From: a virus
Length of the DNA stretch: 54,644 nt
Reading direction: 5' to 3' (one strand)
Virus record (IMG/VR): IMGVR_UViG_3300031240_000010
Coordinates: 1-54,644 of that record
A model generated the notes under the pieces. It saw only the letters and a list, made by a program, of their open reading frames with translations. It made no database searches and had not been told where the DNA came from. Below are positions 1-54,644 of this stretch, in pieces. How positions within the stretch are numbered: the first letter of the stretch is position 1; the number at the start of each line of letters is the position of its first letter. A program made the translations under genes and the position numbers.

Positions 1-798
1 CTTCCAACAGAGCGTGGAAGCAATCGGGCTAACACCGTCATCCGGTGTGCCCTTGCTCTCACTTAAAGCATAGAACCTACTATTCTCACCCCAACTGTTT
101 TCATCAATACAACCATACTCATTCTTACCTAGGTATACAGGGCGGATACCACACATTTCATGACCCATCCAGTTGTAACCACTAGGCACAGGCATACGAT
201 GTAGCAACAGGCTCATCTTTTGGTCAAAGCTACGGTGAGCGAGTTCATACCACTCCAGGATAGTACGGTTCTTACGGTCTGCATCACTTTCAGCATTCTT
301 GTACTTACGGTCAATAGCATTGTCAGGCCATACCTTAGCTGAAGCAATGCCATACTTGACAATGCCTTGTAGAGCCTCACCACCCCACCCACCAGTGTTA
401 CTAAAGTTCTTAACCAAGCAGGCAACACTAGCAGGACTCAGGTCTACATAAGGCTCGTTGTTAAGTAGAGCAATGAGTTCCATAGATCGCACCACGGCAT
501 TGCACCAGCAATAATTAGTGTGACCCTGGTTTTTGTTAGGCCTCCCGCTTTGAATGATAATATCATAGAGACCATTCTTGCGTTCCTCCATTTCCTTGAT
601 ACGGGCTTGCCACTCATTACGAGGGATAATAGGAATATCAATCTTGGCAACACTACCTCTAGGCTCAGTTACCCAATTACGTTGAACACGCCCACGACCA
701 AAGTGAGCCATGTCTGGTTCAACACGCTGATGCCAGTTACTATCATCAATAACCTGACAGCCTTTAGGGAGCCTGCTAACCCATTCAGCTTTAGCCAT
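1..798 (-). CDS. Papain-fold (C1-like) cysteine peptidase, C-terminus cut by window edge
   Basis: An open frame of 266 codons runs off the left edge of the window. The ATG at 798 is preceded by GGAGG at good spacing. The sequence shows the papain signature in order: an oxyanion Gln (residue 91) six residues before the nucleophile Cys97 in 'NQGHTNYCWCNAVV', a His213 in 'MGHEMCGI', and Asn234 in 'ENSWGENS', which matches the NSWG motif of papain. The Gln-Cys spacing is the same as in papain. No signal peptide is seen. It is the most promoter-distal gene of the head operon in view, next to small membrane proteins. It could act as a virion-borne peptidase, in lysis, or on host proteins; the sequence does not decide. 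The fold call is fairly firm, the role is unknown. Confidence 0.72.
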   Translation of the reverse strand, partial: MAKAEWVSRLPKGCQVIDDSNWHQRVEPDMAHFGRGRVQRNWVTEPRGSVAKIDIPIIPRNEWQARIKEMEERKNGLYDIIIQSGRPNKNQGHTNYCWCNAVVRSMELIALLNNEPYVDLSPASVACLVKNFSNTGGWGGEALQGIVKYGIASAKVWPDNAIDRKYKNAESDADRKNRTILEWYELAHRSFDQKMSLLLHRMPVPSGYNWMGHEMCGIRPVYLGKNEYGCIDENSWGENSRFYALSESKGTPDDGVSPIASTLCWK

Positions 799-799
799 A

Positions 800-1276
800 T
801 CAGTCGCCTCCATACTTCTTAAGTAGTGTTAGAATATCATCCTCATACTGAGCATCAGTCCTACCTTCAGGGCTAGGTAATTCCATGTTAATGCTCTTAG
901 TAGCACCATCCTGCATAATAGAAACAGACGGTACTTTGATTGCTACAAAGTCAGGGTTAAAGTAAGCCTTCTGCCATAACTGATTCTCTGTATCCTTAAA
1001 GTCCTCTTCCTTAAGCATATTAGGCAGGAACTTAATGTCACTGTTATGTGCTGTTGCCCATGTTCTAATTAAGGTAGAACTTTGCAATACATCATGCTTA
1101 TCATTGAAGTTATGGGGGTCATACTTGAACAGGGCTTTGATTGGACCCTTAACAACGACTACATCAGTGATACGATCAGGTAGACCAATCCAACTGTAGT
1201 CTGCTGTTGCAAACCCACCAGCCAGTCCGCCCAGGAGCATTACAATAGCTATGAATCTACGTGCATGATCCATCAT
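800..1276 (-). CDS. Hypothetical protein with signal peptide or membrane anchor
   Basis: 158 residues. The start overlaps the stop of the upstream gene (TAATG). Residues 1-26 look like a Sec signal: basic 'DHARR' followed by the hydrophobic 'FIAIVMLLGGLAGGFATA'. The rest is soluble, mixed alpha/beta in appearance, with no motif I recognise. A second in-frame ATG three bases downstream is equally possible. It lies in a run of small membrane or exported proteins between the head-closure gene and the papain-like peptidase, which could be a lysis or envelope-interaction cluster. Confidence 0.6.
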   Translation of the reverse strand: MMDHARRFIAIVMLLGGLAGGFATADYSWIGLPDRITDVVVVKGPIKALFKYDPHNFNDKHDVLQSSTLIRTWATAHNSDIKFLPNMLKEEDFKDTENQLWQKAYFNPDFVAIKVPSVSIMQDGATKSINMELPSPEGRTDAQYEDDILTLLKKYGGD

Positions 1277-1629
1277 TATAGACCCCCTGTTCCGGTTACA
1301 TTAGACTTAGCCACTTCAATAAGTCTGTTAATGGACTCTTTAATAATTACCCTATTAGGGGGGTGGGCTAGCAAACCGCTCTTTAGGCTAAGGACAGCTA
1401 GGTCTATTTCGGCTAGGGCAGGTAGGTTGCCAAACATGCCGTTTAAGGCCCCTATTGGCCCTGTAGGCACGCTTTGGGCTTGCTTGGCTAGTTGGGCCTT
1501 AGCTTTGGCTGCTTTGCGTGTAGCAGCCCAATTTGCAATACCTGTGCCTATAACTGCCCAGTCTGCCCTAAGTAGCCAAGCCCCCCAAATTGCCACGGCA
1601 AAGAATACCCAACAGATGCTGATAGTCAT
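1276..1629 (-). CDS. Small membrane protein
   Basis: 117 residues, start overlapping the upstream stop by four bases (ATGA). Residues 2-21 form a hydrophobic membrane segment rich in Trp ('ICWVFFAVAIWGAWLL'); an Ala/Lys-rich helix and a soluble tail follow. The DNA of this gene is richer in GC and in words such as AAGGCCCC than its neighbours, a bias also seen near 26.2, 30.5 and 44.1 kb. Holin-like topology is possible but only one clear segment is seen. No family recognised. Confidence 0.55.
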   Translation of the reverse strand: MTISICWVFFAVAIWGAWLLRADWAVIGTGIANWAATRKAAKAKAQLAKQAQSVPTGPIGALNGMFGNLPALAEIDLAVLSLKSGLLAHPPNRVIIKESINRLIEVAKSNVTGTGGL

Positions 1630-1868
1630 ATAATGTTCCTCACAATCTTAACGAATTCATAGATGCTGACCAAGGCACTAGCAATCATACCTACGAGTAT
1701 GATTTCACCAATCAATCCATACTCTTGTGCCTTAAGGTGCATCTCAGGGTCGTTACTAATTTCCTCTGCTGACTTACCAGCTTCTTTCTTACTCCTATAC
1801 AAGTCAATGTATTGTGGAGCCTTCTTATTAATCCTTTGGTAGAGTAGCTTACCTGTTAGCAATCCCAT
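1626..1868 (-). CDS. Small C-terminally anchored membrane protein
   Basis: 80 residues. The N-terminal half is charged and helical; a single hydrophobic segment at about residues 52-78 ('LIGEIILVGMIASALVSIYEF') would anchor the protein by its C-terminus. Its stop overlaps the start of the next membrane protein, so the two are translationally coupled. No family recognised; a role in the envelope or lysis is a guess from topology and company. Confidence 0.55.
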   Translation of the reverse strand: MGLLTGKLLYQRINKKAPQYIDLYRSKKEAGKSAEEISNDPEMHLKAQEYGLIGEIILVGMIASALVSIYEFVKIVRNII

Positions 1869-1877
1869 ACTCGCTCC

Positions 1878-2288
1878 TTATTTCTGTGTAGAAGGTGATA
1901 CAACAGGAGCAGCAGTTGTGAACTCTGCTGATATGGCTGTAGTGACCATGCCTAGGATCATGCTTTGTAATACACCTAAGATGGTAGGGTTAGGAATAAG
2001 TGGAGCTACAAGGAGTAGTACACGTGAGATTTCAGGAAGCACTACATCACTAACTTCCTTAGCTGTGGCATACTTCTTGAATTGAGTGTTAGCGTAGGCC
2101 AACACTTCACTAGCAATAGCTCCAAACTGTGAAGCACTTAGCCCTAGGGTAGGACTAGCCTGAGCTACTTGATTGCTAATGGCTTTGTAGAGGGTAGCCA
2201 CATTAGACTCAATACCTGCTAGTAAGGCACCAGCATCATGGAGTATAATCTTGGCTTCAGCTTCAATGTTAGATAGGAGACTAGACAT
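1878..2288 (-). CDS. Helical hypothetical protein
   Basis: 136 residues from the ATG at 2288, which has GGAG six bases upstream; an upstream TTG at 2300 would add four residues but would put the Shine-Dalgarno inside the gene. The protein is Ala/Ser/Val-rich and predicted helical, with a hydrophobic stretch near the C-terminus ('LLLVAPLIPNPTILGVLQSM') that could associate with membrane. No known domain seen. Confidence 0.55.
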   Translation of the reverse strand: MSSLLSNIEAEAKIILHDAGALLAGIESNVATLYKAISNQVAQASPTLGLSASQFGAIASEVLAYANTQFKKYATAKEVSDVVLPEISRVLLLVAPLIPNPTILGVLQSMILGMVTTAISAEFTTAAPVVSPSTQK

Positions 2289-2307
2289 GGTTCGCTCCAA
2301 GGTCTGC

Positions 2308-2649
2308 TTAGTGTTTATGACGCTCTACCCAAGCCTTGTGATCCCTGAGGTATTGCTTAAGCTGATTAAACTGTTCTTCATTTAATGGTGCTATATCACC
2401 ATTCTCATCAAGTTTGTCTGGGAAAGTAGGCTGTACAGGTTCTGGGTCATTATCTACATCTACTACTGGTGGGTTAAGGAAGACCCTATGGCAACCAAAA
2501 CAACCACCAATCGTTGAGGCAATAAAGGTCCAGATAATAAGACTAGGACCAACCACTAGCCAAAAGCAACCGCGACCCATACCTTCTGGAGGTATATTAG
2601 GGTCATTATGTTCTGGCTTATCTGTCTGAAGAGGTTTACGTTTGGTCAT
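2308..2649 (-). CDS. Single-pass membrane protein
   Basis: 113 residues. A basic, Pro-rich N-terminus is followed by one hydrophobic segment at about residues 29-50 ('FWLVVGPSLIIWTFIAST'), then a Pro/Asp-rich periplasmic-type stalk and a charged helical C-terminus. This order (short cytoplasmic tail, one membrane span, Pro-rich stalk, helix) is compatible with an inner-membrane spanin, but no diagnostic motif is present. The start overlaps the upstream stop (ATGA). Confidence 0.5.
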   Translation of the reverse strand: MTKRKPLQTDKPEHNDPNIPPEGMGRGCFWLVVGPSLIIWTFIASTIGGCFGCHRVFLNPPVVDVDNDPEPVQPTFPDKLDENGDIAPLNEEQFNQLKQYLRDHKAWVERHKH

Positions 2650-2987
2650 GATGCTATTACCGTTCGTTGTGGTAGTTTACCATCTATATCTGGACACTCA
2701 TCATAGTCACGTGTAGTAGGGTACTTACGGAGATCATAGGTTGCTGGTAGATCCTTTAAGCAACCCTTCCATACTTTACTACCATTCTTTATTTCACGGT
2801 CAACAAATACTGTGAAGGTAAAAGCTATTGGACCCTTCTCTGGGTCTAGGTTGGTGCTAACATGCTTTTCCCACCTAGTCTTGATTTGTATGGGATCCTT
2901 GTAGACACCATTACCATTAACATCAAAACTAGTACGTTCCCAATAAACAGTAGGTTGACGTAGGTCACGTACAGCTATGTCAGGCAT
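2646..2987 (-). CDS. Head closure (head-tail joining) protein
   Basis: 113 residues from the ATG at 2987, chosen because AGGA precedes it and the upstream gene stops at 2989. The N-terminal pattern 'YWERTSFDVNGNGVYKDP' then 'IQIKTRWEKH' matches the small head-tail joining proteins of siphophages and podophages, where a 'vYWxxtgxdxyGxpxfxxPvei..RWe' block is followed by a beta-rich domain containing 'VFVDREI...GSKVWKG'. It lies directly after the head-tail connector, its usual place. It should close the connector after packaging and bind the tail. Confidence 0.7.
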   Translation of the reverse strand: MPDIAVRDLRQPTVYWERTSFDVNGNGVYKDPIQIKTRWEKHVSTNLDPEKGPIAFTFTVFVDREIKNGSKVWKGCLKDLPATYDLRKYPTTRDYDECPDIDGKLPQRTVIAS

Positions 2988-2988
2988 A

Positions 2989-3429
2989 TTAAGTCCTGCT
3001 ATCTGTACTGCAACTATTAGAGTTGCCACCATGAACACTAGCTACACGGCGTAGACCTAGCTCAGCATCCTTACTACGTTGGGCTAACCTGCCTGTAACG
3101 TCTAAGCCACAAGCCTGTTGACCCCAAGGGCTATTCATAAAGACCATCGTGGTCTGCCCTTGTTTAGTGCCTCCTGCCCTGCCTGTAGTCTTCTGTTGAT
3201 ATTGTGTATAGAACTGTGTGAAGAAGTGAGCAGCTAACCACCGCTCAATTAGTTCTGGTAGTTGTCCCTGTGCTGTACCTTGCTGTAGTTGAGCATTAGA
3301 ATCAGCCGCGTCTTTAGTAACTAGCCAATCAACTAGACCTGAGGCTGTGGCTATAAACCCGTCCATAGGCAGGCTACAGTCAACATTCTCTATCAAGGCT
3401 TGAACTAGCGGTTTTTGTGTCCGTGGCAT
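2989..3429 (-). CDS. Head-tail connector (adaptor) protein
   Basis: 146 residues. The central block 'LPELIERWLAAHFF' followed by 'GRAGGTKQGQTTM' and 'SPWGQQACGLDVTG' follows the pattern of phage connector proteins that bind under the portal ('LaahfaairxxxxxSexiGdasxtyqg... typyGQqAlaLDtTGxLa'). Position between the capsid gene and the head-closure gene supports the call. Helical N-terminus, no odd features. Confidence 0.68.
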   Translation of the reverse strand: MPRTQKPLVQALIENVDCSLPMDGFIATASGLVDWLVTKDAADSNAQLQQGTAQGQLPELIERWLAAHFFTQFYTQYQQKTTGRAGGTKQGQTTMVFMNSPWGQQACGLDVTGRLAQRSKDAELGLRRVASVHGGNSNSCSTDSRT

Positions 3430-3467
3430 TCTAACACCTAACTACTTAAGGTTCACCATGACACAGA

Positions 3468-3992
3468 CTACTTAGCATCACCAGGAACTTCACGCAGCTT
3501 CTTAATCATGTCACGCTTTTCAGTAATACCACTCAGGTCAACTTCCTGCTCTTCTGCTAGAGCTAGGAGTTGATTCTTGGTCATACCTTCTAAAAGGTCG
3601 TTACGTGGCTTCTGACCAACTGGCTTAAGTGCTGGCTCATTAGTACGTACACCACCATCCACACGCTGATACTTGTGGGGGTACTTAACGTGTAGGTCTA
3701 GCTGTGGGCTCTTAAACACAGCAGGGTTACGCTCATTCATAGTGTTGAAATGGCGTAGGATACCGTTGTGCTTAACAGGCACTTCAGTAGGAATACCATT
3801 GCTATAGAAGGTTTCCTTCTTGATCTGCTCACCTGTCACATTGGCAGGATTACCGTTACCATCATCAGGCCCAAAGTTATCACAATGTCCACCAGCCTTA
3901 AGCACATAGGTTGCTAGTTCAACATTGTCTGGGTTATCAGTGTGGGGTACTGACTCTGTTGCTTTGTAGTTCTGGTCATCTTTGGTAGGCAT
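3468..3992 (-). CDS. Head-module protein with C-terminal SAP/HeH-like helix pair
   Basis: 174 residues, polar and largely without hydrophobic core until the C-terminus. Residues about 132-168 ('LEGMTKNQLLALAEEQEV' onward) look like a LEM/SAP/Rho-N type helix-extended loop-helix of the kind that phages use for nucleic-acid or protein contacts. Located between the major capsid gene and the head-tail connector. The middle repeats NP/NG-rich loops. Function not known. Confidence 0.55.
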   Translation of the reverse strand: MPTKDDQNYKATESVPHTDNPDNVELATYVLKAGGHCDNFGPDDGNGNPANVTGEQIKKETFYSNGIPTEVPVKHNGILRHFNTMNERNPAVFKSPQLDLHVKYPHKYQRVDGGVRTNEPALKPVGQKPRNDLLEGMTKNQLLALAEEQEVDLSGITEKRDMIKKLREVPGDAK

Positions 3993-4030
3993 TATTTCCT
4001 ACCTTTCTAATTAGAGTAAAGTAAAGAACT

Positions 4031-4084
4031 GAAAAATGCCCTCCCTAACAGCCCACATGTCAATCCTAAGCTGTCAGGGAGGGC
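4031..4084 (-). terminator. Rho-independent terminator after the major capsid gene
   Basis: Inverted arms at 4038-4051 and 4071-4084 (GCCCTCCCT-ACAG against CTGT-AGGGAGGGC) enclose a loop of about 19 bases. Read on the minus strand the hairpin is followed by ATTTTTC (4031-4037). It sits between the capsid gene and the downstream 174-residue gene, so it could reduce expression of connector genes relative to capsid. Confidence 0.85.
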
Positions 4085-4103
4085 TTCCTATAGGTAACTA
4101 AAG

Positions 4104-5282
4104 TCATATTCCCTGTGCAATTAAAATCCCACACTGGTTGTAGTAGTCAGCTCGGAGTTGAGGCACTTGGATGCACATAACCTTGAAGTTCAATTGCATC
4201 CCACCAACGGTAGGCCACTGAACCGTAGCGATGTCCATACCATTAACAGCACGAGCAACCTCACTGGTCAACTGAACCATGATGAAGGTGAAGGGATTAG
4301 CAGCACTCTTCAAGAAGTCCAAACGCCGTACATCAACGATTGCATCAATTTCACGCAACCGATCACGTAGGGTTTGAGTAGCAACATTACCACCCGTTAG
4401 GATGTAGTCGTTGTCCAGGTACTGATCCCAGTCAGTGCTATGGTAAACCATGAATGGACCAAAGAAGTTTTGGTTCATCAAGGTTTCAATCATACCCAAG
4501 ACGTCACTGAGGGTACGACCAGCAGTCCAACCACCGTGAGTAGGAGCCCACATGGTTGTATAGGTCAAGGCTGCTGGGAAGTTCAGGTAGCCATAGACCT
4601 GACTAGTACGCCCGTAAGCAATAGGAGTACCACCATAAGTGATGCCCGTAGCAGTACCAATCAAGGTCTGCTCAATCTTCTCAGCCACACGCCGACCAAC
4701 TGCTTCACCCGTAGTCATATCCAACGGAGTGTTGCTGTTACGGCTAGCAGCCAGACGACGCATACTGAAGCTGAACCCACCGTGAGTCAACGGCAGGGGC
4801 AAGCCTTGCAGTTGGAACAATGGGCTATCACCACGGGATTCACTAAGACCATCCATATCCACAAGTGCTTCACCAGGATCACTCATGGTTTCGTGCTCTA
4901 GCATAGTCTTGGACATGGCATCAAAGCCACCAAAACTGCTAGCAGCACTCAGGTCAGACCATGCCCGCAAGCGTTCACGAGCAGCACGCAAGATAACCTT
5001 ATCCAGTTCTACCCACTCAAGTTTACGGAGTGAAGTAGGACCATTAACCACGATCCCTTCATAACCATTACGGGCAAGGTCACTAACCAAGACCTTACGG
5101 TAGATCTTGTTACCCTTACCATCACGCTTACGAGTATTGATCGTAACACAGTTACGACCCTTACTGTCTAGGTAGGGCTTACGCAGACCTACATCATAAT
5201 GGACACTTTCCATTCCTTCAGCGGCAGGACCATAGCCCCGTCCGTTGCAAATGAAGTCGATTGTTGCGTCTGAAACGTGCAT
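4104..5282 (-). CDS. Major capsid protein (HK97 fold)
   Basis: 392 residues. The region from about residue 155, with 'LPLPLTHGGFSFSMRRLAAS' followed by 'TPLDMTTGEAVGRRVAEKIE', is characteristic of the HK97-fold, encapsulin-related capsid proteins of this phage group ('lPlpxxhkdfsfsxReLaasRxxGxPLdtt..eeAarrVaexie'). The downstream 'YGGTPIAYGRTSQVYGYLNF' block is also usual. It is flanked by decoration and connector genes and followed by a strong terminator, as expected for the most expressed structural gene. No delta-domain cleavage site is evident; the scaffold is a separate gene. Confidence 0.85.
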   Translation of the reverse strand: MHVSDATIDFICNGRGYGPAAEGMESVHYDVGLRKPYLDSKGRNCVTINTRKRDGKGNKIYRKVLVSDLARNGYEGIVVNGPTSLRKLEWVELDKVILRAARERLRAWSDLSAASSFGGFDAMSKTMLEHETMSDPGEALVDMDGLSESRGDSPLFQLQGLPLPLTHGGFSFSMRRLAASRNSNTPLDMTTGEAVGRRVAEKIEQTLIGTATGITYGGTPIAYGRTSQVYGYLNFPAALTYTTMWAPTHGGWTAGRTLSDVLGMIETLMNQNFFGPFMVYHSTDWDQYLDNDYILTGGNVATQTLRDRLREIDAIVDVRRLDFLKSAANPFTFIMVQLTSEVARAVNGMDIATVQWPTVGGMQLNFKVMCIQVPQLRADYYNQCGILIAQGI

Positions 5283-5325
5283 TGAATATATCTCCTGTTA
5301 GGGTTTAATTATTGAAGAACTAGGC

Positions 5326-5793
5326 TTATGGGGCATAACGGAACAGACAGAGCGTGTCAGCTGTCAAAGCTACGTGAGCCTCGATGCACTGGAAGCACGG
5401 CTGTGCAAAGGAGCTATTAGCAATCAACTTACCACTACTGGCTTCAATACCATACAAGGCACCAACAGCAACCGTGTCACCTGTACCTGACAGGTTCTTA
5501 ACCAACAACTGGAACACTTCTCCAGGCTGTGGGACATAGAAGAAGGCACGGCTGCTATCCGCATAAACTTGAGTGCAAGTACCTCCTTGCAAACGGTCAG
5601 GCAGCAAGATGATAACAGGCTGATCACTACCATCAGCACCACCCGTACCAGGGCTGTAGTCATTGGTACTGTTCAACTTCATGCACGTTCCAGGCAACGG
5701 AGTAGAGCCTGTATGGAGTAGTCCTTCAAAGAACACTCCTTGTGGCTGTACTGTGATAATGATCTCGTTTCGTAGTCCTGCACGATCAGGCAT
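5326..5793 (-). CDS. Capsid decoration / cement protein
   Basis: 155 residues. 'LPDRLQGGTCTQVY' followed by 'FFYVPQPGEVFQLLVKNL' and, after a beta-rich loop, 'FQCIEAHVALTADTLCLFRY' follows the pattern of cement proteins encoded next to capsid genes ('GkxxdxaYaagdrVfyrvplpGdelnvll... alEalda.adtlirVrv'). These form trimers or monomers on the outside of the HK97 lattice and stabilise the head. Position directly upstream of the capsid gene fits. Confidence 0.68.
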   Translation of the reverse strand: MPDRAGLRNEIIITVQPQGVFFEGLLHTGSTPLPGTCMKLNSTNDYSPGTGGADGSDQPVIILLPDRLQGGTCTQVYADSSRAFFYVPQPGEVFQLLVKNLSGTGDTVAVGALYGIEASSGKLIANSSFAQPCFQCIEAHVALTADTLCLFRYAP

Positions 5794-5837
5794 TGTAGTT
5801 CTCCTAGTCTAAATCTATTTGTAAGTTACGTTTATAG

Positions 5838-6674
5838 TTAGCCAGTCCGCTTACGCATCTTCTTGGCATCTAGGTTAGCAATCTCTGCATAGTTAAGGGT
5901 CTCTGGCACATACAGTTCATCAGGATCTTCATTCTCAACAGACTCTTCCTGACTGTTATGCACGGCACCAGCAGCACCAATGAACATAGGCACAGCCTCA
6001 CGCTGTTGGTTGAAGGCTGCTTGGCGACCATGAGTAGCCAGCTTAGCCAAAGCACGCAACTCAGGCAGATCCTTGGTTGCCAGATACTCCTTAGTGAAGT
6101 CGTTACCTTCATTAGAAGTAATCATCTTAATAAGCTGCTTCTTCTGGGCTTTCTTTTGGGCTTCATGCTCGTTGAGGGTTTCAACAATATCCAAAGGAGC
6201 AATTGCCATGAACTCATTACGGGTTAGACGTCGCGGCACAGTAGCCTCCTTTGTTGATTTGCCTCCACGAGTGTTATTGATACCAGCCTTCTTAGGAACC
6301 TTGTTACCATCACCAGGACGGTCACCACCACCAGTACCACCTGACTTCAAGCTATCATAGCCACTACGAGTAGCACCACCAGCATCATCCAGGTCTTCTT
6401 CACCGTCAGGATCACCAGTAGTCTCAACACCATCATCATTCAGGTCCAGGTCAAACTCATTGTTGGTTTCATCCTCTTCCTGGTCCTCATCACGTGCTTC
6501 CTCTTGGTTTTCACTATCCATAGCATTGACCACAGGGGCCAACAAACCAATCAAGGTATCATCATCAAACTCATTGAAGATAGCTGCTTGCTTCTTCTTA
6601 TCCTTGCAATTGCAGTTAATCACTAGGGCAGAAATAACTTCTGACCGCTCATTCTTAGTCAATGCCTTTGGCAT
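5838..6674 (-). CDS. Scaffold-like head assembly protein
   Basis: 278 residues in three parts: a short helical N-terminus with a Cys pair ('LVINCNCKDKKK'), an acidic Asp/Glu/Gly low-complexity middle (about 50-125), and a helical C-terminus beginning 'LTRNEFMAIAPLDIVETLNE' and 'QLIKMITSNEGNDFTKEYLA'. The latter block is shared with proteins encoded between the prohead protease and capsid in many phages ('yla.aPxeireml..a..ae...R..lI..i.an..n.fs.eeL..m.le.L..la'). Strong negative charge and position point to an internal scaffold cleaved by the protease. The scaffold role is inferred. Confidence 0.6.
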   Translation of the reverse strand: MPKALTKNERSEVISALVINCNCKDKKKQAAIFNEFDDDTLIGLLAPVVNAMDSENQEEARDEDQEEDETNNEFDLDLNDDGVETTGDPDGEEDLDDAGGATRSGYDSLKSGGTGGGDRPGDGNKVPKKAGINNTRGGKSTKEATVPRRLTRNEFMAIAPLDIVETLNEHEAQKKAQKKQLIKMITSNEGNDFTKEYLATKDLPELRALAKLATHGRQAAFNQQREAVPMFIGAAGAVHNSQEESVENEDPDELYVPETLNYAEIANLDAKKMRKRTG

Positions 6675-6699
6675 AACCTGTCTCCTGTGTAGTTACTTG

Positions 6700-7362
6700 T
6701 TAAGAACCTTGATATTCACGAACAATACTAACTAGACTTTCATTCATAGCAGGATGCTTCCAGCCATGAATTGCACCAGCAATAGCTCCAATTGGCTGCC
6801 CATCTGCTGTGTGAAACCCTGTGGTTGCAGGGTTAGTTAGAGCAGCCTTTGCACCACTCAAAGCCCCTGATGCAGCACTCTTAAACTTATCCATCACTCC
6901 AGCGTGCTTAGCCGATACGGCTGAATAAGCATGAGATTCAGCTTGATCACGATGACTAGCAGCAACCGTTGCATGAGCAGGATCACCGCTCTTGCGATAC
7001 ATCTTATCGTGAGTGCTGGCAGCAATCTTATGAGCAGCCACAGCTTGACGATGTGATTTCTCTGTCCCTGTTACACCAGCAATAGCACTGGCTTTGGCTG
7101 CCTGTAATGTTGCTCCACTACCTTTACCACCTTGACCACGATGCTGGTCATTCCAAGCTGCCCAATCATTATTAGTCTGTTCACTATTGAAGCGACGTAC
7201 ATTATTCTTAAGGTCAGCTTCACCACCTTGAATAGCTACAGCCTTATCCTTAGACTTCTTACTGGCATTAGGATCAGGTAGTCTATCACCTACACGCATA
7301 GGACCACTCTTAGGTTCTTCCTTTGGCACATCAATGTCATTGATAGTTAAGAATCGTTTCAT
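6700..7362 (-). CDS. Head-module protein with NDWxxW and His/Ala-helix module
   Basis: 220 residues, start overlapping the protease-fusion stop (ATGA). Residue 63 onward reads 'NDWAAWNDQHRGQGGKG', then a His/Ala-rich helical stretch ('SHRQAVAAHKIAASTHD', 'HATVAASHRDQAESHAYS'). The same two-part module occurs four times in the adjacent prohead-protease fusion. The C-terminus is Gly/Ala-rich and ends 'SLVSIVREYQGS'. It is probably an internal head protein, perhaps released or packaged; no enzymatic motif is visible. Confidence 0.6.
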   Translation of the reverse strand: MKRFLTINDIDVPKEEPKSGPMRVGDRLPDPNASKKSKDKAVAIQGGEADLKNNVRRFNSEQTNNDWAAWNDQHRGQGGKGSGATLQAAKASAIAGVTGTEKSHRQAVAAHKIAASTHDKMYRKSGDPAHATVAASHRDQAESHAYSAVSAKHAGVMDKFKSAASGALSGAKAALTNPATTGFHTADGQPIGAIAGAIHGWKHPAMNESLVSIVREYQGS

Positions 7363-10265
7363 GCTTTGCTTTCTATAATATCCTTGAGACGCTTAACTTG
7401 TTCGTTATGCAAGGCACCATAGCCTGCTCCGACTGCTGCCCCACCCTTTAGGCCTCTAGTAAATCCATGCCATGCACCTTCTGCTCCACCAATCACTGCC
7501 CCTAGCTTGCCTAAACGCTTCTGTCCCTTAACTGCCCCTAATGCTCCACCAATGACAGTCCCAGCTAGGGCACCATGAATACCACCAGACTCAGCCCCAT
7601 GAACAGCACCTATGCCACGGTCAATAACCCCACGACCTTTAGGCACAGATTGAGCAAAGCCACGATGAGCAGTAGCTTGCTGCAAGTGAATAGGATTATG
7701 GTTCTCTTTATAAGCTAAGTCATGGGCAATAGCTGCTGACATGTGAGCCTTAGCTGTACCCTTTTTATTAGCAAGTTCACTAGCAGTAAATGCCTTACTT
7801 GCATTAGGACTAGCAGGTTCAGGCCCACCATCACCACCAAAGCGATGAGCCATATCACTATCACTGCCTTCACCTTTATGCTCTTGATCCCACTTAAACC
7901 AATCATTCACAATCTGTTGAACATTACTTACTTGGTACTTACACTTTTCACACTTACCAGCCTCATTTAGGATTCCACCACACTTAGGGCAATCAGCAGA
8001 ATTGAAGATACGCTTGTAGAAAGGCATAGCAGCCTTAGCTTTACGATCATGATATAAAGCACTAACATCATGACCCCATGCTTTATCACCATGCTTATCC
8101 CCTGTAGCTGTATCTACATGCTCACCAGCTATCCCATAGTGATAATAAGCAGCAGCCCTATGAGCCTTAGCAGCAGCCTGATGGGCTTCTACAGTACCTA
8201 GCTTTTCGGCATTCTTACTTGCTGTGTGTGCAAGTCTAGCTGGAGATGATGCTCTAGGCTTCTTAGCACCTAGGTCAGCAGCAATATCAGCACCAATGCG
8301 TGACTGAGTTGCTTTAATAGGGTCAGGGGCAGCAGGACTAGATCCACCACCTTGACCTTTATGAGTAGCATTCCACTTAGCCCAATCATTACCTACTTGT
8401 TGAGTGGCAGACACACCTAAACGATGAGCTTCCATTTCATGTGCCATAGCCTTATCTTGATGATCAAGGCGTATGTTCATGTGCATATTGGATTTTCTTT
8501 TACGTTCATTATCCTCAGCAGTATTGCGAGGCTTAATACTTCTTGCTTCTTGTTCAGCATCGTAATGACTTAGTCCAGCTTCTCTATGTGCCTTAGCAGC
8601 AACTAGATGATCTTTAGCACTATTTGAACTATTGGCTTTAGCACTAGCTTCATTAGCACGATTAGAAGCATGTTCATGATCCCACTTATACCAGTCATTC
8701 ACAATCTGTTGTAGCTCGTTACTAACACTCCTGGCAGCTTGTTCATGCTTATCTGCTTGTTCTCTATGGCTATGTGCTACTTCTAGATGGGTTTTGTTTC
8801 CTGTTGATTCATAGGCTGCCCGATGAGCACTTACGGCTATACGATGATGATTAGCTGCTTCTTGATGGAGTCTAGTTAATGTTGCTCTCCCACCACCGAA
8901 GACTCCAGGCAATCTAGTATGTAGATCTGCTTTAGCTGTTGCAAAAGAAGCTTCATGAGTAGCTGTTTTGGCTAAGCTATTTTGCCCACTATGCTCTTCG
9001 TTCCACTTCTTCCAATCGTTATCAGTGATGTAGGTATCAACTATCTTACGTAGCTTAGAGTCATTAACCATAACTCCACAACCATCCTTAATGCTACAGG
9101 CACCACGACGGTCAGGTAGAATAGCCAAGTGATCTGGCTTGAAGTTAGTAGCAATATGGGTATAGGATCTACCTTTATGAGTAAGCCCATTCTTAACAGG
9201 CACATTCTCAGTGAACAGACCTGTGCTTAACTCAATAGGTTGACCTGATACTAATGCGTTATAGGTAGCAGGACTAATACGCTTGGTACGCTTAGCATCA
9301 AACCAGCCTTCAGCTACTAGCTTGCCACGATACTGAGCATTCTTAACAAAGCCTATGCCTTGCTGTTCCCACACACCTTTGTACTTGGCACTAACAGGTA
9401 TCCCATTCATGCTAGGATGCTGAACAGTGAGTGGCACACCATTCCAAGCAGCTACATTCTGTTGTAGTTCCTTTTCCCTATAGAGCAATGGTCCCTTAGA
9501 ACCATGTAGAATTCCAGGCACAATCATAGTCAAAGGAGCTACAAAGTACTCTGTACCATTATGGGTGACACGCTTGATGCCAGCACCAAAATTAACAGTG
9601 AAGCTAGGTAACTTTTGTAGAGTACCATGACTAAGGCATTGGTTAGCCATGATCTTACGTAGCTTTAGCTTACGTTCAGGGCTTAGCTCACTGATCATAC
9701 CTGCTGCTCCTAATGACTCTTGAGCAATACCTGCAATACCATGACCTACGTGTTTAGCACCTTTGAGTAGTGCTGGGTCCTTTAGTTTGGCTAGACCCTT
9801 AGCTGCTGTAGTAGCCTTACCAACGTCTTTGAAGTGTGCCAGACCTTTAACACCAGTCTTAACAGCACCACCTACACCGCTGACAATAGAACCAATAGCA
9901 GCACCAGTGCCAGCACTATGACCACCAATGGCTTCACTTAGCTCGGTAGCACCATAACCACCCAAAGCACTACCTAAAGCACCACCAGTGAATGCCCCTA
10001 TGCCAGCACCAATAGCCGTACCAGCACCGGGGAATATAGAACCAATAGCACCACCAGCTAAGGCACCAGTGTATTGACCTATCTGTTCACCAGCTATAGC
10101 CCCTGTAGCCCCTACAGCTAAGCCAGCACCACCTTTAAGAACCTTTTCAGTAGTAGATTCTTGTGGAGCCTTATCCTTAATAAAGATATGATGCCCGCCA
10201 ACGGTAATCCATCGGCCAGCATCATTAAGGGTGGCTTGAAGTTGCTTAGAGAGCTTAAGCTTCAT
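7359..10265 (-). CDS. Giant prohead protease fusion (DUF2213-like) with glycine zippers and repeat modules
   Basis: 968 residues from the ATG at 10265 (a GTG at 10283 is possible; neither has a strong ribosome site). In order: a linker motif 'GRWITVGGHHIFI' (about 18-30) typical of modular phage head proteins; a glycine-zipper region (about 45-120, GxxxGxxxG); a prohead protease domain (about 220-410) recognised by 'MIVPGILHGSKGPLLY', 'NGIPVSAKYKGVWEQQGIGF', 'IELSTGLFTENVP' and 'PDHLAILPDRRGACSIKDG', as in DUF2213-family proteases; then four 'NDWxxW[ND]xxH' modules near residues 415, 522, 625 and 785 with His/Ala helices between them; a zinc ribbon CPKCG...CEKC near 756; and a second glycine zipper at the C-terminus. 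Usual members are far shorter. The fused parts may be internal cargo released by proteolysis. Confidence 0.75.
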   Translation of the reverse strand: MKLKLSKQLQATLNDAGRWITVGGHHIFIKDKAPQESTTEKVLKGGAGLAVGATGAIAGEQIGQYTGALAGGAIGSIFPGAGTAIGAGIGAFTGGALGSALGGYGATELSEAIGGHSAGTGAAIGSIVSGVGGAVKTGVKGLAHFKDVGKATTAAKGLAKLKDPALLKGAKHVGHGIAGIAQESLGAAGMISELSPERKLKLRKIMANQCLSHGTLQKLPSFTVNFGAGIKRVTHNGTEYFVAPLTMIVPGILHGSKGPLLYREKELQQNVAAWNGVPLTVQHPSMNGIPVSAKYKGVWEQQGIGFVKNAQYRGKLVAEGWFDAKRTKRISPATYNALVSGQPIELSTGLFTENVPVKNGLTHKGRSYTHIATNFKPDHLAILPDRRGACSIKDGCGVMVNDSKLRKIVDTYITDNDWKKWNEEHSGQNSLAKTATHEASFATAKADLHTRLPGVFGGGRATLTRLHQEAANHHRIAVSAHRAAYESTGNKTHLEVAHSHREQADKHEQAARSVSNELQQIVNDWYKWDHEHASNRANEASAKANSSNSAKDHLVAAKAHREAGLSHYDAEQEARSIKPRNTAEDNERKRKSNMHMNIRLDHQDKAMAHEMEAHRLGVSATQQVGNDWAKWNATHKGQGGGSSPAAPDPIKATQSRIGADIAADLGAKKPRASSPARLAHTASKNAEKLGTVEAHQAAAKAHRAAAYYHYGIAGEHVDTATGDKHGDKAWGHDVSALYHDRKAKAAMPFYKRIFNSADCPKCGGILNEAGKCEKCKYQVSNVQQIVNDWFKWDQEHKGEGSDSDMAHRFGGDGGPEPASPNASKAFTASELANKKGTAKAHMSAAIAHDLAYKENHNPIHLQQATAHRGFAQSVPKGRGVIDRGIGAVHGAESGGIHGALAGTVIGGALGAVKGQKRLGKLGAVIGGAEGAWHGFTRGLKGGAAVGAGYGALHNEQVKRLKDIIESKA

Positions 10266-10339
10266 GCCTAGCACTATAGGCACTTAAGGCTGTAGATGTA
10301 CAGCAAGAATGATTAAATTAAGGCCCCTAGGGCTTTAAC

Positions 10340-10564
10340 TTAATGACTTAGAATGTGAACATTACCATCCCTAGCACTAATCACACCATCACAAACCATG
10401 AAGAATGTAGGTTCACGCTTATCTTCACGTTTAACAAACATAGAACTACAAGGTACAAAACAAGCTATTGACTTACACTTAACCTCACTGCTTATATCCC
10501 CATAATCGTAGCTAGCAATATAAGGGTATTCCTCACTACGGTTGTAATAAAACCTTATCAACAC
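10340..10564 (-). CDS. Small hypothetical protein
   Basis: 74 residues from a GTG at 10564, overlapping the end of the upstream gene by 29 bases. No Shine-Dalgarno is obvious, so the true start may be internal. Beta-rich appearance with a Cys-containing centre ('CKSIACFVPCSSMF'). No family recognised. Confidence 0.4.
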   Translation of the reverse strand: MLIRFYYNRSEEYPYIASYDYGDISSEVKCKSIACFVPCSSMFVKREDKREPTFFMVCDGVISARDGNVHILSH

Positions 10565-10778
10565 GTTCTAGTTCCCAAGGGTAGAATAGGTCTGTATTAC
10601 GATGCCCTTCACTATCAAACCATGCTACCTTATAGACCTTAACGTATTGGTACTTACCTCTAATATCTAGTAGCTCTAGATGGTGACATTCAACAACTCT
10701 ACCAGCTATGTTGTCACTTATCTTAACCTTTTCACCACGACCAAACCCTAGGGTTAGTAATAGAATTAGGAAGTACAT
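10536..10778 (-). CDS. Small hypothetical protein with hydrophobic N-terminus
   Basis: 80 residues from the ATG at 10778, which has AGGGA upstream and directly follows the stop of the winged-helix gene. The N-terminus 'MYFLILLLTLGFGRGEKVKI' is either a membrane segment or a short signal; the rest is a beta-rich, SH3-like sequence ('VKISDNIAGRVVECHHLELL'). A frame extending further upstream to 10859 exists but runs across the winged-helix gene. Confidence 0.5.
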   Translation of the reverse strand: MYFLILLLTLGFGRGEKVKISDNIAGRVVECHHLELLDIRGKYQYVKVYKVAWFDSEGHRNTDLFYPWELERVDKVLLQP

Positions 10779-10779
10779 A

Positions 10780-11034
10780 TTATTCCCTACTATTAAGTCT
10801 ACGAACTTGACGATACCATGTCTTACGTTTAGCATACTCACATATAACATCCATACCAAACGGAGACAACAGTTTACGAATGATAGTTATATGGACTTCA
10901 ACATTCTCTAGGTTACTAGGACCACATACAGCATGTAGTTCCTTCTTAGTATGTGGTAGTCCATCAGAAAGGATTTCAAGCATGGCTGCTCTAATAGTCC
11001 CTTCCTTAACTCCATATATTGATAGATCTACCAT
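10780..11034 (-). CDS. Winged-helix DNA-binding protein
   Basis: 84 residues. 'GTIRAAMLEILSDGLPHTKK' looks like the first helices of a winged helix, and 'VHITIIRKLLSPFGMDVICE' with 'WYRQVRRL' matches the recognition helix and wing of OmpR-type output domains ('v..hI..LRkkL...g..I.t..g.GYrl'). Only the DNA-binding domain is present. Its start touches the stop of the MuF gene. It could regulate the late operon in which it sits; target unknown. Confidence 0.55.
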   Translation of the reverse strand: MVDLSIYGVKEGTIRAAMLEILSDGLPHTKKELHAVCGPSNLENVEVHITIIRKLLSPFGMDVICEYAKRKTWYRQVRRLNSRE

Positions 11035-12866
11035 TATTTACCTGTTGGCTGTTTAGGTAATTTAGGGGTTATAAAGCGTTGCCTCTGTAAGCCCCTGGCA
11101 GGGCCATACAAGCGTTTGCGTGGTGGTTGTGCTGCTATAGCCCTTAAAGCACTTGCAATGCGGCTACGGGCTAATTTGGGGCTTAGGGGCTGTACTTGGG
11201 TTTGGGGCTGCCAAGCACAACGGCAGTTAGGGTGTAGGGGGATTAAACTCCTTGCTTGGCTAATAGTTAGCACACTACCATTTAGCCTACTACACTTAGC
11301 ACAGACTTTGAAGTCACCAGCAGTTGCGAACTCAACAGCTACTCCAACATGAGTTACACCTAATGCTTCTAGTGCATCTAGTTGTCCTTCAGCATGTGCT
11401 CTAATAGTTTCAGTCCTAGCTATCATCCTAGAACGTACCATTCCTATTCCTGCTACATCCTTATTCAGGTTGACTGCTACCTCACGTGGACTAATACCTT
11501 GAGCCATACCATCTACTAAGGTACGGGTCATCTGCTGTGACATAGCATCAGTCACACCTTTGAGCTCACTATAAGTGCGAGAACCAAGTAGCTCAATACG
11601 ATTAAGACTAACAGGGCGACCGAAAGACGAAGATAGGAATTCAGCTCTCGTCCCATTATAGAAATCCAACTTCTTGTCGTAGTATGCTCGGCTTTTATCA
11701 AGCGATCTAACGTCCTCAAACGACCTTGATAGTCCTTTTGCATACGCTTTGCTAACGTAATCTGTAAGCCATGAGTCGGCTTGGCGTTGACTGAGTATGT
11801 GCTGATTGATCTGTATCTGTAACCAGACCTTAAACTGCTTAAGTTTTTCTGCATCTGTTTGGTACGCCCATCGTGTGTTAGTTGTCTGGTTAGCATTATC
11901 CCAAAAGTCATCTAACGCTTGATCTTCTTCTAGTGTAAGATCATCTGACTCAGGTGCTTGATCAGGATTATCAACAATAGACTGTTCTTCATTGTTAGCA
12001 AAAGCTTCCCTACGTTTAACTGCTCTGTAAGCAGCATTAAGTGCTCTATGACTCTGACTACCTGGAGTTAAGTCAAATTGCAAATCCATATCACGCCCAC
12101 CAACATTCTTCCACCACTCACGACCTTCCTTAGTTTTCATAAGGTCACTAACACGCTTAGCCTTATGTTTATCTAAGAAGCCTTGCTCCTCTTTTGTAAA
12201 TGGCTGTAATTCATCATTGTCAGATAGATTAGCATCAAACCCTAACCTAGCCCATGTGTAGTATCCATTAAGTCTACCACCAAATAATCTACGTTCTAAA
12301 AACCTACCTACTAAACCATAAGGCTTAGCTTGCCCTGCTGCTTGGAGTTCAATGTGTTTTAAGCCTAGATTAGAGGCAGCCTTTACTTGATCATGTAGTA
12401 CCTTTGTACCTAATCCATTACCTGGATTAAATACCTTGAACCAAGCCAAATGTAAATGATCTGGATATACGTCTGTGTTAGATTCATAGTCCTTGTGCTT
12501 AGTTTCCAGGGTAAGAGCATTTATACCAAATGGTGCTTTCTTAATACTAACATGAGCCCCTTCTTGTGGACCAGCTAAAGCAGAAATGCTTTTGATATTA
12601 TGTTCACTACCAAATAACTTATGTATCTTCTTAGTTATCTTATGTTCTTTGAACAGAGTACCACTAGCAGTCCACCTACCATAACTATCCCTAGCTTCAC
12701 TAGGGTCATAATTAGTTATAATCCCTAAAGCATTCTGTTCTACTATTAAGTGTGCAATAGCTTGTTGGATTAGCTTAAAGCGACCTACTAGTTCATTCTC
12801 CCATTGCCTACGTAACAAGGTTGTACGAGTAGGGTCTATAGATCTACTGTTAGCTATTAACATCAT
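11034..12866 (-). CDS. MuF/SPP1 gp7-type head morphogenesis protein with inserted GNAT-like domain
   Basis: 610 residues. The C-terminal third is the MuF minor head domain: 'LVDGMAQGISPREVAVNLNK', 'SRMIARTETIRAHAEGQLDA', and the metal-binding 'CAKCSRLNGSVLTISQARSL' with 'HPNCRCAW'. Near residue 48 lies 'NYDPSEARDSYGRWT', a linker that precedes extra domains in such proteins. After it, residues about 75-215 look like an acetyltransferase: 'NPGNGLGTKVLHDQVKAASN' resembles GNAT motif A and 'GYYTWARLGFDA' the typical C-terminal strand. This fits the polyvalent-protein theme in which phage head proteins carry effector domains into the cell. The GNAT call is by eye and moderate; MuF is firm. Confidence 0.75.
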   Translation of the reverse strand: MMLIANSRSIDPTRTTLLRRQWENELVGRFKLIQQAIAHLIVEQNALGIITNYDPSEARDSYGRWTASGTLFKEHKITKKIHKLFGSEHNIKSISALAGPQEGAHVSIKKAPFGINALTLETKHKDYESNTDVYPDHLHLAWFKVFNPGNGLGTKVLHDQVKAASNLGLKHIELQAAGQAKPYGLVGRFLERRLFGGRLNGYYTWARLGFDANLSDNDELQPFTKEEQGFLDKHKAKRVSDLMKTKEGREWWKNVGGRDMDLQFDLTPGSQSHRALNAAYRAVKRREAFANNEEQSIVDNPDQAPESDDLTLEEDQALDDFWDNANQTTNTRWAYQTDAEKLKQFKVWLQIQINQHILSQRQADSWLTDYVSKAYAKGLSRSFEDVRSLDKSRAYYDKKLDFYNGTRAEFLSSSFGRPVSLNRIELLGSRTYSELKGVTDAMSQQMTRTLVDGMAQGISPREVAVNLNKDVAGIGMVRSRMIARTETIRAHAEGQLDALEALGVTHVGVAVEFATAGDFKVCAKCSRLNGSVLTISQARSLIPLHPNCRCAWQPQTQVQPLSPKLARSRIASALRAIAAQPPRKRLYGPARGLQRQRFITPKLPKQPTGK

Positions 12867-13269
12867 AACCCCTCCTAAACCCTGACTCTACGCTAGGAGC
12901 ATAAGGTACTTCTAGTAATGTTACATAACGCTGACCAGATCTACGCTTATGCTCAGCCTTAGTCCAACCCCTCCTTATTTCCTCACACTTATCTTTAATC
13001 TCCTTACGTGTAGGAATGTATTTAGCCATAAGATCAGTTATGTGTTGTCTACTAACAAGCATAGTTCTATTACGTAGCTTATACCTTTTCTTCTTACCTC
13101 TACGGAATACTTTCTGTGCTATAGGAGCAGGGCTTAGTGACTTAGGGGCAACTAGGGTCTTATTCAGCTTGTTAATCTTACGTTGTGTAGTCCTTCGCTT
13201 ACGTATATCGTGCATAGTAATAGATCCATTAGCCAAGGCTACACACTCTGCTTCTGATAAGGTTATCAT
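12850..13269 (-). CDS. Basic hypothetical protein between portal and MuF
   Basis: 139 residues, very rich in Lys/Arg ('KVFRRGKKKRYKLRNRT'). The ATG overlaps the portal stop (TGATG) and its own end overlaps the MuF gene by 17 bases, so it is firmly in the head operon. A short helical N-terminus ('SEAECVALANGSITMHDIRK') precedes the basic region. It may bind DNA inside the head, but no domain is recognised. Confidence 0.55.
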   Translation of the reverse strand: MITLSEAECVALANGSITMHDIRKRRTTQRKINKLNKTLVAPKSLSPAPIAQKVFRRGKKKRYKLRNRTMLVSRQHITDLMAKYIPTRKEIKDKCEEIRRGWTKAEHKRRSGQRYVTLLEVPYAPSVESGFRRGYDVNS

Positions 13270-16200
13270 CAGTTACCCTCCATGTCTTCACGGTCATCGC
13301 TCCTGTCATAGTTCTCTACACCAACCAGCTCATCCTCTTCATTGAATATGCCTCTAATTAATCCCTTGCCTACACCTATAGCAGCATCCATAGGATCTTG
13401 GCCTGTATAGGTTTCACCAAACCCTTGCATAACGTGTGAGCCTACATGCTTCATAGTTGCAACACGATGAGCATTACGTAGGTTCTTAGCTCTAACCCTG
13501 TGGGCATCAGCTACTTGAGCATGGAACTCTTGTTGACTAGGGTGACTAGCTACCTGACTAGCTGTGTCATGGGCACTAGCAGCACGTTCATGCAAAGCAG
13601 CACTATCCCAAGCAGTTTCTGTATGCTCTGCTTGTTGAGCGTGCTGACTGTGTTGCATAGCTGTTTCTGCTGCTGCAAACCTACCAGTTTCAGGGTCATG
13701 ATTAGGGTTAGCATTCTTTACTATCTTATCGTAAGGCTTTCCACAGGAGTTACATATCCCATCATCACCCTTCTCCATTGAAGCACCACAGTTAACACAA
13801 TCTTCACCTGGAACAAACTCACGATTGGCTACTGAACCAAACACATAATCCATTATGTAAGGGTACAAGATCAATGCTAGGTTAGTAACAATCTTATCCT
13901 GTTTGCTTAGCTCAGCATACTCCTCGTTAGTAATCAGTTCATCCTGTAGGTATCCATCATTCTTAGTAACAGCACTAGCTATTAGTTTGACTCCATGCTT
14001 AAAGGCTAACTCAATACCTTTAGCTACAGCCTTTTCAGCAGCATCACGACTAACTGCTTTAGTGCCTGCCCACCCACTAGCCAATACTGCAATAGCATGT
14101 TTAGCTATATGACGCCGTAATTCTTTCTTAGCTTTAGTGAATTCCGGAGTATCCGCCAATTCTTTCTGTGAAGGTAGAGCACTAACAGGTGTCACAGTGT
14201 ATCCAGGGTGGAACTTTTGTGACATTAAGTAGCCCTGTAGCTTACTCTTAGAGATCTGCTGTTGGACATAGGTATGCTTTTGGCCTACATGTCCAGCTAC
14301 TAATACCTTCTCCTCTAGTTTCTTACCACTACGGCTAGGCTTAGGTGCAATACTATCTAAGGCTGTCTTTTCAGCCTCAGCAGTTATCTTACCTACACGC
14401 TTACCATATTCTTGGAAGGCTGCATCTAGGAACTTCTTAGATAGCGTTACAGCCCTATCAGTATGCTGAGCATCTACTAAGTGTTGATTAGCACGCTTAG
14501 CAGCATCCTCTATTTGCTTATAAGCTAGCCGTTGGTTTTCATACCACTGATGAGTACCACTAATATCACCATTCAGTTTCTTAGGGTGAGGTACAAACTC
14601 AATGTGTGGATGCTTAACAGCAAACTCAGGTCCAATAGTATCTGTAATACCCTTTAGCTGTGCTTTGCCCTGAGCAGTCTGCTTTAGCCTATCAGACTCT
14701 TGCTTACGACCCTGCATAGCATCATGAGCACTACCAAAGGCTCCTGTATAACCAACCTGACTACGACCCTTAACAGCAGAACCATTAGGACCAGTTGTAA
14801 ACTGACCAGTCTTAGGATCATGATATGGATCAGCATTCATGACTGTGTTATATTCACGCACACGACCCATGAAGGCTGCTAACTCTTGTGCTGCTTGGCT
14901 ATTCTTAACACTAACCTTACCCTTCTTAGACCTAGCACTATCCTTACCCTTGCTGGGGTCAACATAAGGCTTAGGTTTGCCGTTGCCACCAGGAACCATA
15001 GGAGGCATAGGCACACCAGCACTAGCCATCCCTTCAGCACTATTAGGATCTACTTCAGGTTGTGGTTGTCTACCATGTACTAGGTCTTCTGGGTCTACAT
15101 CTGGGTTAGCCTCTTGCAAGTGCTTCAAGGCATTCTTCATAACCTCTTCCACAACTTCGTTATCAAAGCCGAGATTAGGTCCGAGTACGTGAGTAAGAAA
15201 GTCAAGAGGACCAACGAGCACATCACATCCCCCACTAACATAACTACTAATAGCATTTGTGACAGCAGTTGCCACAGCAGCAGCGTCCTTAGGGTCAACT
15301 GTTTCCAGTTCAGGCCACTTGACACTGTAACCCTCCTTAGGTGGACGTAGCACACCTACTGTGATCATACGGTCTACAAATAGGCAGATGATGTTAGGCG
15401 TGCAATGATGTTGCTGTCTAGCCTTAAGTGATTCCTTCCAGTCACCATCATCCTGACCACTAGCTAGTTCACCTTGTTCACTACCCATGAACTTACGCAT
15501 AGGCACATCAATCTGTATACAGATCAATGTAATCTGGTTAATAATCTGTGGGCTTAGGTCTACTACTTGAGGGGCTAGTGTTTTGATAGTCATTGCTTCA
15601 CCTACTAGGAAGCGTTGACTAGCATTAAAGAACCGTTCACTAGCATCAGCTACCTTATCAATATCAATCTGTACATCCCCACCTAGCTGTGGATTACTTT
15701 CATAAGCTAAGGCCATGAAGGCACCATTCCAGGCAGCTTCAGGACCAGCCCCACTTAGCTTCTGGATGTTGATGATGTTGTTAAGGACTGGTTGCTGCCT
15801 AGGCACACCAAAGACCTTGCTAGTCACACGGTTATCATAAACATGAATAACCCTAGTCCAATGAACTAATGCCGTAGCTAGGGGTAAGCCAACACCAGCA
15901 TACTGATTACGAGGGTCATTAAAGGTGACCCTATACATAATAGGCTGACCAAACCTAGGGTCATTCTTATCTGACTCAAACTGTGTTATCTCTACAAGGC
16001 TCTGGTCATAGCTTTGCATGAACAGCAGTTTGATCTTATCCTTAGTCTGATCCTTAGGTTCACTACCTTTGGGATCACCTAAGGTAGGATTAACCTCATC
16101 CTCATCTAGTTCTGGTGGTCCACCGAAGCTGCCTCCTTGTCCATCTGGTGTGCGTTCAGGTGCCACAGGAGGGTCCAGCTCAATCCCGAGATATTGAGCA

Positions 16201-16751
16201 TCAGTCCCAAGGGGTACTGTATCACTTGTTGGTTGATACCCACGTACAGGCTGCTCCAAACTGAGACCATCATTAAACCCAAGCAATATGATCCCGAAAC
16301 TACCAATGCCGCTGACAATATCAGCCTGCATAAGTTCCATGAATACAGGATTACCCTCTTCATCTTGGAACCAACTATCATTACGTAGTCCTTTGCATAG
16401 GTCTTCCCAGTCTTGTTCAAATGGTGTGTCTGTATCTGCATCCTCATCCTCATAGACACTAGGCTGCATTGCCCATGTAGCTCTAGGCAATATGTTGACT
16501 ACACGATTAGCAATCGCTTCACGGTCAAACAGGCTACGATAGATGAATGGAGTCATCTCACCTGTTAAAGGGAAGCCACACAACTCATTCAGGTCACGCC
16601 TAGGATCAATGTTATCATCACTAATACCTCTAGGGCCTCTTGCCCATAGCTCACTACGAGCACTTACATTCCTAGTGACCATACGTTCAATCTGGTTAGC
16701 AGTGATGATATCAATCACCATTGCATTTCTACTCTCGTGTCTATCAACCAT
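13269..16751 (-). CDS. Portal protein (DUF1073/Acb1-like family) with large C-terminal extension
   Basis: 1160 residues from the ATG at 16751 (AAGGA seven bases upstream; a GTG at 16787 is possible). The first ~560 residues are a portal: 'YRSLFDREAIANRVVNILPR', 'GIGSFGIILLGFNDG', 'VHWTRVIHVYDNRV', 'VFGVPRQQPVLNNIINIQKL', 'FMGSEQGELASGQDDGDW'. Typical portals of this family end soon after. Here the protein continues: a 'NADPYHDPKTGQFTTG' linker (about 635), a long helical Lys-rich part, a zinc ribbon CVNCG...CNSCG (about 980), a second linker 'NPNHDPETGRFAAA' (about 1010) and a His/Ala-rich helical module like those in the protease fusion. The extension would face the head interior or be cleaved; that is inference. 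Confidence 0.82.
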   Translation of the reverse strand: MVDRHESRNAMVIDIITANQIERMVTRNVSARSELWARGPRGISDDNIDPRRDLNELCGFPLTGEMTPFIYRSLFDREAIANRVVNILPRATWAMQPSVYEDEDADTDTPFEQDWEDLCKGLRNDSWFQDEEGNPVFMELMQADIVSGIGSFGIILLGFNDGLSLEQPVRGYQPTSDTVPLGTDAQYLGIELDPPVAPERTPDGQGGSFGGPPELDEDEVNPTLGDPKGSEPKDQTKDKIKLLFMQSYDQSLVEITQFESDKNDPRFGQPIMYRVTFNDPRNQYAGVGLPLATALVHWTRVIHVYDNRVTSKVFGVPRQQPVLNNIINIQKLSGAGPEAAWNGAFMALAYESNPQLGGDVQIDIDKVADASERFFNASQRFLVGEAMTIKTLAPQVVDLSPQIINQITLICIQIDVPMRKFMGSEQGELASGQDDGDWKESLKARQQHHCTPNIICLFVDRMITVGVLRPPKEGYSVKWPELETVDPKDAAAVATAVTNAISSYVSGGCDVLVGPLDFLTHVLGPNLGFDNEVVEEVMKNALKHLQEANPDVDPEDLVHGRQPQPEVDPNSAEGMASAGVPMPPMVPGGNGKPKPYVDPSKGKDSARSKKGKVSVKNSQAAQELAAFMGRVREYNTVMNADPYHDPKTGQFTTGPNGSAVKGRSQVGYTGAFGSAHDAMQGRKQESDRLKQTAQGKAQLKGITDTIGPEFAVKHPHIEFVPHPKKLNGDISGTHQWYENQRLAYKQIEDAAKRANQHLVDAQHTDRAVTLSKKFLDAAFQEYGKRVGKITAEAEKTALDSIAPKPSRSGKKLEEKVLVAGHVGQKHTYVQQQISKSKLQGYLMSQKFHPGYTVTPVSALPSQKELADTPEFTKAKKELRRHIAKHAIAVLASGWAGTKAVSRDAAEKAVAKGIELAFKHGVKLIASAVTKNDGYLQDELITNEEYAELSKQDKIVTNLALILYPYIMDYVFGSVANREFVPGEDCVNCGASMEKGDDGICNSCGKPYDKIVKNANPNHDPETGRFAAAETAMQHSQHAQQAEHTETAWDSAALHERAASAHDTASQVASHPSQQEFHAQVADAHRVRAKNLRNAHRVATMKHVGSHVMQGFGETYTGQDPMDAAIGVGKGLIRGIFNEEDELVGVENYDRSDDREDMEGN

Positions 16752-16783
16752 TATTAGTCCTTCTATCGCTCCGATAGAGTTAA

Positions 16784-17248
16784 TCACATTACTGGCATTA
16801 GACTGGCTTGTAGTTCGTTAATATAACTCCAACAGTTAGCAAACTCTTCATCTAGTATCTTTAGCTCTGCCTCTAACTTAACTAGGTCAACTGTGTCACG
16901 TTGTGTTGTGATCTTACCTGTTTCTTCATCCCTTTGTTTGGTTATAACATAAATGGGGCCATCATGTGTTTCCTCTAATAGCTTTAGCCCTGCTAGCTGC
17001 TGCTCACCCTTACGCAACACTTCTTCTATGTTGTGCTTACGTATCTTCCAATAGATTAACTGTAGTTGCTTTAGGTATCCCTTATCCTCTGGTGGTGGAT
17101 ACTCAGGTCCACTATGACTGTACTTTGAGTATTGCCAGCCATCTTGAAACAATAACCTATGCTCGTTGAAGTTTACAGGGGGACCATGCCTATCACAAAA
17201 GGCTAGGAAGTATTCCCGCCAATCAACTTGACATTTCGTAACAGTCAT
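16784..17248 (-). CDS. Conserved phage protein upstream of portal
   Basis: 154 residues. The N-terminal 'VDWREYFLAFCDRHG' and 'RLLFQDGWQYS...GPEYPPPED' block, then 'LKQLQLIYWKIRKHNIEE', matches a family usually found just before portal genes in phages with this head module. The C-terminus is a helical coiled-coil-like segment. Its stop overlaps a possible upstream portal start (GTGA). Function not established. Confidence 0.6.
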   Translation of the reverse strand: MTVTKCQVDWREYFLAFCDRHGPPVNFNEHRLLFQDGWQYSKYSHSGPEYPPPEDKGYLKQLQLIYWKIRKHNIEEVLRKGEQQLAGLKLLEETHDGPIYVITKQRDEETGKITTQRDTVDLVKLEAELKILDEEFANCWSYINELQASLMPVM

Positions 17249-17592
17249 TCAACCACCTTGAACTCTACTAAATCAGTTAGGTTCTGTCTGCCAATATACT
17301 TGATCCCTTTACTTAATAACTGTTCATCTAGAGCCCCTACTAGGTAGGTGCCCGCACTACCTCCATTCCAATATCCACCATTACTAAACATTACATCTAG
17401 TAGTGCTCTTGTGCTAGACATAAGGAAGCACAACACAAAGCCCTTGATCTTACCTTCTAATTCACACACAAGGAATATATTATCACTAACCTCTAACCAC
17501 TCAATGTATTCATCATGCTCATAGGTCTTAACTATAGACATAACATGAGGTAGGTCCTTTACCTCCATCTTACGTATTGACTGGTGCATCAT
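17245..17592 (-). CDS. GNAT-family acetyltransferase-like protein
   Basis: 115 residues from the ATG at 17592 (ATGA overlap with the upstream stop; a second ATG follows directly). 'IRKMEVKDLPHVMSIVKTYE' is a typical GNAT N-terminus and 'NIFLVCELEGKIKGFVLCFL' the beta2-beta3 hairpin; 'GGSAGTYLVGALDEQLLSKG' resembles motif A and the following helix. It is shorter than usual GNATs (about 140-160) and ends soon after beta5. A substrate is not suggested by the context. Confidence 0.5.
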   Translation of the reverse strand: MMHQSIRKMEVKDLPHVMSIVKTYEHDEYIEWLEVSDNIFLVCELEGKIKGFVLCFLMSSTRALLDVMFSNGGYWNGGSAGTYLVGALDEQLLSKGIKYIGRQNLTDLVEFKVVE

Positions 17593-17888
17593 TGTGCTTT
17601 CTGTAATATCCAACCCCAAGACTTGTCATAACCTACTGCATAAGGATAAGTCTTACCAGCTACTTTCCACTGTACAAAATTTATACCTGGGTCATTATGA
17701 ACATAGCCAAAGTACTCACACCCAAACTTAGGATAAATCCATACACCACCATGCTTACAGTAAGAGTAACTACTATGAGTATACTTCTGACATTTAATCT
17801 TACTAGGCTGTAGCCACCACATGAACACACAGAACAAGGTCATCAATATGAATACGGTTCTTAAGCTGAACCTAATCCTGAGTTTCAT
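17589..17888 (-). CDS. Small membrane-anchored protein with planctomycete 'FSLRT' N-terminus
   Basis: 99 residues from the ATG at 17888 (a TTG at 17927 is possible). Residues 3-22 read 'LRIRFSLRTVFILMTLFCVF', then WW. This pattern (RFSLRTxxxLxTLxCVxxxW) is a very common N-terminal membrane anchor in Planctomycetes proteins and rare elsewhere. The rest is Tyr/Trp/Cys-rich ('WIYPKFGCEYFGYVHN'). No Shine-Dalgarno is obvious. It is likely acquired from, or adapted to, a planctomycete host membrane. Confidence 0.55.
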   Translation of the reverse strand: MKLRIRFSLRTVFILMTLFCVFMWWLQPSKIKCQKYTHSSYSYCKHGGVWIYPKFGCEYFGYVHNDPGINFVQWKVAGKTYPYAVGYDKSWGWILQKAQ

Positions 17889-17951
17889 ATAAGGCCTAGA
17901 TACTTGAGGGTTGCGAATAGTACCCAACAGATAGCTACAACAAAGATATCC

Positions 17952-18464
17952 CTACTCACTCTCTTCATCCAGTTTAATTGCAGCCTCATTGTCCATACTA
18001 CTGTCATCTTCTTGCTCCTCATCATGAGTAGAACCTATGTCTTCTGCTATTTCTTCCTCGTATATCGCTTTGAGAGCATTATAATCCTTGATCAATGTTT
18101 TAACAGCTTCTACACTACTCATAGTCTCTTCTGGCAGGTTAGGTATAGCTTCCTTGACTAAGCCTCGTATGAGCTTGAATTGTTCTATGTACTGTTCATG
18201 TACTTGCTCCATCTGCTTAAGTTGAGTCATTAAAACCTTAAACCGTTCATCCTTCCACTTACGAGCATTACGCATCCCTATTACTTTATTATTCCACTTA
18301 TCGTCACTAGTAAGGATCTTACCAGTCCTGTTATCTATTGTGACCTTACCTTTAGGTCTCTTACGTTTCTTATTGATCTTATCTAACTCTGCCCTACCCT
18401 TAGCCTGAGCAGCCTGTAGTTCAGGACTAGCAGCAACCTGCATATCATTGATTGTTTTAGCCAT
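17952..18464 (-). CDS. Coiled-coil hypothetical protein
   Basis: 170 residues from the ATG at 18464; a GTG at 18476 would add four residues. The N-terminus is basic ('KINKKRKRPKGKVTIDNRT'), the middle a likely coiled coil ('VLMTQLKQMEQVHEQYIEQF'), and the C-terminus strongly acidic ('DEEQEDDSSMDNEAAIKLDE'). It lies between terminase and portal. Function unknown. Confidence 0.5.
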   Translation of the reverse strand: MAKTINDMQVAASPELQAAQAKGRAELDKINKKRKRPKGKVTIDNRTGKILTSDDKWNNKVIGMRNARKWKDERFKVLMTQLKQMEQVHEQYIEQFKLIRGLVKEAIPNLPEETMSSVEAVKTLIKDYNALKAIYEEEIAEDIGSTHDEEQEDDSSMDNEAAIKLDEESE

Positions 18465-18726
18465 AACAGTTATCACCTTCTAGTGGAACAAAGGTTACGT
18501 TACTTATATCACTAAACAACCTAACACCAGGATAGTCATCAAATGCTAAAGTTACTGTACCACGTTCTTTAACCCATTGAGTTACTGTGCAGTCTAGTGG
18601 GCACTTCTTAAGCATTAGCTTCATACCACGTTGGGCTTCCTTCTCACTATCATAACCACCCCATATATAACCACTAGTCTGACATATATGAATCTTAACC
18701 TTACTCCCAGGTATTAAGCATGTCAT
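18457..18726 (-). CDS. Small hypothetical protein after terminase nuclease
   Basis: 89 residues from the ATG at 18726, which overlaps the terminase stop region by a few bases and has GGAG upstream. 'CQTSGYIWGGYDSEKEAQRG' and 'TVTLAFDDYPGVRLFSDISN' give it a mixed alpha/beta look. It overlaps the next gene by eight bases. No family recognised. Confidence 0.5.
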   Translation of the reverse strand: MTCLIPGSKVKIHICQTSGYIWGGYDSEKEAQRGMKLMLKKCPLDCTVTQWVKERGTVTLAFDDYPGVRLFSDISNVTFVPLEGDNCYG

Positions 18727-18727
18727 A

Positions 18728-19675
18728 CTAGTACGCTCCAATAACTCTAGTCTCTTTACGATGTAGAAGTCCATGCACAGCCAAGACTGTAGAATCTGCT
18801 TCGTCAGGACTACAGCCTATTAGGTCAACCATTGTTACCTCTTCACTGTCTGTTCCTGGCTTACGGTGCTTAGGAGGCAAGAATAGCTTGCCATCACCAT
18901 CATACCATAAGGGGATGGGGGCAAGTTGCCTACGTAGCTCTACATACTCTGCTGGGATGCCAAACCCACGTTCATTCACAGCAGGATCTAACATTAAGAA
19001 CCTTAGCTCAGCATACATTTCAGCTCTACGGTTCTTATAGATAGTCTTAGCCTCTTGCTCATCCCTAATCTTAGCATTACTCTTGATAGCAGATAGGGGT
19101 CTACCCTCTGGTGCTGTAGCAGGCTCACCAAACGCTATAGCTCTTACGTTATAGCCCTTAGCCCTTAGTGCGTCTACGTGTTGCTTGCCACCACCACCAC
19201 GATCAAACAACACATTATTAGGACGTATGCCATACTGATTCATTAAGGCTATAGTCTTAGGCACTATAACAGAAGTGTCTACTGTTTTCTGACCTTCTTG
19301 GTGCATGATCCCAAGCCTGTCACACACGGTCCATACTGTGCTATCGCCACCTTCTGCTGGGTCAATACCCATAGTCTCAGCCTGTCGCTTAACCTTAGAC
19401 TCTTTGAGCTTGAATGCAACTTCTTCTGCATGATCTAGCCATAACGGAGGGAATAACAGTACCTCCGCCCCCTCATAGAACATTGCATCTAAACCAACAC
19501 ACTGCCTAACTGCATCTAACGTAGCCCTCTTCTGTAGGTAAGTGCTATAGGATATAACACCATCAACCAGTATCTCATTAGTTATGGGTAAGCCCCTAGA
19601 TTCCTGTAACAATGCTAATCGCACGTTTGGTGAGTCTACGGCTCTAATCCTCATAACTTTACGAAACAGAGCCAT
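18728..19675 (-). CDS. Terminase large subunit, nuclease half (split gene)
   Basis: 315 residues. The RNase H-like nuclease residues are visible: first Asp in 'MGIDPAEGGDSTVWTVCD', second in 'NNVLFDRGGGGKQHVDALRA', third in 'LIGCSPDEADSTVLAVHG'. The N-terminal 'RKVMRIRAVDSPNVRLAL' and 'VRQCVGLDAMFYEGAEVL' normally follow the ATPase domain in one chain. Here the ATPase is a separate upstream gene and a 39-codon gene lies between, its stop overlapping this ATG (TAATG). The two halves presumably assemble into one packaging motor; a missing-residue defect is not seen. Confidence 0.8.
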   Translation of the reverse strand: MALFRKVMRIRAVDSPNVRLALLQESRGLPITNEILVDGVISYSTYLQKRATLDAVRQCVGLDAMFYEGAEVLLFPPLWLDHAEEVAFKLKESKVKRQAETMGIDPAEGGDSTVWTVCDRLGIMHQEGQKTVDTSVIVPKTIALMNQYGIRPNNVLFDRGGGGKQHVDALRAKGYNVRAIAFGEPATAPEGRPLSAIKSNAKIRDEQEAKTIYKNRRAEMYAELRFLMLDPAVNERGFGIPAEYVELRRQLAPIPLWYDGDGKLFLPPKHRKPGTDSEEVTMVDLIGCSPDEADSTVLAVHGLLHRKETRVIGAY

Positions 19676-19794
19676 TAACGCTTCTTACCTTTCTTAGGCT
19701 CAGGTTCACCAGGAGGATTACGATAACTATAAAAGCCATCCCTAAACCAGCCAATAGAAATCACAATGGTTGCTAATATACTAATCAATCTCAT
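19675..19794 (-). CDS. 39-residue membrane microprotein inserted between terminase halves
   Basis: The ATG overlaps the stop of the terminase ATPase gene (ATATGA) and the stop overlaps the ATG of the nuclease gene (TAATG), so all three are chained by overlaps. The product begins 'MRLISILATIVISIGWF', a single membrane segment, and ends with a Pro/Lys-rich basic tail ('NPPGEPEPKKGKKR'). No frame shift or intron structure could hide in 115 bases. No family recognised; the tight coupling argues that it is translated. Confidence 0.5.
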   Translation of the reverse strand: MRLISILATIVISIGWFRDGFYSYRNPPGEPEPKKGKKR

Positions 19795-20432
19795 ATAACC
19801 ATCCCTTCTGGTGCAGCTACATCACCACCCTTAGCCCCATTACGGAAGAAGTTAGTGCAAGGTAGAGGATTCCCGATTATGAGCACGCGATGCGCCCATG
19901 TCGCCGAAGCGTGATAGAAGGCATCATCTATGCCACTAGCTTCATCATAAACAGCCAGTGTTCTAGGGCTACCATCACGACCTCTAGGTAAGTGATGACC
20001 CTGTAGGTTCTCTACCGTGTTTGTGACTATTCCCTTGATATAGCTCTTAGGCTCTTCACTACCATCGGACTGTAACTGCCTAATGTGTAGATGAGTGATA
20101 GCTAAGGGTAAGGGTATTACACTAGTCTGTATAAAGTTCTTCATTTCACCCCATAACACAGACTCTAGTTGTGACTGACCAGAGCTAGAGGTGATGATAC
20201 GGCAAGGGCTACGACTACAGAAGAACCACAGAGCTATTAAGCCTGTGATAAAGTCCTTACCTAGTTGATTACCAGCATACACTAGAGTCTCTATGTTATC
20301 CCTAACAGACTCCATGATCTCTACTTGGTAATCACACAGAACTATGCCTTTCCATGACCCATCAGCCTCTTGCCTACGAGGCCAACACATAGCCACGAAC
20401 TTAGTAGGGTCTGTTAGTAGTTCTGTACTCAT
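19791..20432 (-). CDS. Terminase large subunit, ATPase half (split gene)
   Basis: 213 residues. Walker A-like 'YAGNQLGKDFITGLIALWFF', Walker B with catalytic Glu 'TLAVYDEASGIDDAFYHA', and the coupling motif region 'VLIIGNPLPCTNFFRNGAKG' are present. It stops at 'DVAAPEGMVI', just where unsplit relatives continue into 'RKVIRIRAEDSPNVR', which here is the N-terminus of the nuclease gene downstream. It powers DNA translocation through the portal. The Walker A is the unusual GNQxGK form seen in this phage group. Confidence 0.8.
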   Translation of the reverse strand: MSTELLTDPTKFVAMCWPRRQEADGSWKGIVLCDYQVEIMESVRDNIETLVYAGNQLGKDFITGLIALWFFCSRSPCRIITSSSGQSQLESVLWGEMKNFIQTSVIPLPLAITHLHIRQLQSDGSEEPKSYIKGIVTNTVENLQGHHLPRGRDGSPRTLAVYDEASGIDDAFYHASATWAHRVLIIGNPLPCTNFFRNGAKGGDVAAPEGMVI

Positions 20433-20435
20433 TGA

Positions 20436-20651
20436 CTATATAATCCCATCAGTTCCACCGTGATAGTTTATATTTGAATAATATATTCTAGTACGTTTTA
20501 AGTCTCCCTGAACTACTGATGGAGTATTGCAGTCGTCACAAACAGCTATCCCATACTTAACAACTTTAGACACCCTAATAGGTTCACCACACTTACAACA
20601 GAAGTCTCTAAATAGTTTAGACCCTTGTATCCTTTCTCCACGTGCTTCCAT
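20436..20651 (-). CDS. Small zinc-ribbon protein
   Basis: 71 residues from the ATG at 20651 (AAGG seven bases upstream). Two Cys pairs, 'CCKCGEP' and 'CDDCNTP', are spaced as in a zinc ribbon, with basic residues between. It lies just upstream of the terminase ATPase and just downstream of the tRNA-like sequence. It may bind DNA or RNA. Confidence 0.55.
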   Translation of the reverse strand: MEARGERIQGSKLFRDFCCKCGEPIRVSKVVKYGIAVCDDCNTPSVVQGDLKRTRIYYSNINYHGGTDGII

Positions 20652-20665
20652 ATACAAACCTTAAG

Positions 20666-20743
20666 GTAAGACGTACGGACTTGAACCGTAACCTTTCCCC
20701 TATCACTCCGGGGAACGTGCTACATTGTGACACCCCGTCCTAC
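20666..20743 (-). tRNA. tRNA-like sequence, candidate tRNA-His (GTG)
   Basis: Read on the minus strand it has a 7-bp acceptor stem (TAGGACG with CGTCTTA, one G-T pair), a D-type arm (GTGT/GCAC), an anticodon-type arm (CCCC/GGGG extended by TT/AA) and a canonical T arm (TACGG-TTCAAGT-CCGTA). An extra G at position -1 faces a C at position 73, the hallmark of tRNA-His, and the anticodon loop contains GTG. Oddities: position 33 is A instead of T, a G-A pair closes the loop, the D loop lacks GG, and CCA is not encoded. It may be a degenerate or specialised tRNA. Confidence 0.5.
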
Positions 20744-20892
20744 ACAGCCTAGTCGCAAGGCCATTCCTAATAAAGCGACAACGATAATAAGTTGGGGAGG
20801 ATAAGACATGGAATACACATTACTGTGGTTCCTATCACTAAGCCTTACCTCAAGTAGTGACACTTGATTTTGTCTCCCCAACTCAACTAACT

Positions 20893-21072
20893 CTAAGAAC
20901 AACTATTACCACATGAACTACGAGTAGCCTGACGGTTAGCTTGTCGAGCATGAGCCCTAGCACGCTGATTGCGGATAGGTGTCCAACCAAACAAGCCATT
21001 ACCACAGATGCAGGCATTAGCATCTACAGCCAGCATAGCACACAACACCAAAGCACACATAAACATCTTCAT
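20893..21072 (-). CDS. Small secreted Cys-rich protein
   Basis: 59 residues from the ATG at 21072, with GGAG upstream. Residues 1-20 form a signal peptide ('MKMFMCALVLCAMLAVDANA'), likely cleaved after ANA. The mature part has Cys pairs at both ends ('CICGNGLFGW', 'SSCGNSC') and a basic Arg/Gln/Ala middle. Export by Sec is probable. Function unknown. Confidence 0.5.
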   Translation of the reverse strand: MKMFMCALVLCAMLAVDANACICGNGLFGWTPIRNQRARAHARQANRQATRSSCGNSCS

Positions 21073-21104
21073 AACACTCTCCATAGTAATAAGAAACAAA
21101 ACAA

Positions 21105-21338
21105 CTAATCCTTACGTTCAATACGAGCAGCCTTTTGGTCATCAATAGCCTTTTGCTCAGCAGGTGTAAACTCACGGACACTGACCTTGAAGCTATGATC
21201 AGCCAACTTATCAGGCTCTACACCCTCAATGTGATCACGTACAGCCTTAGCCACCCTTGCACCATGATCACCATCATCCACACTACCACAATGACAAGAC
21301 TTACCATCAGGACAGGTTACGAACACTTGCTTAGCCAT
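21105..21338 (-). CDS. Small hypothetical protein
   Basis: 77 residues with a very strong ribosome site (GGAGGAGG) before the ATG at 21338. 'FVTCPDGKSCHCGSVDDGDH' contains a CxxxxxCxC cluster and the C-terminus is a charged helix ('FTPAEQKAIDDQKAARIERK'). No family recognised. Confidence 0.55.
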   Translation of the reverse strand: MAKQVFVTCPDGKSCHCGSVDDGDHGARVAKAVRDHIEGVEPDKLADHSFKVSVREFTPAEQKAIDDQKAARIERKD

Positions 21339-21340
21339 GA

Positions 21341-21505
21341 CTAACCTCCTCCAATGAATACAGGACTATCATCTGGCACATACCTTTCAAGATATGCTCT
21401 AAACCAACCTTCTTCCCATTGCTTGTGATGCTTACCAAAGTATGGAGACATATACTCCTTAACAAAATAAGCACAGTAGCCATCATAGTAGGCATCTATG
21501 AGCAT
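21341..21505 (-). CDS. Microprotein resembling ribosome modulation factor
   Basis: 54 residues; the ATG overlaps the stop of the upstream gene (TAATG). 'AYYDGYCAYFVKEYMSPYFG' followed by 'QWEEGWFRAYLE' follows the RMF-type pattern (AyxxGxxAxxxGxxxxxPYxxxxxxxxWxxGWxxA). In RMF proteins this motif binds 16S rRNA; phage versions are common but not characterised. The glycine normally before the PY segment is replaced by Tyr-Met, so ribosome binding is uncertain. Confidence 0.5.
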   Translation of the reverse strand: MLIDAYYDGYCAYFVKEYMSPYFGKHHKQWEEGWFRAYLERYVPDDSPVFIGGG

Positions 21506-21720
21506 TATAGCACATCCCAACGTTCAGGTGATGGGTTCTGACCTAACAAGACTTGCTCCATAAGTTCATAAGCATCACTTAAACGATAGAGCTGATACTT
21601 CAGCTTCATCATGTGTGCTTTCTTACGGATCTGTGCAGGTGTACGCTCAATCAACCGTTCAGCTAACAACCGTTGAACATCACGTACAGCTACCATCTCA
21701 TTATACTCAGAGTTACCCAT
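21505..21720 (-). CDS. Small helical protein, possible DNA binder
   Basis: 71 residues from the ATG at 21720; a GTG directly upstream is possible. 'VAVRDVQRLLAERLIERTPA' and 'IRKKAHMMKLKYQLYRLSDA' suggest a helix-turn-helix of about 50 residues. Coupled by TAATG to the RMF-like gene downstream. No firm family. Confidence 0.45.
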   Translation of the reverse strand: MGNSEYNEMVAVRDVQRLLAERLIERTPAQIRKKAHMMKLKYQLYRLSDAYELMEQVLLGQNPSPERWDVL

Positions 21721-21732
21721 CACACACCTACC

Positions 21733-22137
21733 TTAATACTCCGGAGGATCTGGCCCACCCTTAGACCACTCTTCAATTTCAGTTTCCAATGACTTTAACC
21801 TAACTTCTAGCTCTTGAACCTTAGCTACTAGACCTGCTATCAACACATCCCTATCTTGTTTCTCAGTACCATTAGGAGTGACATAACCACACCCTAGAGT
21901 ATACAACTGTTGCTTATATTTATCCCATTCCCTGTATTCCGCACTACTTTCTGTGAGGATGGTATTAACAGGTGTCTTACCTGTGATATAGGTCTCATCT
22001 AGTGTTTTAGCATCCATATCTATATTACGTAGAACCTGTTCCTTCATACTATCTTCTACAGTAGGCTTGATGTAGTGTTTACAGTTGACCTTATGTGTGG
22101 GGTAAGTGCCTCCACATTTAATACATTTAACAACCAT
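21733..22137 (-). CDS. Zinc-knuckle plus coiled-coil hypothetical protein
   Basis: 134 residues. The N-terminus 'CIKCGGTYPTHKVNCKH' has four possible metal ligands (CxxC, C, H). The middle is unremarkable and the C-terminal third is a likely coiled coil ('LVAKVQELEVRLKSLETEIE'), ending Pro-rich. Located directly after the terminase small subunit. Function unknown. Confidence 0.5.
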   Translation of the reverse strand: MVVKCIKCGGTYPTHKVNCKHYIKPTVEDSMKEQVLRNIDMDAKTLDETYITGKTPVNTILTESSAEYREWDKYKQQLYTLGCGYVTPNGTEKQDRDVLIAGLVAKVQELEVRLKSLETEIEEWSKGGPDPPEY

Positions 22138-22140
22138 ACC

Positions 22141-22791
22141 TTACTCCTTAACAGGTACATCTATAACCCTACTCTCAATGAACTTATTATCAATGACGTT
22201 ATTCTTACCCTGCTCAACCTGAGTTAACAGATTGCTAAGCAGCTTCATAGTCTGTAATGCCTCACTATCACCATTAAGTGCCTTATCATTAGTGCCAGCT
22301 AAACCAAAGTGCTTAAGGGCTAGACCTAACATTACATCCTTATCCATAAACTCATATTCATGTGATAAGCCTATTACTTGCCCATCATCATTATACACCG
22401 ACTTAATCTTATGCTTCTTAATACACCTACGTATTTCTGGAGGTATTTCATGTAACTCACGCGGCCTATACTTACCATCCTCTTCTACCTGAAACAACTC
22501 CATAGGGTCTAAGAACAAAGCTGTAGCAATATGTCTTATCACCTCTTCAGCAGTGAACTCAATCCTTTTAATACGTTCAGATAAAGCCTTACCAACATGC
22601 AATTGAACAATTGGATTCTTAAGCATGTCCATAGCAGACTTAGCAGGATTCTTATATCCAGCATGTCTAGCAGCTTCAGTAGAATTGAAATTAGGACTAG
22701 CAGCTAAATGTTCAACAAACAACTGTTGTTGACTATTCAACCTCTTGATATTAGCTCCTCTTTTAGAAGGTTGAATTGATGTTCTAGTCAT
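22141..22791 (-). CDS. terS: Terminase small subunit
   Basis: 216 residues. 'LNSQQQLFVEHLAASPNFNS' and 'TEAARHAGYKNPAKSAMDML' form the helix-turn-helix start of the Terminase_2 family (LtxkQxxFvxxyxxxxnxtxAAxxAGYs), followed by 'NPIVQLHVGKALSERIKRIE' and 'FTAEEVIRHIATALFLDP'. It recognises the packaging site and forms the ring that feeds DNA to the large subunit. The gene lies about 1.7 kb upstream of the large subunit in the same operon, with small genes between. Confidence 0.78.
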   Translation of the reverse strand: MTRTSIQPSKRGANIKRLNSQQQLFVEHLAASPNFNSTEAARHAGYKNPAKSAMDMLKNPIVQLHVGKALSERIKRIEFTAEEVIRHIATALFLDPMELFQVEEDGKYRPRELHEIPPEIRRCIKKHKIKSVYNDDGQVIGLSHEYEFMDKDVMLGLALKHFGLAGTNDKALNGDSEALQTMKLLSNLLTQVEQGKNNVIDNKFIESRVIDVPVKE

Positions 22792-22835
22792 ACCTTAATA
22801 ACCCTATCTACACTATATATATAGCAAAACAAGAC

Positions 22836-23045
22836 TCAATCCACTATTTCTAAACAACACTCAGGTAGATTCCATGTATGACCATCCTGAGTTCTAACCT
22901 TATAATACCTCTGATTACCCACAGGTTGATCATGCATCACCACAGCCTCTTTACCCAATAACCCATTAGCATCTATCTTTACATTAAACCCATTATCAGG
23001 AGCAGGATGCTTCTTTATCCTCACAACTGTATTATTAGCTATCAT
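22836..23045 (-). CDS. Small SH3-like hypothetical protein
   Basis: 69 residues. Short beta strands ('TVVRIKKHPAPDN', 'EAVVMHDQPVGNQRYYKVRT', 'TWNLPECCLEIVD') look like an SH3-type barrel as found in many small phage proteins. The start overlaps the end of the Tat-signal gene (ATGA). No specific function. Confidence 0.5.
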   Translation of the reverse strand: MIANNTVVRIKKHPAPDNGFNVKIDANGLLGKEAVVMHDQPVGNQRYYKVRTQDGHTWNLPECCLEIVD

Positions 23046-23587
23046 CTCACATCAACTCCCTCAGCCAACCTTTTGATAGCAGTATCATCCCTTAATTCAG
23101 GGATTACAATCCCATATCTATAGGTCTTCTTAAAATCACTAAGACTACCCCACTGAACAGTTGTAGTAGGTATCTTCCATATTAGTTTGATTCTAAGTCC
23201 CTTAACTCCACACAGTTCTGGGATAATAGTAAATCCAACATTTATACATTGCAGCCCATCCCTCCATGTTCCACACTTATTAGCCCACCACCATAGACTA
23301 GTGTTACCACCATGCAGCGTATAGATCTCTTCATAACCACCTTCTATTGTGTTGATTGCACCAGACATATAAGTAAAATCAGACTCACTAGGTATTTGAA
23401 CCATAGTTTCTTTTATGATATCTTTGCGTTGGCTAATCTCCTTATAGTTTATAGGTGGATCATATTCAATCCAAGGATCACCTATATGAGGGAATGGACT
23501 AGCCTCTACCTTCTTAAACCCCAACAGAGCTAACGGAGCAGCCAACAGACCAGCAATAAATCCCCTACGTTGTAGCTTCTGCATCAC
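23042..23587 (-). CDS. Exported protein with Tat-type signal peptide
   Basis: 181 residues. The N-terminus 'MQKLQRRGFIAGLLAAPLAL' contains a twin-arginine followed by Gly-Phe and a moderately hydrophobic Ala/Leu stretch, a good Tat signal, with possible cleavage after 'KKVEA'. The mature part is beta-rich with Trp ('TSLWWWANKCGTWRDG') and two or three Cys. The gene overlaps the next Cys-rich gene by 23 bases. Tat export from a phage gene is unusual; the product may act in the envelope or periplasm. Confidence 0.55.
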   Translation of the reverse strand: MMQKLQRRGFIAGLLAAPLALLGFKKVEASPFPHIGDPWIEYDPPINYKEISQRKDIIKETMVQIPSESDFTYMSGAINTIEGGYEEIYTLHGGNTSLWWWANKCGTWRDGLQCINVGFTIIPELCGVKGLRIKLIWKIPTTTVQWGSLSDFKKTYRYGIVIPELRDDTAIKRLAEGVDVR

Positions 23588-23816
23588 TAACCTCCTTTAG
23601 TTTATATTGTTCACAGAATCCATTAGCAGGCATTGGTGGAAACATAGTTTGCACAGCTAATCCTTGTGGTGTGTTCATAGCAACTAATTGTGGTGGATTA
23701 TAGATACACACTCCAGCAGGACCTTGCACACCAATCTGTACAGGACCACTCAAAGGCTTAGCCCTAAAGGCAAAGCAATCCAGACACTTACCACGTTCAC
23801 CATTAGCACTTACCAT
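23565..23816 (-). CDS. Cys-rich small protein
   Basis: 83 residues from the ATG at 23816, which has AAGGAG upstream; the open frame continues to 23933 but through a hairpin-forming segment without a ribosome site. Four Cys ('CLDCFAF', 'GVCIYNPP', 'NGFCEQYKL') are placed as in small phage proteins of the 'CxxCxxF...GxCxxxPP...WCGe' type that may bind zinc or an iron-sulfur cluster. First gene of the long minus-strand late operon. Confidence 0.5.
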   Translation of the reverse strand: MVSANGERGKCLDCFAFRAKPLSGPVQIGVQGPAGVCIYNPPQLVAMNTPQGLAVQTMFPPMPANGFCEQYKLKEVSDAEATT

Positions 23817-24126
23817 AATAGATAACTCCTTATGTAAGATAGGGGCTGCACAAGCTAGATAAGGAGTTAGCAACTCTAACCTGTACAGCCCCACACGAAT
23901 TGAGCGGGATGCCCACAACATTAACCATAGCACACGATTAGCCCTAGTAAATGCTTTGCCATAAGCACTTACACAAAATACTATTCAACAAAATTTTACC
24001 ACTTGCATACTAAACCTAACCCCATTATACTACAGGTAGTGGTGACACCCCAATACGTTTATACTAGTTATACTAGTGTAATAAGTATTGGAGGTTAGAC
24101 TTAGAACATTGAACATGGAGGTAACT
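23817..24126. other. Intergenic control region between diverging transcripts
   Basis: No gene is supported here. It holds an inverted repeat (GGGGCTG at 23842-23848 with CAGCCCC at 23886-23892) that encloses a smaller hairpin (GTTAG/CTAAC); on the minus strand this would be the leader of the late operon. Toward the right lies a sigma70-like promoter for the plus-strand gene, and two tandem copies of TTATACTAG near 24058-24076. Confidence 0.5.
24003..24031 (+). promoter_or_regulatory. Sigma70-like promoter for the 24127 gene
   Basis: TTGCAT (24003-24008), 17-base spacer, TATACT (24026-24031). The element TAAACCTA in the spacer also occurs between the boxes of the putative promoter at 50392-50421, which drives a similar small basic gene. 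Confidence 0.5.
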
Positions 24127-24297
24127 ATGGCTAAACGTAAACGTAGTGACTTTGCCGGGTTTAACCATAGGGCTAACACACCAGAGAAGATTGAAGCACG
24201 TAGGGCACAAGCAGCTAAGGTTGAAATGTACTTAGCCATTCAACGTGCCAAGCGTAAACAGGAAGCATTAGATAAGATTAGTAAGCTAACCTTTTAA
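24127..24297 (+). CDS. Small basic protein
   Basis: 56 residues from the ATG at 24127 with GGAGG six bases upstream. 'MAKRKRSDFAGFNHRANTPE' then a basic helix ('IEARRAQAAKVEMYLAIQRA'). A monocistronic plus-strand gene embedded in minus-strand operons, with its own promoter and a leader resembling that of the small basic gene at 50499. It probably binds nucleic acid; expressed early or constitutively, by inference. Confidence 0.6.
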   Translation: MAKRKRSDFAGFNHRANTPEKIEARRAQAAKVEMYLAIQRAKRKQEALDKISKLTF

Positions 24298-24867
24298 CTA
24301 ATCTGCTTCTTGGAACTCACCACCACAAGCACAGGTAGGATGCCCTACCTCTTCTAGCCACTTAGGTGTGATACGGATAAAGCATCCACAATCACACACT
24401 AGCTTAATGGGTGCATTGGCTGACTTCTTAACAGCCTTCATAATTGGTTCTATTGCTTGGTGTGGGTAGATGCCTACACCATCAATTATCTTTTGCACTT
24501 CTTTGTTTAGGTCACGTCCAGGTAAGGCACTAGTAGGCTTACCACCCATCCCTAGTAGCTTACAGGCAGTACGGAACATACCCTTATGCCCACATTCATT
24601 ACCAACAGCCACATGGATCATCTCATGACACACCACACCAGCAACCTTAAGCGGTTCATCTAGTGTTGGACTAATAAATAATTCAGCTACACCAGCCTTA
24701 CTAGTTTTGTAACTATGGCACTCACCTAGAACACGCTGTTTAACAGCAATGCCTCTATGTACAGGCCAGCCACAAGTAACCTTGTAGGGCTTTAGGAATA
24801 GCTTTTTACGCTTAAAGAACGGTTCAAGCTGTTGAGCTACAGTTGTAAGCCAGTGTTCTCTATTCAT
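24298..24867 (-). CDS. SprT-like zinc metallopeptidase
   Basis: 189 residues. The zinc site 'VVCHEMIHVAVGNECGHKG' has HExxH and a following His, as in SprT/Spartan-type proteins; 'LFISPTLDEPLKVAGVVCHE' precedes it as usual. The C-terminal 'LVCDCGCFIRITPKWLEE' and 'TCACGG' form a zinc ribbon, also standard for the family. Spartan-type proteases cut proteins crosslinked to DNA; the role in phage is unknown. It begins the minus-strand block left of the AAA+ ATPase. Confidence 0.75.
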   Translation of the reverse strand: MNREHWLTTVAQQLEPFFKRKKLFLKPYKVTCGWPVHRGIAVKQRVLGECHSYKTSKAGVAELFISPTLDEPLKVAGVVCHEMIHVAVGNECGHKGMFRTACKLLGMGGKPTSALPGRDLNKEVQKIIDGVGIYPHQAIEPIMKAVKKSANAPIKLVCDCGCFIRITPKWLEEVGHPTCACGGEFQEAD

Positions 24868-24921
24868 TGCCTTAACCCTTGCAAAAGTTTTTAGTACCCC
24901 TTAGCCACTTTGGTTTGCAAA

Positions 24922-24939
24922 ACAAGTACACATACTTGT
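24922..24939. promoter_or_regulatory. Palindromic operator-like site
   Basis: ACAAGTA (24922-24928) and TACTTGT (24933-24939) are perfect inverted copies around CACA, between the AAA+ ATPase and the SprT-like gene. Such a 7-4-7 palindrome upstream of a gene start suggests binding of a dimeric repressor. No repressor is assigned. Confidence 0.35.
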
Positions 24940-24951
24940 ACACTACTTAGC

Positions 24952-26343
24952 CTAATCACTAGATTCCACATCGTACCACAACTTCCTCATCCTACTAGTC
25001 AGTACCCATTTGCGTTGTGAGCTCTTGACCCCAAACCTAGCAGGAGCCACAATTATTTCGCAAACTCCTATTTGTCTTAAGAAGCCGAGCATGTGTTTAG
25101 TCTTGTGGTCTGTGTAGCCTGTTAGTAATGCCAAGCTACTAGCATCCATACCATGTTCAGCCTTAGCAAGGTGTTCTGCCAGCTTAAGGCTTTGACCCCT
25201 AGCAGTATCCATTGCTATCTTTGTAACCCTACGCATTACCTCATCATCTAATGACTTACGGTTAAGCACTACAGCCATCATTCCCGCTAGCCTTGTAATT
25301 TGCTTAACGAGCCTAGCACTAAATTCACGCTCACCCGGCTCATCCCCCCTACGTGGTGGCCTAGCACGCATAAAGGCCACGAACTTGCCAAGCCTTGCAC
25401 AGTGAAGCAATACTTCTTCACTTGCACTGATTTGGCTAACAAGGTCTACCACATTCTCACGTAGGTAGCCCACATAGCCACCAGTGAGTTGCATAGCCTC
25501 TACTATCTCAGGGCTATATTGCGTAGTAGCATCATCAGTGGACTCGGTGCTTAGGTTAAGCATCTCTTGGTTAGCAGCCCGCCAACCTACCTCATCCTCA
25601 AACTCATCATCTATGTGGTCCATTACCACACAGTCTAAAAACCTAGCACCTAGCTCACTATCATCTAGCTCTCTAAGTGCTGCTGTACCACACAACAACC
25701 AAGTCATCCTAAGCACATAATCTATATCCTGCCCTGTACGGTAATTTGTACGACTGTTCTTATCATAGATACCACGAGCCTCACTTAGTATCTGCACTAA
25801 GTTAGGTGTCTTCAGTAGTGTATCACCATCCTTAGTTGCCAACGTCATACCATTCAACTTACTGATTAAACTATTATCAGCACCATCAGGAGTTTTATAA
25901 CCACTATGAAACCCTCTAATGTTATCCTTACTAAAGACATACTTAGTATTCACAGCAAGACCCTCTAACACAGTAGTCTTGCCAGAACTAGCAGGCCCTA
26001 TAATCTTGAACCATAATTGTTCTCCTACCATCTTCACAGAAGCAACACTTGCTAACATCACACTAAGCCCACAGTCAAGTCCTGGTGTCCACTTCATAGC
26101 CTTCTTCCATGAATTAACCACTTCCTTATATGATTCACAGTGTCTAGGGCTTAAACTACCCAAATTACCTAAAGTACCTGTAGTAACTTGCCCGTTATTT
26201 GCCCCTGTAACGCCACCGTTAGGCAAGGGGCGTAAAAGTACCATTAACCGCCCAAGTGCTGCCAGCCGGCTTGCTAGGGGCCTTAAAACGGGTGTTTGGG
26301 TGGCTTGCCCATTGCCCTGTACTGTACCTGTTACTTTTGGCAT
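24952..26343 (-). CDS. AAA+ ATPase, probable replicative helicase
   Basis: 463 residues. An N-terminal low-complexity segment starting MPKVTGTVQGNGQ is followed by the ATPase core: Walker A 'FKIIGPASSGKTTVLEGLAV', then 'IRGFHSGYK' and 'TLATKDGDTLLKTPN', and sensor-like 'RMTWLLCGTAALRELD'. The C-terminus ('SSLALLTGYTDHKTKHMLGF' and following) looks like a winged helix. Related phage ATPases sit beside primases, as here (the primase is one gene downstream), so replicative helicase is the likely role. The first ~65 residues are GC-rich at DNA level and unlike the rest. A packaging or transposition ATPase is less likely. Confidence 0.65.
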   Translation of the reverse strand: MPKVTGTVQGNGQATQTPVLRPLASRLAALGRLMVLLRPLPNGGVTGANNGQVTTGTLGNLGSLSPRHCESYKEVVNSWKKAMKWTPGLDCGLSVMLASVASVKMVGEQLWFKIIGPASSGKTTVLEGLAVNTKYVFSKDNIRGFHSGYKTPDGADNSLISKLNGMTLATKDGDTLLKTPNLVQILSEARGIYDKNSRTNYRTGQDIDYVLRMTWLLCGTAALRELDDSELGARFLDCVVMDHIDDEFEDEVGWRAANQEMLNLSTESTDDATTQYSPEIVEAMQLTGGYVGYLRENVVDLVSQISASEEVLLHCARLGKFVAFMRARPPRRGDEPGEREFSARLVKQITRLAGMMAVVLNRKSLDDEVMRRVTKIAMDTARGQSLKLAEHLAKAEHGMDASSLALLTGYTDHKTKHMLGFLRQIGVCEIIVAPARFGVKSSQRKWVLTSRMRKLWYDVESSD

Positions 26344-26377
26344 TGTGCCTCCGTTAGCTTATATAATTATTAGTGTG

Positions 26378-26677
26378 CTAAGTATTATTAGTTCTAATAG
26401 ATCTTAACTCTCTAAAGTGATCTATTAGTGATTTCTCTATAGCTCCTGCCGCTAGGGCTATGTAACGCTTACCAGGAGTTAGATCATAATGAGGTAACTT
26501 ACTATGATTTTGGAACCATGTTTGTTTAAGTCCTAACTTAGCAGCCATCACATGAAGTTCATCTAATGTGTCAGCCCACATATGACACCACTGACCATCA
26601 TTACGTTTTGCTACTCTAGCTGCTTGTGCTTCTTTGGGTATTGGATATCTAGTTAGCTTATCTACATAAACAGACAT
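26378..26677 (-). CDS. DUF4031 family protein
   Basis: 99 residues. 'MSVYVDKLTRYP', 'WCHMWADTLDELHVMAAKLG', 'LKQTWFQNHSKLPHYDLTPG' and 'RYIALAAGAIE' match the DUF4031 signature (aVYVDd...w.hlvAD.t..eELh.fA..lGl...wfq...HYdl....r..Al..Ga). Widespread in phages and bacteria, function unknown. Lies between the AAA+ ATPase and primase. Confidence 0.72.
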   Translation of the reverse strand: MSVYVDKLTRYPIPKEAQAARVAKRNDGQWCHMWADTLDELHVMAAKLGLKQTWFQNHSKLPHYDLTPGKRYIALAAGAIEKSLIDHFRELRSIRTNNT

Positions 26678-26685
26678 AAGTTCCC

Positions 26686-27582
26686 CTAACTAGTAATCAT
26701 ATCACGAACATCATAACCTGTAGGTAATTCTTCAGTCCAGCCTTTATCACCCCAGAATATCATATTAACTGATTCTGGTGGATGGTCAGCTTGTAATAAC
26801 ATCTTATGGATCTTAAGCATCCCTTCATAACTAGCTGGTGCTATACGCTTCTTAGTCTTGCTATGGATACGCTCATGGTCATTCTGTGCCATTAAATTTA
26901 TCGTTTTGCCCCCAAGTAAATCACACCAGTTCTCATAGAACACACTAGCACTAGGCACACCAATCACATTAGCATCTGCCAATAAGCTAGCTTGAGGATT
27001 ACTAGTTGCTACATAACCCTCACCACTAGGCTTAGCTAGGCGTAAGGTTTCCCATAGGCACATACTGTCCCAACTGCCTTCGCATACATATAGGACAGCA
27101 CATTGCTTATCAAACAGGTTCATGCCTAATAGGTGATGCCCGAGGGTAGGTGTGGGCATTAGCATCATCCTATCACCATTCTTAATATAACGGTAGAGCC
27201 CTGTTAGCTTACCTTCTACATTCCAACCAGGGATTAACCAATCACCTGTTAGTATGCTCTTACCTAGTTGCCAATGGATTAAGGTTTCATCTGTATATAG
27301 CTTACGGTTAGCAGCTAACTCCTTATAGTCCTGTGTAGTCGTGGCTTCAAAGGATAGCTCCTGTAGCTTTTGCATGAACACACGTATGTTACCCTTCTCC
27401 TCACATACGTTGCACCTGAATTGACCAGTCTCTACCTTAATGCCCATCTTACCTTCACGTTCACAATAGATACAGTCTGCATAGGCATCCTTATCACCTG
27501 CCTTATATGTCAGTTCTAAGCCTAAGAACTCATAAGGTCTAAGGTATTGTGGTGTTTCTGTAGCTTGATTAACCTTTGGCAT
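26686..27582 (-). CDS. DNA primase (zinc finger plus TOPRIM)
   Basis: 298 residues from the ATG at 27582; it opens MPKVNQATETP. A zinc motif 'ADCIYCEREGK...FRCNVC' (about residues 33-58) precedes a TOPRIM domain with the conserved Glu in 'VLYVCEGSWDSMCLWETLRL' and an acidic pair in 'NLMAQNDHERIHSK'; 'GHHLLGMNLFD' is the usual lead-in. It would prime replication with the nearby AAA+ helicase and the family A polymerase. Helicase domain absent, so it is a primase-only protein. Confidence 0.7.
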   Translation of the reverse strand: MPKVNQATETPQYLRPYEFLGLELTYKAGDKDAYADCIYCEREGKMGIKVETGQFRCNVCEEKGNIRVFMQKLQELSFEATTTQDYKELAANRKLYTDETLIHWQLGKSILTGDWLIPGWNVEGKLTGLYRYIKNGDRMMLMPTPTLGHHLLGMNLFDKQCAVLYVCEGSWDSMCLWETLRLAKPSGEGYVATSNPQASLLADANVIGVPSASVFYENWCDLLGGKTINLMAQNDHERIHSKTKKRIAPASYEGMLKIHKMLLQADHPPESVNMIFWGDKGWTEELPTGYDVRDMITS

Positions 27583-27583
27583 A

Positions 27584-27856
27584 CTAGTCCTCAAAATTGT
27601 ACCAGTTAATGTGAATATCATCAAACCAATGTTCATCCCAACACAAGATACAAACTTTAGCTCCACAACAATTACACCAATTGATGTTTTCTGAGCTACC
27701 AATCCTACCACACTCAATACAAGTTTCTGGGTCAATAACAGTACAGTTGCAATTAAGGAATGAAGGTAAACCACATTCTAAACAGAAGTGGTATCTAATA
27801 TCCAAGTCGAACTTCCCAATAGATTGTATTAAACCCCTTGAGCATACCACATTCAA
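27584..27856 (-). CDS. Multi-zinc-finger small protein
   Basis: Up to 90 residues from the ATG at 27856; an in-frame TTG at 27805 with GGGAAG upstream may be the true start because the upper part overlaps the preceding gene. Contains 'FCLECGLPSFLNCNC', 'CIECGRIG' and 'WCNCCGAKVCILCWDEH', enough ligands for two or three zinc sites. It sits directly before the primase. It may bind RNA, DNA or a protein; no family recognised. Confidence 0.5.
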   Translation of the reverse strand: MNVVCSRGLIQSIGKFDLDIRYHFCLECGLPSFLNCNCTVIDPETCIECGRIGSSENINWCNCCGAKVCILCWDEHWFDDIHINWYNFED

Positions 27857-28439
27857 TACTGTATGTACTGAACTCTATTACATGGTCATCATAAGTGTCT
27901 AGTAAATGCCATAACCATTCATAGCTATTAACATTCAAGTAACCCTTAAGTAATCGTAGGGCTGTTAATCCACTAACATTATGCCCACCCTCCTGTAAAG
28001 CAGCACGCATGGGTTTGACTATTGTGCTGTAGTACAACTCTAGCTTACCTTGCCTATGGATTACTTCACCTTGAAACAAGGTCTTTTCAGTTGGAGCCAT
28101 TAAACTGAAATAGCAATCCTCTGGTGCTATTAGTCCAGCCTTAGTTACCTCAAGATACTTCTTGTATACATCAACAGCAGGTATATCATACCATGTTGGC
28201 CCATTAGTTATTCTGTTACGTATGTGAGCAAGTATTACTGGACCTTTACCTGATAATGGGCTACCTCTAAGCCATGTATAGATATCAGGCCATGTAGGAA
28301 CACGGTTGCCAAAGACCCCATCAATATAGTCATTAACAAACTGCCTCTTATACATAATAGGTCTAGGTTCAATCTTTGGTAGGTTCCACATCGCCTTGGG
28401 CAACTGATGATTGGTGGTAGGGGTTATTAGCTTGGTCAT
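27795..28439 (-). CDS. Hypothetical protein overlapping the thymidylate synthase homologue
   Basis: 214 residues from the ATG at 28439, which has GGAAGG upstream; it overlaps the end of the thymidylate-synthase gene by 71 bases and its own end overlaps the zinc-finger gene. Sequence is mixed alpha/beta with Trp/Tyr-rich C-terminus ('YEWLWHLLDTYDDHVIEF'). 'TWYDIPAVDVYKKYLEVTKA' is a possible helical segment. No family recognised; the position suggests a nucleotide or DNA modification partner. Confidence 0.55.
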   Translation of the reverse strand: MTKLITPTTNHQLPKAMWNLPKIEPRPIMYKRQFVNDYIDGVFGNRVPTWPDIYTWLRGSPLSGKGPVILAHIRNRITNGPTWYDIPAVDVYKKYLEVTKAGLIAPEDCYFSLMAPTEKTLFQGEVIHRQGKLELYYSTIVKPMRAALQEGGHNVSGLTALRLLKGYLNVNSYEWLWHLLDTYDDHVIEFSTYSIECGMLKGFNTIYWEVRLGY

Positions 28440-29526
28440 TCTTAGCCTTCCAGTTCTGTTTCCTACGTTGAATCCAAGTAATGCCTGCATCACGCCAATC
28501 TTGTGCTAACACACGTTCCATCCATGAATAAGCAGCATCATAGTTACGTTCCTTATGTGCCTTAAATGCTCTACACATAGGTTCTGCTGTACCACTAAGG
28601 AATACATTATTCCACTTATGGACATCACTTGTAGCATTATCAATAAACTCTTTAACCTCTTTATCAAATGATTCAGCAAATCCAGAATAGGTTTGTAATA
28701 GCAAAGGAGGAGTTAGCACACCACCATTAACACTTTGATCCTCTACATTATCTGCATACTCAGTTTCACGTAAAGCACCTTGTAACCATTTCTCTGGGTG
28801 AAAGCCACTATTACTTTCTGTATAGATATGTAGGTTATTAGTAAAGTGATGTTGTAAACCTACCTCTACCCCTATACGGCAAGCCATGTACTCCAACAAG
28901 AAGCTAAAGTGACAACTGTTAGCTCCTAATAGTCCCCAGATCATATCATTAGATCTGTTAAGTACAGTCATATTTAACTTACCATCAACGATGTCAAAAT
29001 ACATCTGCGTGTTACATGGAACATCAAGCCCACCATTCATTGCTACTTCTAAGTCACCATGTAAGTCTGCTGCATCATCACTACTATTATCCTGAATACT
29101 ACTAGCATCCCACATAGCCACAACAACACGCCTACTAGTGGGGTTCTTACGTAGTTCTTCTACAGCCATATCTAGTTGATCATACATAAAATGCCTACGC
29201 CAGCGATAGCCGTAAGCACCATGCAGAACCTTACCATCATCACTGTACTTACGCATCTGTTCAGCATAGTAGGCAACAGGTTCTACATCACGTCTACCAG
29301 CTAACATCCAGAGACTTTCGTACATCAAAAAGAAGGGATTTATATCCCTCCCTACATTGAATAGCACTCGTTCCCTAGGGTTAGTGAAGGTAATGGTTAC
29401 AGGCTCAGGTATTCTTAGTACAGGTCCATTACGTGACTCAGACTTAACTGTAGGTATTCTACCTCTATGGATGTCTGCTACTAGTACACGGAAGGCTTGG
29501 TTTACAGACCTAAATGTTAGATGCAT
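28369..29526 (-). CDS. Thymidylate synthase family enzyme (TS or dUMP/dCMP hydroxymethylase)
   Basis: 385 residues. The catalytic Cys lies in 'GLDVPCNTQMYFDI', the substrate Arg-Ser-Asp pattern in 'MTVLNRSNDMIWGLLGANSC', and 'QHHFTNNLHIY' matches the C-terminal folate/nucleotide region. This divergent form (RSNDxxWGxxGANxxHFSxLxEY) is common in phages. It transfers a one-carbon unit to a pyrimidine nucleotide; whether it makes dTMP or a 5-hydroxymethylpyrimidine cannot be told by eye. The expected PCH is PCN. The gene for a HAD deoxynucleotidase follows upstream and overlaps by ten bases. The neighbourhood of DNA-modification genes at 37-41 kb favours a hydroxymethylase. Confidence 0.72.
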   Translation of the reverse strand: MHLTFRSVNQAFRVLVADIHRGRIPTVKSESRNGPVLRIPEPVTITFTNPRERVLFNVGRDINPFFLMYESLWMLAGRRDVEPVAYYAEQMRKYSDDGKVLHGAYGYRWRRHFMYDQLDMAVEELRKNPTSRRVVVAMWDASSIQDNSSDDAADLHGDLEVAMNGGLDVPCNTQMYFDIVDGKLNMTVLNRSNDMIWGLLGANSCHFSFLLEYMACRIGVEVGLQHHFTNNLHIYTESNSGFHPEKWLQGALRETEYADNVEDQSVNGGVLTPPLLLQTYSGFAESFDKEVKEFIDNATSDVHKWNNVFLSGTAEPMCRAFKAHKERNYDAAYSWMERVLAQDWRDAGITWIQRRKQNWKAKNDQANNPYHQSSVAQGDVEPTKD

Positions 29527-30110
29527 CTTTGTAACTCCTTAATAGCTAGTTCAATACCAGAACTAACATAACCAATGGGATCTTTGACATAGTAGTGAAA
29601 CTGATTACCTAGAGTGGGAAATGCTAATGCTCTACCTCCATTATCATAGAACTTTTGACAACTAGCACCATTATCATCAATCAATATAGTGTTAGGATTA
29701 GCCATGAGGTACTTATGCTTAGTAATCTCAAACCTTTCAAACTCTTGACCAAAGAATCTCTTTAGCCATTTATGCTTTCCTACATAACTAGAAGTACCTC
29801 TAATAGGACTAGTAACAATATACCAGTCATCGCTGTACTTGTCTAGTAAGGCTAAGAGTTCATGTGCATGGGGTAATAGTTGCAGACCTAGCCAGAATGA
29901 TTCACCTAGCTTATGTATAGGCTCATAGAAGTCATGCTCAGTAAAGTTATCAATACCTAATGCTAAACCCATAGGTCTAACTATACTCCACTCCCCTAGC
30001 TTCCTATGCTTATTCATCTCCTCTAGTGTAATGCCATGAGCTCTACAGGCACCACTATCAAAGTCAGTTATGCAACCATCTAGGTCACAAAGAATCCTAG
30101 GTTTAGACAC
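29517..30110 (-). CDS. HAD-family 5'(3')-deoxyribonucleotidase
   Basis: 197 residues from a GTG at 30110 with AGGAGGG upstream. HAD motif I 'ILCDLDGCITDFD' (both Asp), motif II 'WYIVTSPIRG', and motif IV 'NTILIDDNGASCQKFYDNGG' are intact. It dephosphorylates deoxynucleoside monophosphates, either to balance pools or to remove canonical nucleotides when a modified base is used. First gene of the leftward replication operon, downstream of an extended -10 promoter. Confidence 0.72.
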   Translation of the reverse strand: MSKPRILCDLDGCITDFDSGACRAHGITLEEMNKHRKLGEWSIVRPMGLALGIDNFTEHDFYEPIHKLGESFWLGLQLLPHAHELLALLDKYSDDWYIVTSPIRGTSSYVGKHKWLKRFFGQEFERFEITKHKYLMANPNTILIDDNGASCQKFYDNGGRALAFPTLGNQFHYYVKDPIGYVSSGIELAIKELQRCI

Positions 30111-30452
30111 AGCTACCCTCCTACTAGTTAAAGTGTATAGTCCAACACTTCATTATAACAAATGGCTAATTAAGCCTTAGTTGTATATTCAATGTTCTAA
30201 TAGGCCCCACCCCCTACCCCTGAGTTGTTAGGGGCCTACTGCTAGGGTACGCAATAGGGGGTATATTAGGTAGCTAATGGGTAGCTCAGGTAGGTAATAG
30301 GGTATTGCGTAACCTTACAAACTTGTAACCAAAATAGTAGGTAATACCCTATTGTATAACCGCTTGCCGGCCGTATTATGGTGTATAGCTGGTTTGGTTG
30401 TACGTGCCGTTTGTACCGTAGCCAAACTGGCCTAGCTACAAGGTGCACCACA
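30111..30452. promoter_or_regulatory. Divergent promoter and operator region
   Basis: No gene here. Leftward, TGTTATAAT (TATAAT at 30152-30157 on the minus strand) is an extended -10 box. Rightward, TTGTAT (30352-30357), 16 bases, TATTAT (30374-30379). Between them lie several inverted repeats: TAGGCCCC (30201-30208) with GGGGCCTA (30231-30238); TACGCAATA near 30247 with TATTGCGTA near 30303; and AATAGGGTATT near 30297 with AATACCCTATT near 30343. Short GGTAGCTAATGGG/GGTAGGTAATAGGG direct repeats are also present. It could hold operators, an origin, or both. Confidence 0.5.
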
Positions 30453-30935
30453 ATGCCCACTACCAATGCTGCCAAGCCCCTAAACAAAAAGCAGCAACGC
30501 CAAGCCGCACAGGCTGCTAAAGCCGCTGCTGCCGCACAACAGCCAGCGGCCACTACAACGCCCGTTGCCAGCCCTGCGGCTACCAGCACGGCACCGGCCT
30601 ACAACGGTGGTAAATGGGGCTGGGTGCGGCCTGCCCCTAAAACGGGTGCTAAGCAGCCTGTAGGCTTGTTGGTACTACAGGCACTAGTGGCCGCTGGTGC
30701 CACGGCTAACAACCCCCTGCCTGCCAAGCAAGTAGCCGCCCACATACCAGCGGGCAAGCATAGTCGGGCTGTTGTGGTACGCCACTATGCCTACCACTAT
30801 CTGCCGCTAGGCTTAACGGCCGTTACGGCACATGGCAACGGTGGTGCCGGCTATGGGTTTGCTATTACTGCCGCAGGCATTGCCCACCTTGCTAGCCTTG
30901 CTACCCCCAAGGTGGCCGCTACGCAAGCAGCCTAG
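30453..30935 (+). CDS. Winged-helix-like protein with Ala/Gln-rich tail (paralogue of 36233 protein)
   Basis: 160 residues from the ATG at 30453 (AAGGTG upstream; the frame is open further up but runs into the promoter). An N-terminal disordered Ala/Lys/Gln region (about 1-55) precedes a domain with 'QPVGLLVLQALVAAGATANN', 'LPAKQVAAHIPAG' and 'VVVRHYAYHYLPLGLTAVTA', ending 'GYGFAITAAGIAHLASL'. The pattern VRHYxYH...GL...xLTxxG is shared with the protein at 36233-36763. It looks like a helix-turn-helix with a wing. DNA is markedly GC-rich compared with neighbours. First gene after the divergent region and followed by a strong terminator; probably an abundant early DNA-binding protein. Confidence 0.6.
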   Translation: MPTTNAAKPLNKKQQRQAAQAAKAAAAAQQPAATTTPVASPAATSTAPAYNGGKWGWVRPAPKTGAKQPVGLLVLQALVAAGATANNPLPAKQVAAHIPAGKHSRAVVVRHYAYHYLPLGLTAVTAHGNGGAGYGFAITAAGIAHLASLATPKVAATQAA

Positions 30936-30990
30936 GTCACACAAGCAACCCCCTGTAGGCCGCAAGCTTGCAGGGGGCTTTTGTGTGACC
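30935..30990 (+). terminator. Strong terminator hairpin after the 30453 gene
   Basis: GGTCACACAA (from 30935) pairs with TTGTGTGACC (to 30990), and inside it CCCCCTG pairs with CAGGGGG. The long stem directly follows the stop codon. There is no long T tract after it, so it may act in both directions or stabilise the transcript. Confidence 0.65.
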
Positions 30991-31049
30991 TGGACTTTCA
31001 TTAGCTGACTAATGTTCAGCTTTCTGTACCTTTAGCATAGGGGGTAGGT

Positions 31050-31310
31050 ATGTTGAAACCAACAACTAAGAACTTGTTGTTGTGGTTTAGGCAGCGTAGG
31101 GAACTTAGTGGTGTACTGCCCAGGGGTGGGAAGTACAGAAAGACCTTTGCCAAGTTCCAAAACGATATAAGGCATGAATGGGGGACCCACATACTTGCTG
31201 CCCAGTATGATGATCCGTTTTGTGGTACTGATGTAGTGACCTACCACAACGATTACTACGCTGCAATGGAAGCAGCTTGGGAGACCAGAACTGAAAGTAG
31301 TAACCGCTAG
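31050..31310 (+). CDS. Small basic hypothetical protein
   Basis: 86 residues with GGGGGTAGG before the ATG. Arg/Lys-rich first half ('LWFRQRRELSGVLPRGGKYR'), then an aromatic second half ('YHNDYYAAMEAAWETR'). First of a run of small plus-strand genes. No family recognised. Confidence 0.55.
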   Translation: MLKPTTKNLLLWFRQRRELSGVLPRGGKYRKTFAKFQNDIRHEWGTHILAAQYDDPFCGTDVVTYHNDYYAAMEAAWETRTESSNR

Positions 31311-31347
31311 GCAGGGGGTAAGTAACAACCAAGATAAGGAGTTGACA

Positions 31348-31497
31348 ATGGCTAAACCAAAGCCTATTGACCATGACCAAGAACGTGCTGATTGGTTATG
31401 GGAACTATGGGAAAAGTATGAAGCACTGAATGTGCGGAGTAGTGGCATACCAAGCCTTGACCAAGAAATTATCACAATGTATGGACCCTGGAGGTAG
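31348..31497 (+). CDS. 49-residue microprotein
   Basis: Opens MAKPKPIDHDQERADW after AAGGAG and continues with a Trp-rich helix ('LWELWEKYEAL'), ending 'MYGPWR'. The stop lies two bases before the next ATG and its final codons provide the next gene's ribosome site. Likely a helical binding protein; function unknown. Confidence 0.5.
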   Translation: MAKPKPIDHDQERADWLWELWEKYEALNVRSSGIPSLDQEIITMYGPWR

Positions 31498-31499
31498 TG

Positions 31500-31676
31500 A
31501 TGTGCAAAGCTAAGAGTAGTGAAGTACCTGATTGGTGTATAGGGGTAGGGAAGTGTAAGGATTGTAAGGCACACATGAGACTCAACAAGTATGGGCGTTG
31601 TGAAGAGTGCCAAGTTGAACTCCAGGACCAAATTGAACAAGCAGAAGCTGATGCTGGCTGGGACCCTAAGCCTTAA
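31500..31676 (+). CDS. 58-residue zinc-ribbon microprotein
   Basis: GGAGG precedes the ATG. Two Cys pairs in 'KCKDCKAHMRLNKYGRCEEC' form a zinc ribbon; an acidic helix follows ('ELQDQIEQAEADAGW'). Possibly a regulator of host transcription or another protein; no family recognised. Confidence 0.5.
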   Translation: MCKAKSSEVPDWCIGVGKCKDCKAHMRLNKYGRCEECQVELQDQIEQAEADAGWDPKP

Positions 31677-31685
31677 GGAGTTATG

Positions 31686-31904
31686 ATGCGACCCACAACG
31701 AACAAACATAAAGACCCTGTATGGTGGACCTTGTTGGATTCACCTAACTACACGAACCTAGCAGCATTGCTACAGAGTATGGGGGTAGACCAAGAGCTGA
31801 TTCAAACCTACTTACATGACCCTAAGCGGAACATACCACAAAGCCTACAGAAACGGTTGAATGGGTGTGCTATGGGTCAACGGTTGATGGCTGGGATTCA
31901 CTAA
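31686..31904 (+). CDS. Small hypothetical protein
   Basis: 72 residues from the ATG at 31686; the ATG at 31683 is only two bases from AAGGAG. 'NLAALLQSMGVDQELIQTYL' is a likely helical core, followed by a short basic tail. No family recognised. Confidence 0.5.
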   Translation: MRPTTNKHKDPVWWTLLDSPNYTNLAALLQSMGVDQELIQTYLHDPKRNIPQSLQKRLNGCAMGQRLMAGIH

Positions 31905-31919
31905 CCACTGGAGGTAGTT

Positions 31920-32168
31920 ATGATTAAGAACAATTGCCCTATCTGTAATACTGAATACGTTTGGGACAGTGACCTGGAATGCTACAAAACAGTAGTACTA
32001 GGGGACCTTGCTGCTTTTAATCAGCCAATTGAAACTGAACCTGTGAAGGTCAATGGTAAGGAAATCACCTTACACCTTTGCCGTAGGTGTTCGGTTAATG
32101 GCGTTATTGCAATCAGTGTAGTGGACGGTGATGAGATCATCTATACACCTTCAACACAATCACTATAA
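31920..32168 (+). CDS. Small zinc-finger protein
   Basis: 82 residues with GGAGG upstream. Cys pairs 'CPICNTEYVWD' and 'HLCRRCSVNG' about 47 residues apart suggest a zinc-stabilised beta domain. No function assigned. Confidence 0.5.
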   Translation: MIKNNCPICNTEYVWDSDLECYKTVVLGDLAAFNQPIETEPVKVNGKEITLHLCRRCSVNGVIAISVVDGDEIIYTPSTQSL

Positions 32169-32200
32169 CTGATTACTAACCTTTAGATAAGGAGTTTATG

Positions 32201-32404
32201 ATGTACGCAAGCAAGAACTTCAAGACCAAGAAGCAGTTTAAGGAAGCAGTAGCAGCAGGGGAGCGGGTGACTCTATTTGCTCCAGGCTTAGGAACACCAG
32301 CTATGGATGGTAAGGAAACTGTGAGTGGACCACATTATCCTGCTCCACATACTTGGTACGCCACAGTTACAATGAAGGATGGAGTAGTCACTAAGGTCAG
32401 CTAA
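32201..32404 (+). CDS. Small hypothetical protein
   Basis: 67 residues from the ATG at 32201 (AAGGAG six bases upstream; the ATG at 32198 is too close). 'KNFKTKKQFKEAVAAGERVT' resembles a short helix followed by a beta hairpin seen in small phage proteins ('FkskkelkeaVaaGervtvF'). Ends in a beta-rich segment with 'HTWYATVTMKDGVVTKVS'. Confidence 0.55.
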   Translation: MYASKNFKTKKQFKEAVAAGERVTLFAPGLGTPAMDGKETVSGPHYPAPHTWYATVTMKDGVVTKVS

Positions 32405-32437
32405 CACCAATAAGAACCTTAACAGGATCACCACACT

Positions 32438-32653
32438 ATGAACCAATACTTTGTAATCTGGACCTACGTTGCCAACTATGGTGTGACTAAGATGGAGGGG
32501 GAGACCCCTGAAGCTGTGGCTAATGTCTTTATACACGGCTTCAGTGCTGACTTTAGGGAACGTGGTAAGGTCTACGTGTTTGATAAGGAACCTGTGTTTA
32601 TCTACAATAAGGGAGGTAAGGATTACAGGGAACACCTGTCTACACCAAAGTAA
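32438..32653 (+). CDS. Small hypothetical protein
   Basis: 71 residues with a weak ribosome site (AGGA). Alternating strands and aromatic residues ('YFVIWTYVANYG', 'RGKVYVFDKEPVFIYN') suggest a small beta-rich fold. A 5'-3' imperfect hairpin follows at about 32656-32704. No family recognised. Confidence 0.5.
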   Translation: MNQYFVIWTYVANYGVTKMEGETPEAVANVFIHGFSADFRERGKVYVFDKEPVFIYNKGGKDYREHLSTPK

Positions 32654-32655
32654 CT

Positions 32656-32704
32656 GATCAACCCTCCGCCCATCACATAGTGGTGGTCGGGGATGTTGAC
32701 CACT
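32656..32704 (+). other. Imperfect hairpin between small genes
   Basis: TGATCAAC-CCTCCG-CCCA pairs imperfectly with GTGG-TCGGGG-ATGTTGACCA around a CACATAGTG loop, directly after a stop codon and before a new ribosome site. It could be an attenuator or processing site; no T tract. Confidence 0.35.
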
Positions 32705-32721
32705 TAACAAAGGAGGTTGAT

Positions 32722-32922
32722 ATGGTAGATAAAGTGTATAACGTTTGGCGTAGGGATATTGCAGCAGAGTATGTGATCACAACTGGCCGGGCTTTTCCTT
32801 CAATGGGGACACCTAAAGGTGATCAACTTAGAAAACGCTTAGTAAGACTTTCTGATATGGACAATGTACCAACAGTAACGGAAACCCTTGTACTTATGAG
32901 AGTAGAAGGTTTGTTAGTTTGA
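32722..32922 (+). CDS. Small hypothetical protein
   Basis: 66 residues from the ATG at 32722 with GGAGG five bases upstream; an earlier in-frame ATG at 32680 lies in the hairpin. 'VYNVWRRDIAAEYVIT' and 'LRKRLVRLSDMDNVPTVTET' suggest an alpha/beta fold. No family recognised. Confidence 0.5.
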   Translation: MVDKVYNVWRRDIAAEYVITTGRAFPSMGTPKGDQLRKRLVRLSDMDNVPTVTETLVLMRVEGLLV

Positions 32923-32954
32923 ATAGTTGACCACTAGGCACCACAAGGAGTAGA

Positions 32955-33266
32955 ATGATGGTAAGTAATCCAAAGATTGTTGACTACAAACTTAAGGAAC
33001 GCTGCTTAACGGTTGAGCAGTTAATTGAGGAACTACAAGCTTTACCTGAACATGCCAAGAAGGCTTATGTTGTGTTTGGTTGTGACTATGGGGACCACTG
33101 CCATACAACTCAAGCACTACCTGTAGAAACCGTAAGAACACTTGATTATGGAACTGAAACTGTAATGGAATCAGCTTATAGCCACTCAGGGCTTAAGCTA
33201 GAAACTGAACATATACCAGAGGAGGAGGATGAATTTACACAGCTTCCCATAGTTGTGTTGGAGTAA
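32955..33266 (+). CDS. Conserved phage hypothetical (TVxxLIxxLxxLPxxA type)
   Basis: 103 residues; a second ATG three bases downstream has better spacing to AAGGAG. 'LTVEQLIEELQALPEHAKKA' and 'YVVFGCDYGDHCHTTQALPV' match a family of small phage and bacterial proteins that begin with an 'LxxLPpdaxVvv' helix-strand unit. Acidic C-terminus. Function unknown. Confidence 0.55.
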   Translation: MMVSNPKIVDYKLKERCLTVEQLIEELQALPEHAKKAYVVFGCDYGDHCHTTQALPVETVRTLDYGTETVMESAYSHSGLKLETEHIPEEEDEFTQLPIVVLE

Positions 33267-33273
33267 TCCAGGC

Positions 33274-33302
33274 TTGCATTGTGCTATAGGCTATGGTATA
33301 AC
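33274..33302 (+). promoter_or_regulatory. Sigma70-like promoter
   Basis: TTGCAT (33274-33279), 17-base spacer, TATAAC (33297-33302), in the gap before the 33349 gene. The -35 box is identical to that at 24003. Confidence 0.5.
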
Positions 33303-33348
33303 GTAGTTGTGTTGTGGGCACCAAGAACACTTACTTAAGGAGTTGATT

Positions 33349-33537
33349 ATGATAATACTATGTAAAGAGTTAGATGCTGAACTTGCACGTATTTGGTCTA
33401 GAATGCAGACTATTATTACTGAACGCCATATAGGTATTAATCAGATAGACTGTGATAGGTTATGTGTAGAAGAAATAGAACGCCTAACTTATAGGATGGA
33501 ATTAGACCAAGCAACTGTTAGACCTACTAAGAAATAG
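33349..33537 (+). CDS. Small helical hypothetical protein
   Basis: 62 residues from the ATG at 33349 with AAGGAG upstream. Predicted helical ('LCKELDAELARIWSRMQTII', 'LCVEEIERLTYRMELDQATV'). It has its own promoter. Followed by a GC-rich hairpin (about 33549-33594, GCCCACT...GTGGGGGC). No family recognised. Confidence 0.55.
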   Translation: MIILCKELDAELARIWSRMQTIITERHIGINQIDCDRLCVEEIERLTYRMELDQATVRPTKK

Positions 33538-33548
33538 GGTGTGGTGCC

Positions 33549-33594
33549 CACTCCCATCTAGTTGCTAGTTTGTTATTAGTGACTAGGTGGGGGC
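33549..33594 (+). terminator. Hairpin, possible terminator
   Basis: GCCCACTCCCATCTAGT pairs with ACTAGGTGGGGGC across a loop of about 15 bases, just after a stop codon. No T tract, so termination is uncertain; it may separate two transcription units. Confidence 0.4.
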
Positions 33595-33629
33595 TGTTCA
33601 CCAAGTTTTCCCTTATTAGGAGTTAGATG

Positions 33630-34271
33630 ATGAGCACCACAACTCAACACTGGTCATGCCAACTCGTGGAGCTTAAGGCTTGTAGAGAAGCCATGAGGTG
33701 GGTTCAGCAACAACCATCAGCCGAACAGGCTTGGCAATCATGTGAACGCGGAGATTGGATGTTATGGATTGCTGGTAGGTGTTCGGGTGAGGTAGGTAGT
33801 CCCAAACGAAAGTTACTGGGACTGGTCGCTTGTGGTTGTGCTCGCCTTGCACTCCCTTGCACAAAAGACAAGCAAGTGTTGAAGTGTATTGAAGTAACTG
33901 AAGCCTATTGCAAAGGAGACTTAGACGTTACTTTAGCAGACGTTAGAAAAGCACGGCAAGATGCTTATGCTGATGCTGATGCTTATGCTGCTGCTTATGC
34001 TGCTGCTGAGGCTGCTGCTGATGCTGCTGATACTGCTGATTATGCTGATGCTGCTTATGCTGCTGCCGCTGCTGCTTATGCTGCTGCTGATGCTGCTTAT
34101 GCTGCTGCTTACGCTGCTACTTATGCTGCTTATGCTACTTATGCTGCTGCTTATGCTACTTATGCTGCTGATTCTGCTGCTTATGCTGCTGATGCTGCTA
34201 AAATGGAGACTCTGCGTAAGTGTGCTGACATCGTCCGTACTTTCTATCCCAATCATCCGATTATCAAATAA
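33630..34271 (+). CDS. Ala/Tyr-repeat protein of a planctomycete-associated family
   Basis: 213 residues from the ATG at 33630 (GGAG seven bases upstream). The N-terminal half ('SAEQAWQSCERGDWMLWIAG' then 'LLGLVACGCARLALP') and the C-terminal 'MCADIVR'-type end ('LRKCADIVRTFYPNHP') match a family in which a long Ala-rich tract separates the two ends. Here residues ~115-192 are an imperfect repeat of Ala with Tyr or Asp every third or fourth residue, encoded by GCTGCTTAT/GCTGATGCT trinucleotide repeats. The family is common in Gemmata-like planctomycetes and some phages. The repeat probably forms a helical rod and is prone to length change. Function unknown. Confidence 0.6.
   Translation: MSTTTQHWSCQLVELKACREAMRWVQQQPSAEQAWQSCERGDWMLWIAGRCSGEVGSPKRKLLGLVACGCARLALPCTKDKQVLKCIEVTEAYCKGDLDVTLADVRKARQDAYADADAYAAAYAAAEAAADAADTADYADAAYAAAAAAYAAADAAYAAAYAATYAAYATYAAAYATYAADSAAYAADAAKMETLRKCADIVRTFYPNHPIIK
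33955..34200 (+). repeat. GCT/GAT/TAT trinucleotide repeat tract
   Basis: About 245 bases made of GCTGCT, GCTGAT and GCTTAT units, inside the Ala/Tyr-repeat gene. Open frames in all registers arise from the repeat (Met/Leu-rich and Ser/Ile-rich), but only the Ala/Tyr frame joins the flanking coding sequence. Slippage here would change length by whole codons. Confidence 0.8.
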
Positions 34272-34280
34272 GGAAGTGGT

Positions 34281-34472
34281 ATGCCTAAGTTCTACACTGT
34301 TCAAGTAAACGATGCACCATCCATCTACCCCTATGGTTATTTCCCCAGAAAGTACAGATATGAAAAGGAAGCAATTGCAGCAGCCAAGTCCGCTGTTGAG
34401 AAGGGAGCTACCAAAGCTAGGGTAGAGTACCCTGAATGCGGCGAACGTGACTTTTATCCCACAAAGAAGTAA
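34281..34472 (+). CDS. Small hypothetical protein
   Basis: 63 residues with GGAAG upstream. 'FYTVQVNDAPSIYPYGYFPR' then a helix ('YEKEAIAAAKSAVEKGATKA') and a strand, as in small beta-alpha-beta phage proteins. Begins MPKF, outside the MPK[VI] group. Function unknown. Confidence 0.55.
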   Translation: MPKFYTVQVNDAPSIYPYGYFPRKYRYEKEAIAAAKSAVEKGATKARVEYPECGERDFYPTKK

Positions 34473-34514
34473 CCTCAATCCAGGCTTGCAGCCTGACTAC
34501 TAAGGAGCACCACA

Positions 34515-34805
34515 ATGAGTAGAACATTACAAGAGTTGGCTAAGGAAGCTTTGGAAGTACAAGATGCCTGTAACTTATCAGGCGTTGTACATGGATTCAG
34601 TAGGGCAATAACTGACCTACGTAAAGCCTGCCCACACCTAGGGACCGATGAACTCAACCATCACCCAATCTGCATATTGTGGGCTGACAAGATTGCCCAC
34701 TTAACAGGGACTCAGGTATGTGGACATGATACAGTAACAGATGCTTACCCTGTAGTAAGTGAACTGGCTGAACCTGGAGTAACTAAGGAGATCCACAATG
34801 GCTAA
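34515..34805 (+). CDS. Conserved phage hypothetical protein
   Basis: 96 residues. 'LQELAKEALEVQDACNLSGV', 'VHGFSRAITDLRKACPHLGT' and 'HPICILWADKIAHLTGTQ' form a pattern I recognise from many phages and some bacteria, usually in blocks of small early genes. Helical. The end overlaps the next gene by eight bases. Function unknown. Confidence 0.6.
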   Translation: MSRTLQELAKEALEVQDACNLSGVVHGFSRAITDLRKACPHLGTDELNHHPICILWADKIAHLTGTQVCGHDTVTDAYPVVSELAEPGVTKEIHNG

Positions 34806-35019
34806 AATTAGGTTGATCAAAGGAACTTCAGAAGGAAATGAAGTAGTAAGTGAGTATGAATCTGATGCAGTACCAAGAAAATCTGAATGTATCCTACTAA
34901 AGAAGGATATACATGATACTCAAGAATTTGGGATTATGTATGTTAGGGATGTAAATCACGTGATTGATCCTTATGGTTTGGCACACATAGCAATCCTATT
35001 ATCAAAAGAGCCTGTATGA
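34798..35019 (+). CDS. Small hypothetical protein
   Basis: 73 residues with GGAG upstream, overlapping the genes on both sides. Beta-rich with basic patches ('MAKIRLIKGTSEGNEVVSEY', 'FGIMYVRDVNHVIDPYGLAH'). No family recognised. Confidence 0.5.
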   Translation: MAKIRLIKGTSEGNEVVSEYESDAVPRKSECILLKKDIHDTQEFGIMYVRDVNHVIDPYGLAHIAILLSKEPV

Positions 35020-35180
35020 CAGCCATATCAGGTAGACTACCTTGTGTAGCCATTGAGTATGATTGCAGGGGTGGTCGTGCCACTAAGGTATTTACAGATG
35101 TGAATGCCCACAAAGCACGAGCCTTTTGGACTAAGAAGTTTATTGCCGGCAAGAACCCAATCATTAAAGGAGTTAAGTGA
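35016..35180 (+). CDS. 54-residue basic microprotein
   Basis: The ATG overlaps the previous stop (ATGA) and the stop overlaps the next ATG (TGATG). 'RLPCVAIEYDCRGGRATKVF' then a basic helix ('AHKARAFWTKKFIAGKNP'). The frame uses the same codons as its neighbours and ends in a ribosome site for the next gene. Function unknown. Confidence 0.5.
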   Translation: MTAISGRLPCVAIEYDCRGGRATKVFTDVNAHKARAFWTKKFIAGKNPIIKGVK

Positions 35181-35776
35181 TGTACCAACGTGAACAAAAA
35201 CACCGTGACAATTGTGCTAAGATGCGTGACCTATTACTACAGGTTATTAAGGATGAGAACTTTAACTTTGGTAGTGTGATTAACGTAGATGACAGACTTT
35301 ATGACTTGTATAGAAAGGCACCATTAGAGACTAAGACTGATTACTACCATCTATACTCCCTTAGTGTAGAAAATAGCTTAATAGGATTAGTAGAACAGAA
35401 GCCAATGCTCCATAATTGTGGGACTACTGCTTGTGTGTTTGGCTATAGTCCGGGAGCACTACCAGAACTGATTTGGTCAGGTCAACATGTTGTTAGGAGA
35501 GATGGTGGTGATATAGACACAACAATGGATTACTTTGCCAAGGAACTATTAGGCCTCCATTGGTATTACTTTGAAGGTAGTGGTTGGGATATGAGCCGTG
35601 AAGTAACTAGGGAAGACTGTATTGCCATGCTCCACTACTTCACACAACCTAGGACTTACATCAACCCAATGGAAGATAGGAACTCAATACCTCTTACAGA
35701 ACGTCAAGTCAATGTGTTCCATAAGTATGCCAAGGAGACCCTGTATGCCAACCAAGAAGCCAAAGATCACAGCTAA
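35180..35776 (+). CDS. Hypothetical protein of a phage CGTxACxxG-type family
   Basis: 198 residues from the ATG at 35180 (AAAGGAG upstream). A helical N-terminus ('MRDLLLQVIKDENFNFG') precedes 'HNCGTTACVFGYSPGAL', a Cys-Gly-Thr-x-x-Cys motif found in conserved phage and planctomycete hypotheticals ('CGTvgCiaGwa'). The C-terminal part has 'EVTREDCIAMLHYF'. Largest protein of the small-gene block apart from the repeat protein. Function unknown. Confidence 0.55.
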   Translation: MYQREQKHRDNCAKMRDLLLQVIKDENFNFGSVINVDDRLYDLYRKAPLETKTDYYHLYSLSVENSLIGLVEQKPMLHNCGTTACVFGYSPGALPELIWSGQHVVRRDGGDIDTTMDYFAKELLGLHWYYFEGSGWDMSREVTREDCIAMLHYFTQPRTYINPMEDRNSIPLTERQVNVFHKYAKETLYANQEAKDHS

Positions 35777-35927
35777 GCAAGAAGGTGGAGATGATGGCTA
35801 CTGCTACGTGGTTAGAGTAGATGGTAGGGAGTACATCAATGGTCTAACCAAAGCTGAAGTTCCTTATTACAAAGCACAAGCCCTTAAACGATGGGAGGAA
35901 AAACATGCCCAAGCCAAAGAAGTGTAG
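35745..35927 (+). CDS. 60-residue hypothetical protein
   Basis: Starts at 35745 with AAGGAG eight bases upstream, inside the end of the preceding gene (32-base overlap). 'GDDGYCYVVRVDGREYINGL' is a beta hairpin and 'EVPYYKAQALKRWEEKHAQA' a helix. No family recognised. Confidence 0.5.
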   Translation: MPTKKPKITAKQEGGDDGYCYVVRVDGREYINGLTKAEVPYYKAQALKRWEEKHAQAKEV

Positions 35928-36102
35928 GTGTAGGGCACCTAAACGTCACAGGGATTGTATGTATTGTGGAACAGGGTGGGCAGGTGAAGTGATTTGTGGT
36001 AGGTGCAAAGAAGCAGGCATTGATGGTAAACTAATTCCAGGTACAGGACTTATTACCTGTATTCAACATAAGGTAAGAAAGGATGGTCTTAATACTAGAT
36101 AG
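35905..36102 (+). CDS. Small zinc-ribbon protein
   Basis: 65 residues with GGGAGG upstream; overlaps the previous gene by 23 bases. 'CRCRAPKRHRDCMYCG' and 'VICGRCKEAGIDG' hold at least five Cys, enough for one or two zinc sites, with a basic N-terminus. Probable nucleic-acid binder. Confidence 0.5.
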   Translation: MPKPKKCRCRAPKRHRDCMYCGTGWAGEVICGRCKEAGIDGKLIPGTGLITCIQHKVRKDGLNTR

Positions 36103-36140
36103 TGAGCTAAGGAACTCACATAAATAATTTCAATCTACAC

Positions 36141-36169
36141 TTGTTTAGGATTGAATCTAGTGCTACAAT
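36141..36169 (+). promoter_or_regulatory. Sigma70-like promoter for the 36233 gene
   Basis: TTGTTT (36141-36146), 17-base spacer, TACAAT (36164-36169). The leader that follows carries two small hairpins (GGGCAATAGCCC at about 36179-36190 and CCTAG-CCGAA-CTAGG at about 36200-36214) ahead of the AAGGAG ribosome site. Confidence 0.5.
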
Positions 36170-36232
36170 GTGGTTAGTGGGCAATAGCCCAAACGGACGC
36201 CTAGCCGAACTAGGTACTTGTTAAGGAGCGAT

Positions 36233-36763
36233 ATGATGCGAGTGTTCTACAACGAGGGTAGTGAAGGTGGTACTGCTGTTGCTGAAGCCCCCAAAGCTAA
36301 GGCTAAGAAGGTCAGTGCCAAACACCAGACCACCACGGTCGCAGGAGGTAGTGGCAAGTCAGTTAAGAAGGCAGTCAAGAAGAAAGCTGCCAAGCCTGAG
36401 GGTGAGAAGAAGGAGCGGAGTGGTCTGTATGGTATTGAACGTGAAAAGGACTTGCCTTGGAGCGACAAAAAGGTAAGCGTGTTCAAAGCCCTTAAGGCTC
36501 TGAAGTGCTTTGGTGTGGACAGTGCCAAGGGAGCGGCTGATGTTGCTGCTAAGATTGGTGGGGAGGCTGATGCAGCTTTGGTCCGCCACTACTCCTACCA
36601 TGCTAAGGCTGCTGGCCTTATCGAAGTGGTTAAGGGAGTTGAGGAGATTCGTGGTGTGGCTATCTACCTCACCAAGAAAGGTGCTGCCCTTGACCCTGTA
36701 GCCGAGTTCAAGAAGCAGGAAGCTGAGAAGGCTGCCAAGTCCAAGAAGAAAGACAAGGAATAG
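36233..36763 (+). CDS. Lys/Ala-rich winged-helix-like protein (paralogue of 30453 protein)
   Basis: 176 residues from the ATG at 36233 (AAGGAG upstream). A histone-like Lys/Ala region (about 20-70, 'KKAVKKKAAKPEGEKKE') precedes 'KVSVFKALKALKCFGVDSAK', 'GAADVAAKIGGEADAALVRH', 'YSYHAKAAGLIEVVKGVEEI' and 'AIYLTKKGAALDP'. The VRHYxYH...GL...LTxxG pattern and overall order match the 30453 protein. A second Lys-rich tail ends it. Own promoter and terminator suggest high expression. A role in phage DNA organisation or transcription control is inferred. Confidence 0.6.
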   Translation: MMRVFYNEGSEGGTAVAEAPKAKAKKVSAKHQTTTVAGGSGKSVKKAVKKKAAKPEGEKKERSGLYGIEREKDLPWSDKKVSVFKALKALKCFGVDSAKGAADVAAKIGGEADAALVRHYSYHAKAAGLIEVVKGVEEIRGVAIYLTKKGAALDPVAEFKKQEAEKAAKSKKKDKE

Positions 36764-36823
36764 TCACTCAGGGTCTTACCACCCAAGCTGAATACTTGAG
36801 TTAGAATACAATAGGTTAAGAAC

Positions 36824-36861
36824 AAGGACTTAGGGCATCGTGCTCTAGGTCCTTTTCTTTT
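36824..36861 (+). terminator. Rho-independent terminator of the plus-strand block
   Basis: AAGGACTTAGGGCA (36824-36837) pairs with TGCTCTAGGTCCTT (36841-36854) around TCG, followed by TTTTCTTTT. Ends the small-gene block before the convergent minus-strand operon. Confidence 0.85.
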
Positions 36862-37009
36862 AACTACGCCTAATGTTAAGCTAGGTAATATAGGTAATAT
36901 GGCTTTTAAGCCCCCTAGCTTGCGTTTTAACGCATTACAAGGTTTAGGGGTACTTTGGGGCCTTTACCTGCTAACTATGCGTTAGGCAGCGTTTTAAGGG
37001 GTCTGTAGC
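36862..37009. other. Convergent intergenic spacer
   Basis: Between the plus-strand terminator and the radical SAM stop. No gene. It contains short palindromes (GGCTTTTAAGCC, GCGTTTTAACGC) and words such as CGTTTTAAGGGG that recur in other GC-rich patches of the window. A CTGCCTAAC/GTTAGCAGG inverted repeat near 36970-36992 may terminate leftward transcripts. Confidence 0.4.
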
Positions 37010-37978
37010 CTATACCTTTTGCCAGTCCCTTAACACTGGCAAGGTGTAGGTCTTACCCGCTACTGCTTTGGCTATCACTGCCTCATCCCTAGGGCTAGGC
37101 AACGGTAAGCTATCATTGCCACGCTGGTCAGGTAAAAGTCCTGGTCTATAGCTCAAAGCATCACATCCCTTGCAGGCACCAAAGTCCCTTAGACCATGAT
37201 ACAGCTTTCTACGTGCTGCTTGGAACTCAGGGCCTTGCCAGATATCTACAATAGATTTATATTGTATATTACCACACTTATAAACTCCTGTCCAATCATT
37301 ACAACATAGAGCAATACTACCATCCCAACGTATGCTCATCTCACGGAATGGTTTAGCACAACGCTTACCTTGAGCAGAGTCATTAAGGGGAGCACCACAG
37401 CCACAATGATTGTTAAGACTACTATGAGTGCCTTTAGTGGCTTCACTAATGTCTTGTACAATCACTAGATCATGCTCACCTTCTGCCCTACGTTGATGAG
37501 GATTAGCCTGCTTATCCTTTGGATAATGCTTAGGCTTGAATACCCCAGTATACTTTTCTAGTATCTTAGGCACAATATTCACATTCTCATAAGCATCCAA
37601 GGCTAACACATTCAGGTTGATTAGCACACCATCAATCAGCTCTGTGGGTGACCTAAGGAAACCACCACCATTGCTAGTCATCATTAGGTGAGTCTTCTTA
37701 GGCAAACCCTTACGGAACAGGCTTACTATTTTGACTAAGTCAGGGTGTAGACTAGGTTCACCGTGCATAGCAAACTCAATACGACTATTCCACTTAGACT
37801 CCTTAATCTGCTCTATAAGTACCTTAGCTAAGTCTAGTGTCATAAACTTAAGGTCATTAGCCTTACCACGAATACCATTAAGTCCACAAAAGCTACAACG
37901 GAGGTTACAGCCCTCACAGAGCTCAACTTGTAGACAGAATGGTGGTGCTTGGACATACTGCTGAGTAATCTTAGGCAT
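37010..37978 (-). CDS. Radical SAM/SPASM-domain enzyme
   Basis: 322 residues from the ATG at 37978, opening MPKITQQYVQAPP. The radical SAM cluster motif CxxxCxxC is in 'CEGCNLRCSFCGLNGIRG'; 'IEFAMHGEPSLHPDLVKIVS' is the GE/ribose-binding strand and 'THLMMTSNGGGFL' the next. The C-terminus is SPASM-like: 'RCAKPFREMSIRWDGSIALC', 'CNDW', 'GNIQYKSIVDIWQGPEFQ', and 'GACKGCDA'. Such enzymes modify peptides, sugars or nucleotides by radical chemistry with S-adenosylmethionine. It is the last gene in an operon with two glycosyltransferases and an HMUDK_hel-like protein, which suggests action on a modified base or its sugar. Substrate unknown. Confidence 0.8.
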   Translation of the reverse strand: MPKITQQYVQAPPFCLQVELCEGCNLRCSFCGLNGIRGKANDLKFMTLDLAKVLIEQIKESKWNSRIEFAMHGEPSLHPDLVKIVSLFRKGLPKKTHLMMTSNGGGFLRSPTELIDGVLINLNVLALDAYENVNIVPKILEKYTGVFKPKHYPKDKQANPHQRRAEGEHDLVIVQDISEATKGTHSSLNNHCGCGAPLNDSAQGKRCAKPFREMSIRWDGSIALCCNDWTGVYKCGNIQYKSIVDIWQGPEFQAARRKLYHGLRDFGACKGCDALSYRPGLLPDQRGNDSLPLPSPRDEAVIAKAVAGKTYTLPVLRDWQKV

Positions 37979-37988
37979 ATCAAGTTCC

Positions 37989-38735
37989 CTATTTAATTGA
38001 CCTGTGTGCTCTAACCTTAGCCCATTTGCAACGTACTCGTGGGACACCATTCTTATCAAACTTGTGTGTAATCAGGTGAGGCCATAGCCGTTCTAACACT
38101 AACACTTGCTCCAAGCAGCTTTCCTTAGTACGCCAGATACTACAGCCACCCTTACGTTCAAAGTTACCTATGTCATCGTGGCAGTAGTTAGAAATCATAC
38201 TAACTGGTAGCTTATTCCACAATACCTGTAACACAAAGTCAATATCCTCATGACCTATAACACGGTCAAACCTTTCCTTACCTGTTAGCAGTGACTTGTT
38301 GATAGCAAATAGGTGGAGTAGTGGTCCTAGCTTAGTGTTAAAGGGCTTTTCCTTCATCTGTATCATAAACCTTTGTTCAACCCCTACCAAAGCATTCGTT
38401 TCCATTTGCTTGGTAATGAGCTTGAATAGGTCTGCTACGTCTACTGGTGTTGCTTTCTTAGTACCTGTATCAGTTACCTTATGGAACTTGATGTCATCAT
38501 CCAACATAATGGTCTGTGTATAGCCTGCTAACTGAGTAGCTAATACCTTTTCACGTTTCTCTGCTATATTCTTAGCTTCTACAATGATCCTAGGTAGTAC
38601 GTGGTCTAGCTTAGTATCATCACCCATAGTCTGGCAGAACCTAAACTTAACTCCTGCTGCTAATAGAGCCTGGGCTGTGAGTTGCATACTCATATCACGA
38701 CCACGAGTTAGTATCAATATTTCAGGCTTTAGCAT
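37989..38735 (-). CDS. TET-associated-type glycosyltransferase (GT-A, DNA modification)
   Basis: 248 residues from the ATG at 38735, which has GGAGG seven bases upstream. 'ILILTRGRDMSMQLTAQ' is the N-terminal strand; 'QTIMLDDDIKFHKV' holds the DDD metal/nucleotide site; 'RVIGHEDIDFVLQVLWNKLP' is the E-D-x-D-x-x-L-Q motif; and 'KGGCSIWRTKESCLEQVLVL' closes the domain. This order is that of the TAGT family, known from phage clusters that hypermodify DNA bases. It would add a sugar to a hydroxymethylated base in DNA. A TET/JBP oxygenase is not seen in the window, so the acceptor may come from the thymidylate-synthase-type enzyme instead. Confidence 0.72.
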   Translation of the reverse strand: MLKPEILILTRGRDMSMQLTAQALLAAGVKFRFCQTMGDDTKLDHVLPRIIVEAKNIAEKREKVLATQLAGYTQTIMLDDDIKFHKVTDTGTKKATPVDVADLFKLITKQMETNALVGVEQRFMIQMKEKPFNTKLGPLLHLFAINKSLLTGKERFDRVIGHEDIDFVLQVLWNKLPVSMISNYCHDDIGNFERKGGCSIWRTKESCLEQVLVLERLWPHLITHKFDKNGVPRVRCKWAKVRAHRSIK

Positions 38736-39723
38736 TAAGAACCTCCACAAACTGTTTGGCTATGAGTTTAGCATCATGCCTTGCTAGTAGTATATCACTA
38801 TTCTTAACCATTACATCTTGACCTTTAAGGGACTTCTTAAGTATAGCAGCTAATTCTTCACCATCACTAACAGCAAAGCAATTAACTCCTACCTTCATTT
38901 CATCACCAGGAATTAACCACTTACGGTTAATGATGTTGATACTACCTGCATCCATAGCCTCCATAAAGCTGTATTGAGTACCACCACCATCGCCCTTAAT
39001 CACACTCATATCAACTGCATAGGTTGCCTTATGGCAGATGCTAGTAGCTACCTCACGTTCCCTAGGATAAGCTGCCTTACTCTGCTCCCATTCAGGGTAA
39101 TTAGGACATATCTTAAACCTAGTGTATAGTCTATTCTCAAACCCATTTATCTGTATTTGCTTATCCTTGGGTAGTAAACGGTTAGCATCTAGTAGAATAT
39201 CTGTATGCTTATCAAAGTCTATACGGCTAATAGAACAGGCATTCAATTCACCAGTTGCTTTAGTCTTAGGCTTGAAGTGTCTATGGTAGGGGTGTAGGAC
39301 TAGGTGACTATCAGGTATCTGCTTTTGTACAGCCTTACGAATAGTGATGTATCTGTTACTATCACTCAGCTTTAGGTTAGCAAACTCCGCTGGGTCATGT
39401 ACAACCATCCAAGCACCATGTTCTAATAGTGCTTGTGCCTTTTCCCTAAAGTTCTTTTGTAGAGCTACTATAACTGAGTTACAGTTAGGATTATCAGGCA
39501 CCATTAAACCACCAGTTCTAACTATGTGCTCAGCATCTCCAAGGCATATATTCCTATACTCTTGGTCGTAACCAAACTGCCTACGCTTCATCTCAGACCT
39601 ATTACCAACCTTATAGAGTAACGGATTATAACCAGCTTGCTTTAGTCCATACATCAAATGTGCTGTGTAGGTCACCCAACCTCCTGTAGTATTACCACTA
39701 AGATAGAATAGGTTTATATTCAT
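38722..39723 (-). CDS. GT-B glycosyltransferase
   Basis: 333 residues. Opens 'MNINLFYLSGNTTGGWVTYT' with the Gly-rich N-terminal loop of GT-B enzymes; 'NACSISRIDFDKHTDILLDA' is the linker to the C-terminal Rossmann fold, and 'GGGTQYSFMEAMDAGSINII' matches the E-x-x-A-x-G nucleotide-sugar site (Glu in 'FMEAMDAG'). The retaining GT4-like pattern suggests transfer from UDP- or GDP-sugar. Overlaps the TAGT gene by 14 bases and the HMUDK_hel-like gene by four. DNA glycosylation is inferred from context; capsule or teichoic chemistry is less likely. Confidence 0.72.
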   Translation of the reverse strand: MNINLFYLSGNTTGGWVTYTAHLMYGLKQAGYNPLLYKVGNRSEMKRRQFGYDQEYRNICLGDAEHIVRTGGLMVPDNPNCNSVIVALQKNFREKAQALLEHGAWMVVHDPAEFANLKLSDSNRYITIRKAVQKQIPDSHLVLHPYHRHFKPKTKATGELNACSISRIDFDKHTDILLDANRLLPKDKQIQINGFENRLYTRFKICPNYPEWEQSKAAYPREREVATSICHKATYAVDMSVIKGDGGGTQYSFMEAMDAGSINIINRKWLIPGDEMKVGVNCFAVSDGEELAAILKKSLKGQDVMVKNSDILLARHDAKLIAKQFVEVLNAKA

Positions 39724-40661
39724 ACCCCTAAGTACCTCCTCTTAGATCTACCATTACCAAACAGAATATTATTCATCTTACCTGTTTCACACAAACAGTT
39801 CTGCATATCTTGTCCATGAATGTAAGGCCACTTGTATGAACCCCCACTTAAGTCAGTATTAACCCTAGCTACTAGATCAGTCAATTCAGCCTGCCATTGC
39901 TTACTGTTGATAGGTGTTTCTGGTGGTCTACTGTGTAGGTAATTCATACCCCTACGACTACCTGGACCTATACTTGCCCAATACTTTAGATCAGGTGCTT
40001 TGTCTAGTAAGTAGGTGTGGCGTAAGTCTGCTACCACTTGTCCTGCCATAAACCCTGAGCCACCTAATCCAGGCAATTCCATAAACATCTTATGGGCGGC
40101 AGCTAATGTGGGTCCATGTGACTTCCCTAACGAACCATGATCAAAGAAGCTAACTAGCTTCTCACGTTGTTCCCATACTGGTTGAATGTAGTCATCACAG
40201 ACCCTATCAATCTTAGGTTTACTACTCCCACTGTTGCTGATATTGAAGGCACCAGTAAATACTTGATTACCCTCATCTCTGTACCTACTCAATAGGTCTA
40301 CAACAGCATCTAATTTCCATCCAACAAAATACCCGAACGGACCATCCTTACCACTCATCAATCCACCACGAGTTTTTAGTAAGTGACCAGTAAGAGGCCA
40401 ATTGAACCACCTGAAAGCAATAGTTGCAAACAACACTTCAGATGTATTTCTTAGTGGTTCCCTAATGTTTTCCCTGAACCACACTGTAGTCTTATCTAGT
40501 TCCCTGTAGACATTAGTGAAGTATGTCTGCTGCATTAGTTCATTTTCACACCAAGGTTTAGGTCTACCTGCTGCCTTACGTCTGTATACAGCATGGCGTA
40601 ACTTAATCCACCACAATAGTCTGTCATAAGGTTCTAGTGCTTTAACTTCATCATTAGTCAT
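39720..40661 (-). CDS. HMUDK_hel / alpha-glutamyl-putrescinyl-thymine pyrophosphorylase-like protein
   Basis: 313 residues. 'LLWWIKLRHAVYRRKAAGRP', 'PWCENELMQQTYFTNVYREL', 'DKTTVWFRENIREPL', 'AFRWFNWPLTGHLL', 'NQVFTGAFNISNSG', 'LPGLGGSGFMAGQVVADLRH' (a helix-hairpin-helix) and 'YWASIGPGSRRGMNYL' follow the helical domain shared by 5-hydroxymethyluracil DNA kinases and the alpha-GPT pyrophosphorylase clade, which is related to DNA glycosylases. No P-loop is present, so it is not the kinase itself. Related proteins install or exchange groups on 5-hydroxymethyluracil in DNA. Translationally coupled (ATGA) to the DNA polymerase and the GT-B gene. Confidence 0.7.
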   Translation of the reverse strand: MTNDEVKALEPYDRLLWWIKLRHAVYRRKAAGRPKPWCENELMQQTYFTNVYRELDKTTVWFRENIREPLRNTSEVLFATIAFRWFNWPLTGHLLKTRGGLMSGKDGPFGYFVGWKLDAVVDLLSRYRDEGNQVFTGAFNISNSGSSKPKIDRVCDDYIQPVWEQREKLVSFFDHGSLGKSHGPTLAAAHKMFMELPGLGGSGFMAGQVVADLRHTYLLDKAPDLKYWASIGPGSRRGMNYLHSRPPETPINSKQWQAELTDLVARVNTDLSGGSYKWPYIHGQDMQNCLCETGKMNNILFGNGRSKRRYLGV

Positions 40662-42682
40662 ACTTTAACTCCTTGGCTCCAAGATTCATTGTGGTAAGTA
40701 ATCGTTGTACGCAAAGGGATTCCTATGTCATCACCACTCTGTTGCATTAGCTTCTGTATATGCTGTACCTTTGGCAAGTTAGTCTTATGTGGTTCTTTGC
40801 CAACACCTTTAGGGAAGTCAAAAACGAGTTCATCATGTATCTGTAACGGCATGAAGTATAATTCCTTCTTAGCCTTTCTATTTAACTCCTCTAGGTAATC
40901 ACTACACCTTAGCATAGCCTTGAAGGTACACCACATAGCAGTACCTTGAATTTTATAGCTCAACGGTACTGTAGCTAATACAGACCCCCACTTACTTCTG
41001 GTACATAGTAGTGGATAGCCGTGCTCTGGGTCTACTGTTTTATCAGGGACAGTTTCTACATAACCATGCTTATTAGCGAACTCAATAGTCTGTTGGCTAA
41101 ACCTTTCTATATTGGCTAGCTTATCCTTAATCCTACGTTGTGCTCCAGGTACATGATAAGCCCTATCTGCTGTACCACTAATCTCCTGAGCATTATATTG
41201 CACAGCAAAGTCACCATTCTTAGTCCACTGATACCAAGTGCTTTCATATATCTCCTTACACTTCATGCCATGCTTGGCAAACTTCTCTGGATGTAGTAGG
41301 TCAAATATAAGCATGTGATAACTGCCAAAGTAAGGTGGGTCTTTTGGCCGTTCAAATAGCTGTATCATATCTGGTTCATTAGCCAGATAAGCAGGGATAA
41401 CTAGCTCCAGGTTACTGTAGTCTAGCGACCACCATTCCCTACCTGGAGCAGGTCCAAAGCAGTAACGCACATTGAATCCCTCTTGCTTACTAATATTCTG
41501 GGCATTAGGGTTCTGGCTGCTGAACCTTAAAGTATCCGTGCCTGTGACGTTCAGGCTGCAATGTAGCTTATACCAATCCTTTATTCTAGTAGGCAACCAA
41601 TACTCTTCATAACTATCCATTGCCTCTAGGGCTTTACTACGCTTACGATTACCACGTAGGTTACGTATGAAAGTAGCAGCCTTAGTCTTAGGCTCTAAGG
41701 TTGCCATGTAGCTATCTATAACATCCTTATCAAAGCATGGCTTGCCTGTTGCTGTTGGCTTAACTGACTCTAACCCTAATGGTCCAAACACAAAACCTAG
41801 CAGGGAGTTATTATTGCTAGACCCTTTAGGCATTTCTAGGTCATACTTATACTCATTAGCAATGTTCATGCAAATAGCCGCAGACCTAGTAGAGTCCTCC
41901 CTAAACTCTTGCTGCATGGTCTTTAGTCTATTACCACTAACCGTTACCCCATCCATCTCCATCTTATAGACTACAGGGATAACCTTCAACCGTTCCTTAT
42001 AGATCTTAGTTAGCTTACGTTTCTTTAGCTTCTCCTGTAGTACATCATGAATAGGTAATGTCACACTACTATCAGCATTGGCATAGTTAGCCGTAGCAGT
42101 CCAAGCAGGATGACCACTAGGGTAGTTCATTACCTTAGCCACAGCCCTATTCACCCACATATCATATTTCCACACCTTCTTATCAGCAGAAGGCATTTCA
42201 GGTAATCCTGCTTTAGCTAACCTCCAATTAGGGAATAATAAGGGGTTCTTCTTAATAACCTTCAGTGACTCTAAGGTTGCTAACTCTACCTTATCTTCAT
42301 AGGGCTGTATGTTCACACCAATGTGAACCATTGCCAAGGTAGTCAGGTCTTTAGGCTGGTTACTGAACAATAGGTGTGCAGAATATAGAGTATCATGCAC
42401 CTTAGCCCAATGACTCTTATCCCAGATGAAACCAATGGTAGATAAGGCTGTTAGATCAAACTTAGCATTCTGGAACACCCATAGGTCATAACTATCTAGG
42501 TACTCCCATATCTCAGTTATCTCATCTTCAGTCCATTGTGGTTCCCTAGTTAATGGGTCTACGTCTACTTCCCAGTAGGTTACTTCATTCTGGTCATTAC
42601 AGGCAGTTACTAGATAAGGCTTAGCTCCGTGATGAAGATCAACCCCATTGGTCTCTGTATCCAAACTGGTAGCTCTAAGCAT
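40658..42682 (-). CDS. Family A DNA polymerase with 3'-5' exonuclease
   Basis: 674 residues. Exonuclease motifs: I 'TSLDTETNG', II 'WVFQNAKFDLTALS', III 'ANYANADSSVTLPI'. Polymerase motif A 'WWSLDYSNLELVIPAYL', a motif B region 'NGDFAVQYNAQEISG', motif C 'LQIHDELVFDFPKG'. There is no 5' nuclease domain, as in T7-type and other phage polymerases. It should copy the genome with the primase and AAA+ helicase and must tolerate any modified base in the template. The HNH gene upstream overlaps its start by eight bases. Confidence 0.85.
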   Translation of the reverse strand: MLRATSLDTETNGVDLHHGAKPYLVTACNDQNEVTYWEVDVDPLTREPQWTEDEITEIWEYLDSYDLWVFQNAKFDLTALSTIGFIWDKSHWAKVHDTLYSAHLLFSNQPKDLTTLAMVHIGVNIQPYEDKVELATLESLKVIKKNPLLFPNWRLAKAGLPEMPSADKKVWKYDMWVNRAVAKVMNYPSGHPAWTATANYANADSSVTLPIHDVLQEKLKKRKLTKIYKERLKVIPVVYKMEMDGVTVSGNRLKTMQQEFREDSTRSAAICMNIANEYKYDLEMPKGSSNNNSLLGFVFGPLGLESVKPTATGKPCFDKDVIDSYMATLEPKTKAATFIRNLRGNRKRSKALEAMDSYEEYWLPTRIKDWYKLHCSLNVTGTDTLRFSSQNPNAQNISKQEGFNVRYCFGPAPGREWWSLDYSNLELVIPAYLANEPDMIQLFERPKDPPYFGSYHMLIFDLLHPEKFAKHGMKCKEIYESTWYQWTKNGDFAVQYNAQEISGTADRAYHVPGAQRRIKDKLANIERFSQQTIEFANKHGYVETVPDKTVDPEHGYPLLCTRSKWGSVLATVPLSYKIQGTAMWCTFKAMLRCSDYLEELNRKAKKELYFMPLQIHDELVFDFPKGVGKEPHKTNLPKVQHIQKLMQQSGDDIGIPLRTTITYHNESWSQGVKV

Positions 42683-43286
42683 TCTTCCATCCCCCTCTAG
42701 CAGCAGATCTAATTAAATGAGCAGCCACACCTAACTCTTTTGCTAAGATCTGTGCATTTCCAGGGTCATACCAACCTCTTCCTTTAATGTAATGTTTTCG
42801 TATATATCTTACTTGATCAATTGTTAGTTTGGCATTTGGATTGTTTTCACCATGTTTATCATAATTAGTGCCGTGTAATACTTGATCACCAATATTTTCT
42901 AAGTGAGTTGACCATGATAAATGTCTAGGATTACAACATTTGGAATTTCCACAATGGTGTCTCATTTCTAAACTTTTAGGTCTCTTACCTACAGTTTTCT
43001 CTAGTACCCACCATCCAAGTTTATAATATATTCCTTCATACTTAAAAGACGGATAGTACCCTTGAGGTTTATGTTTGGAATCTAGTCGTTCTAGACATTT
43101 ATCAGTATTAGATTTAATACATAAAGCAAGAAATTCTAATGTGATTTCTGTTCTAGTTAATGCTTTTATCTTACTCTTACCACGGTAAACTTTTAAGTAA
43201 TGTCTATTACATAAACCCTTACCAATAACTGGAACTCTACCACAAATAGAACATTTCTTACAGAACTTACCAGTAATCTTAGGCAT
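42675..43286 (-). CDS. HNH homing-type endonuclease
   Basis: 203 residues, opening MPKITGKFCKKC. An N-terminal zinc cluster ('CKKCSICGRVPVIGKGLCNR') is followed by the HNH core 'LEMRHHCGNSKCCNPRHLSW' and 'STHLENIGD', then a helix-turn-helix tail ('NAKLTIDQVRYIRKHY', 'AKELGVAAHLIRSAARGG'). This is the layout of free-standing phage homing endonucleases. It lies immediately before the DNA polymerase, a favoured target for such mobile genes. Its base composition is more AT-rich than its neighbours, consistent with transfer. Confidence 0.75.
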   Translation of the reverse strand: MPKITGKFCKKCSICGRVPVIGKGLCNRHYLKVYRGKSKIKALTRTEITLEFLALCIKSNTDKCLERLDSKHKPQGYYPSFKYEGIYYKLGWWVLEKTVGKRPKSLEMRHHCGNSKCCNPRHLSWSTHLENIGDQVLHGTNYDKHGENNPNAKLTIDQVRYIRKHYIKGRGWYDPGNAQILAKELGVAAHLIRSAARGGWKNA

Positions 43287-43378
43287 TAGATACCCTCCCT
43301 TAAGAGACCCTTGGTAAAGAAGCGGGGCAGGCGTACAAGGGAATACGCTTTTCGGGGATCAGCCTAGCCCACGCATGT

Positions 43379-43387
43379 ATTATAGCA
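43379..43387 (-). promoter_or_regulatory. Extended -10 promoter before the HNH-polymerase operon
   Basis: On the minus strand TGCTATAAT (TATAAT at 43379-43384 with TG one base upstream) lies about 93 bases before the HNH gene. No good -35 box is seen. The leader holds a GCGTA/TACGC hairpin near 43330-43348. Confidence 0.45.
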
Positions 43388-43404
43388 CAGATTGTACAAC
43401 GATA

Positions 43405-43968
43405 CTATTCTTCTTCCTTGACATCAAAGTTAGCTTCCCATTCACTAAGCGACTTAAACTTTGGTTTATACTTCTTACGGCCAATCTGTAGCCGCCATTT
43501 ATTCCAAGGTGCAAACTTGCCTTCATAGGGTTGCCAACGCTCTAGCCCAATAGATGCCAGTATTGCATCACCATGTTGAATAATAGCCACGTACTTATGG
43601 TGATGTATTTCACCACGCTCTAATAACATCTGTAATCTACCAGAATGAATGTAATTGTGGCAGAAGTGACATAGTGGCACAGTTTCTATGTATTTCCATA
43701 TTCCCACGGCGTAGTTCGGTTTGTAGAGCTCATGGCCCTCAAGCCATCTATGGTACTTAGCATCAGACTTGTGAGTACTACAAGCAATGCAGTGATAGTT
43801 CGTTGACTTGTATGCTTCCTTACGTGTTTTATCCCACCAAGCCTTACCTAGGATATCCCTAGGCACAGTCTGGTGCATTGGTTTCGGTGTATGACATGAT
43901 GCTAGTATTTCAGGCCTAGGTTTCCACTTCTTAATATCTACATTCTTAAGTGTATCCAATATTCCCAA
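43405..43968 (-). CDS. HNH nuclease-like phage protein
   Basis: 187 residues. 'WWDKTRKEAYKSTNYHCIAC' and 'HRWLEGHELYKPNYAVGI' then 'VPLCHFCHNYIHSGRL' give the CxxC...H...CxxCH...H layout of an HNH (ββα-metal) protein common in phages ('W..lr..aya.a...CeiCG....l..HEiw.yd......LvgL..lCp.CH...H.g'). The C-terminus is basic. It may be a structure-specific nuclease in replication or packaging. Stop and start are separated from the MPKVT zinc protein by two bases. Confidence 0.65.
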   Translation of the reverse strand: MGILDTLKNVDIKKWKPRPEILASCHTPKPMHQTVPRDILGKAWWDKTRKEAYKSTNYHCIACSTHKSDAKYHRWLEGHELYKPNYAVGIWKYIETVPLCHFCHNYIHSGRLQMLLERGEIHHHKYVAIIQHGDAILASIGLERWQPYEGKFAPWNKWRLQIGRKKYKPKFKSLSEWEANFDVKEEE

Positions 43969-43970
43969 GT

Positions 43971-44258
43971 CTACCTCCTAACTGTTGGGGCCATATCTGG
44001 TCTAGGTTTGCCTGACCCTTGACATGGTGTGCAAGTGCTGCCACGGCTATTAGTACCAGACCCGCCACAAGCAATGCAGGCACCTTTTGTAACGACCCTT
44101 TTAAGGCCCCTATTAGCCACGCTAACAGCTTGCTTTGGTTTATTGGTACTTTGGTACGCCTTTGGTTGCTTGCTGTTTGGGGCCAATTTAGGGCCATTAG
44201 CAACGGTATTACCTACCTTACCTAGCTTACCCTTTATAACTCCAGTTACTTTTGGCAT
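43971..44258 (-). CDS. Small DnaJ-type zinc-knuckle protein
   Basis: 95 residues, opening MPKVTGVIKGKLG. The first ~60 residues are basic and low complexity; the C-terminus 'CIACGGSGTNSRGSTCTPC' with QGSG is a pair of CxxCxGxG repeats like the DnaJ zinc centre. DNA is GC-rich compared with the flanks. It may be a chaperone-like adaptor or nucleic-acid binder. Confidence 0.6.
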   Translation of the reverse strand: MPKVTGVIKGKLGKVGNTVANGPKLAPNSKQPKAYQSTNKPKQAVSVANRGLKRVVTKGACIACGGSGTNSRGSTCTPCQGSGKPRPDMAPTVRR

Positions 44259-44275
44259 ATATGATCCTAAATAAG

Positions 44276-44342
44276 AAAGCTGAGCAAGGTTAGGAGGTGC
44301 TCTAAGTTAGCTACCCACCTACCTAGTTCCTTGCTCAGCTTT
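44276..44342 (-). terminator. Terminator after the SSB-like gene operon start
   Basis: A perfect 14-base stem, AAAGCTGAGCAAGG (44276-44289) with CCTTGCTCAGCTTT (44329-44342). On the minus strand the hairpin is followed by CTTATTT. It lies after the stop of the 334-residue gene and before the MPKVT zinc protein, and separates these two transcription units. Confidence 0.8.
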
Positions 44343-44351
44343 ATAGGTCAA

Positions 44352-45356
44352 CTACTCAATCACTTCAAGTTCACCAAATCCTACTCCTTTGACAATGACC
44401 TTTGTAGCAACATCCTTCATGCTGCATGTGCCATTATCCTCGTTCACTGCAATACATTCCCATTCAGCAGCTTTCTTCTGCTTAGCTGACTTGTACTTAT
44501 AGATGCTACTCTTCTCTGGTACAAACTCCTCACCGTCATCACTAGCCTCTTCTTCCTGATCTTCACCACCTTCTTGAGCAGCACGAATAGCTTCTACTAC
44601 CTCAGCCCAAGTATCAATAGATTCAGGGTCAATACCTAGTGGGGTAGCCAACTCCGTAAGGGCAAGTTGTGCATCACCATCCTCGGCATCTGCTGCCTCA
44701 GCCAGTGCATCCAAGTCCTGCTCTTCATCGCCTGCTTCAGTAGTATCATCCTCTGCTGGTGCATCATCATCACTAGCAGTTTCGTCTACTACCTCATCAC
44801 CACCTTCAGGGTCGTATTCACATACTTCACCCCAATTCTCAAATACTCGTGGTGGCTTACCTTTATAGGGTCCACTAGTTTGTGTCTTACCTTCACTAGT
44901 ACGGAACCTAAAGAATGGCTTCTCTTCTTCTAGGGCAGCAGCGGTTTCTTCCCACTGACTAAACTCTAGCTCACTAGTATCAACACCTAAACGCTTAAAG
45001 ACGTTGAGCACTTCAGCTACATGCTCAGCTTCTGTAGTTACCTTACCAGCACCATTCTTAGTATCACACAACGCAACAGGTCCAAGCTGTGTCCGCAAAC
45101 CCTTAATAGGAACATCACCAGCATGAGTAGGACTAAACACAATACCACTAGCCATGAAATAAGGCTTACCCTGATTAGCCCCTTGCTTGAATAATGCAAA
45201 TCCACACTTACTAAGCTGAGCAATACCTGCTCCAATCCCTCCAGGTAGTCTACCACCACTATCTGGTACCATCTCCTCAGTCTTTGCCTTATCAAAAGCA
45301 GCCTTAGCCTTCGGGCTCAACTTACCCAATACGCTTGACTTTGCAGTCTTAGCCAT
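44352..45356 (-). CDS. Probable single-stranded DNA-binding protein
   Basis: 334 residues. 'GGRLPGGIGAGIAQLSKCGF', 'FMASGIVFSP', 'IKGLRTQLGPVALCDT' and 'PFFRFRTSEGKTQ' match a phage family in which an OB-fold-like domain (about 35-180) is usually encoded next to a RecA-like ATPase; it is commonly taken as SSB-like. A strongly acidic Asp/Glu tract (about 185-280) follows, as in SSB tails, but here another small domain ('IYKYKSAKQKKAAEWECIAV', SH3-like) ends the protein. Not tested by profile. Confidence 0.55.
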   Translation of the reverse strand: MAKTAKSSVLGKLSPKAKAAFDKAKTEEMVPDSGGRLPGGIGAGIAQLSKCGFALFKQGANQGKPYFMASGIVFSPTHAGDVPIKGLRTQLGPVALCDTKNGAGKVTTEAEHVAEVLNVFKRLGVDTSELEFSQWEETAAALEEEKPFFRFRTSEGKTQTSGPYKGKPPRVFENWGEVCEYDPEGGDEVVDETASDDDAPAEDDTTEAGDEEQDLDALAEAADAEDGDAQLALTELATPLGIDPESIDTWAEVVEAIRAAQEGGEDQEEEASDDGEEFVPEKSSIYKYKSAKQKKAAEWECIAVNEDNGTCSMKDVATKVIVKGVGFGELEVIE

Positions 45357-45359
45357 TAC

Positions 45360-45575
45360 TTACTCTCCTGATTTAACTTGTTTAGAATCCTTACCATTGA
45401 ACTTAACTACATCACCCTTATCTACATGGTCTTGTATTTCCTTTCTATGTACTGGCATTTCCTTAGGGGCATCAAATCCTAACCTGATCTTATCTCCTTT
45501 AATGTCTACAACTGTGACTGTGATATTACCATTCACAACAACTTGTTCACCCTTCTTCCTACTGAGTACAAGCAC
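45360..45575 (-). CDS. csrA: CsrA/RsmA family translational regulator
   Basis: 71 residues. 'MLVLSRKKGEQVVVNGNITV' and 'DKIRLGFDAPKEMPVHRKEI' are the CsrA signature (MLVLtRkxGExixIgxxIxxxVlxixgxxVRlGIxAPxxvxVhRxEi). The RNA-binding Leu4/Arg6 and the 'VHR' segment (Arg44 region) are conserved. CsrA dimers bind GGA motifs in leader RNAs and block or stabilise translation. A phage copy may control host or phage mRNAs. It lies between the SSB-like gene and the RecA-like ATPase. Confidence 0.85.
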   Translation of the reverse strand: MLVLSRKKGEQVVVNGNITVTVVDIKGDKIRLGFDAPKEMPVHRKEIQDHVDKGDVVKFNGKDSKQVKSGE

Positions 45576-45587
45576 AATACCTCCTTG

Positions 45588-46436
45588 CTACTCACCTATG
45601 ATCTTGCAGATCTTATCATACGTAGGATCTACTAATACCTCCGGTAGTGTGGTTCCAGGGGTGTTACGAAACTTAGTAGTAAAGGTGCCATTAGGACCAG
45701 TACGCAAACAAAATTCTACTCCAGGCACTTGTGTTCTTACCTTTTTCATTTTACCACCTGCCAACGTAACATCCTTTATAACGTACTTGTCACGTATAAA
45801 GGTTTGGCCGATGTAATCTGCTGCCGCGTTGAGCCAGCCTGTAGTCTTAGGGGATAGACTGCCACTGACGTAAGGCAATAGCAAGTCACTTGTGTTATCG
45901 TCATTGAAGTTTCTTTCCTGTGCAATGATCATAACGTGACAGGGTAGGGCTAACAGTTTGCGTAGGATTTCCTTCATTTGCAAACCTAGTTGCCCATACT
46001 GGTCACGGCTAGCAAGACCCCATGACTTCTGTGGTGGCAACTCCTTAAGGCCAAGGATATTAGCCAAGAACACTTCCTCCAAAGCACTAGCTGTATCTAA
46101 GCCTACTGACTCATAAGGACATTCCTCCTGTAGGTAAGTAAGGATCTCGTGCATCTGCTCTACATCCTTGATTACAAACCCTTCCTCATCACTAGGGTAT
46201 ACGTCAATCCCTTTAACATTATGGATAGAGCGTATACCATTCTCAGCACGTATCAACAGAGACTTCTTAGGGAAGGTAGCATACAATCTGGTCTTGCCTG
46301 TACCACTACGACCATACACTACCATCTTAACCTTAGTCTGACCTAACCCTAATGGCTTGATCCTACTTGCTATGGAACCCGCTCTTGACACTCTCTTCAA
46401 CGGTTTGTGGTTCAGTGTTTTGGTTATCTTGGGCAT
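45588..46436 (-). CDS. RecA-like ATPase (AAA_24/Sak4-like, recombination)
   Basis: 282 residues, opening MPKITKTLNHKP; the extra N-terminal ~35 residues are basic. Walker A 'MVVYGRSGTGKTRLYATFPK', Walker B 'ESVGLDTASALEEV', and 'PCHVMIIAQERNFND' match the AAA_24 family of phage ATPases that work with SSB in annealing or strand exchange. 'SGSLSPKTTGWLNAAADYIG' also follows the family. Encoded beside the SSB-like gene, PD-(D/E)XK nuclease, and resolvase, so recombination-dependent replication is likely. Confidence 0.72.
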   Translation of the reverse strand: MPKITKTLNHKPLKRVSRAGSIASRIKPLGLGQTKVKMVVYGRSGTGKTRLYATFPKKSLLIRAENGIRSIHNVKGIDVYPSDEEGFVIKDVEQMHEILTYLQEECPYESVGLDTASALEEVFLANILGLKELPPQKSWGLASRDQYGQLGLQMKEILRKLLALPCHVMIIAQERNFNDDNTSDLLLPYVSGSLSPKTTGWLNAAADYIGQTFIRDKYVIKDVTLAGGKMKKVRTQVPGVEFCLRTGPNGTFTTKFRNTPGTTLPEVLVDPTYDKICKIIGE

Positions 46437-46596
46437 TAGGTTGACCTTCCTTTAACTTGAACTCAGGTATAACTGACCACACACCGTCTGTACTACCATG
46501 TACTTTGAACCCAACAACTTCTGCTAACTGGCCTACAAACATACCAGAGTTCTTAATAGCTTCTTCACTAGATTTAGCCTTGACTGTTTTGTACAT
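46363..46596 (-). CDS. Small hypothetical protein
   Basis: 77 residues from the ATG at 46596 with AAAGGTG upstream; overlaps the ATPase gene by 74 bases. 'YKTVKAKSSEEAIKNSG' and 'VGQLAEVVGFKVHG' suggest a short alpha/beta unit; Gln/Asn/Glu-rich tail. No family recognised. Confidence 0.45.
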   Translation of the reverse strand: MYKTVKAKSSEEAIKNSGMFVGQLAEVVGFKVHGSTDGVWSVIPEFKLKEGQPNAQDNQNTEPQTVEESVKSGFHSK

Positions 46597-46906
46597 TGAC
46601 TTCACCTTTCCATACTAGGTCTCTATGGTTTATGTACTCTTGTATTTCATCAATACTAACATCGCCTAAACCAATGTTAATCAGGTCACGCTTGCTCATT
46701 TCTACAAGGTCTTCTACATAGTTAATACCTCTAGTGCTTAAGGCACGCTTGGTCCTAACACTGAAGCAACCTATTTCAAGTTCAGTCTTACAGTTAAGTA
46801 CTGGCTTAGGTGGTTCTACTTTAGGTTCTTGTTGTTCACCTAACTCCTTAACCTTCTGTGCAGAATAGGTTAATACCTCACTAATGAACGTATACCAATT
46901 GATCAT
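46574..46906 (-). CDS. RNA polymerase alpha C-terminal-domain-like protein
   Basis: 110 residues. After a helical, Pro-rich N-terminus (1-40), the sequence 'ELEIGCFSVRTKRALSTRGI', 'NYVEDLVEMSKRDLINIGLG' and 'DVSIDEIQEYIN' matches the alpha-CTD of bacterial RNA polymerase (ieeLxlSvRaxNcLkxxgIxTvgdLvxxsexdLlxixnlGxkSlxEixexL). The helix-hairpin-helix core is intact. Such a protein could bind UP-element DNA or activators and compete with host alpha subunits. Homology is by eye but the pattern is strong. Confidence 0.65.
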   Translation of the reverse strand: MINWYTFISEVLTYSAQKVKELGEQQEPKVEPPKPVLNCKTELEIGCFSVRTKRALSTRGINYVEDLVEMSKRDLINIGLGDVSIDEIQEYINHRDLVWKGEVNVQNSQG

Positions 46907-47088
46907 ACTTTCTTGGTCCTTCCCATTCTAGAGTCCCTATCCTTAATATCTTGCATACCTTCCTTAACAGCAGCAATAGCTAGTGGCTTAAATGTATTCC
47001 AAATATCTGCTAATACTGCTGAAGCAATATACCCAGCAGAATAATTACTTTCTGTGTCCATCTTAAGTGCATCACTTAGCTTACTCAT
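46903..47088 (-). CDS. Small helical hypothetical protein
   Basis: 61 residues, coupled at both ends by ATGA overlaps. 'NYSAGYIASAVLADIWNTFK' and 'PLAIAAVKEGMQDIKDRDSR' are amphipathic helices. Lies between the alpha-CTD-like gene and the nuclease. Function unknown. Confidence 0.5.
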   Translation of the reverse strand: MSKLSDALKMDTESNYSAGYIASAVLADIWNTFKPLAIAAVKEGMQDIKDRDSRMGRTKKV

Positions 47089-48212
47089 GTTAGCTCCGGG
47101 AATAGGTTAGTATTGTGCTCCAAACCAACAGTTGATCCGTTATCTAAATATTCATCCAACTCTGTGTAACCCCTTTCTACTAGTGAATTATATGTTCCAA
47201 ACGGTAGACGATATGATTGATACTGGTGGCAACATGAAGGATCAAGCCTGTAGTCCTTATCAGTTAGGCAAGCATACCAATCGGCCAGTTGCTCAAGTAC
47301 AGGGTCTAGGAAGGTATGCTTGAACTTATCAATGTCAGCTTGGCTAATTTCTACCTTGTATCTTACAAAGAAAAAGCCATCCCTCTTCTCCCTAACAGCC
47401 TCATCACAATCAGTTTGTATTAAGCCACCTAGTCTAGCATAGAACTCTTGTGGTGACTCCTTTTGTGTCTGCCTAATGCTATGCTTACCACCAGACAATG
47501 GTCGCCTAATGACATTATAACGTACCCCCTTAACTAACATTGAATTAAGGTGTAATCTAGAATCCTTATTTGTTTTGTAGTACTCCTTTAGAGCTATGAT
47601 ATAAATCATAGTCTGCATATCAAACTTTAATTGTCTGCTTAGTCTTTCGGTGTCAATGTCTCCCTTGCTCTTGTTCTCTTGAAGGTAGATGCCAGCATTT
47701 TTATTCTTACCAATAATATCAACAGAATCAAACTTACCACGGAGATACACCGTACGACCACTAAACGGCAAAACATAAGGAACACAAAAAGTTTCTTCTT
47801 GCAATAATGGTATACGTTGCTTTTCATCATTGTCCTTACTCCAATACTTAAGGTAGATAGGAAACTGGATTTTGCATACTTCGTACCAATGCTGTACCTC
47901 TTGACCCTGCATAGGATATTTAGCTGCTAACTCCTTACAAAACACTTTCAATGGTTCTTGCCAAGGGTCATTGTTAGCAGCAGCCTCAGCACAAGTATGG
48001 ATCATATTGCCATACTCTAGACTTTTGCTAAATGAGTCTACAGCTTTATAACCATCAATAACTCTTACACGGAAACGGTCGCGGCAGCACAAAAAACTTC
48101 CCAACATCGACTGCGTGATTCCTCCATTAGCAGCATCACTCTCTGGTCCTGCCCAAACAACAGGTTTAGGCTTAGGTTTCTTGAGGTTCTTTAAGATACT
48201 GGTCTTAGGCAT
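47085..48212 (-). CDS. PD-(D/E)XK nuclease (RecB/Cas4-like)
   Basis: 375 residues, opening MPKTSILKNLKK with a basic Pro/Lys leader. 'ITQSMLGSFLCCRDRFRVRV' is the S-x-L-x-x-F-x-x-C-x-x-R/K start of PDDEXK_1 proteins; the active site is in 'LRGKFDSVD' (Asp) and 'IYLQENKSKGDID' (E-x-K); the QxxxY motif follows in 'DMQTMIYIIALKEYY'. C-terminal Cys pair 'DPSCCHQYQSYRL' may help an iron-sulfur cluster. It should resect DNA ends or process recombination intermediates. Confidence 0.75.
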   Translation of the reverse strand: MPKTSILKNLKKPKPKPVVWAGPESDAANGGITQSMLGSFLCCRDRFRVRVIDGYKAVDSFSKSLEYGNMIHTCAEAAANNDPWQEPLKVFCKELAAKYPMQGQEVQHWYEVCKIQFPIYLKYWSKDNDEKQRIPLLQEETFCVPYVLPFSGRTVYLRGKFDSVDIIGKNKNAGIYLQENKSKGDIDTERLSRQLKFDMQTMIYIIALKEYYKTNKDSRLHLNSMLVKGVRYNVIRRPLSGGKHSIRQTQKESPQEFYARLGGLIQTDCDEAVREKRDGFFFVRYKVEISQADIDKFKHTFLDPVLEQLADWYACLTDKDYRLDPSCCHQYQSYRLPFGTYNSLVERGYTELDEYLDNGSTVGLEHNTNLFPELT

Positions 48213-48364
48213 TACTTCTCCTCCAATAGCTTAAGTGAAGCTGCTTGTAACGTCTGCTTTAGGATCCTTACTGTAGCAGTTAGTTCTACATACAGATCCC
48301 TTAGTGCTTCATCCTTAGTGGGCTTAGGTGGTCTACGTTCAATAGGCTTACGCTCATCCATCAT
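48212..48364 (-). CDS. 50-residue coiled-coil microprotein
   Basis: Start overlaps the uracil-DNA glycosylase stop (ATGA) and stop overlaps the nuclease ATG (TAATG). 'MMDERKPIERRPPKPTKDEA' is basic and Pro-rich; 'LYVELTATVRILKQTLQAAS' is a helix. Its last codons form the GGAGGAG ribosome site of the nuclease gene. Function unknown. Confidence 0.5.
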   Translation of the reverse strand: MMDERKPIERRPPKPTKDEALRDLYVELTATVRILKQTLQAASLKLLEEK

Positions 48365-48933
48365 GATAAATACTCCAGGGCATCGCGTAACATGATTATA
48401 GTACGTTGTATGGCTAACTCCTTTTGGGTGACATCAGCTCTAAGTATAGCTGCTGGGTGAATAATATCTACAATAGGTATTTGTCCACCATTACCTCTTA
48501 GGGCATACTTCTTCATCCATGTACTACTTAGCTTACCTACAGCAATAATCACCTTTGGCTTACATAGTTCAACCATCTCTACTACTCTAGGTGTGCAAGC
48601 CTTTATACTAACCTTATCAGGCTCTGCAAACTTAGTACCATCTTCAGGATCTAGGGGTATACAGCCTACTAGGTTAGTAAAACACCGACGTACTTCTACT
48701 TCATTCCATCCTGCTGCTTGTAGCATATTCTCTAGTAGGTGACCAGCAGGACCAATGAAGGGACTACCAATAAGGTCTTCACTAGGTCCAGGTGCTTCAC
48801 CCACTAAGAGTATATCTGCTGGAATATTACCCTTAGCTAAGACCACTTTCTGCCTAGTTTCACATAATGAACATAGGTTACAGTTTTCCCACTTCTTAAC
48901 ATGGGCCTTCCATGGACTTAGCTTTAACGGCAT
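48361..48933 (-). CDS. Family 4 uracil-DNA glycosylase (iron-sulfur)
   Basis: 190 residues from the ATG at 48933 with AGGAG upstream. Iron-sulfur ligands start in 'CNLCSLCETRQKVVLAKG'; motif 1 'ILLVGEAPGPSEDLIGSPFI' and 'GPAGHLLENMLQAAG'; 'FTNLVGCIPLD' follows; motif 2 'IVDIIHPAAILR'. It removes uracil or related bases from DNA. In a phage with an unusual pyrimidine pathway it may exclude uracil or process modified bases; it could also act on host DNA. Confidence 0.8.
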   Translation of the reverse strand: MPLKLSPWKAHVKKWENCNLCSLCETRQKVVLAKGNIPADILLVGEAPGPSEDLIGSPFIGPAGHLLENMLQAAGWNEVEVRRCFTNLVGCIPLDPEDGTKFAEPDKVSIKACTPRVVEMVELCKPKVIIAVGKLSSTWMKKYALRGNGGQIPIVDIIHPAAILRADVTQKELAIQRTIIMLRDALEYLS

Positions 48934-49136
48934 AGGACTACTCCTAAGAATAACCACCACAACCCTTGAACAACAGCTATAGCAATCATCTCAGCTCTAC
49001 CTGTCAGCCTATTACCATTTGTAGGTGGACCTTGAAAGAATGTAACCATGTGAGTAGGCCAGAATACCATCACACCTAATGCTAGTAACACACCGCCCAT
49101 CACATCCCATAGTAATGCTTCATAGTCCTGCTTCAT
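48924..49136 (-). CDS. Two-span membrane protein
   Basis: 70 residues with two hydrophobic segments ('LLWDVMGGVLLALGVMVFWP' and 'MIAIAVVQGLWWLFLGVVLC') joined by a short polar loop, and overlapping the glycosylase start. Holin-like topology (two spans, both ends outside or both inside) is possible, but it lies in the replication operon. Function unknown. Confidence 0.5.
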   Translation of the reverse strand: MKQDYEALLWDVMGGVLLALGVMVFWPTHMVTFFQGPPTNGNRLTGRAEMIAIAVVQGLWWLFLGVVLCR

Positions 49137-49300
49137 TTATCTTTACCTTCCTCTTGTCTAATTTCCTCTAATTCTTCTAATGCCTTCTCAATCTCAGGTG
49201 GTTCAGGCCATACTCCTCTAGTTTTTGCTAGCCAGATAACAATAGTCTCTAACGCATCAAGCTTCTTTTGTGTATTGATGTTAGTTGTTTTGTGAGTCAC
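49133..49300 (-). CDS. 55-residue hypothetical protein (GTG start)
   Basis: GTG at 49300 overlaps the RuvC stop (GTGA) and has GGAGG six bases upstream; its stop overlaps the next ATG. 'KLDALETIVIWLAKTRGVWP' and an acidic helix ('EIEKALEELEEIRQEEGK') follow. Clearly part of the operon. No family recognised. Confidence 0.5.
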   Translation of the reverse strand: MTHKTTNINTQKKLDALETIVIWLAKTRGVWPEPPEIEKALEELEEIRQEEGKDK

Positions 49301-49902
49301 TTAGACCTCCTTTTCTTCTGCTTAACAATCGGGTGTAACAATCTACCTACGACTTCCTTTTGTGCATTACCTTCTGGCTCTACTAGTCCAGCTAAACACA
49401 ATGCTATACGTGCTAAACCATAAGCATCATACTCATCATCTGTTTCAAACTCCATACCATACTTCTTAGCAATGGCACTTATCACTCCAGTCTTACCTTT
49501 ACTATTACCCTTACCAGTTACAAACTTCTTTAGTGTGCTAGGTGCTACTTCATATATCCTTGTATAATTTTCTGGGTAAGTAGTACATAAGCAGTCACGT
49601 AACATACCTCCAAACTCACTTATATTAGTCAAGGCACTCCCTTTACTACCCATACTGTATCCTTCTATACAGACAACAGTAGGAGGATATTTAGGTAAGT
49701 GACAAGCCAGCTTATCTATGAGTAAGTGATTACGCTTATTTCTACTACGTATATCTGTACCTAATGCTTCAGAACCATACCTATAAACAAGAGGGTAAAT
49801 AAGCTTAGATCCAAGATCATTTACTAACACAGCAATAGCAGAGCCTGTTAATGAAGGATCTATACCTATAACACAACCACTAGGCTTACTCACTTTTGGC
49901 AT
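49297..49902 (-). CDS. RuvC-like Holliday junction resolvase
   Basis: 201 residues, opening MPKVSKPSGCVIGIDPSLTG. The first catalytic Asp is in 'CVIGIDPSLTGSAIAVL', Glu in 'TVVCIEGYSMGSKGSALTNI', and the C-terminal acidic pair in 'FETDDEYDAYGLARIAL'. The 'EVAPSTLKKFVTGKGNSKG' segment is typical of RuvC-type resolvases. It cleaves branched DNA before packaging. The MPKVSK leader is extra to the family's usual start. Confidence 0.8.
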   Translation of the reverse strand: MPKVSKPSGCVIGIDPSLTGSAIAVLVNDLGSKLIYPLVYRYGSEALGTDIRSRNKRNHLLIDKLACHLPKYPPTVVCIEGYSMGSKGSALTNISEFGGMLRDCLCTTYPENYTRIYEVAPSTLKKFVTGKGNSKGKTGVISAIAKKYGMEFETDDEYDAYGLARIALCLAGLVEPEGNAQKEVVGRLLHPIVKQKKRRSK

Positions 49903-49935
49903 ATTCCGCCAACCTTTCTGTGAGGATGGGTGTTA

Positions 49936-50184
49936 TTAGTTACGTTCATTTATATGTCCAAGTGTATTACTACAGTTTTCTAGGAAGTCTAACGCAGTCA
50001 TTAGGTAATGCTTAGTATTCTCTTGGGCTATGTCATCTAGAGTAGTTGCTACGTAGTTAAGCATCTGTCCATCATCAAAGCTAAGGATACCTACTAATCC
50101 ATACACTAAGTCATTCCTTTGTTCTTCAGTTAGCTTAGCAAGCTGATCATCAAACACCTTCTTATGTTTTGGGTGTTTAGCCAT
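49936..50184 (-). CDS. Small hypothetical protein, first gene of the leftward operon
   Basis: 82 residues with AAGGAG before the ATG. 'FDDQLAKLTEEQRNDLVYGL' and 'LDDIAQENTKHYLMTALDFL' are helical, acidic. It is the first gene after the structured leader at 50.2 kb, so its translation may be controlled by those stems. No family recognised. Confidence 0.55.
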   Translation of the reverse strand: MAKHPKHKKVFDDQLAKLTEEQRNDLVYGLVGILSFDDGQMLNYVATTLDDIAQENTKHYLMTALDFLENCSNTLGHINERN

Positions 50185-50498
50185 ACATAACTCCTTATGT
50201 TAGAAGGCTCGGCTAGCTGTACCATTAGAAGGCTTGCAACCAATAAGAGGGTTACAACTAGCCGAGCTTTTGTTTTGGGGTATTGGTTGCAAGCCAGTTT
50301 GCATTATAGCTGCTAACACGCCTGCACATTGCTGCTAAACACTAACCTCCAAAGGGTTACACAAAATAGCTTATTCAAGTGTTTTTACGTATTGTATTAA
50401 ACCTATGGTTTATGGTACACTAGTGTTTACACGGTACTCTACTACTACATACTACTGTATGGGTAGTAGAAAGGGAATATTGAACTTAGAGGTTAGAC
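50185..50498. promoter_or_regulatory. Divergent control region with two interleaved perfect stems
   Basis: No gene. Stem 1: GCTCGGCTAG (50207-50216) with CTAGCCGAGC (50258-50267), followed on the plus strand by TTTTGTTTT. Stem 2: GGCTTGCAACCAATA (50231-50245) with TATTGGTTGCAAGCC (50281-50295). The arms interleave, so they form either a pseudoknot or alternative structures. On the minus strand a TATAAT (50303-50308) would start transcripts just upstream, placing both stems in the leader of the 50184 gene. A plus-strand promoter, TTGTAT (50392-50397) and TACACT (50416-50421), drives the 50499 gene. Confidence 0.6.
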
Positions 50499-50657
50499 AT
50501 GGGACGCCACCCAAACCTAAAGCCACTAAGAGTTGTTGGACGTAACCCTAAGTTAGAAGCTGAAGCAGACTATCTACGTAAGGTAGACCAGCAGCGTAAA
50601 GATAAGAAGTTGAAAGCTGCTAGGGAAATGATTTCTAAACTACATAAGTCTAAGTAG
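50499..50657 (+). CDS. 52-residue basic protein
   Basis: ATG at 50499, after AGAGG in a leader (TTGAAC..GAGGTTAGAC) similar to that of the basic gene at 24127. 'MGRHPNLKPLRVVGRNPKLE' is followed by a Lys/Arg helix ('LRKVDQQRKDKKLKAAREMI'). Probably binds nucleic acid. Not homologous to the 24127 product beyond composition. Confidence 0.55.
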   Translation: MGRHPNLKPLRVVGRNPKLEAEADYLRKVDQQRKDKKLKAAREMISKLHKSK

Positions 50658-50737
50658 TAAACTGGCTACTAGTATATTGCCTAGTTGCAAATACTAACTC
50701 TTCTGGCCTTCTGCCAGCATCAAGCCTAATATAGGGC

Positions 50738-50766
50738 TTGCAATGCAACCCCCTATAGCTTAAAGT
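50738..50766 (+). promoter_or_regulatory. Putative promoter and hairpin
   Basis: TTGCAA (50738-50743), 17-base spacer, TAAAGT (50761-50766). The -35 lies in a small hairpin (ATAGGG...CCCTAT, 50731-50757). Upstream of the 50827 gene. Confidence 0.35.
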
Positions 50767-50826
50767 TATGCCATACCTAGCAACGGTTGCTAGTGTGTGT
50801 TGGAACCTAACGTAAGGAGCTATGAC

Positions 50827-51006
50827 ATGAACACTAGGGAAGTTACAAAGGAGGAGTTTGAAAGGTTTGTTGATGTTCAGGTTGGTGGTAAGTACAACAT
50901 GCTTGACCCTAGAGCACGCCAAGCCACAGGGTTGAGTAAAGAAGTGTACACAGAGATCTTAACTAACTATGGTATCCTAAAGGCCAAGTTTCACGGTGGT
51001 AACTAA
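50827..51006 (+). CDS. Small hypothetical protein
   Basis: 59 residues from the ATG at 50827 with AAGGAG seven bases upstream; an in-frame extension to 50797 has no ribosome site. 'EVTKEEFERFVDVQVGGKYN' and 'MLDPRARQATGLSKEVYTEI' resemble short helical phage proteins ('ryn..s..a...tGls...y..i..nY'). Function unknown. Confidence 0.55.
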   Translation: MNTREVTKEEFERFVDVQVGGKYNMLDPRARQATGLSKEVYTEILTNYGILKAKFHGGN

Positions 51007-51023
51007 CAAGCATGGAGGCTAAC

Positions 51024-51236
51024 ATGGTCAAGGTTATTAACACAACAGGATTAGGGTTAAGGTTAGCTGATGTAGTAGATGAGTTAGGTGATGGTGTGGT
51101 TTATGATGATGTGCCTGCTAAGCCTATTACTCACAACGGTAAGCTAAAGCTACAACACATAGAACCACCACAAAGGCAACCTGTAGAGCGTATGGATTTT
51201 GGTTACCCTTTAGAGGAGGATAATAGTGCAGACTAA
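51024..51236 (+). CDS. Small hypothetical protein
   Basis: 70 residues from the ATG at 51024 with GGAGG five bases upstream. 'VINTTGLGLRLADVVDELGD' and an acidic Pro-rich tail ending 'YPLEEDNSAD'. Its last codons hold the GGAGG for the next gene. Function unknown. Confidence 0.5.
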   Translation: MVKVINTTGLGLRLADVVDELGDGVVYDDVPAKPITHNGKLKLQHIEPPQRQPVERMDFGYPLEEDNSAD

Positions 51237-51633
51237 GAATGGAGGCAAGCGTAGGCTCCTAAAGCTGTTGTTAGCTTTGGAGCAAAAACATGGTTCGTTT
51301 TATTTTGGATACAATGCGTTTCGTCTTAACCAGGAGCTTAACAATGCCCAAAGTAACAGCAGCCCCATCCAAGTTGAAGCTACACCAGTCGCCGGAGGAC
51401 TTACAGGAGGACAAGCCCAAGACCACCAAGAAGACAACCAAGTCCGTAAGCACAAACGGCAAGCCTACTACTTCGGGGCAAACATCAGCCACAACAAAGC
51501 CCAAAGTAGTCAAACAGGAACTGGAAGTAATCTACCCCAAAGTGACAGCAAACATACTGGAAGGCCCAAGAGCACTAACAGCGGAAAAGGCAAAGAAGCT
51601 GCTAGGGTGGCAAGAGGAAAGCGAGAACATTAA
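51226..51633 (+). CDS. Hypothetical protein overlapping the ParB-like gene (dual coding)
   Basis: 135 residues from a GTG at 51226 with GAGGAGG seven bases upstream. The first ~40 residues ('RRLLKLLLALEQKHGSFYFG', 'YNAFRLNQELNN') look like a real helical unit; after 51344 the frame overlaps the ParB-like gene for 290 bases and becomes low-complexity (Ser/Gln/Gly). It may be a short protein whose frame stays open by chance, or true dual coding. Confidence 0.4.
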   Translation: MQTKNGGKRRLLKLLLALEQKHGSFYFGYNAFRLNQELNNAQSNSSPIQVEATPVAGGLTGGQAQDHQEDNQVRKHKRQAYYFGANISHNKAQSSQTGTGSNLPQSDSKHTGRPKSTNSGKGKEAARVARGKREH

Positions 51634-52663
51634 GTTTGGTCCAGACAACCCACACCACCATGTAGACAATAAAGGTAAGAAGGTACGGTTTAACAACAAT
51701 CCTCATAACCGCCCCTTTACGCCTAGCAATGCTGCCATGCTTTGCCAGGAAATACTAATGAAGCGTTGGGAGATAAACGGTGAGTCCATTATTATTGGTG
51801 AGTATGGTGGAATTATAAATGGTCAGCATAGTTTGGCTGCTTTAGTAATGGCAAACCAAATATGGGAAGACAAGCAAGGTCAATACCAAGACAACTGGCC
51901 TACACCACCTACCCTGGAAAAGGTTATTGTTTTTGGTATTAAGGAAACTGATAAGGTCATTAACACGGTAGATACAGCTAAACCACGTACCTTAGCTGAT
52001 GTTATTTACCGTAGTGAGTACTTCCAGCACCTTAAAACAGGTGACAGGCGTAAGGTCAGCAAAATAGCTGACTATGCTGTTAGGACGTTGTGGGAACGTA
52101 CAGGGGCAGCTAATGCCTACAGCCCAAAGCGTACCCATGCAGAAAGCCTGGACTTCATTGCACGGCACCCACGTATGCTTGAATGTGTTAAGCACATATA
52201 TGAGGAGAATGGTACAGAGAACCGCATAGGCCAGTACCTAGCCCCTGGGCGTAGTGCTGCCTTGATGTACCTAATGGCATCGGCTACTACTGAGCGTGAG
52301 CAAGAAGATAAGATGGGCTATAGTGATCTACAAGAGACCACGAATGCCAGTGTTAAGCCTAGTGAGTTGCAGATTGATTTTGCCTGTTGGGATAAGGCCA
52401 TGGAGTTTTGGGTACTCCTGGCTGCTGGTGAAACCAGATTCCTACCTATTAGGGCAGCTATTGCAGACTGCAAGAATGCTGAAGGTGGTGGTAGCCCAGC
52501 AGAGTACACAGCAGTCATTATTAAGGCATGGCTACTGTTTAATGATAAGAAGCCCATCACTGCTAAAGGCTTAGAGCTAGAGTATGCTGATAGGGATGGC
52601 GTTGATGTACTAAATGAAACACCTATCTGTGGAGGCATTGATCTAGGGAAGGCTGTAGTATGA
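51344..52663 (+). CDS. ParB/Srx-fold-like protein
   Basis: 439 residues from the ATG at 51344 (AGGAG seven bases upstream), opening MPKVTAAPSKLKL. A Thr/Lys/Ser-rich linker fills residues ~15-60. The core 'NRPFTPSNAAMLCQEILMKR', 'WEINGESIIIGEYGGIINGQ' and 'HSLAALVMANQIWED' matches phage ParB N-terminal-like proteins (NRpxxxxxVxxlaxxMxxGxWxxNGexIxxxxdGxLxdGQHRLxAv); the usual 'GQHRL' is GQHSL. The rest is helical. ParB-fold proteins bind or cleave nucleotides; here a replication or partition role is likely. The GQHSL change may alter catalysis. Confidence 0.6.
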   Translation: MPKVTAAPSKLKLHQSPEDLQEDKPKTTKKTTKSVSTNGKPTTSGQTSATTKPKVVKQELEVIYPKVTANILEGPRALTAEKAKKLLGWQEESENIKFGPDNPHHHVDNKGKKVRFNNNPHNRPFTPSNAAMLCQEILMKRWEINGESIIIGEYGGIINGQHSLAALVMANQIWEDKQGQYQDNWPTPPTLEKVIVFGIKETDKVINTVDTAKPRTLADVIYRSEYFQHLKTGDRRKVSKIADYAVRTLWERTGAANAYSPKRTHAESLDFIARHPRMLECVKHIYEENGTENRIGQYLAPGRSAALMYLMASATTEREQEDKMGYSDLQETTNASVKPSELQIDFACWDKAMEFWVLLAAGETRFLPIRAAIADCKNAEGGGSPAEYTAVIIKAWLLFNDKKPITAKGLELEYADRDGVDVLNETPICGGIDLGKAVV

Positions 52664-52908
52664 ATGCTAAACAAGCAGCTAAGATACTAGGATGTAGTAA
52701 GCTACACGTATTGAGGCTTATACGTGACAAGAAGATTAAGGCTAAGAAGGTTAAGATCATAGATGATGAGTATGAGCCTAATAGACCTAGGAGTAATGGT
52801 AGCTTTGGCTTTTATTATGAGATTAAACCTGAAGAAGTAGAAAAGGCCAAGAAGTTACCTAAGCGTTGTACAAGAGGTAAGAGTAAACCACGTTCAAGGA
52901 GTCTGTGA
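52660..52908 (+). CDS. Excisionase/MerR-type helix-turn-helix protein
   Basis: 82 residues, start overlapping the ParB-like stop (ATGA). 'MNAKQAAKILGCSKLHVLRL' and 'IRDKKIKAKKVKI' are the HTH_17/excisionase pattern (ltxxEaAxlLgvsxxtvxrlixxGxLxaxkv). A basic C-terminus follows ('RCTRGKSKPRSRSL'). It may recruit an integrase or act as a repressor; no integrase is in the window. Confidence 0.65.
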   Translation: MNAKQAAKILGCSKLHVLRLIRDKKIKAKKVKIIDDEYEPNRPRSNGSFGFYYEIKPEEVEKAKKLPKRCTRGKSKPRSRSL

Positions 52909-53204
52909 TGCCTGCTAAACTATTAGATAATAATGAACCTGGAGTAATTAAGTTACTTGATATGGAAGATGGTCAAGTAGCAGAGATTGTTAATTTTGCC
53001 AATTATACAGGAATAGTCCAACGGTATAACTACGCTTTAGTTAAACTAGGGGAACCCTGCGGTTCAAGTTGGAGTACCTTGTTTGAAAATAAGGGTAGTC
53101 CAACTAAGAATACTTCTGAAGCAGGTAGAGCTACTGTTAGACTATTAACTAAGCATGACCTAGTTGTGTTTGATAATAATGGTTTAGATGGAGAAGATGA
53201 ATAA
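52908..53204 (+). CDS. Small hypothetical protein
   Basis: 98 residues from the ATG at 52908 (AAGGAG six bases upstream; a GTG at 52905 is possible), overlapping the HTH stop. 'LLDMEDGQVAEIVNFANYTG' and 'RYNYALVKLGEPCGSSWSTL' look beta-rich. Its stop overlaps the helicase ATG (TAATG). Function unknown. Confidence 0.5.
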   Translation: MPAKLLDNNEPGVIKLLDMEDGQVAEIVNFANYTGIVQRYNYALVKLGEPCGSSWSTLFENKGSPTKNTSEAGRATVRLLTKHDLVVFDNNGLDGEDE

Positions 53205-54644
53205 TGCCTAAGCAAACCACCACAAAGAAGCCTGTTAGTGCCTTACAAGCACTGACTAAGAAGGAGCAAGTTATGCAGGATGTGCCACACGTTATAGTCC
53301 AAGCCTTAGCAGGTACAGGAAAGACTACGACCCTTATTGAAGCAATCAAGCTGCTTAAGGGTCATGATGTAACCATTACCCCTAGTGAGCAACAACTAGA
53401 GATATGGAACCAGATTGGCCTTAGCCCTACCAATGCTACTTGTGGGATGGTAGCCTTCAATAAGTCTATAGCAGATGAGTTACAGCAACGTATGCCAGAA
53501 GGCTGTGAGGCTATGACCCTGCACAGCCTAGGCAACAAAGCTGTGACACAAGCTTATGGCAGACTTAAGTTAGACAAGAATAGGGTCACAGAGATTATTG
53601 CTAAGATCACAGGTATGGATATATGGGATCTACGCCGCAAGAAGCAAGTAGTCCTTAAAGCTACAGAAGACCTTGTAGCCCTATGTAAGCAGAACCTTAT
53701 ACATGAAGAGTCAGAGGTTAATCCTATGACTACTTCTTGGGAAGTAGCTTTGGATAACCTTGCTACTTATTATGACATTGAGCTTAATGGTAGTAAGACT
53801 GAAGTGTTTGACCTAGTACCTAAAGTATTGGAATATTGCCTTACACCAGAACGTGATAGGTGTATGGACTTCAATGATATGATATGGCTACCTGTTGCTC
53901 AAGGGCTAGCAGTACCTAAGTATGACTTACTGTTAGTTGATGAACGCCAGGATATGAGTAAGTGTCAGCAAGCATTAGTCCTAATGGCTGGCAAGCGTAT
54001 CGTAGCAGTAGGAGATGAGCACCAAAGCATCTATGGCTTTGCAGGAGCAGATGCTAATGCTTGTAGTAACCTTAAGACCTTACTAGAAGTTACAGGTAAG
54101 GGAGTAGTAGAATTACCCCTAACAGTGACTAGACGTTGTGGTAAGGCTATTGTTAGGGAGGCACAAAAGTATGTCCCAGAATTCCAGGCTCACCATACTA
54201 ACCCTGAAGGGAAAGTCCATCACAGCACATCTGTACTATATGGTTCACTCGTCCAAGCTGGAGATATGGTGCTATGTAGGATTAATGCACCGCTCGTCAG
54301 TGAGTGCTTCAAGTTCCTTAAGGAGGACCGTAAGGCTATCATTGCAGGGCGAGATATTGGGCAGGGTTTGATTAGGCTGATTAACAAGCTCTGCAAGAAC
54401 CTAGAGAAGGCTAGTACTCCAGCTACTATACCTTGTTTGATTACAGCCCTAGGTGAATGGTACAAGCAAGAGAGTGAAAAGGAACTAGCCAAGCGTAACC
54501 CTAGTGACACACGCATAGCAGCCCTAGGGGATAAGTATGCTTGCCTAATCTGCTTTTGTGAAGCAGCCAACACAGTAGAGCAAGTTACCCAAAAGATTGA
54601 GGCTATATTCACGGATGATAAGACTGATGGTATCAGGCTTAGCT
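53204..54644 (+). CDS. UvrD/Rep-type SF1 helicase, cut by right edge
   Basis: 480 codons are in the window, opening MPKQTTTKKPVSALQALTKK. Walker A 'VIVQALAGTGKTTTLIEAIK', motif Ia 'GMVAFNKSIADELQQRMP', 'AMTLHSLGNKAV', motif II 'YDLLLVDERQDMSKCQQALV', motif III 'RIVAVGDEHQSIYGFAGADA', motif IV region 'LPLTVTRRCGKAIVREAQKY'. DERQD replaces DExQD with Arg, as in some phage helicases. It should unwind or displace strands in replication or recombination. The C-terminal motifs lie beyond the window. Confidence 0.82.
   Translation, partial: MPKQTTTKKPVSALQALTKKEQVMQDVPHVIVQALAGTGKTTTLIEAIKLLKGHDVTITPSEQQLEIWNQIGLSPTNATCGMVAFNKSIADELQQRMPEGCEAMTLHSLGNKAVTQAYGRLKLDKNRVTEIIAKITGMDIWDLRRKKQVVLKATEDLVALCKQNLIHEESEVNPMTTSWEVALDNLATYYDIELNGSKTEVFDLVPKVLEYCLTPERDRCMDFNDMIWLPVAQGLAVPKYDLLLVDERQDMSKCQQALVLMAGKRIVAVGDEHQSIYGFAGADANACSNLKTLLEVTGKGVVELPLTVTRRCGKAIVREAQKYVPEFQAHHTNPEGKVHHSTSVLYGSLVQAGDMVLCRINAPLVSECFKFLKEDRKAIIAGRDIGQGLIRLINKLCKNLEKASTPATIPCLITALGEWYKQESEKELAKRNPSDTRIAALGDKYACLICFCEAANTVEQVTQKIEAIFTDDKTDGIRLS

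Follow-up and report, generated by a model that had tools for sequence, protein, structure and literature searches.

What does a phage do to its DNA when a protein of the 5-hydroxymethyluracil (5hmU) DNA kinase helical-domain family (HMUDK_hel) is encoded beside glycosyltransferases (GTs) instead of a kinase? The locus that raises this question lies in a window that is the entire IMG/VR record IMGVR_UViG_3300031240_000010 (54,644 nt), which may be incomplete since no exact terminal repeat was found anywhere in it. Our analyses make it probable, with no modified nucleoside measured, that the locus encodes a pathway for glycosylating 5hmU, with HMUDK_hel presenting the base and glycosyltransferases taking the place of the kinase.

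Organisation of the locus

The six module genes, from the thymidylate synthase (TS)-like enzyme to HMUDK_hel (Table 1), are open frames that lie where the original prediction had put them, and its observation of the module as a whole is confirmed. They are tightly packed, most with a Shine-Dalgarno-like stretch 5' of the start, and the HMUDK_hel gene does directly follow that of the DNA polymerase, with a 4-nt overlap (40658-40661); a polymerase gene is also near the module in most related contigs. The proposed start at 38735 for the TET-associated-type glycosyltransferase (TAGT) is retained, and ATG at 37978 is the most likely start of the radical SAM gene, over TTG at 38059. The conserved protein at the other end has no Pfam or PHROG match, and 42% homologues occur near TS in both of the loci listed for it.

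Table 1. Features of the module and its flanks in the 54,644-nt window
Feature	Position	Strand	Basis or remark
Conserved protein, unknown function	27795..28493	-	Adjoins TS gene in L006 and L012
TS-family enzyme, proposed dUMP 5-hydroxymethylase	28369..29526	-	PF00303 5e-21
HAD 5'(3')-deoxyribonucleotidase-like protein	29517..30110	-	PHROG 2643, 1.2e-11; proposed dTMP removal
Radical SAM/SPASM enzyme, proposed sugar-editing step	37010..37978	-	PF04055 + PF13186
TAGT (GT-A) glycosyltransferase, proposed second sugar	37989..38735	-	PF20691 1.5e-7
GT-B glycosyltransferase (333 aa), proposed to add the first sugar to 5hmU in DNA	38722..39723	-	Predicted fold
HMUDK_hel protein (313 aa), proposed subunit for recognising 5hmU-DNA and presenting the base	39720..40661	-	PF18723
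Family A DNA polymerase (PolA)	40658..42682	-	PF00476 6.8e-31; same operon

Probable identity of the modified base

A TS-family enzyme and a HAD deoxynucleotidase had been proposed at 28-30 kb. The first assignment stands: besides its Pfam match, the protein matches PHROG 5131 (3e-105), is 39-43% identical to homologues in YuA, RHph_TM26 (Rhizobium), Sonora and Pam3, and, judged by sequence, groups with the dUMP hydroxymethylases of YuA-type phages. The second stands in part, as the HAD protein has its PHROG match but falls under the Pfam NT5C cut-off (14.5 versus 24.8 bits); its homologue adjoins the TS gene in L012.

In the PDB, the TS-like enzyme best matches the CMP 5-hydroxymethylase MilA (4e-16), every TS ranking below it, and TAGT, PHROG 842 and T4 AGT are linked to hydroxymethylcytosine, all of which would suit a base that is 5-hydroxymethylcytosine glycosylated in the manner of T4. 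We nevertheless consider this quite improbable. Cys171 is present in all readable sequences and Asn203 in 94 of the 95, and Asn203 aligns at the base-reading site with the Asn of TS and, in MilA, with the Asp expected of a cytosine-type hydroxymethylase. This conservation of Asn203 argues for uracil rather than cytosine as the base; moreover, YuA-type enzymes are the closest checked relatives of the TS-like enzyme, and HMUDK_hel is a family of 5hmU systems.

HMUDK_hel as a putative base-presenting subunit

The 313-aa protein, originally described as HMUDK_hel/alpha-GPT pyrophosphorylase-like, falls well inside the HMUDK_hel family (PF18723, 1.1e-35; 123.8 bits against a curated cut-off of 25), with residues 12-295 matching positions 4-270 of the 281 in the profile, but the pyrophosphorylase part of that description is better replaced by a partner domain of a base-modifying enzyme. 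In Foldseek its predicted model (pLDDT 93.7) matches only phage HMUDK_hel/5-hmdU kinase proteins, no solved relative of the fold being found, and a PDB sequence search gave nothing useful. A single-protein scan of viral data also found no relatives, for which an alignment-based scan was needed. In 62 sequences, R22, F48, N50, R53, D56, F204, G232, G234, G238, C291, E292 and K295 are invariant, and they are retained next to kinases, GTs and methyltransferases alike, which suits a base-presenting role shared by all. Net charge does not mark HMUDK_hel out as the DNA-binding partner. In Bacillus phage SBSphiC, it is fused to a kinase domain bearing a P-loop; a natural HMUDK_hel-GT fusion was not found among the fetched loci, where the only fusion is to a kinase.

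HMUDK_hel could instead be catalytic itself and form a separate 5hmU adduct (for example phosphoryl, pyrophosphoryl or aminoacyl), on which the GTs would act in place of the hydroxymethyl. Its model does weakly resemble that of an amino-acid:DNA transferase (1e-3), relatives carry a pyrophosphorylase annotation, and the invariant polar residues N50, R53, D56, C291, E292 and K295 could be catalytic. Yet their constancy beside such different enzymes, and the fact that the domain fused to HMUDK_hel in SBSphiC is a P-loop-bearing kinase, make a catalytic HMUDK_hel unlikely in our view, and a presenting role remains the one we infer.

Glycosyltransferases and the radical SAM enzyme

The 333-aa product of the gene next to HMUDK_hel matched no family in Pfam, PHROGs or NCBIfam and nothing useful in a PDB sequence search, so that its designation as GT-B, invisible to sequence families, is supported by a confident model (pLDDT 90, pTM 0.90). 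Foldseek matched this model to retaining GT4-like enzymes, including T4 AGT (1xv5, 2.3e-9, TM 0.65 by query length; 1y8z, 1.5e-8), and on the strength of the predicted fold it is a retaining GT-B enzyme. Because many other GT4-like enzymes are matched too, the fold can be called AGT-like but membership of the AGT family is not established. T4 AGT itself glucosylates DNA without a helper protein, a point against the pathway favoured here. The 48 viral relatives found mostly adjoin HMUDK_hel and TS genes or TET/JBP genes, the latter in L029, L032-L038, L042-L044, L046, L048, L050 and L051. Two queries against 50,697 cultured phage records retrieved no relative, nor did a scan of genome contigs (103 pattern matches), and the host can therefore not be named.

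For TAGT, the TET-associated-type assignment holds, its PF20691 score being barely above the cut-off (32.0 versus 27.5 bits). The protein also matches PHROG 842 (5e-12), has a DDD motif (ORF residues 84-86) invariant in 12 sequences and a conserved HEDID-type motif, and is 51% identical to the TAGT of L012; a PDB sequence search gave nothing useful. The radical SAM/SPASM assignment is equally upheld by matches above cut-off to PF04055 (1.6e-9) and the SPASM family PF13186 (2.8e-12) and by its cysteines, C51/C55/C58 (CX3CX2C) being invariant and C234, C252, C253, C296 and C299 nearly so in 18 sequences. BtrN is its top PDB match (3.8e-10), and NCBIfam gave it no name, all scores lying far under the cut-offs.

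Absence of kinase, amino-acid transferase and TET/JBP

The original prediction had noted the lack of a 5hmU kinase and of a TET/JBP oxygenase, and neither was found in the record. By curated models, the kinase (PF18748) is absent from the window and from all 36 GT-type records searched (kinase controls, 5/5), the amino-acid:DNA transferase ADDT (PF18724) from the window and 24 records (controls, 3/3), and TET/JBP (PF12851) from 23 module records including the possibly incomplete window (controls, 4/4). P-loop proteins of the window are helicase/recombinase-like.

Radical SAM enzymes are reportedly used in M6-type hypermodification, and a gene could be missing from an incomplete record; one might hence envisage a pathway of the M6 type whose kinase is non-homologous or comes from the host, and in which 5hmU is phosphorylated and receives an amino acid before glycosylation and radical SAM editing. 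Such a pathway is very doubtful given that the kinase and ADDT models are negative here and in other GT-type records while positive in the controls, that the P-loop proteins are of other types, and that the radical SAM enzyme is unrelated to that of YuA by BLAST.

HMUDK_hel partners across phages

Of 84 HMUDK_hel clusters, 45 have a GT as neighbour, 20 a kinase and only 2 both (Fisher p=3.5e-7); clusters of the HMUDK_hel-led scan alone gave 26, 15 and 2, respectively (p=5e-4), with no recognised partner in 9 of 59. These p-values overstate independence, as the partner label is partly inherited and many of the records are fragments. The two types differ further in content: amino-acid transferases near HMUDK_hel occur only with kinases, SPASM radical SAM genes occur in 17/45 GT clusters and 0/22 with kinases, and GT-B or TAGT was found in none of 17 kinase-type records. 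A TAGT-led scan returned HMUDK_hel with a TS-like gene in 37 of 41 loci and a kinase, ADDT or TET in none, and the HMUDK_hel and TAGT set is also present in the cultured Brevibacterium phage LuckyBarnes, which has HMUDK_hel, two TAGTs and a TS-like gene but no kinase. A combination initially thought not obviously described thus recurs in many uncultured phages and in LuckyBarnes, and part of it had already been noted in PMC9599517.

GT-B folds are common to LPS, teichoic-acid and polysaccharide enzymes, and action of these GTs on DNA has not been demonstrated; they and the radical SAM enzyme might act on glycans of the host surface or on proteins and adjoin PolA by chance. This we judge highly improbable, for in 31 of the 45 GT clusters no more than 50 nt separate HMUDK_hel from a GT (the median gap is -3 nt), and the second context of the GT-B family is beside TET/JBP oxygenases, in one case (L038) with a radical SAM homologue nearby (4e-51). 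Placement of the GTs in capsule/LPS families, which would have refuted the original prediction, did not occur, their companions being HMUDK_hel/TS or TET/JBP genes and not those for capsule or LPS; nor did the other sequence-based refutation, a 313-residue protein outside the HMUDK_hel clade.

Comparison with known systems

The M6/YuA, ViI and phiW-14 hypermodification systems share with the window a TS-like dUMP hydroxymethylase, HMUDK_hel and the PolA neighbourhood, but they have the kinase and ADDT where it has glycosyltransferases and a different radical SAM enzyme. TET/JBP-linked TAGT systems share TAGT and the same GT-B family, whereas the window has HMUDK_hel and no TET/JBP, the hydroxymethyl being attributed to the TS-like enzyme. 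Glucosyl-5hmC DNA of the T4 type resembles the proposed pathway in its pre-replication hydroxymethylated nucleotide, addition of sugar in DNA and AGT-like GT-B fold; it differs from the window, which has a uracil-type hydroxymethylase (Asn203), HMUDK_hel and a radical SAM step. Trypanosome base J is an O-glycosyl-5hmU, as the predicted product would be; the window lacks a JBP-type oxygenase, and hydroxymethylation would come before, not after, replication.

As of 2019, no glucosylated 5hmU had been reported in phages (PMC6449724). In 2022, TS, aGPT-PPlase1 and a 'beta-glucosyl-HMC-alpha-glucosyltransferase' were noted together in HTVC023P-type pelagiphages (PMC9599517), the same three families near PolA and in the same layout as in our TAGT-led contigs; in the parts of that paper concerned, the set is read as M6-like, possibly broadened by the glucosyltransferase, and GT-B, radical SAM and a kinase-for-GT swap are not described. 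Yersinia phage YerA41, whose thymidine carries an oligosaccharide-like group of ~1 kDa (PMC9023294), offers a similar sugar-like substituent but was rejected as a cultured precedent: models for HMUDK_hel, TS-like enzyme, TAGT and GT-B were all negative, which points to another route.

Proposed pathway and implications

The earlier reading, a sugar-bearing DNA hypermodification system, is supported by families, folds and partner data, with its chemical product untested. In the pathway that we favour, the TS-like enzyme would form 5-hydroxymethyl-dUMP and the HAD nucleotidase would clear competing dTMP; the triphosphate would come from host or phage kinases, and PolA of the phage would use it to substitute 5hmU for T in DNA, partly or completely. 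After replication, HMUDK_hel would bind the DNA and present 5hmU to GT-B, which would move a sugar from a host nucleotide-sugar onto the 5-hydroxymethyl oxygen to yield a base resembling base J; TAGT would then attach a second sugar, and the radical SAM/SPASM enzyme oxidise, epimerise or otherwise edit the sugar. Substrate, order of steps, role of HMUDK_hel, identity of the sugar and the radical SAM reaction are inferences, whereas gene families, predicted folds or motifs, the lack of any match to kinase, ADDT or TET in the record, and the recurrence and near-exclusivity of partners are observed.

More tentatively, HMUDK_hel may be, rather than part of a kinase, a general 5hmU-DNA presenting module, a plug-in platform with interchangeable partners: a kinase and then amino acids, GT-A or several GT-B enzymes (base-J-like sugars) and then SPASM editing, or a methyltransferase. 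Glycosylated 5hmU would then be common among uncultured phages. If the favoured pathway is right, base-J-like glycosylated 5-hydroxymethyluracil would be widespread in phage DNA and would arise with no JBP/TET oxygenase. Most of the relatives sampled, having a GT neighbour, would then be poorly served by their Pfam name, '5-hmdU DNA kinase, helical domain', and a family of unknown fold would gain a testable role. Such phages would also be a source of enzymes adding new sugars to T in DNA, and in LuckyBarnes there is a cultured phage where the predicted chemistry is directly readable.

Gene content of the window

The window, at 54,644 bases, spans the entire IMG/VR record of a phage. Apart from the 333-residue protein, on which both were silent, Pfam and PHROGs upheld the module families named in the original prediction.

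Window genes of the putative hypermodification module
Product	Position	Strand	Setting	Recognised by (Pfam and PHROGs taken together)
Family A DNA polymerase	40658-42682	minus	operon with HMUDK_hel, GT-B, TAGT and radical SAM/SPASM	Pfam, PHROGs
HMUDK_hel	39720-40661	minus	polymerase operon	Pfam, PHROGs
333-residue protein, GT-B	38722-39723	minus	polymerase operon	structure model only
TAGT	37989-38735	minus	polymerase operon	Pfam, PHROGs
Radical SAM/SPASM enzyme	37010-37978	minus	polymerase operon	Pfam, PHROGs
HAD nucleotidase	29517-30110	minus	about 7-9 kb further downstream of operon	PHROGs (under the Pfam cut-off)
TS-family enzyme	28369-29526	minus	about 7-9 kb further downstream of operon	Pfam, PHROGs

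Portal, head-morphogenesis and Sak4-type proteins are also encoded, as are a protein with a long Tyr/Ala/Asp/Thr repeat (33627-34271; coding repeats of 9-12 nt, 17 copies in register) and a pair of Ala/Lys-rich proteins that resemble each other towards the C-terminus (30378-30935 and 36218-36763; VVRHYAYH and LVRHYSYH). In the related viral locus L006, a protein like this pair (6812-7183) is encoded on the opposite strand immediately beyond the radical SAM gene, and PolA is broken across two frames (1863-3822; frameshift or assembly error possible).

The 5hmU-DNA kinase (PF18748) was detected in none of the 36 records whose HMUDK_hel has a glycosyltransferase partner (GT-type; window, LuckyBarnes and Carostasia included), amino-acid:DNA transferase (ADDT, PF18724) in none of 24 GT-type records (controls 3/3) and TET/JBP (PF12851) in none of 23 records (controls 4/4). 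All five kinase-record controls matched PF18748, four of them under the family cut-off, so that this profile is barely sensitive enough for distant kinase members; a kinase alignment built here agreed with it, giving three weak matches in 35 records, in the P-loop region only. The window's P-loop proteins are helicase- or recombinase-like, and none is a small kinase. These searches agree with the predicted lack of TET/JBP and of a P-loop 5hmU kinase in the window.

The probable modified base and its proposed glycosylation

The TS-like enzyme shares 39-43% identity with homologues of YuA (annotated as putative deoxyuridylate hydroxymethyltransferase), Rhizobium RHph_TM26, Sonora and Pam3. Its best solved relative, above all true TS, is the CMP hydroxymethylase MilA, but Asn203 aligns with the base-reading Asn of TS, where MilA has Asp. 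Asn at this position, which discriminates TS from dCMP hydroxymethylases, denotes uracil, and its retention in 94 of 95 readable sequences makes 5-hydroxymethyl-dUMP the likely product, as judged from sequence and with no chemistry measured. The sole exception, Microbacterium phage Carostasia (L135:5204-6019), has Asp there, together with HMUDK_hel and TAGT, and possibly carries a cytosine version of the pathway.

The 333-residue protein gave a confident model (pLDDT 90) with a GT-B fold of the retaining, GT4-like kind, and PDB matches including T4 DNA alpha-glucosyltransferase and its complexes with HMU-containing DNA, bearing out the original GT-B call. Its conserved stretches, SRIDFDK and GDGGGTQYxFxEA, resemble GT4 phosphate- and sugar-binding segments. 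Among the 48 viral loci from a scan with the family alignment (best matches kept), the closer ones have HMUDK_hel and TS alongside, PolA usually near and no kinase, and most of the remoter loci have a TET/JBP oxygenase next to GT-B. That one family occurs with two routes to a 5-hydroxymethylpyrimidine is a strong argument for the modified base being its substrate. In one TET-context locus (L038), a SPASM radical SAM protein homologous to the window's (32% identity, 4e-51) lies near GT-B, and by BLAST the YuA radical SAM protein is unrelated to the window's; from this we infer that the sugar is the substrate of the latter. Among solved structures, the one closest to the window enzyme is BtrN, a dehydrogenase of an aminocyclitol alcohol.

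Distant GT-B members also occur at L053 and at L052 (8046-11050); the L052 member has a ParB-like gene and a radical SAM protein beside it, and neither TET nor HMUDK_hel. An FkbM-type methyltransferase, which possibly methylates the sugar, lies near HMUDK_hel and a GT-B glycosyltransferase at L009-L011, L028, L049 and L119. The 263-residue product of a gene between GT-B and TAGT (L012:10995-11786) had no Pfam or NCBIfam match; its N-terminus and size suggest, by eye, a sulfotransferase-like protein.

Partner exchange and the role of HMUDK_hel

Scans retained best matches with 5-10 kb flanks, many records being fragments; that with the HMUDK_hel alignment found 568 relatives, the closest 80 of which were kept. 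Over the full set of loci, 116 HMUDK_hel loci fell into 84 clusters (90% identity), partnered by a glycosyltransferase alone (45), a kinase alone (20), both types (2; such loci are L092 and L120), methyltransferase MT1 (7) or none (10). ADDT accompanied 11/22 kinase and 0/45 GT clusters, and radical SAM 0/22 and 17/45, respectively. For the HMUDK_hel-led scan alone, counts were GT 26, kinase 15, both 2, MT1 7 and none 9 (p=5e-4; partner p-values take no account of shared ancestry). GT-B and TAGT of these families were absent from kinase-type records, and a third scan, which used a TAGT from L115 as query, returned 41 loci, of which 37 carry both HMUDK_hel and TS and the other four TS; kinase, ADDT and TET were absent from all of them. 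In a phylogeny of 83 HMUDK_hel proteins, the distribution of the kinase label requires 10 changes, at least six forced by well-supported branches, and the supported clade of the window protein has GT-B, TAGT and a further GT family as partners; exchange of partners has therefore taken place repeatedly.

At L063, L067, L094, L097, L099, L107 and L108, a class I methyltransferase (Methyltransf_23) adjoins HMUDK_hel on the upstream side. These loci, with HMUDK_hel and TS-like enzyme and without kinase or GT, form a single clade (99); the partner suggests that 5hmU is O-methylated or carries a methyl group in some other way. At L062 (4078-5807), from a viral record of 463 kb, the neighbour of HMUDK_hel is an inosine-uridine nucleoside hydrolase (PF01156, 2e-12); TS is not nearby, and this HMUDK_hel clade holds six more clusters without recognised partner.

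5hmU-derived hypermodification was already known, as were TAGT and DNA glycosylation. A pelagiphage report (PMC9599517) describes TS, aGPT-PPlase1 (an older name for the HMUDK_hel family), nucleotidase and glucosyltransferase together, a set that its authors thought might broaden the M6 system. In the literature covered, which excludes the main primary papers, the replacement of kinase by glycosyltransferase and its recurrence appear new, as do the unannotated GT-B family that also occurs in TET systems and the radical SAM enzyme linked with it. In SP-15 (PMC5977210) the glucose sits on another uracil side chain, and the oligosaccharide-like group on YerA41 thymidine (PMC9023294) is made by other genes.

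In Bacillus phage SBSphiC, kinase PF18748 (35-193) and HMUDK_hel (312-597) form a single 636-residue protein, and the SP10 '5-hmdU DNA kinase' of UniProt likewise has the HMUDK_hel fold. Invariant HMUDK_hel residues are identical across kinase, GT and methyltransferase partners, and the gap to the partner is at most 50 nt in 13/22 kinase and 31/45 GT clusters (medians +1 and -3 nt). No solved relative of the fold was found; the model's weak likeness to that of an amino-acid:DNA transferase leaves room for catalysis by HMUDK_hel itself. The simplest reading, which is inferred as a whole, is that HMUDK_hel is a 5hmU-DNA-binding, base-presenting module with a swappable catalytic partner.
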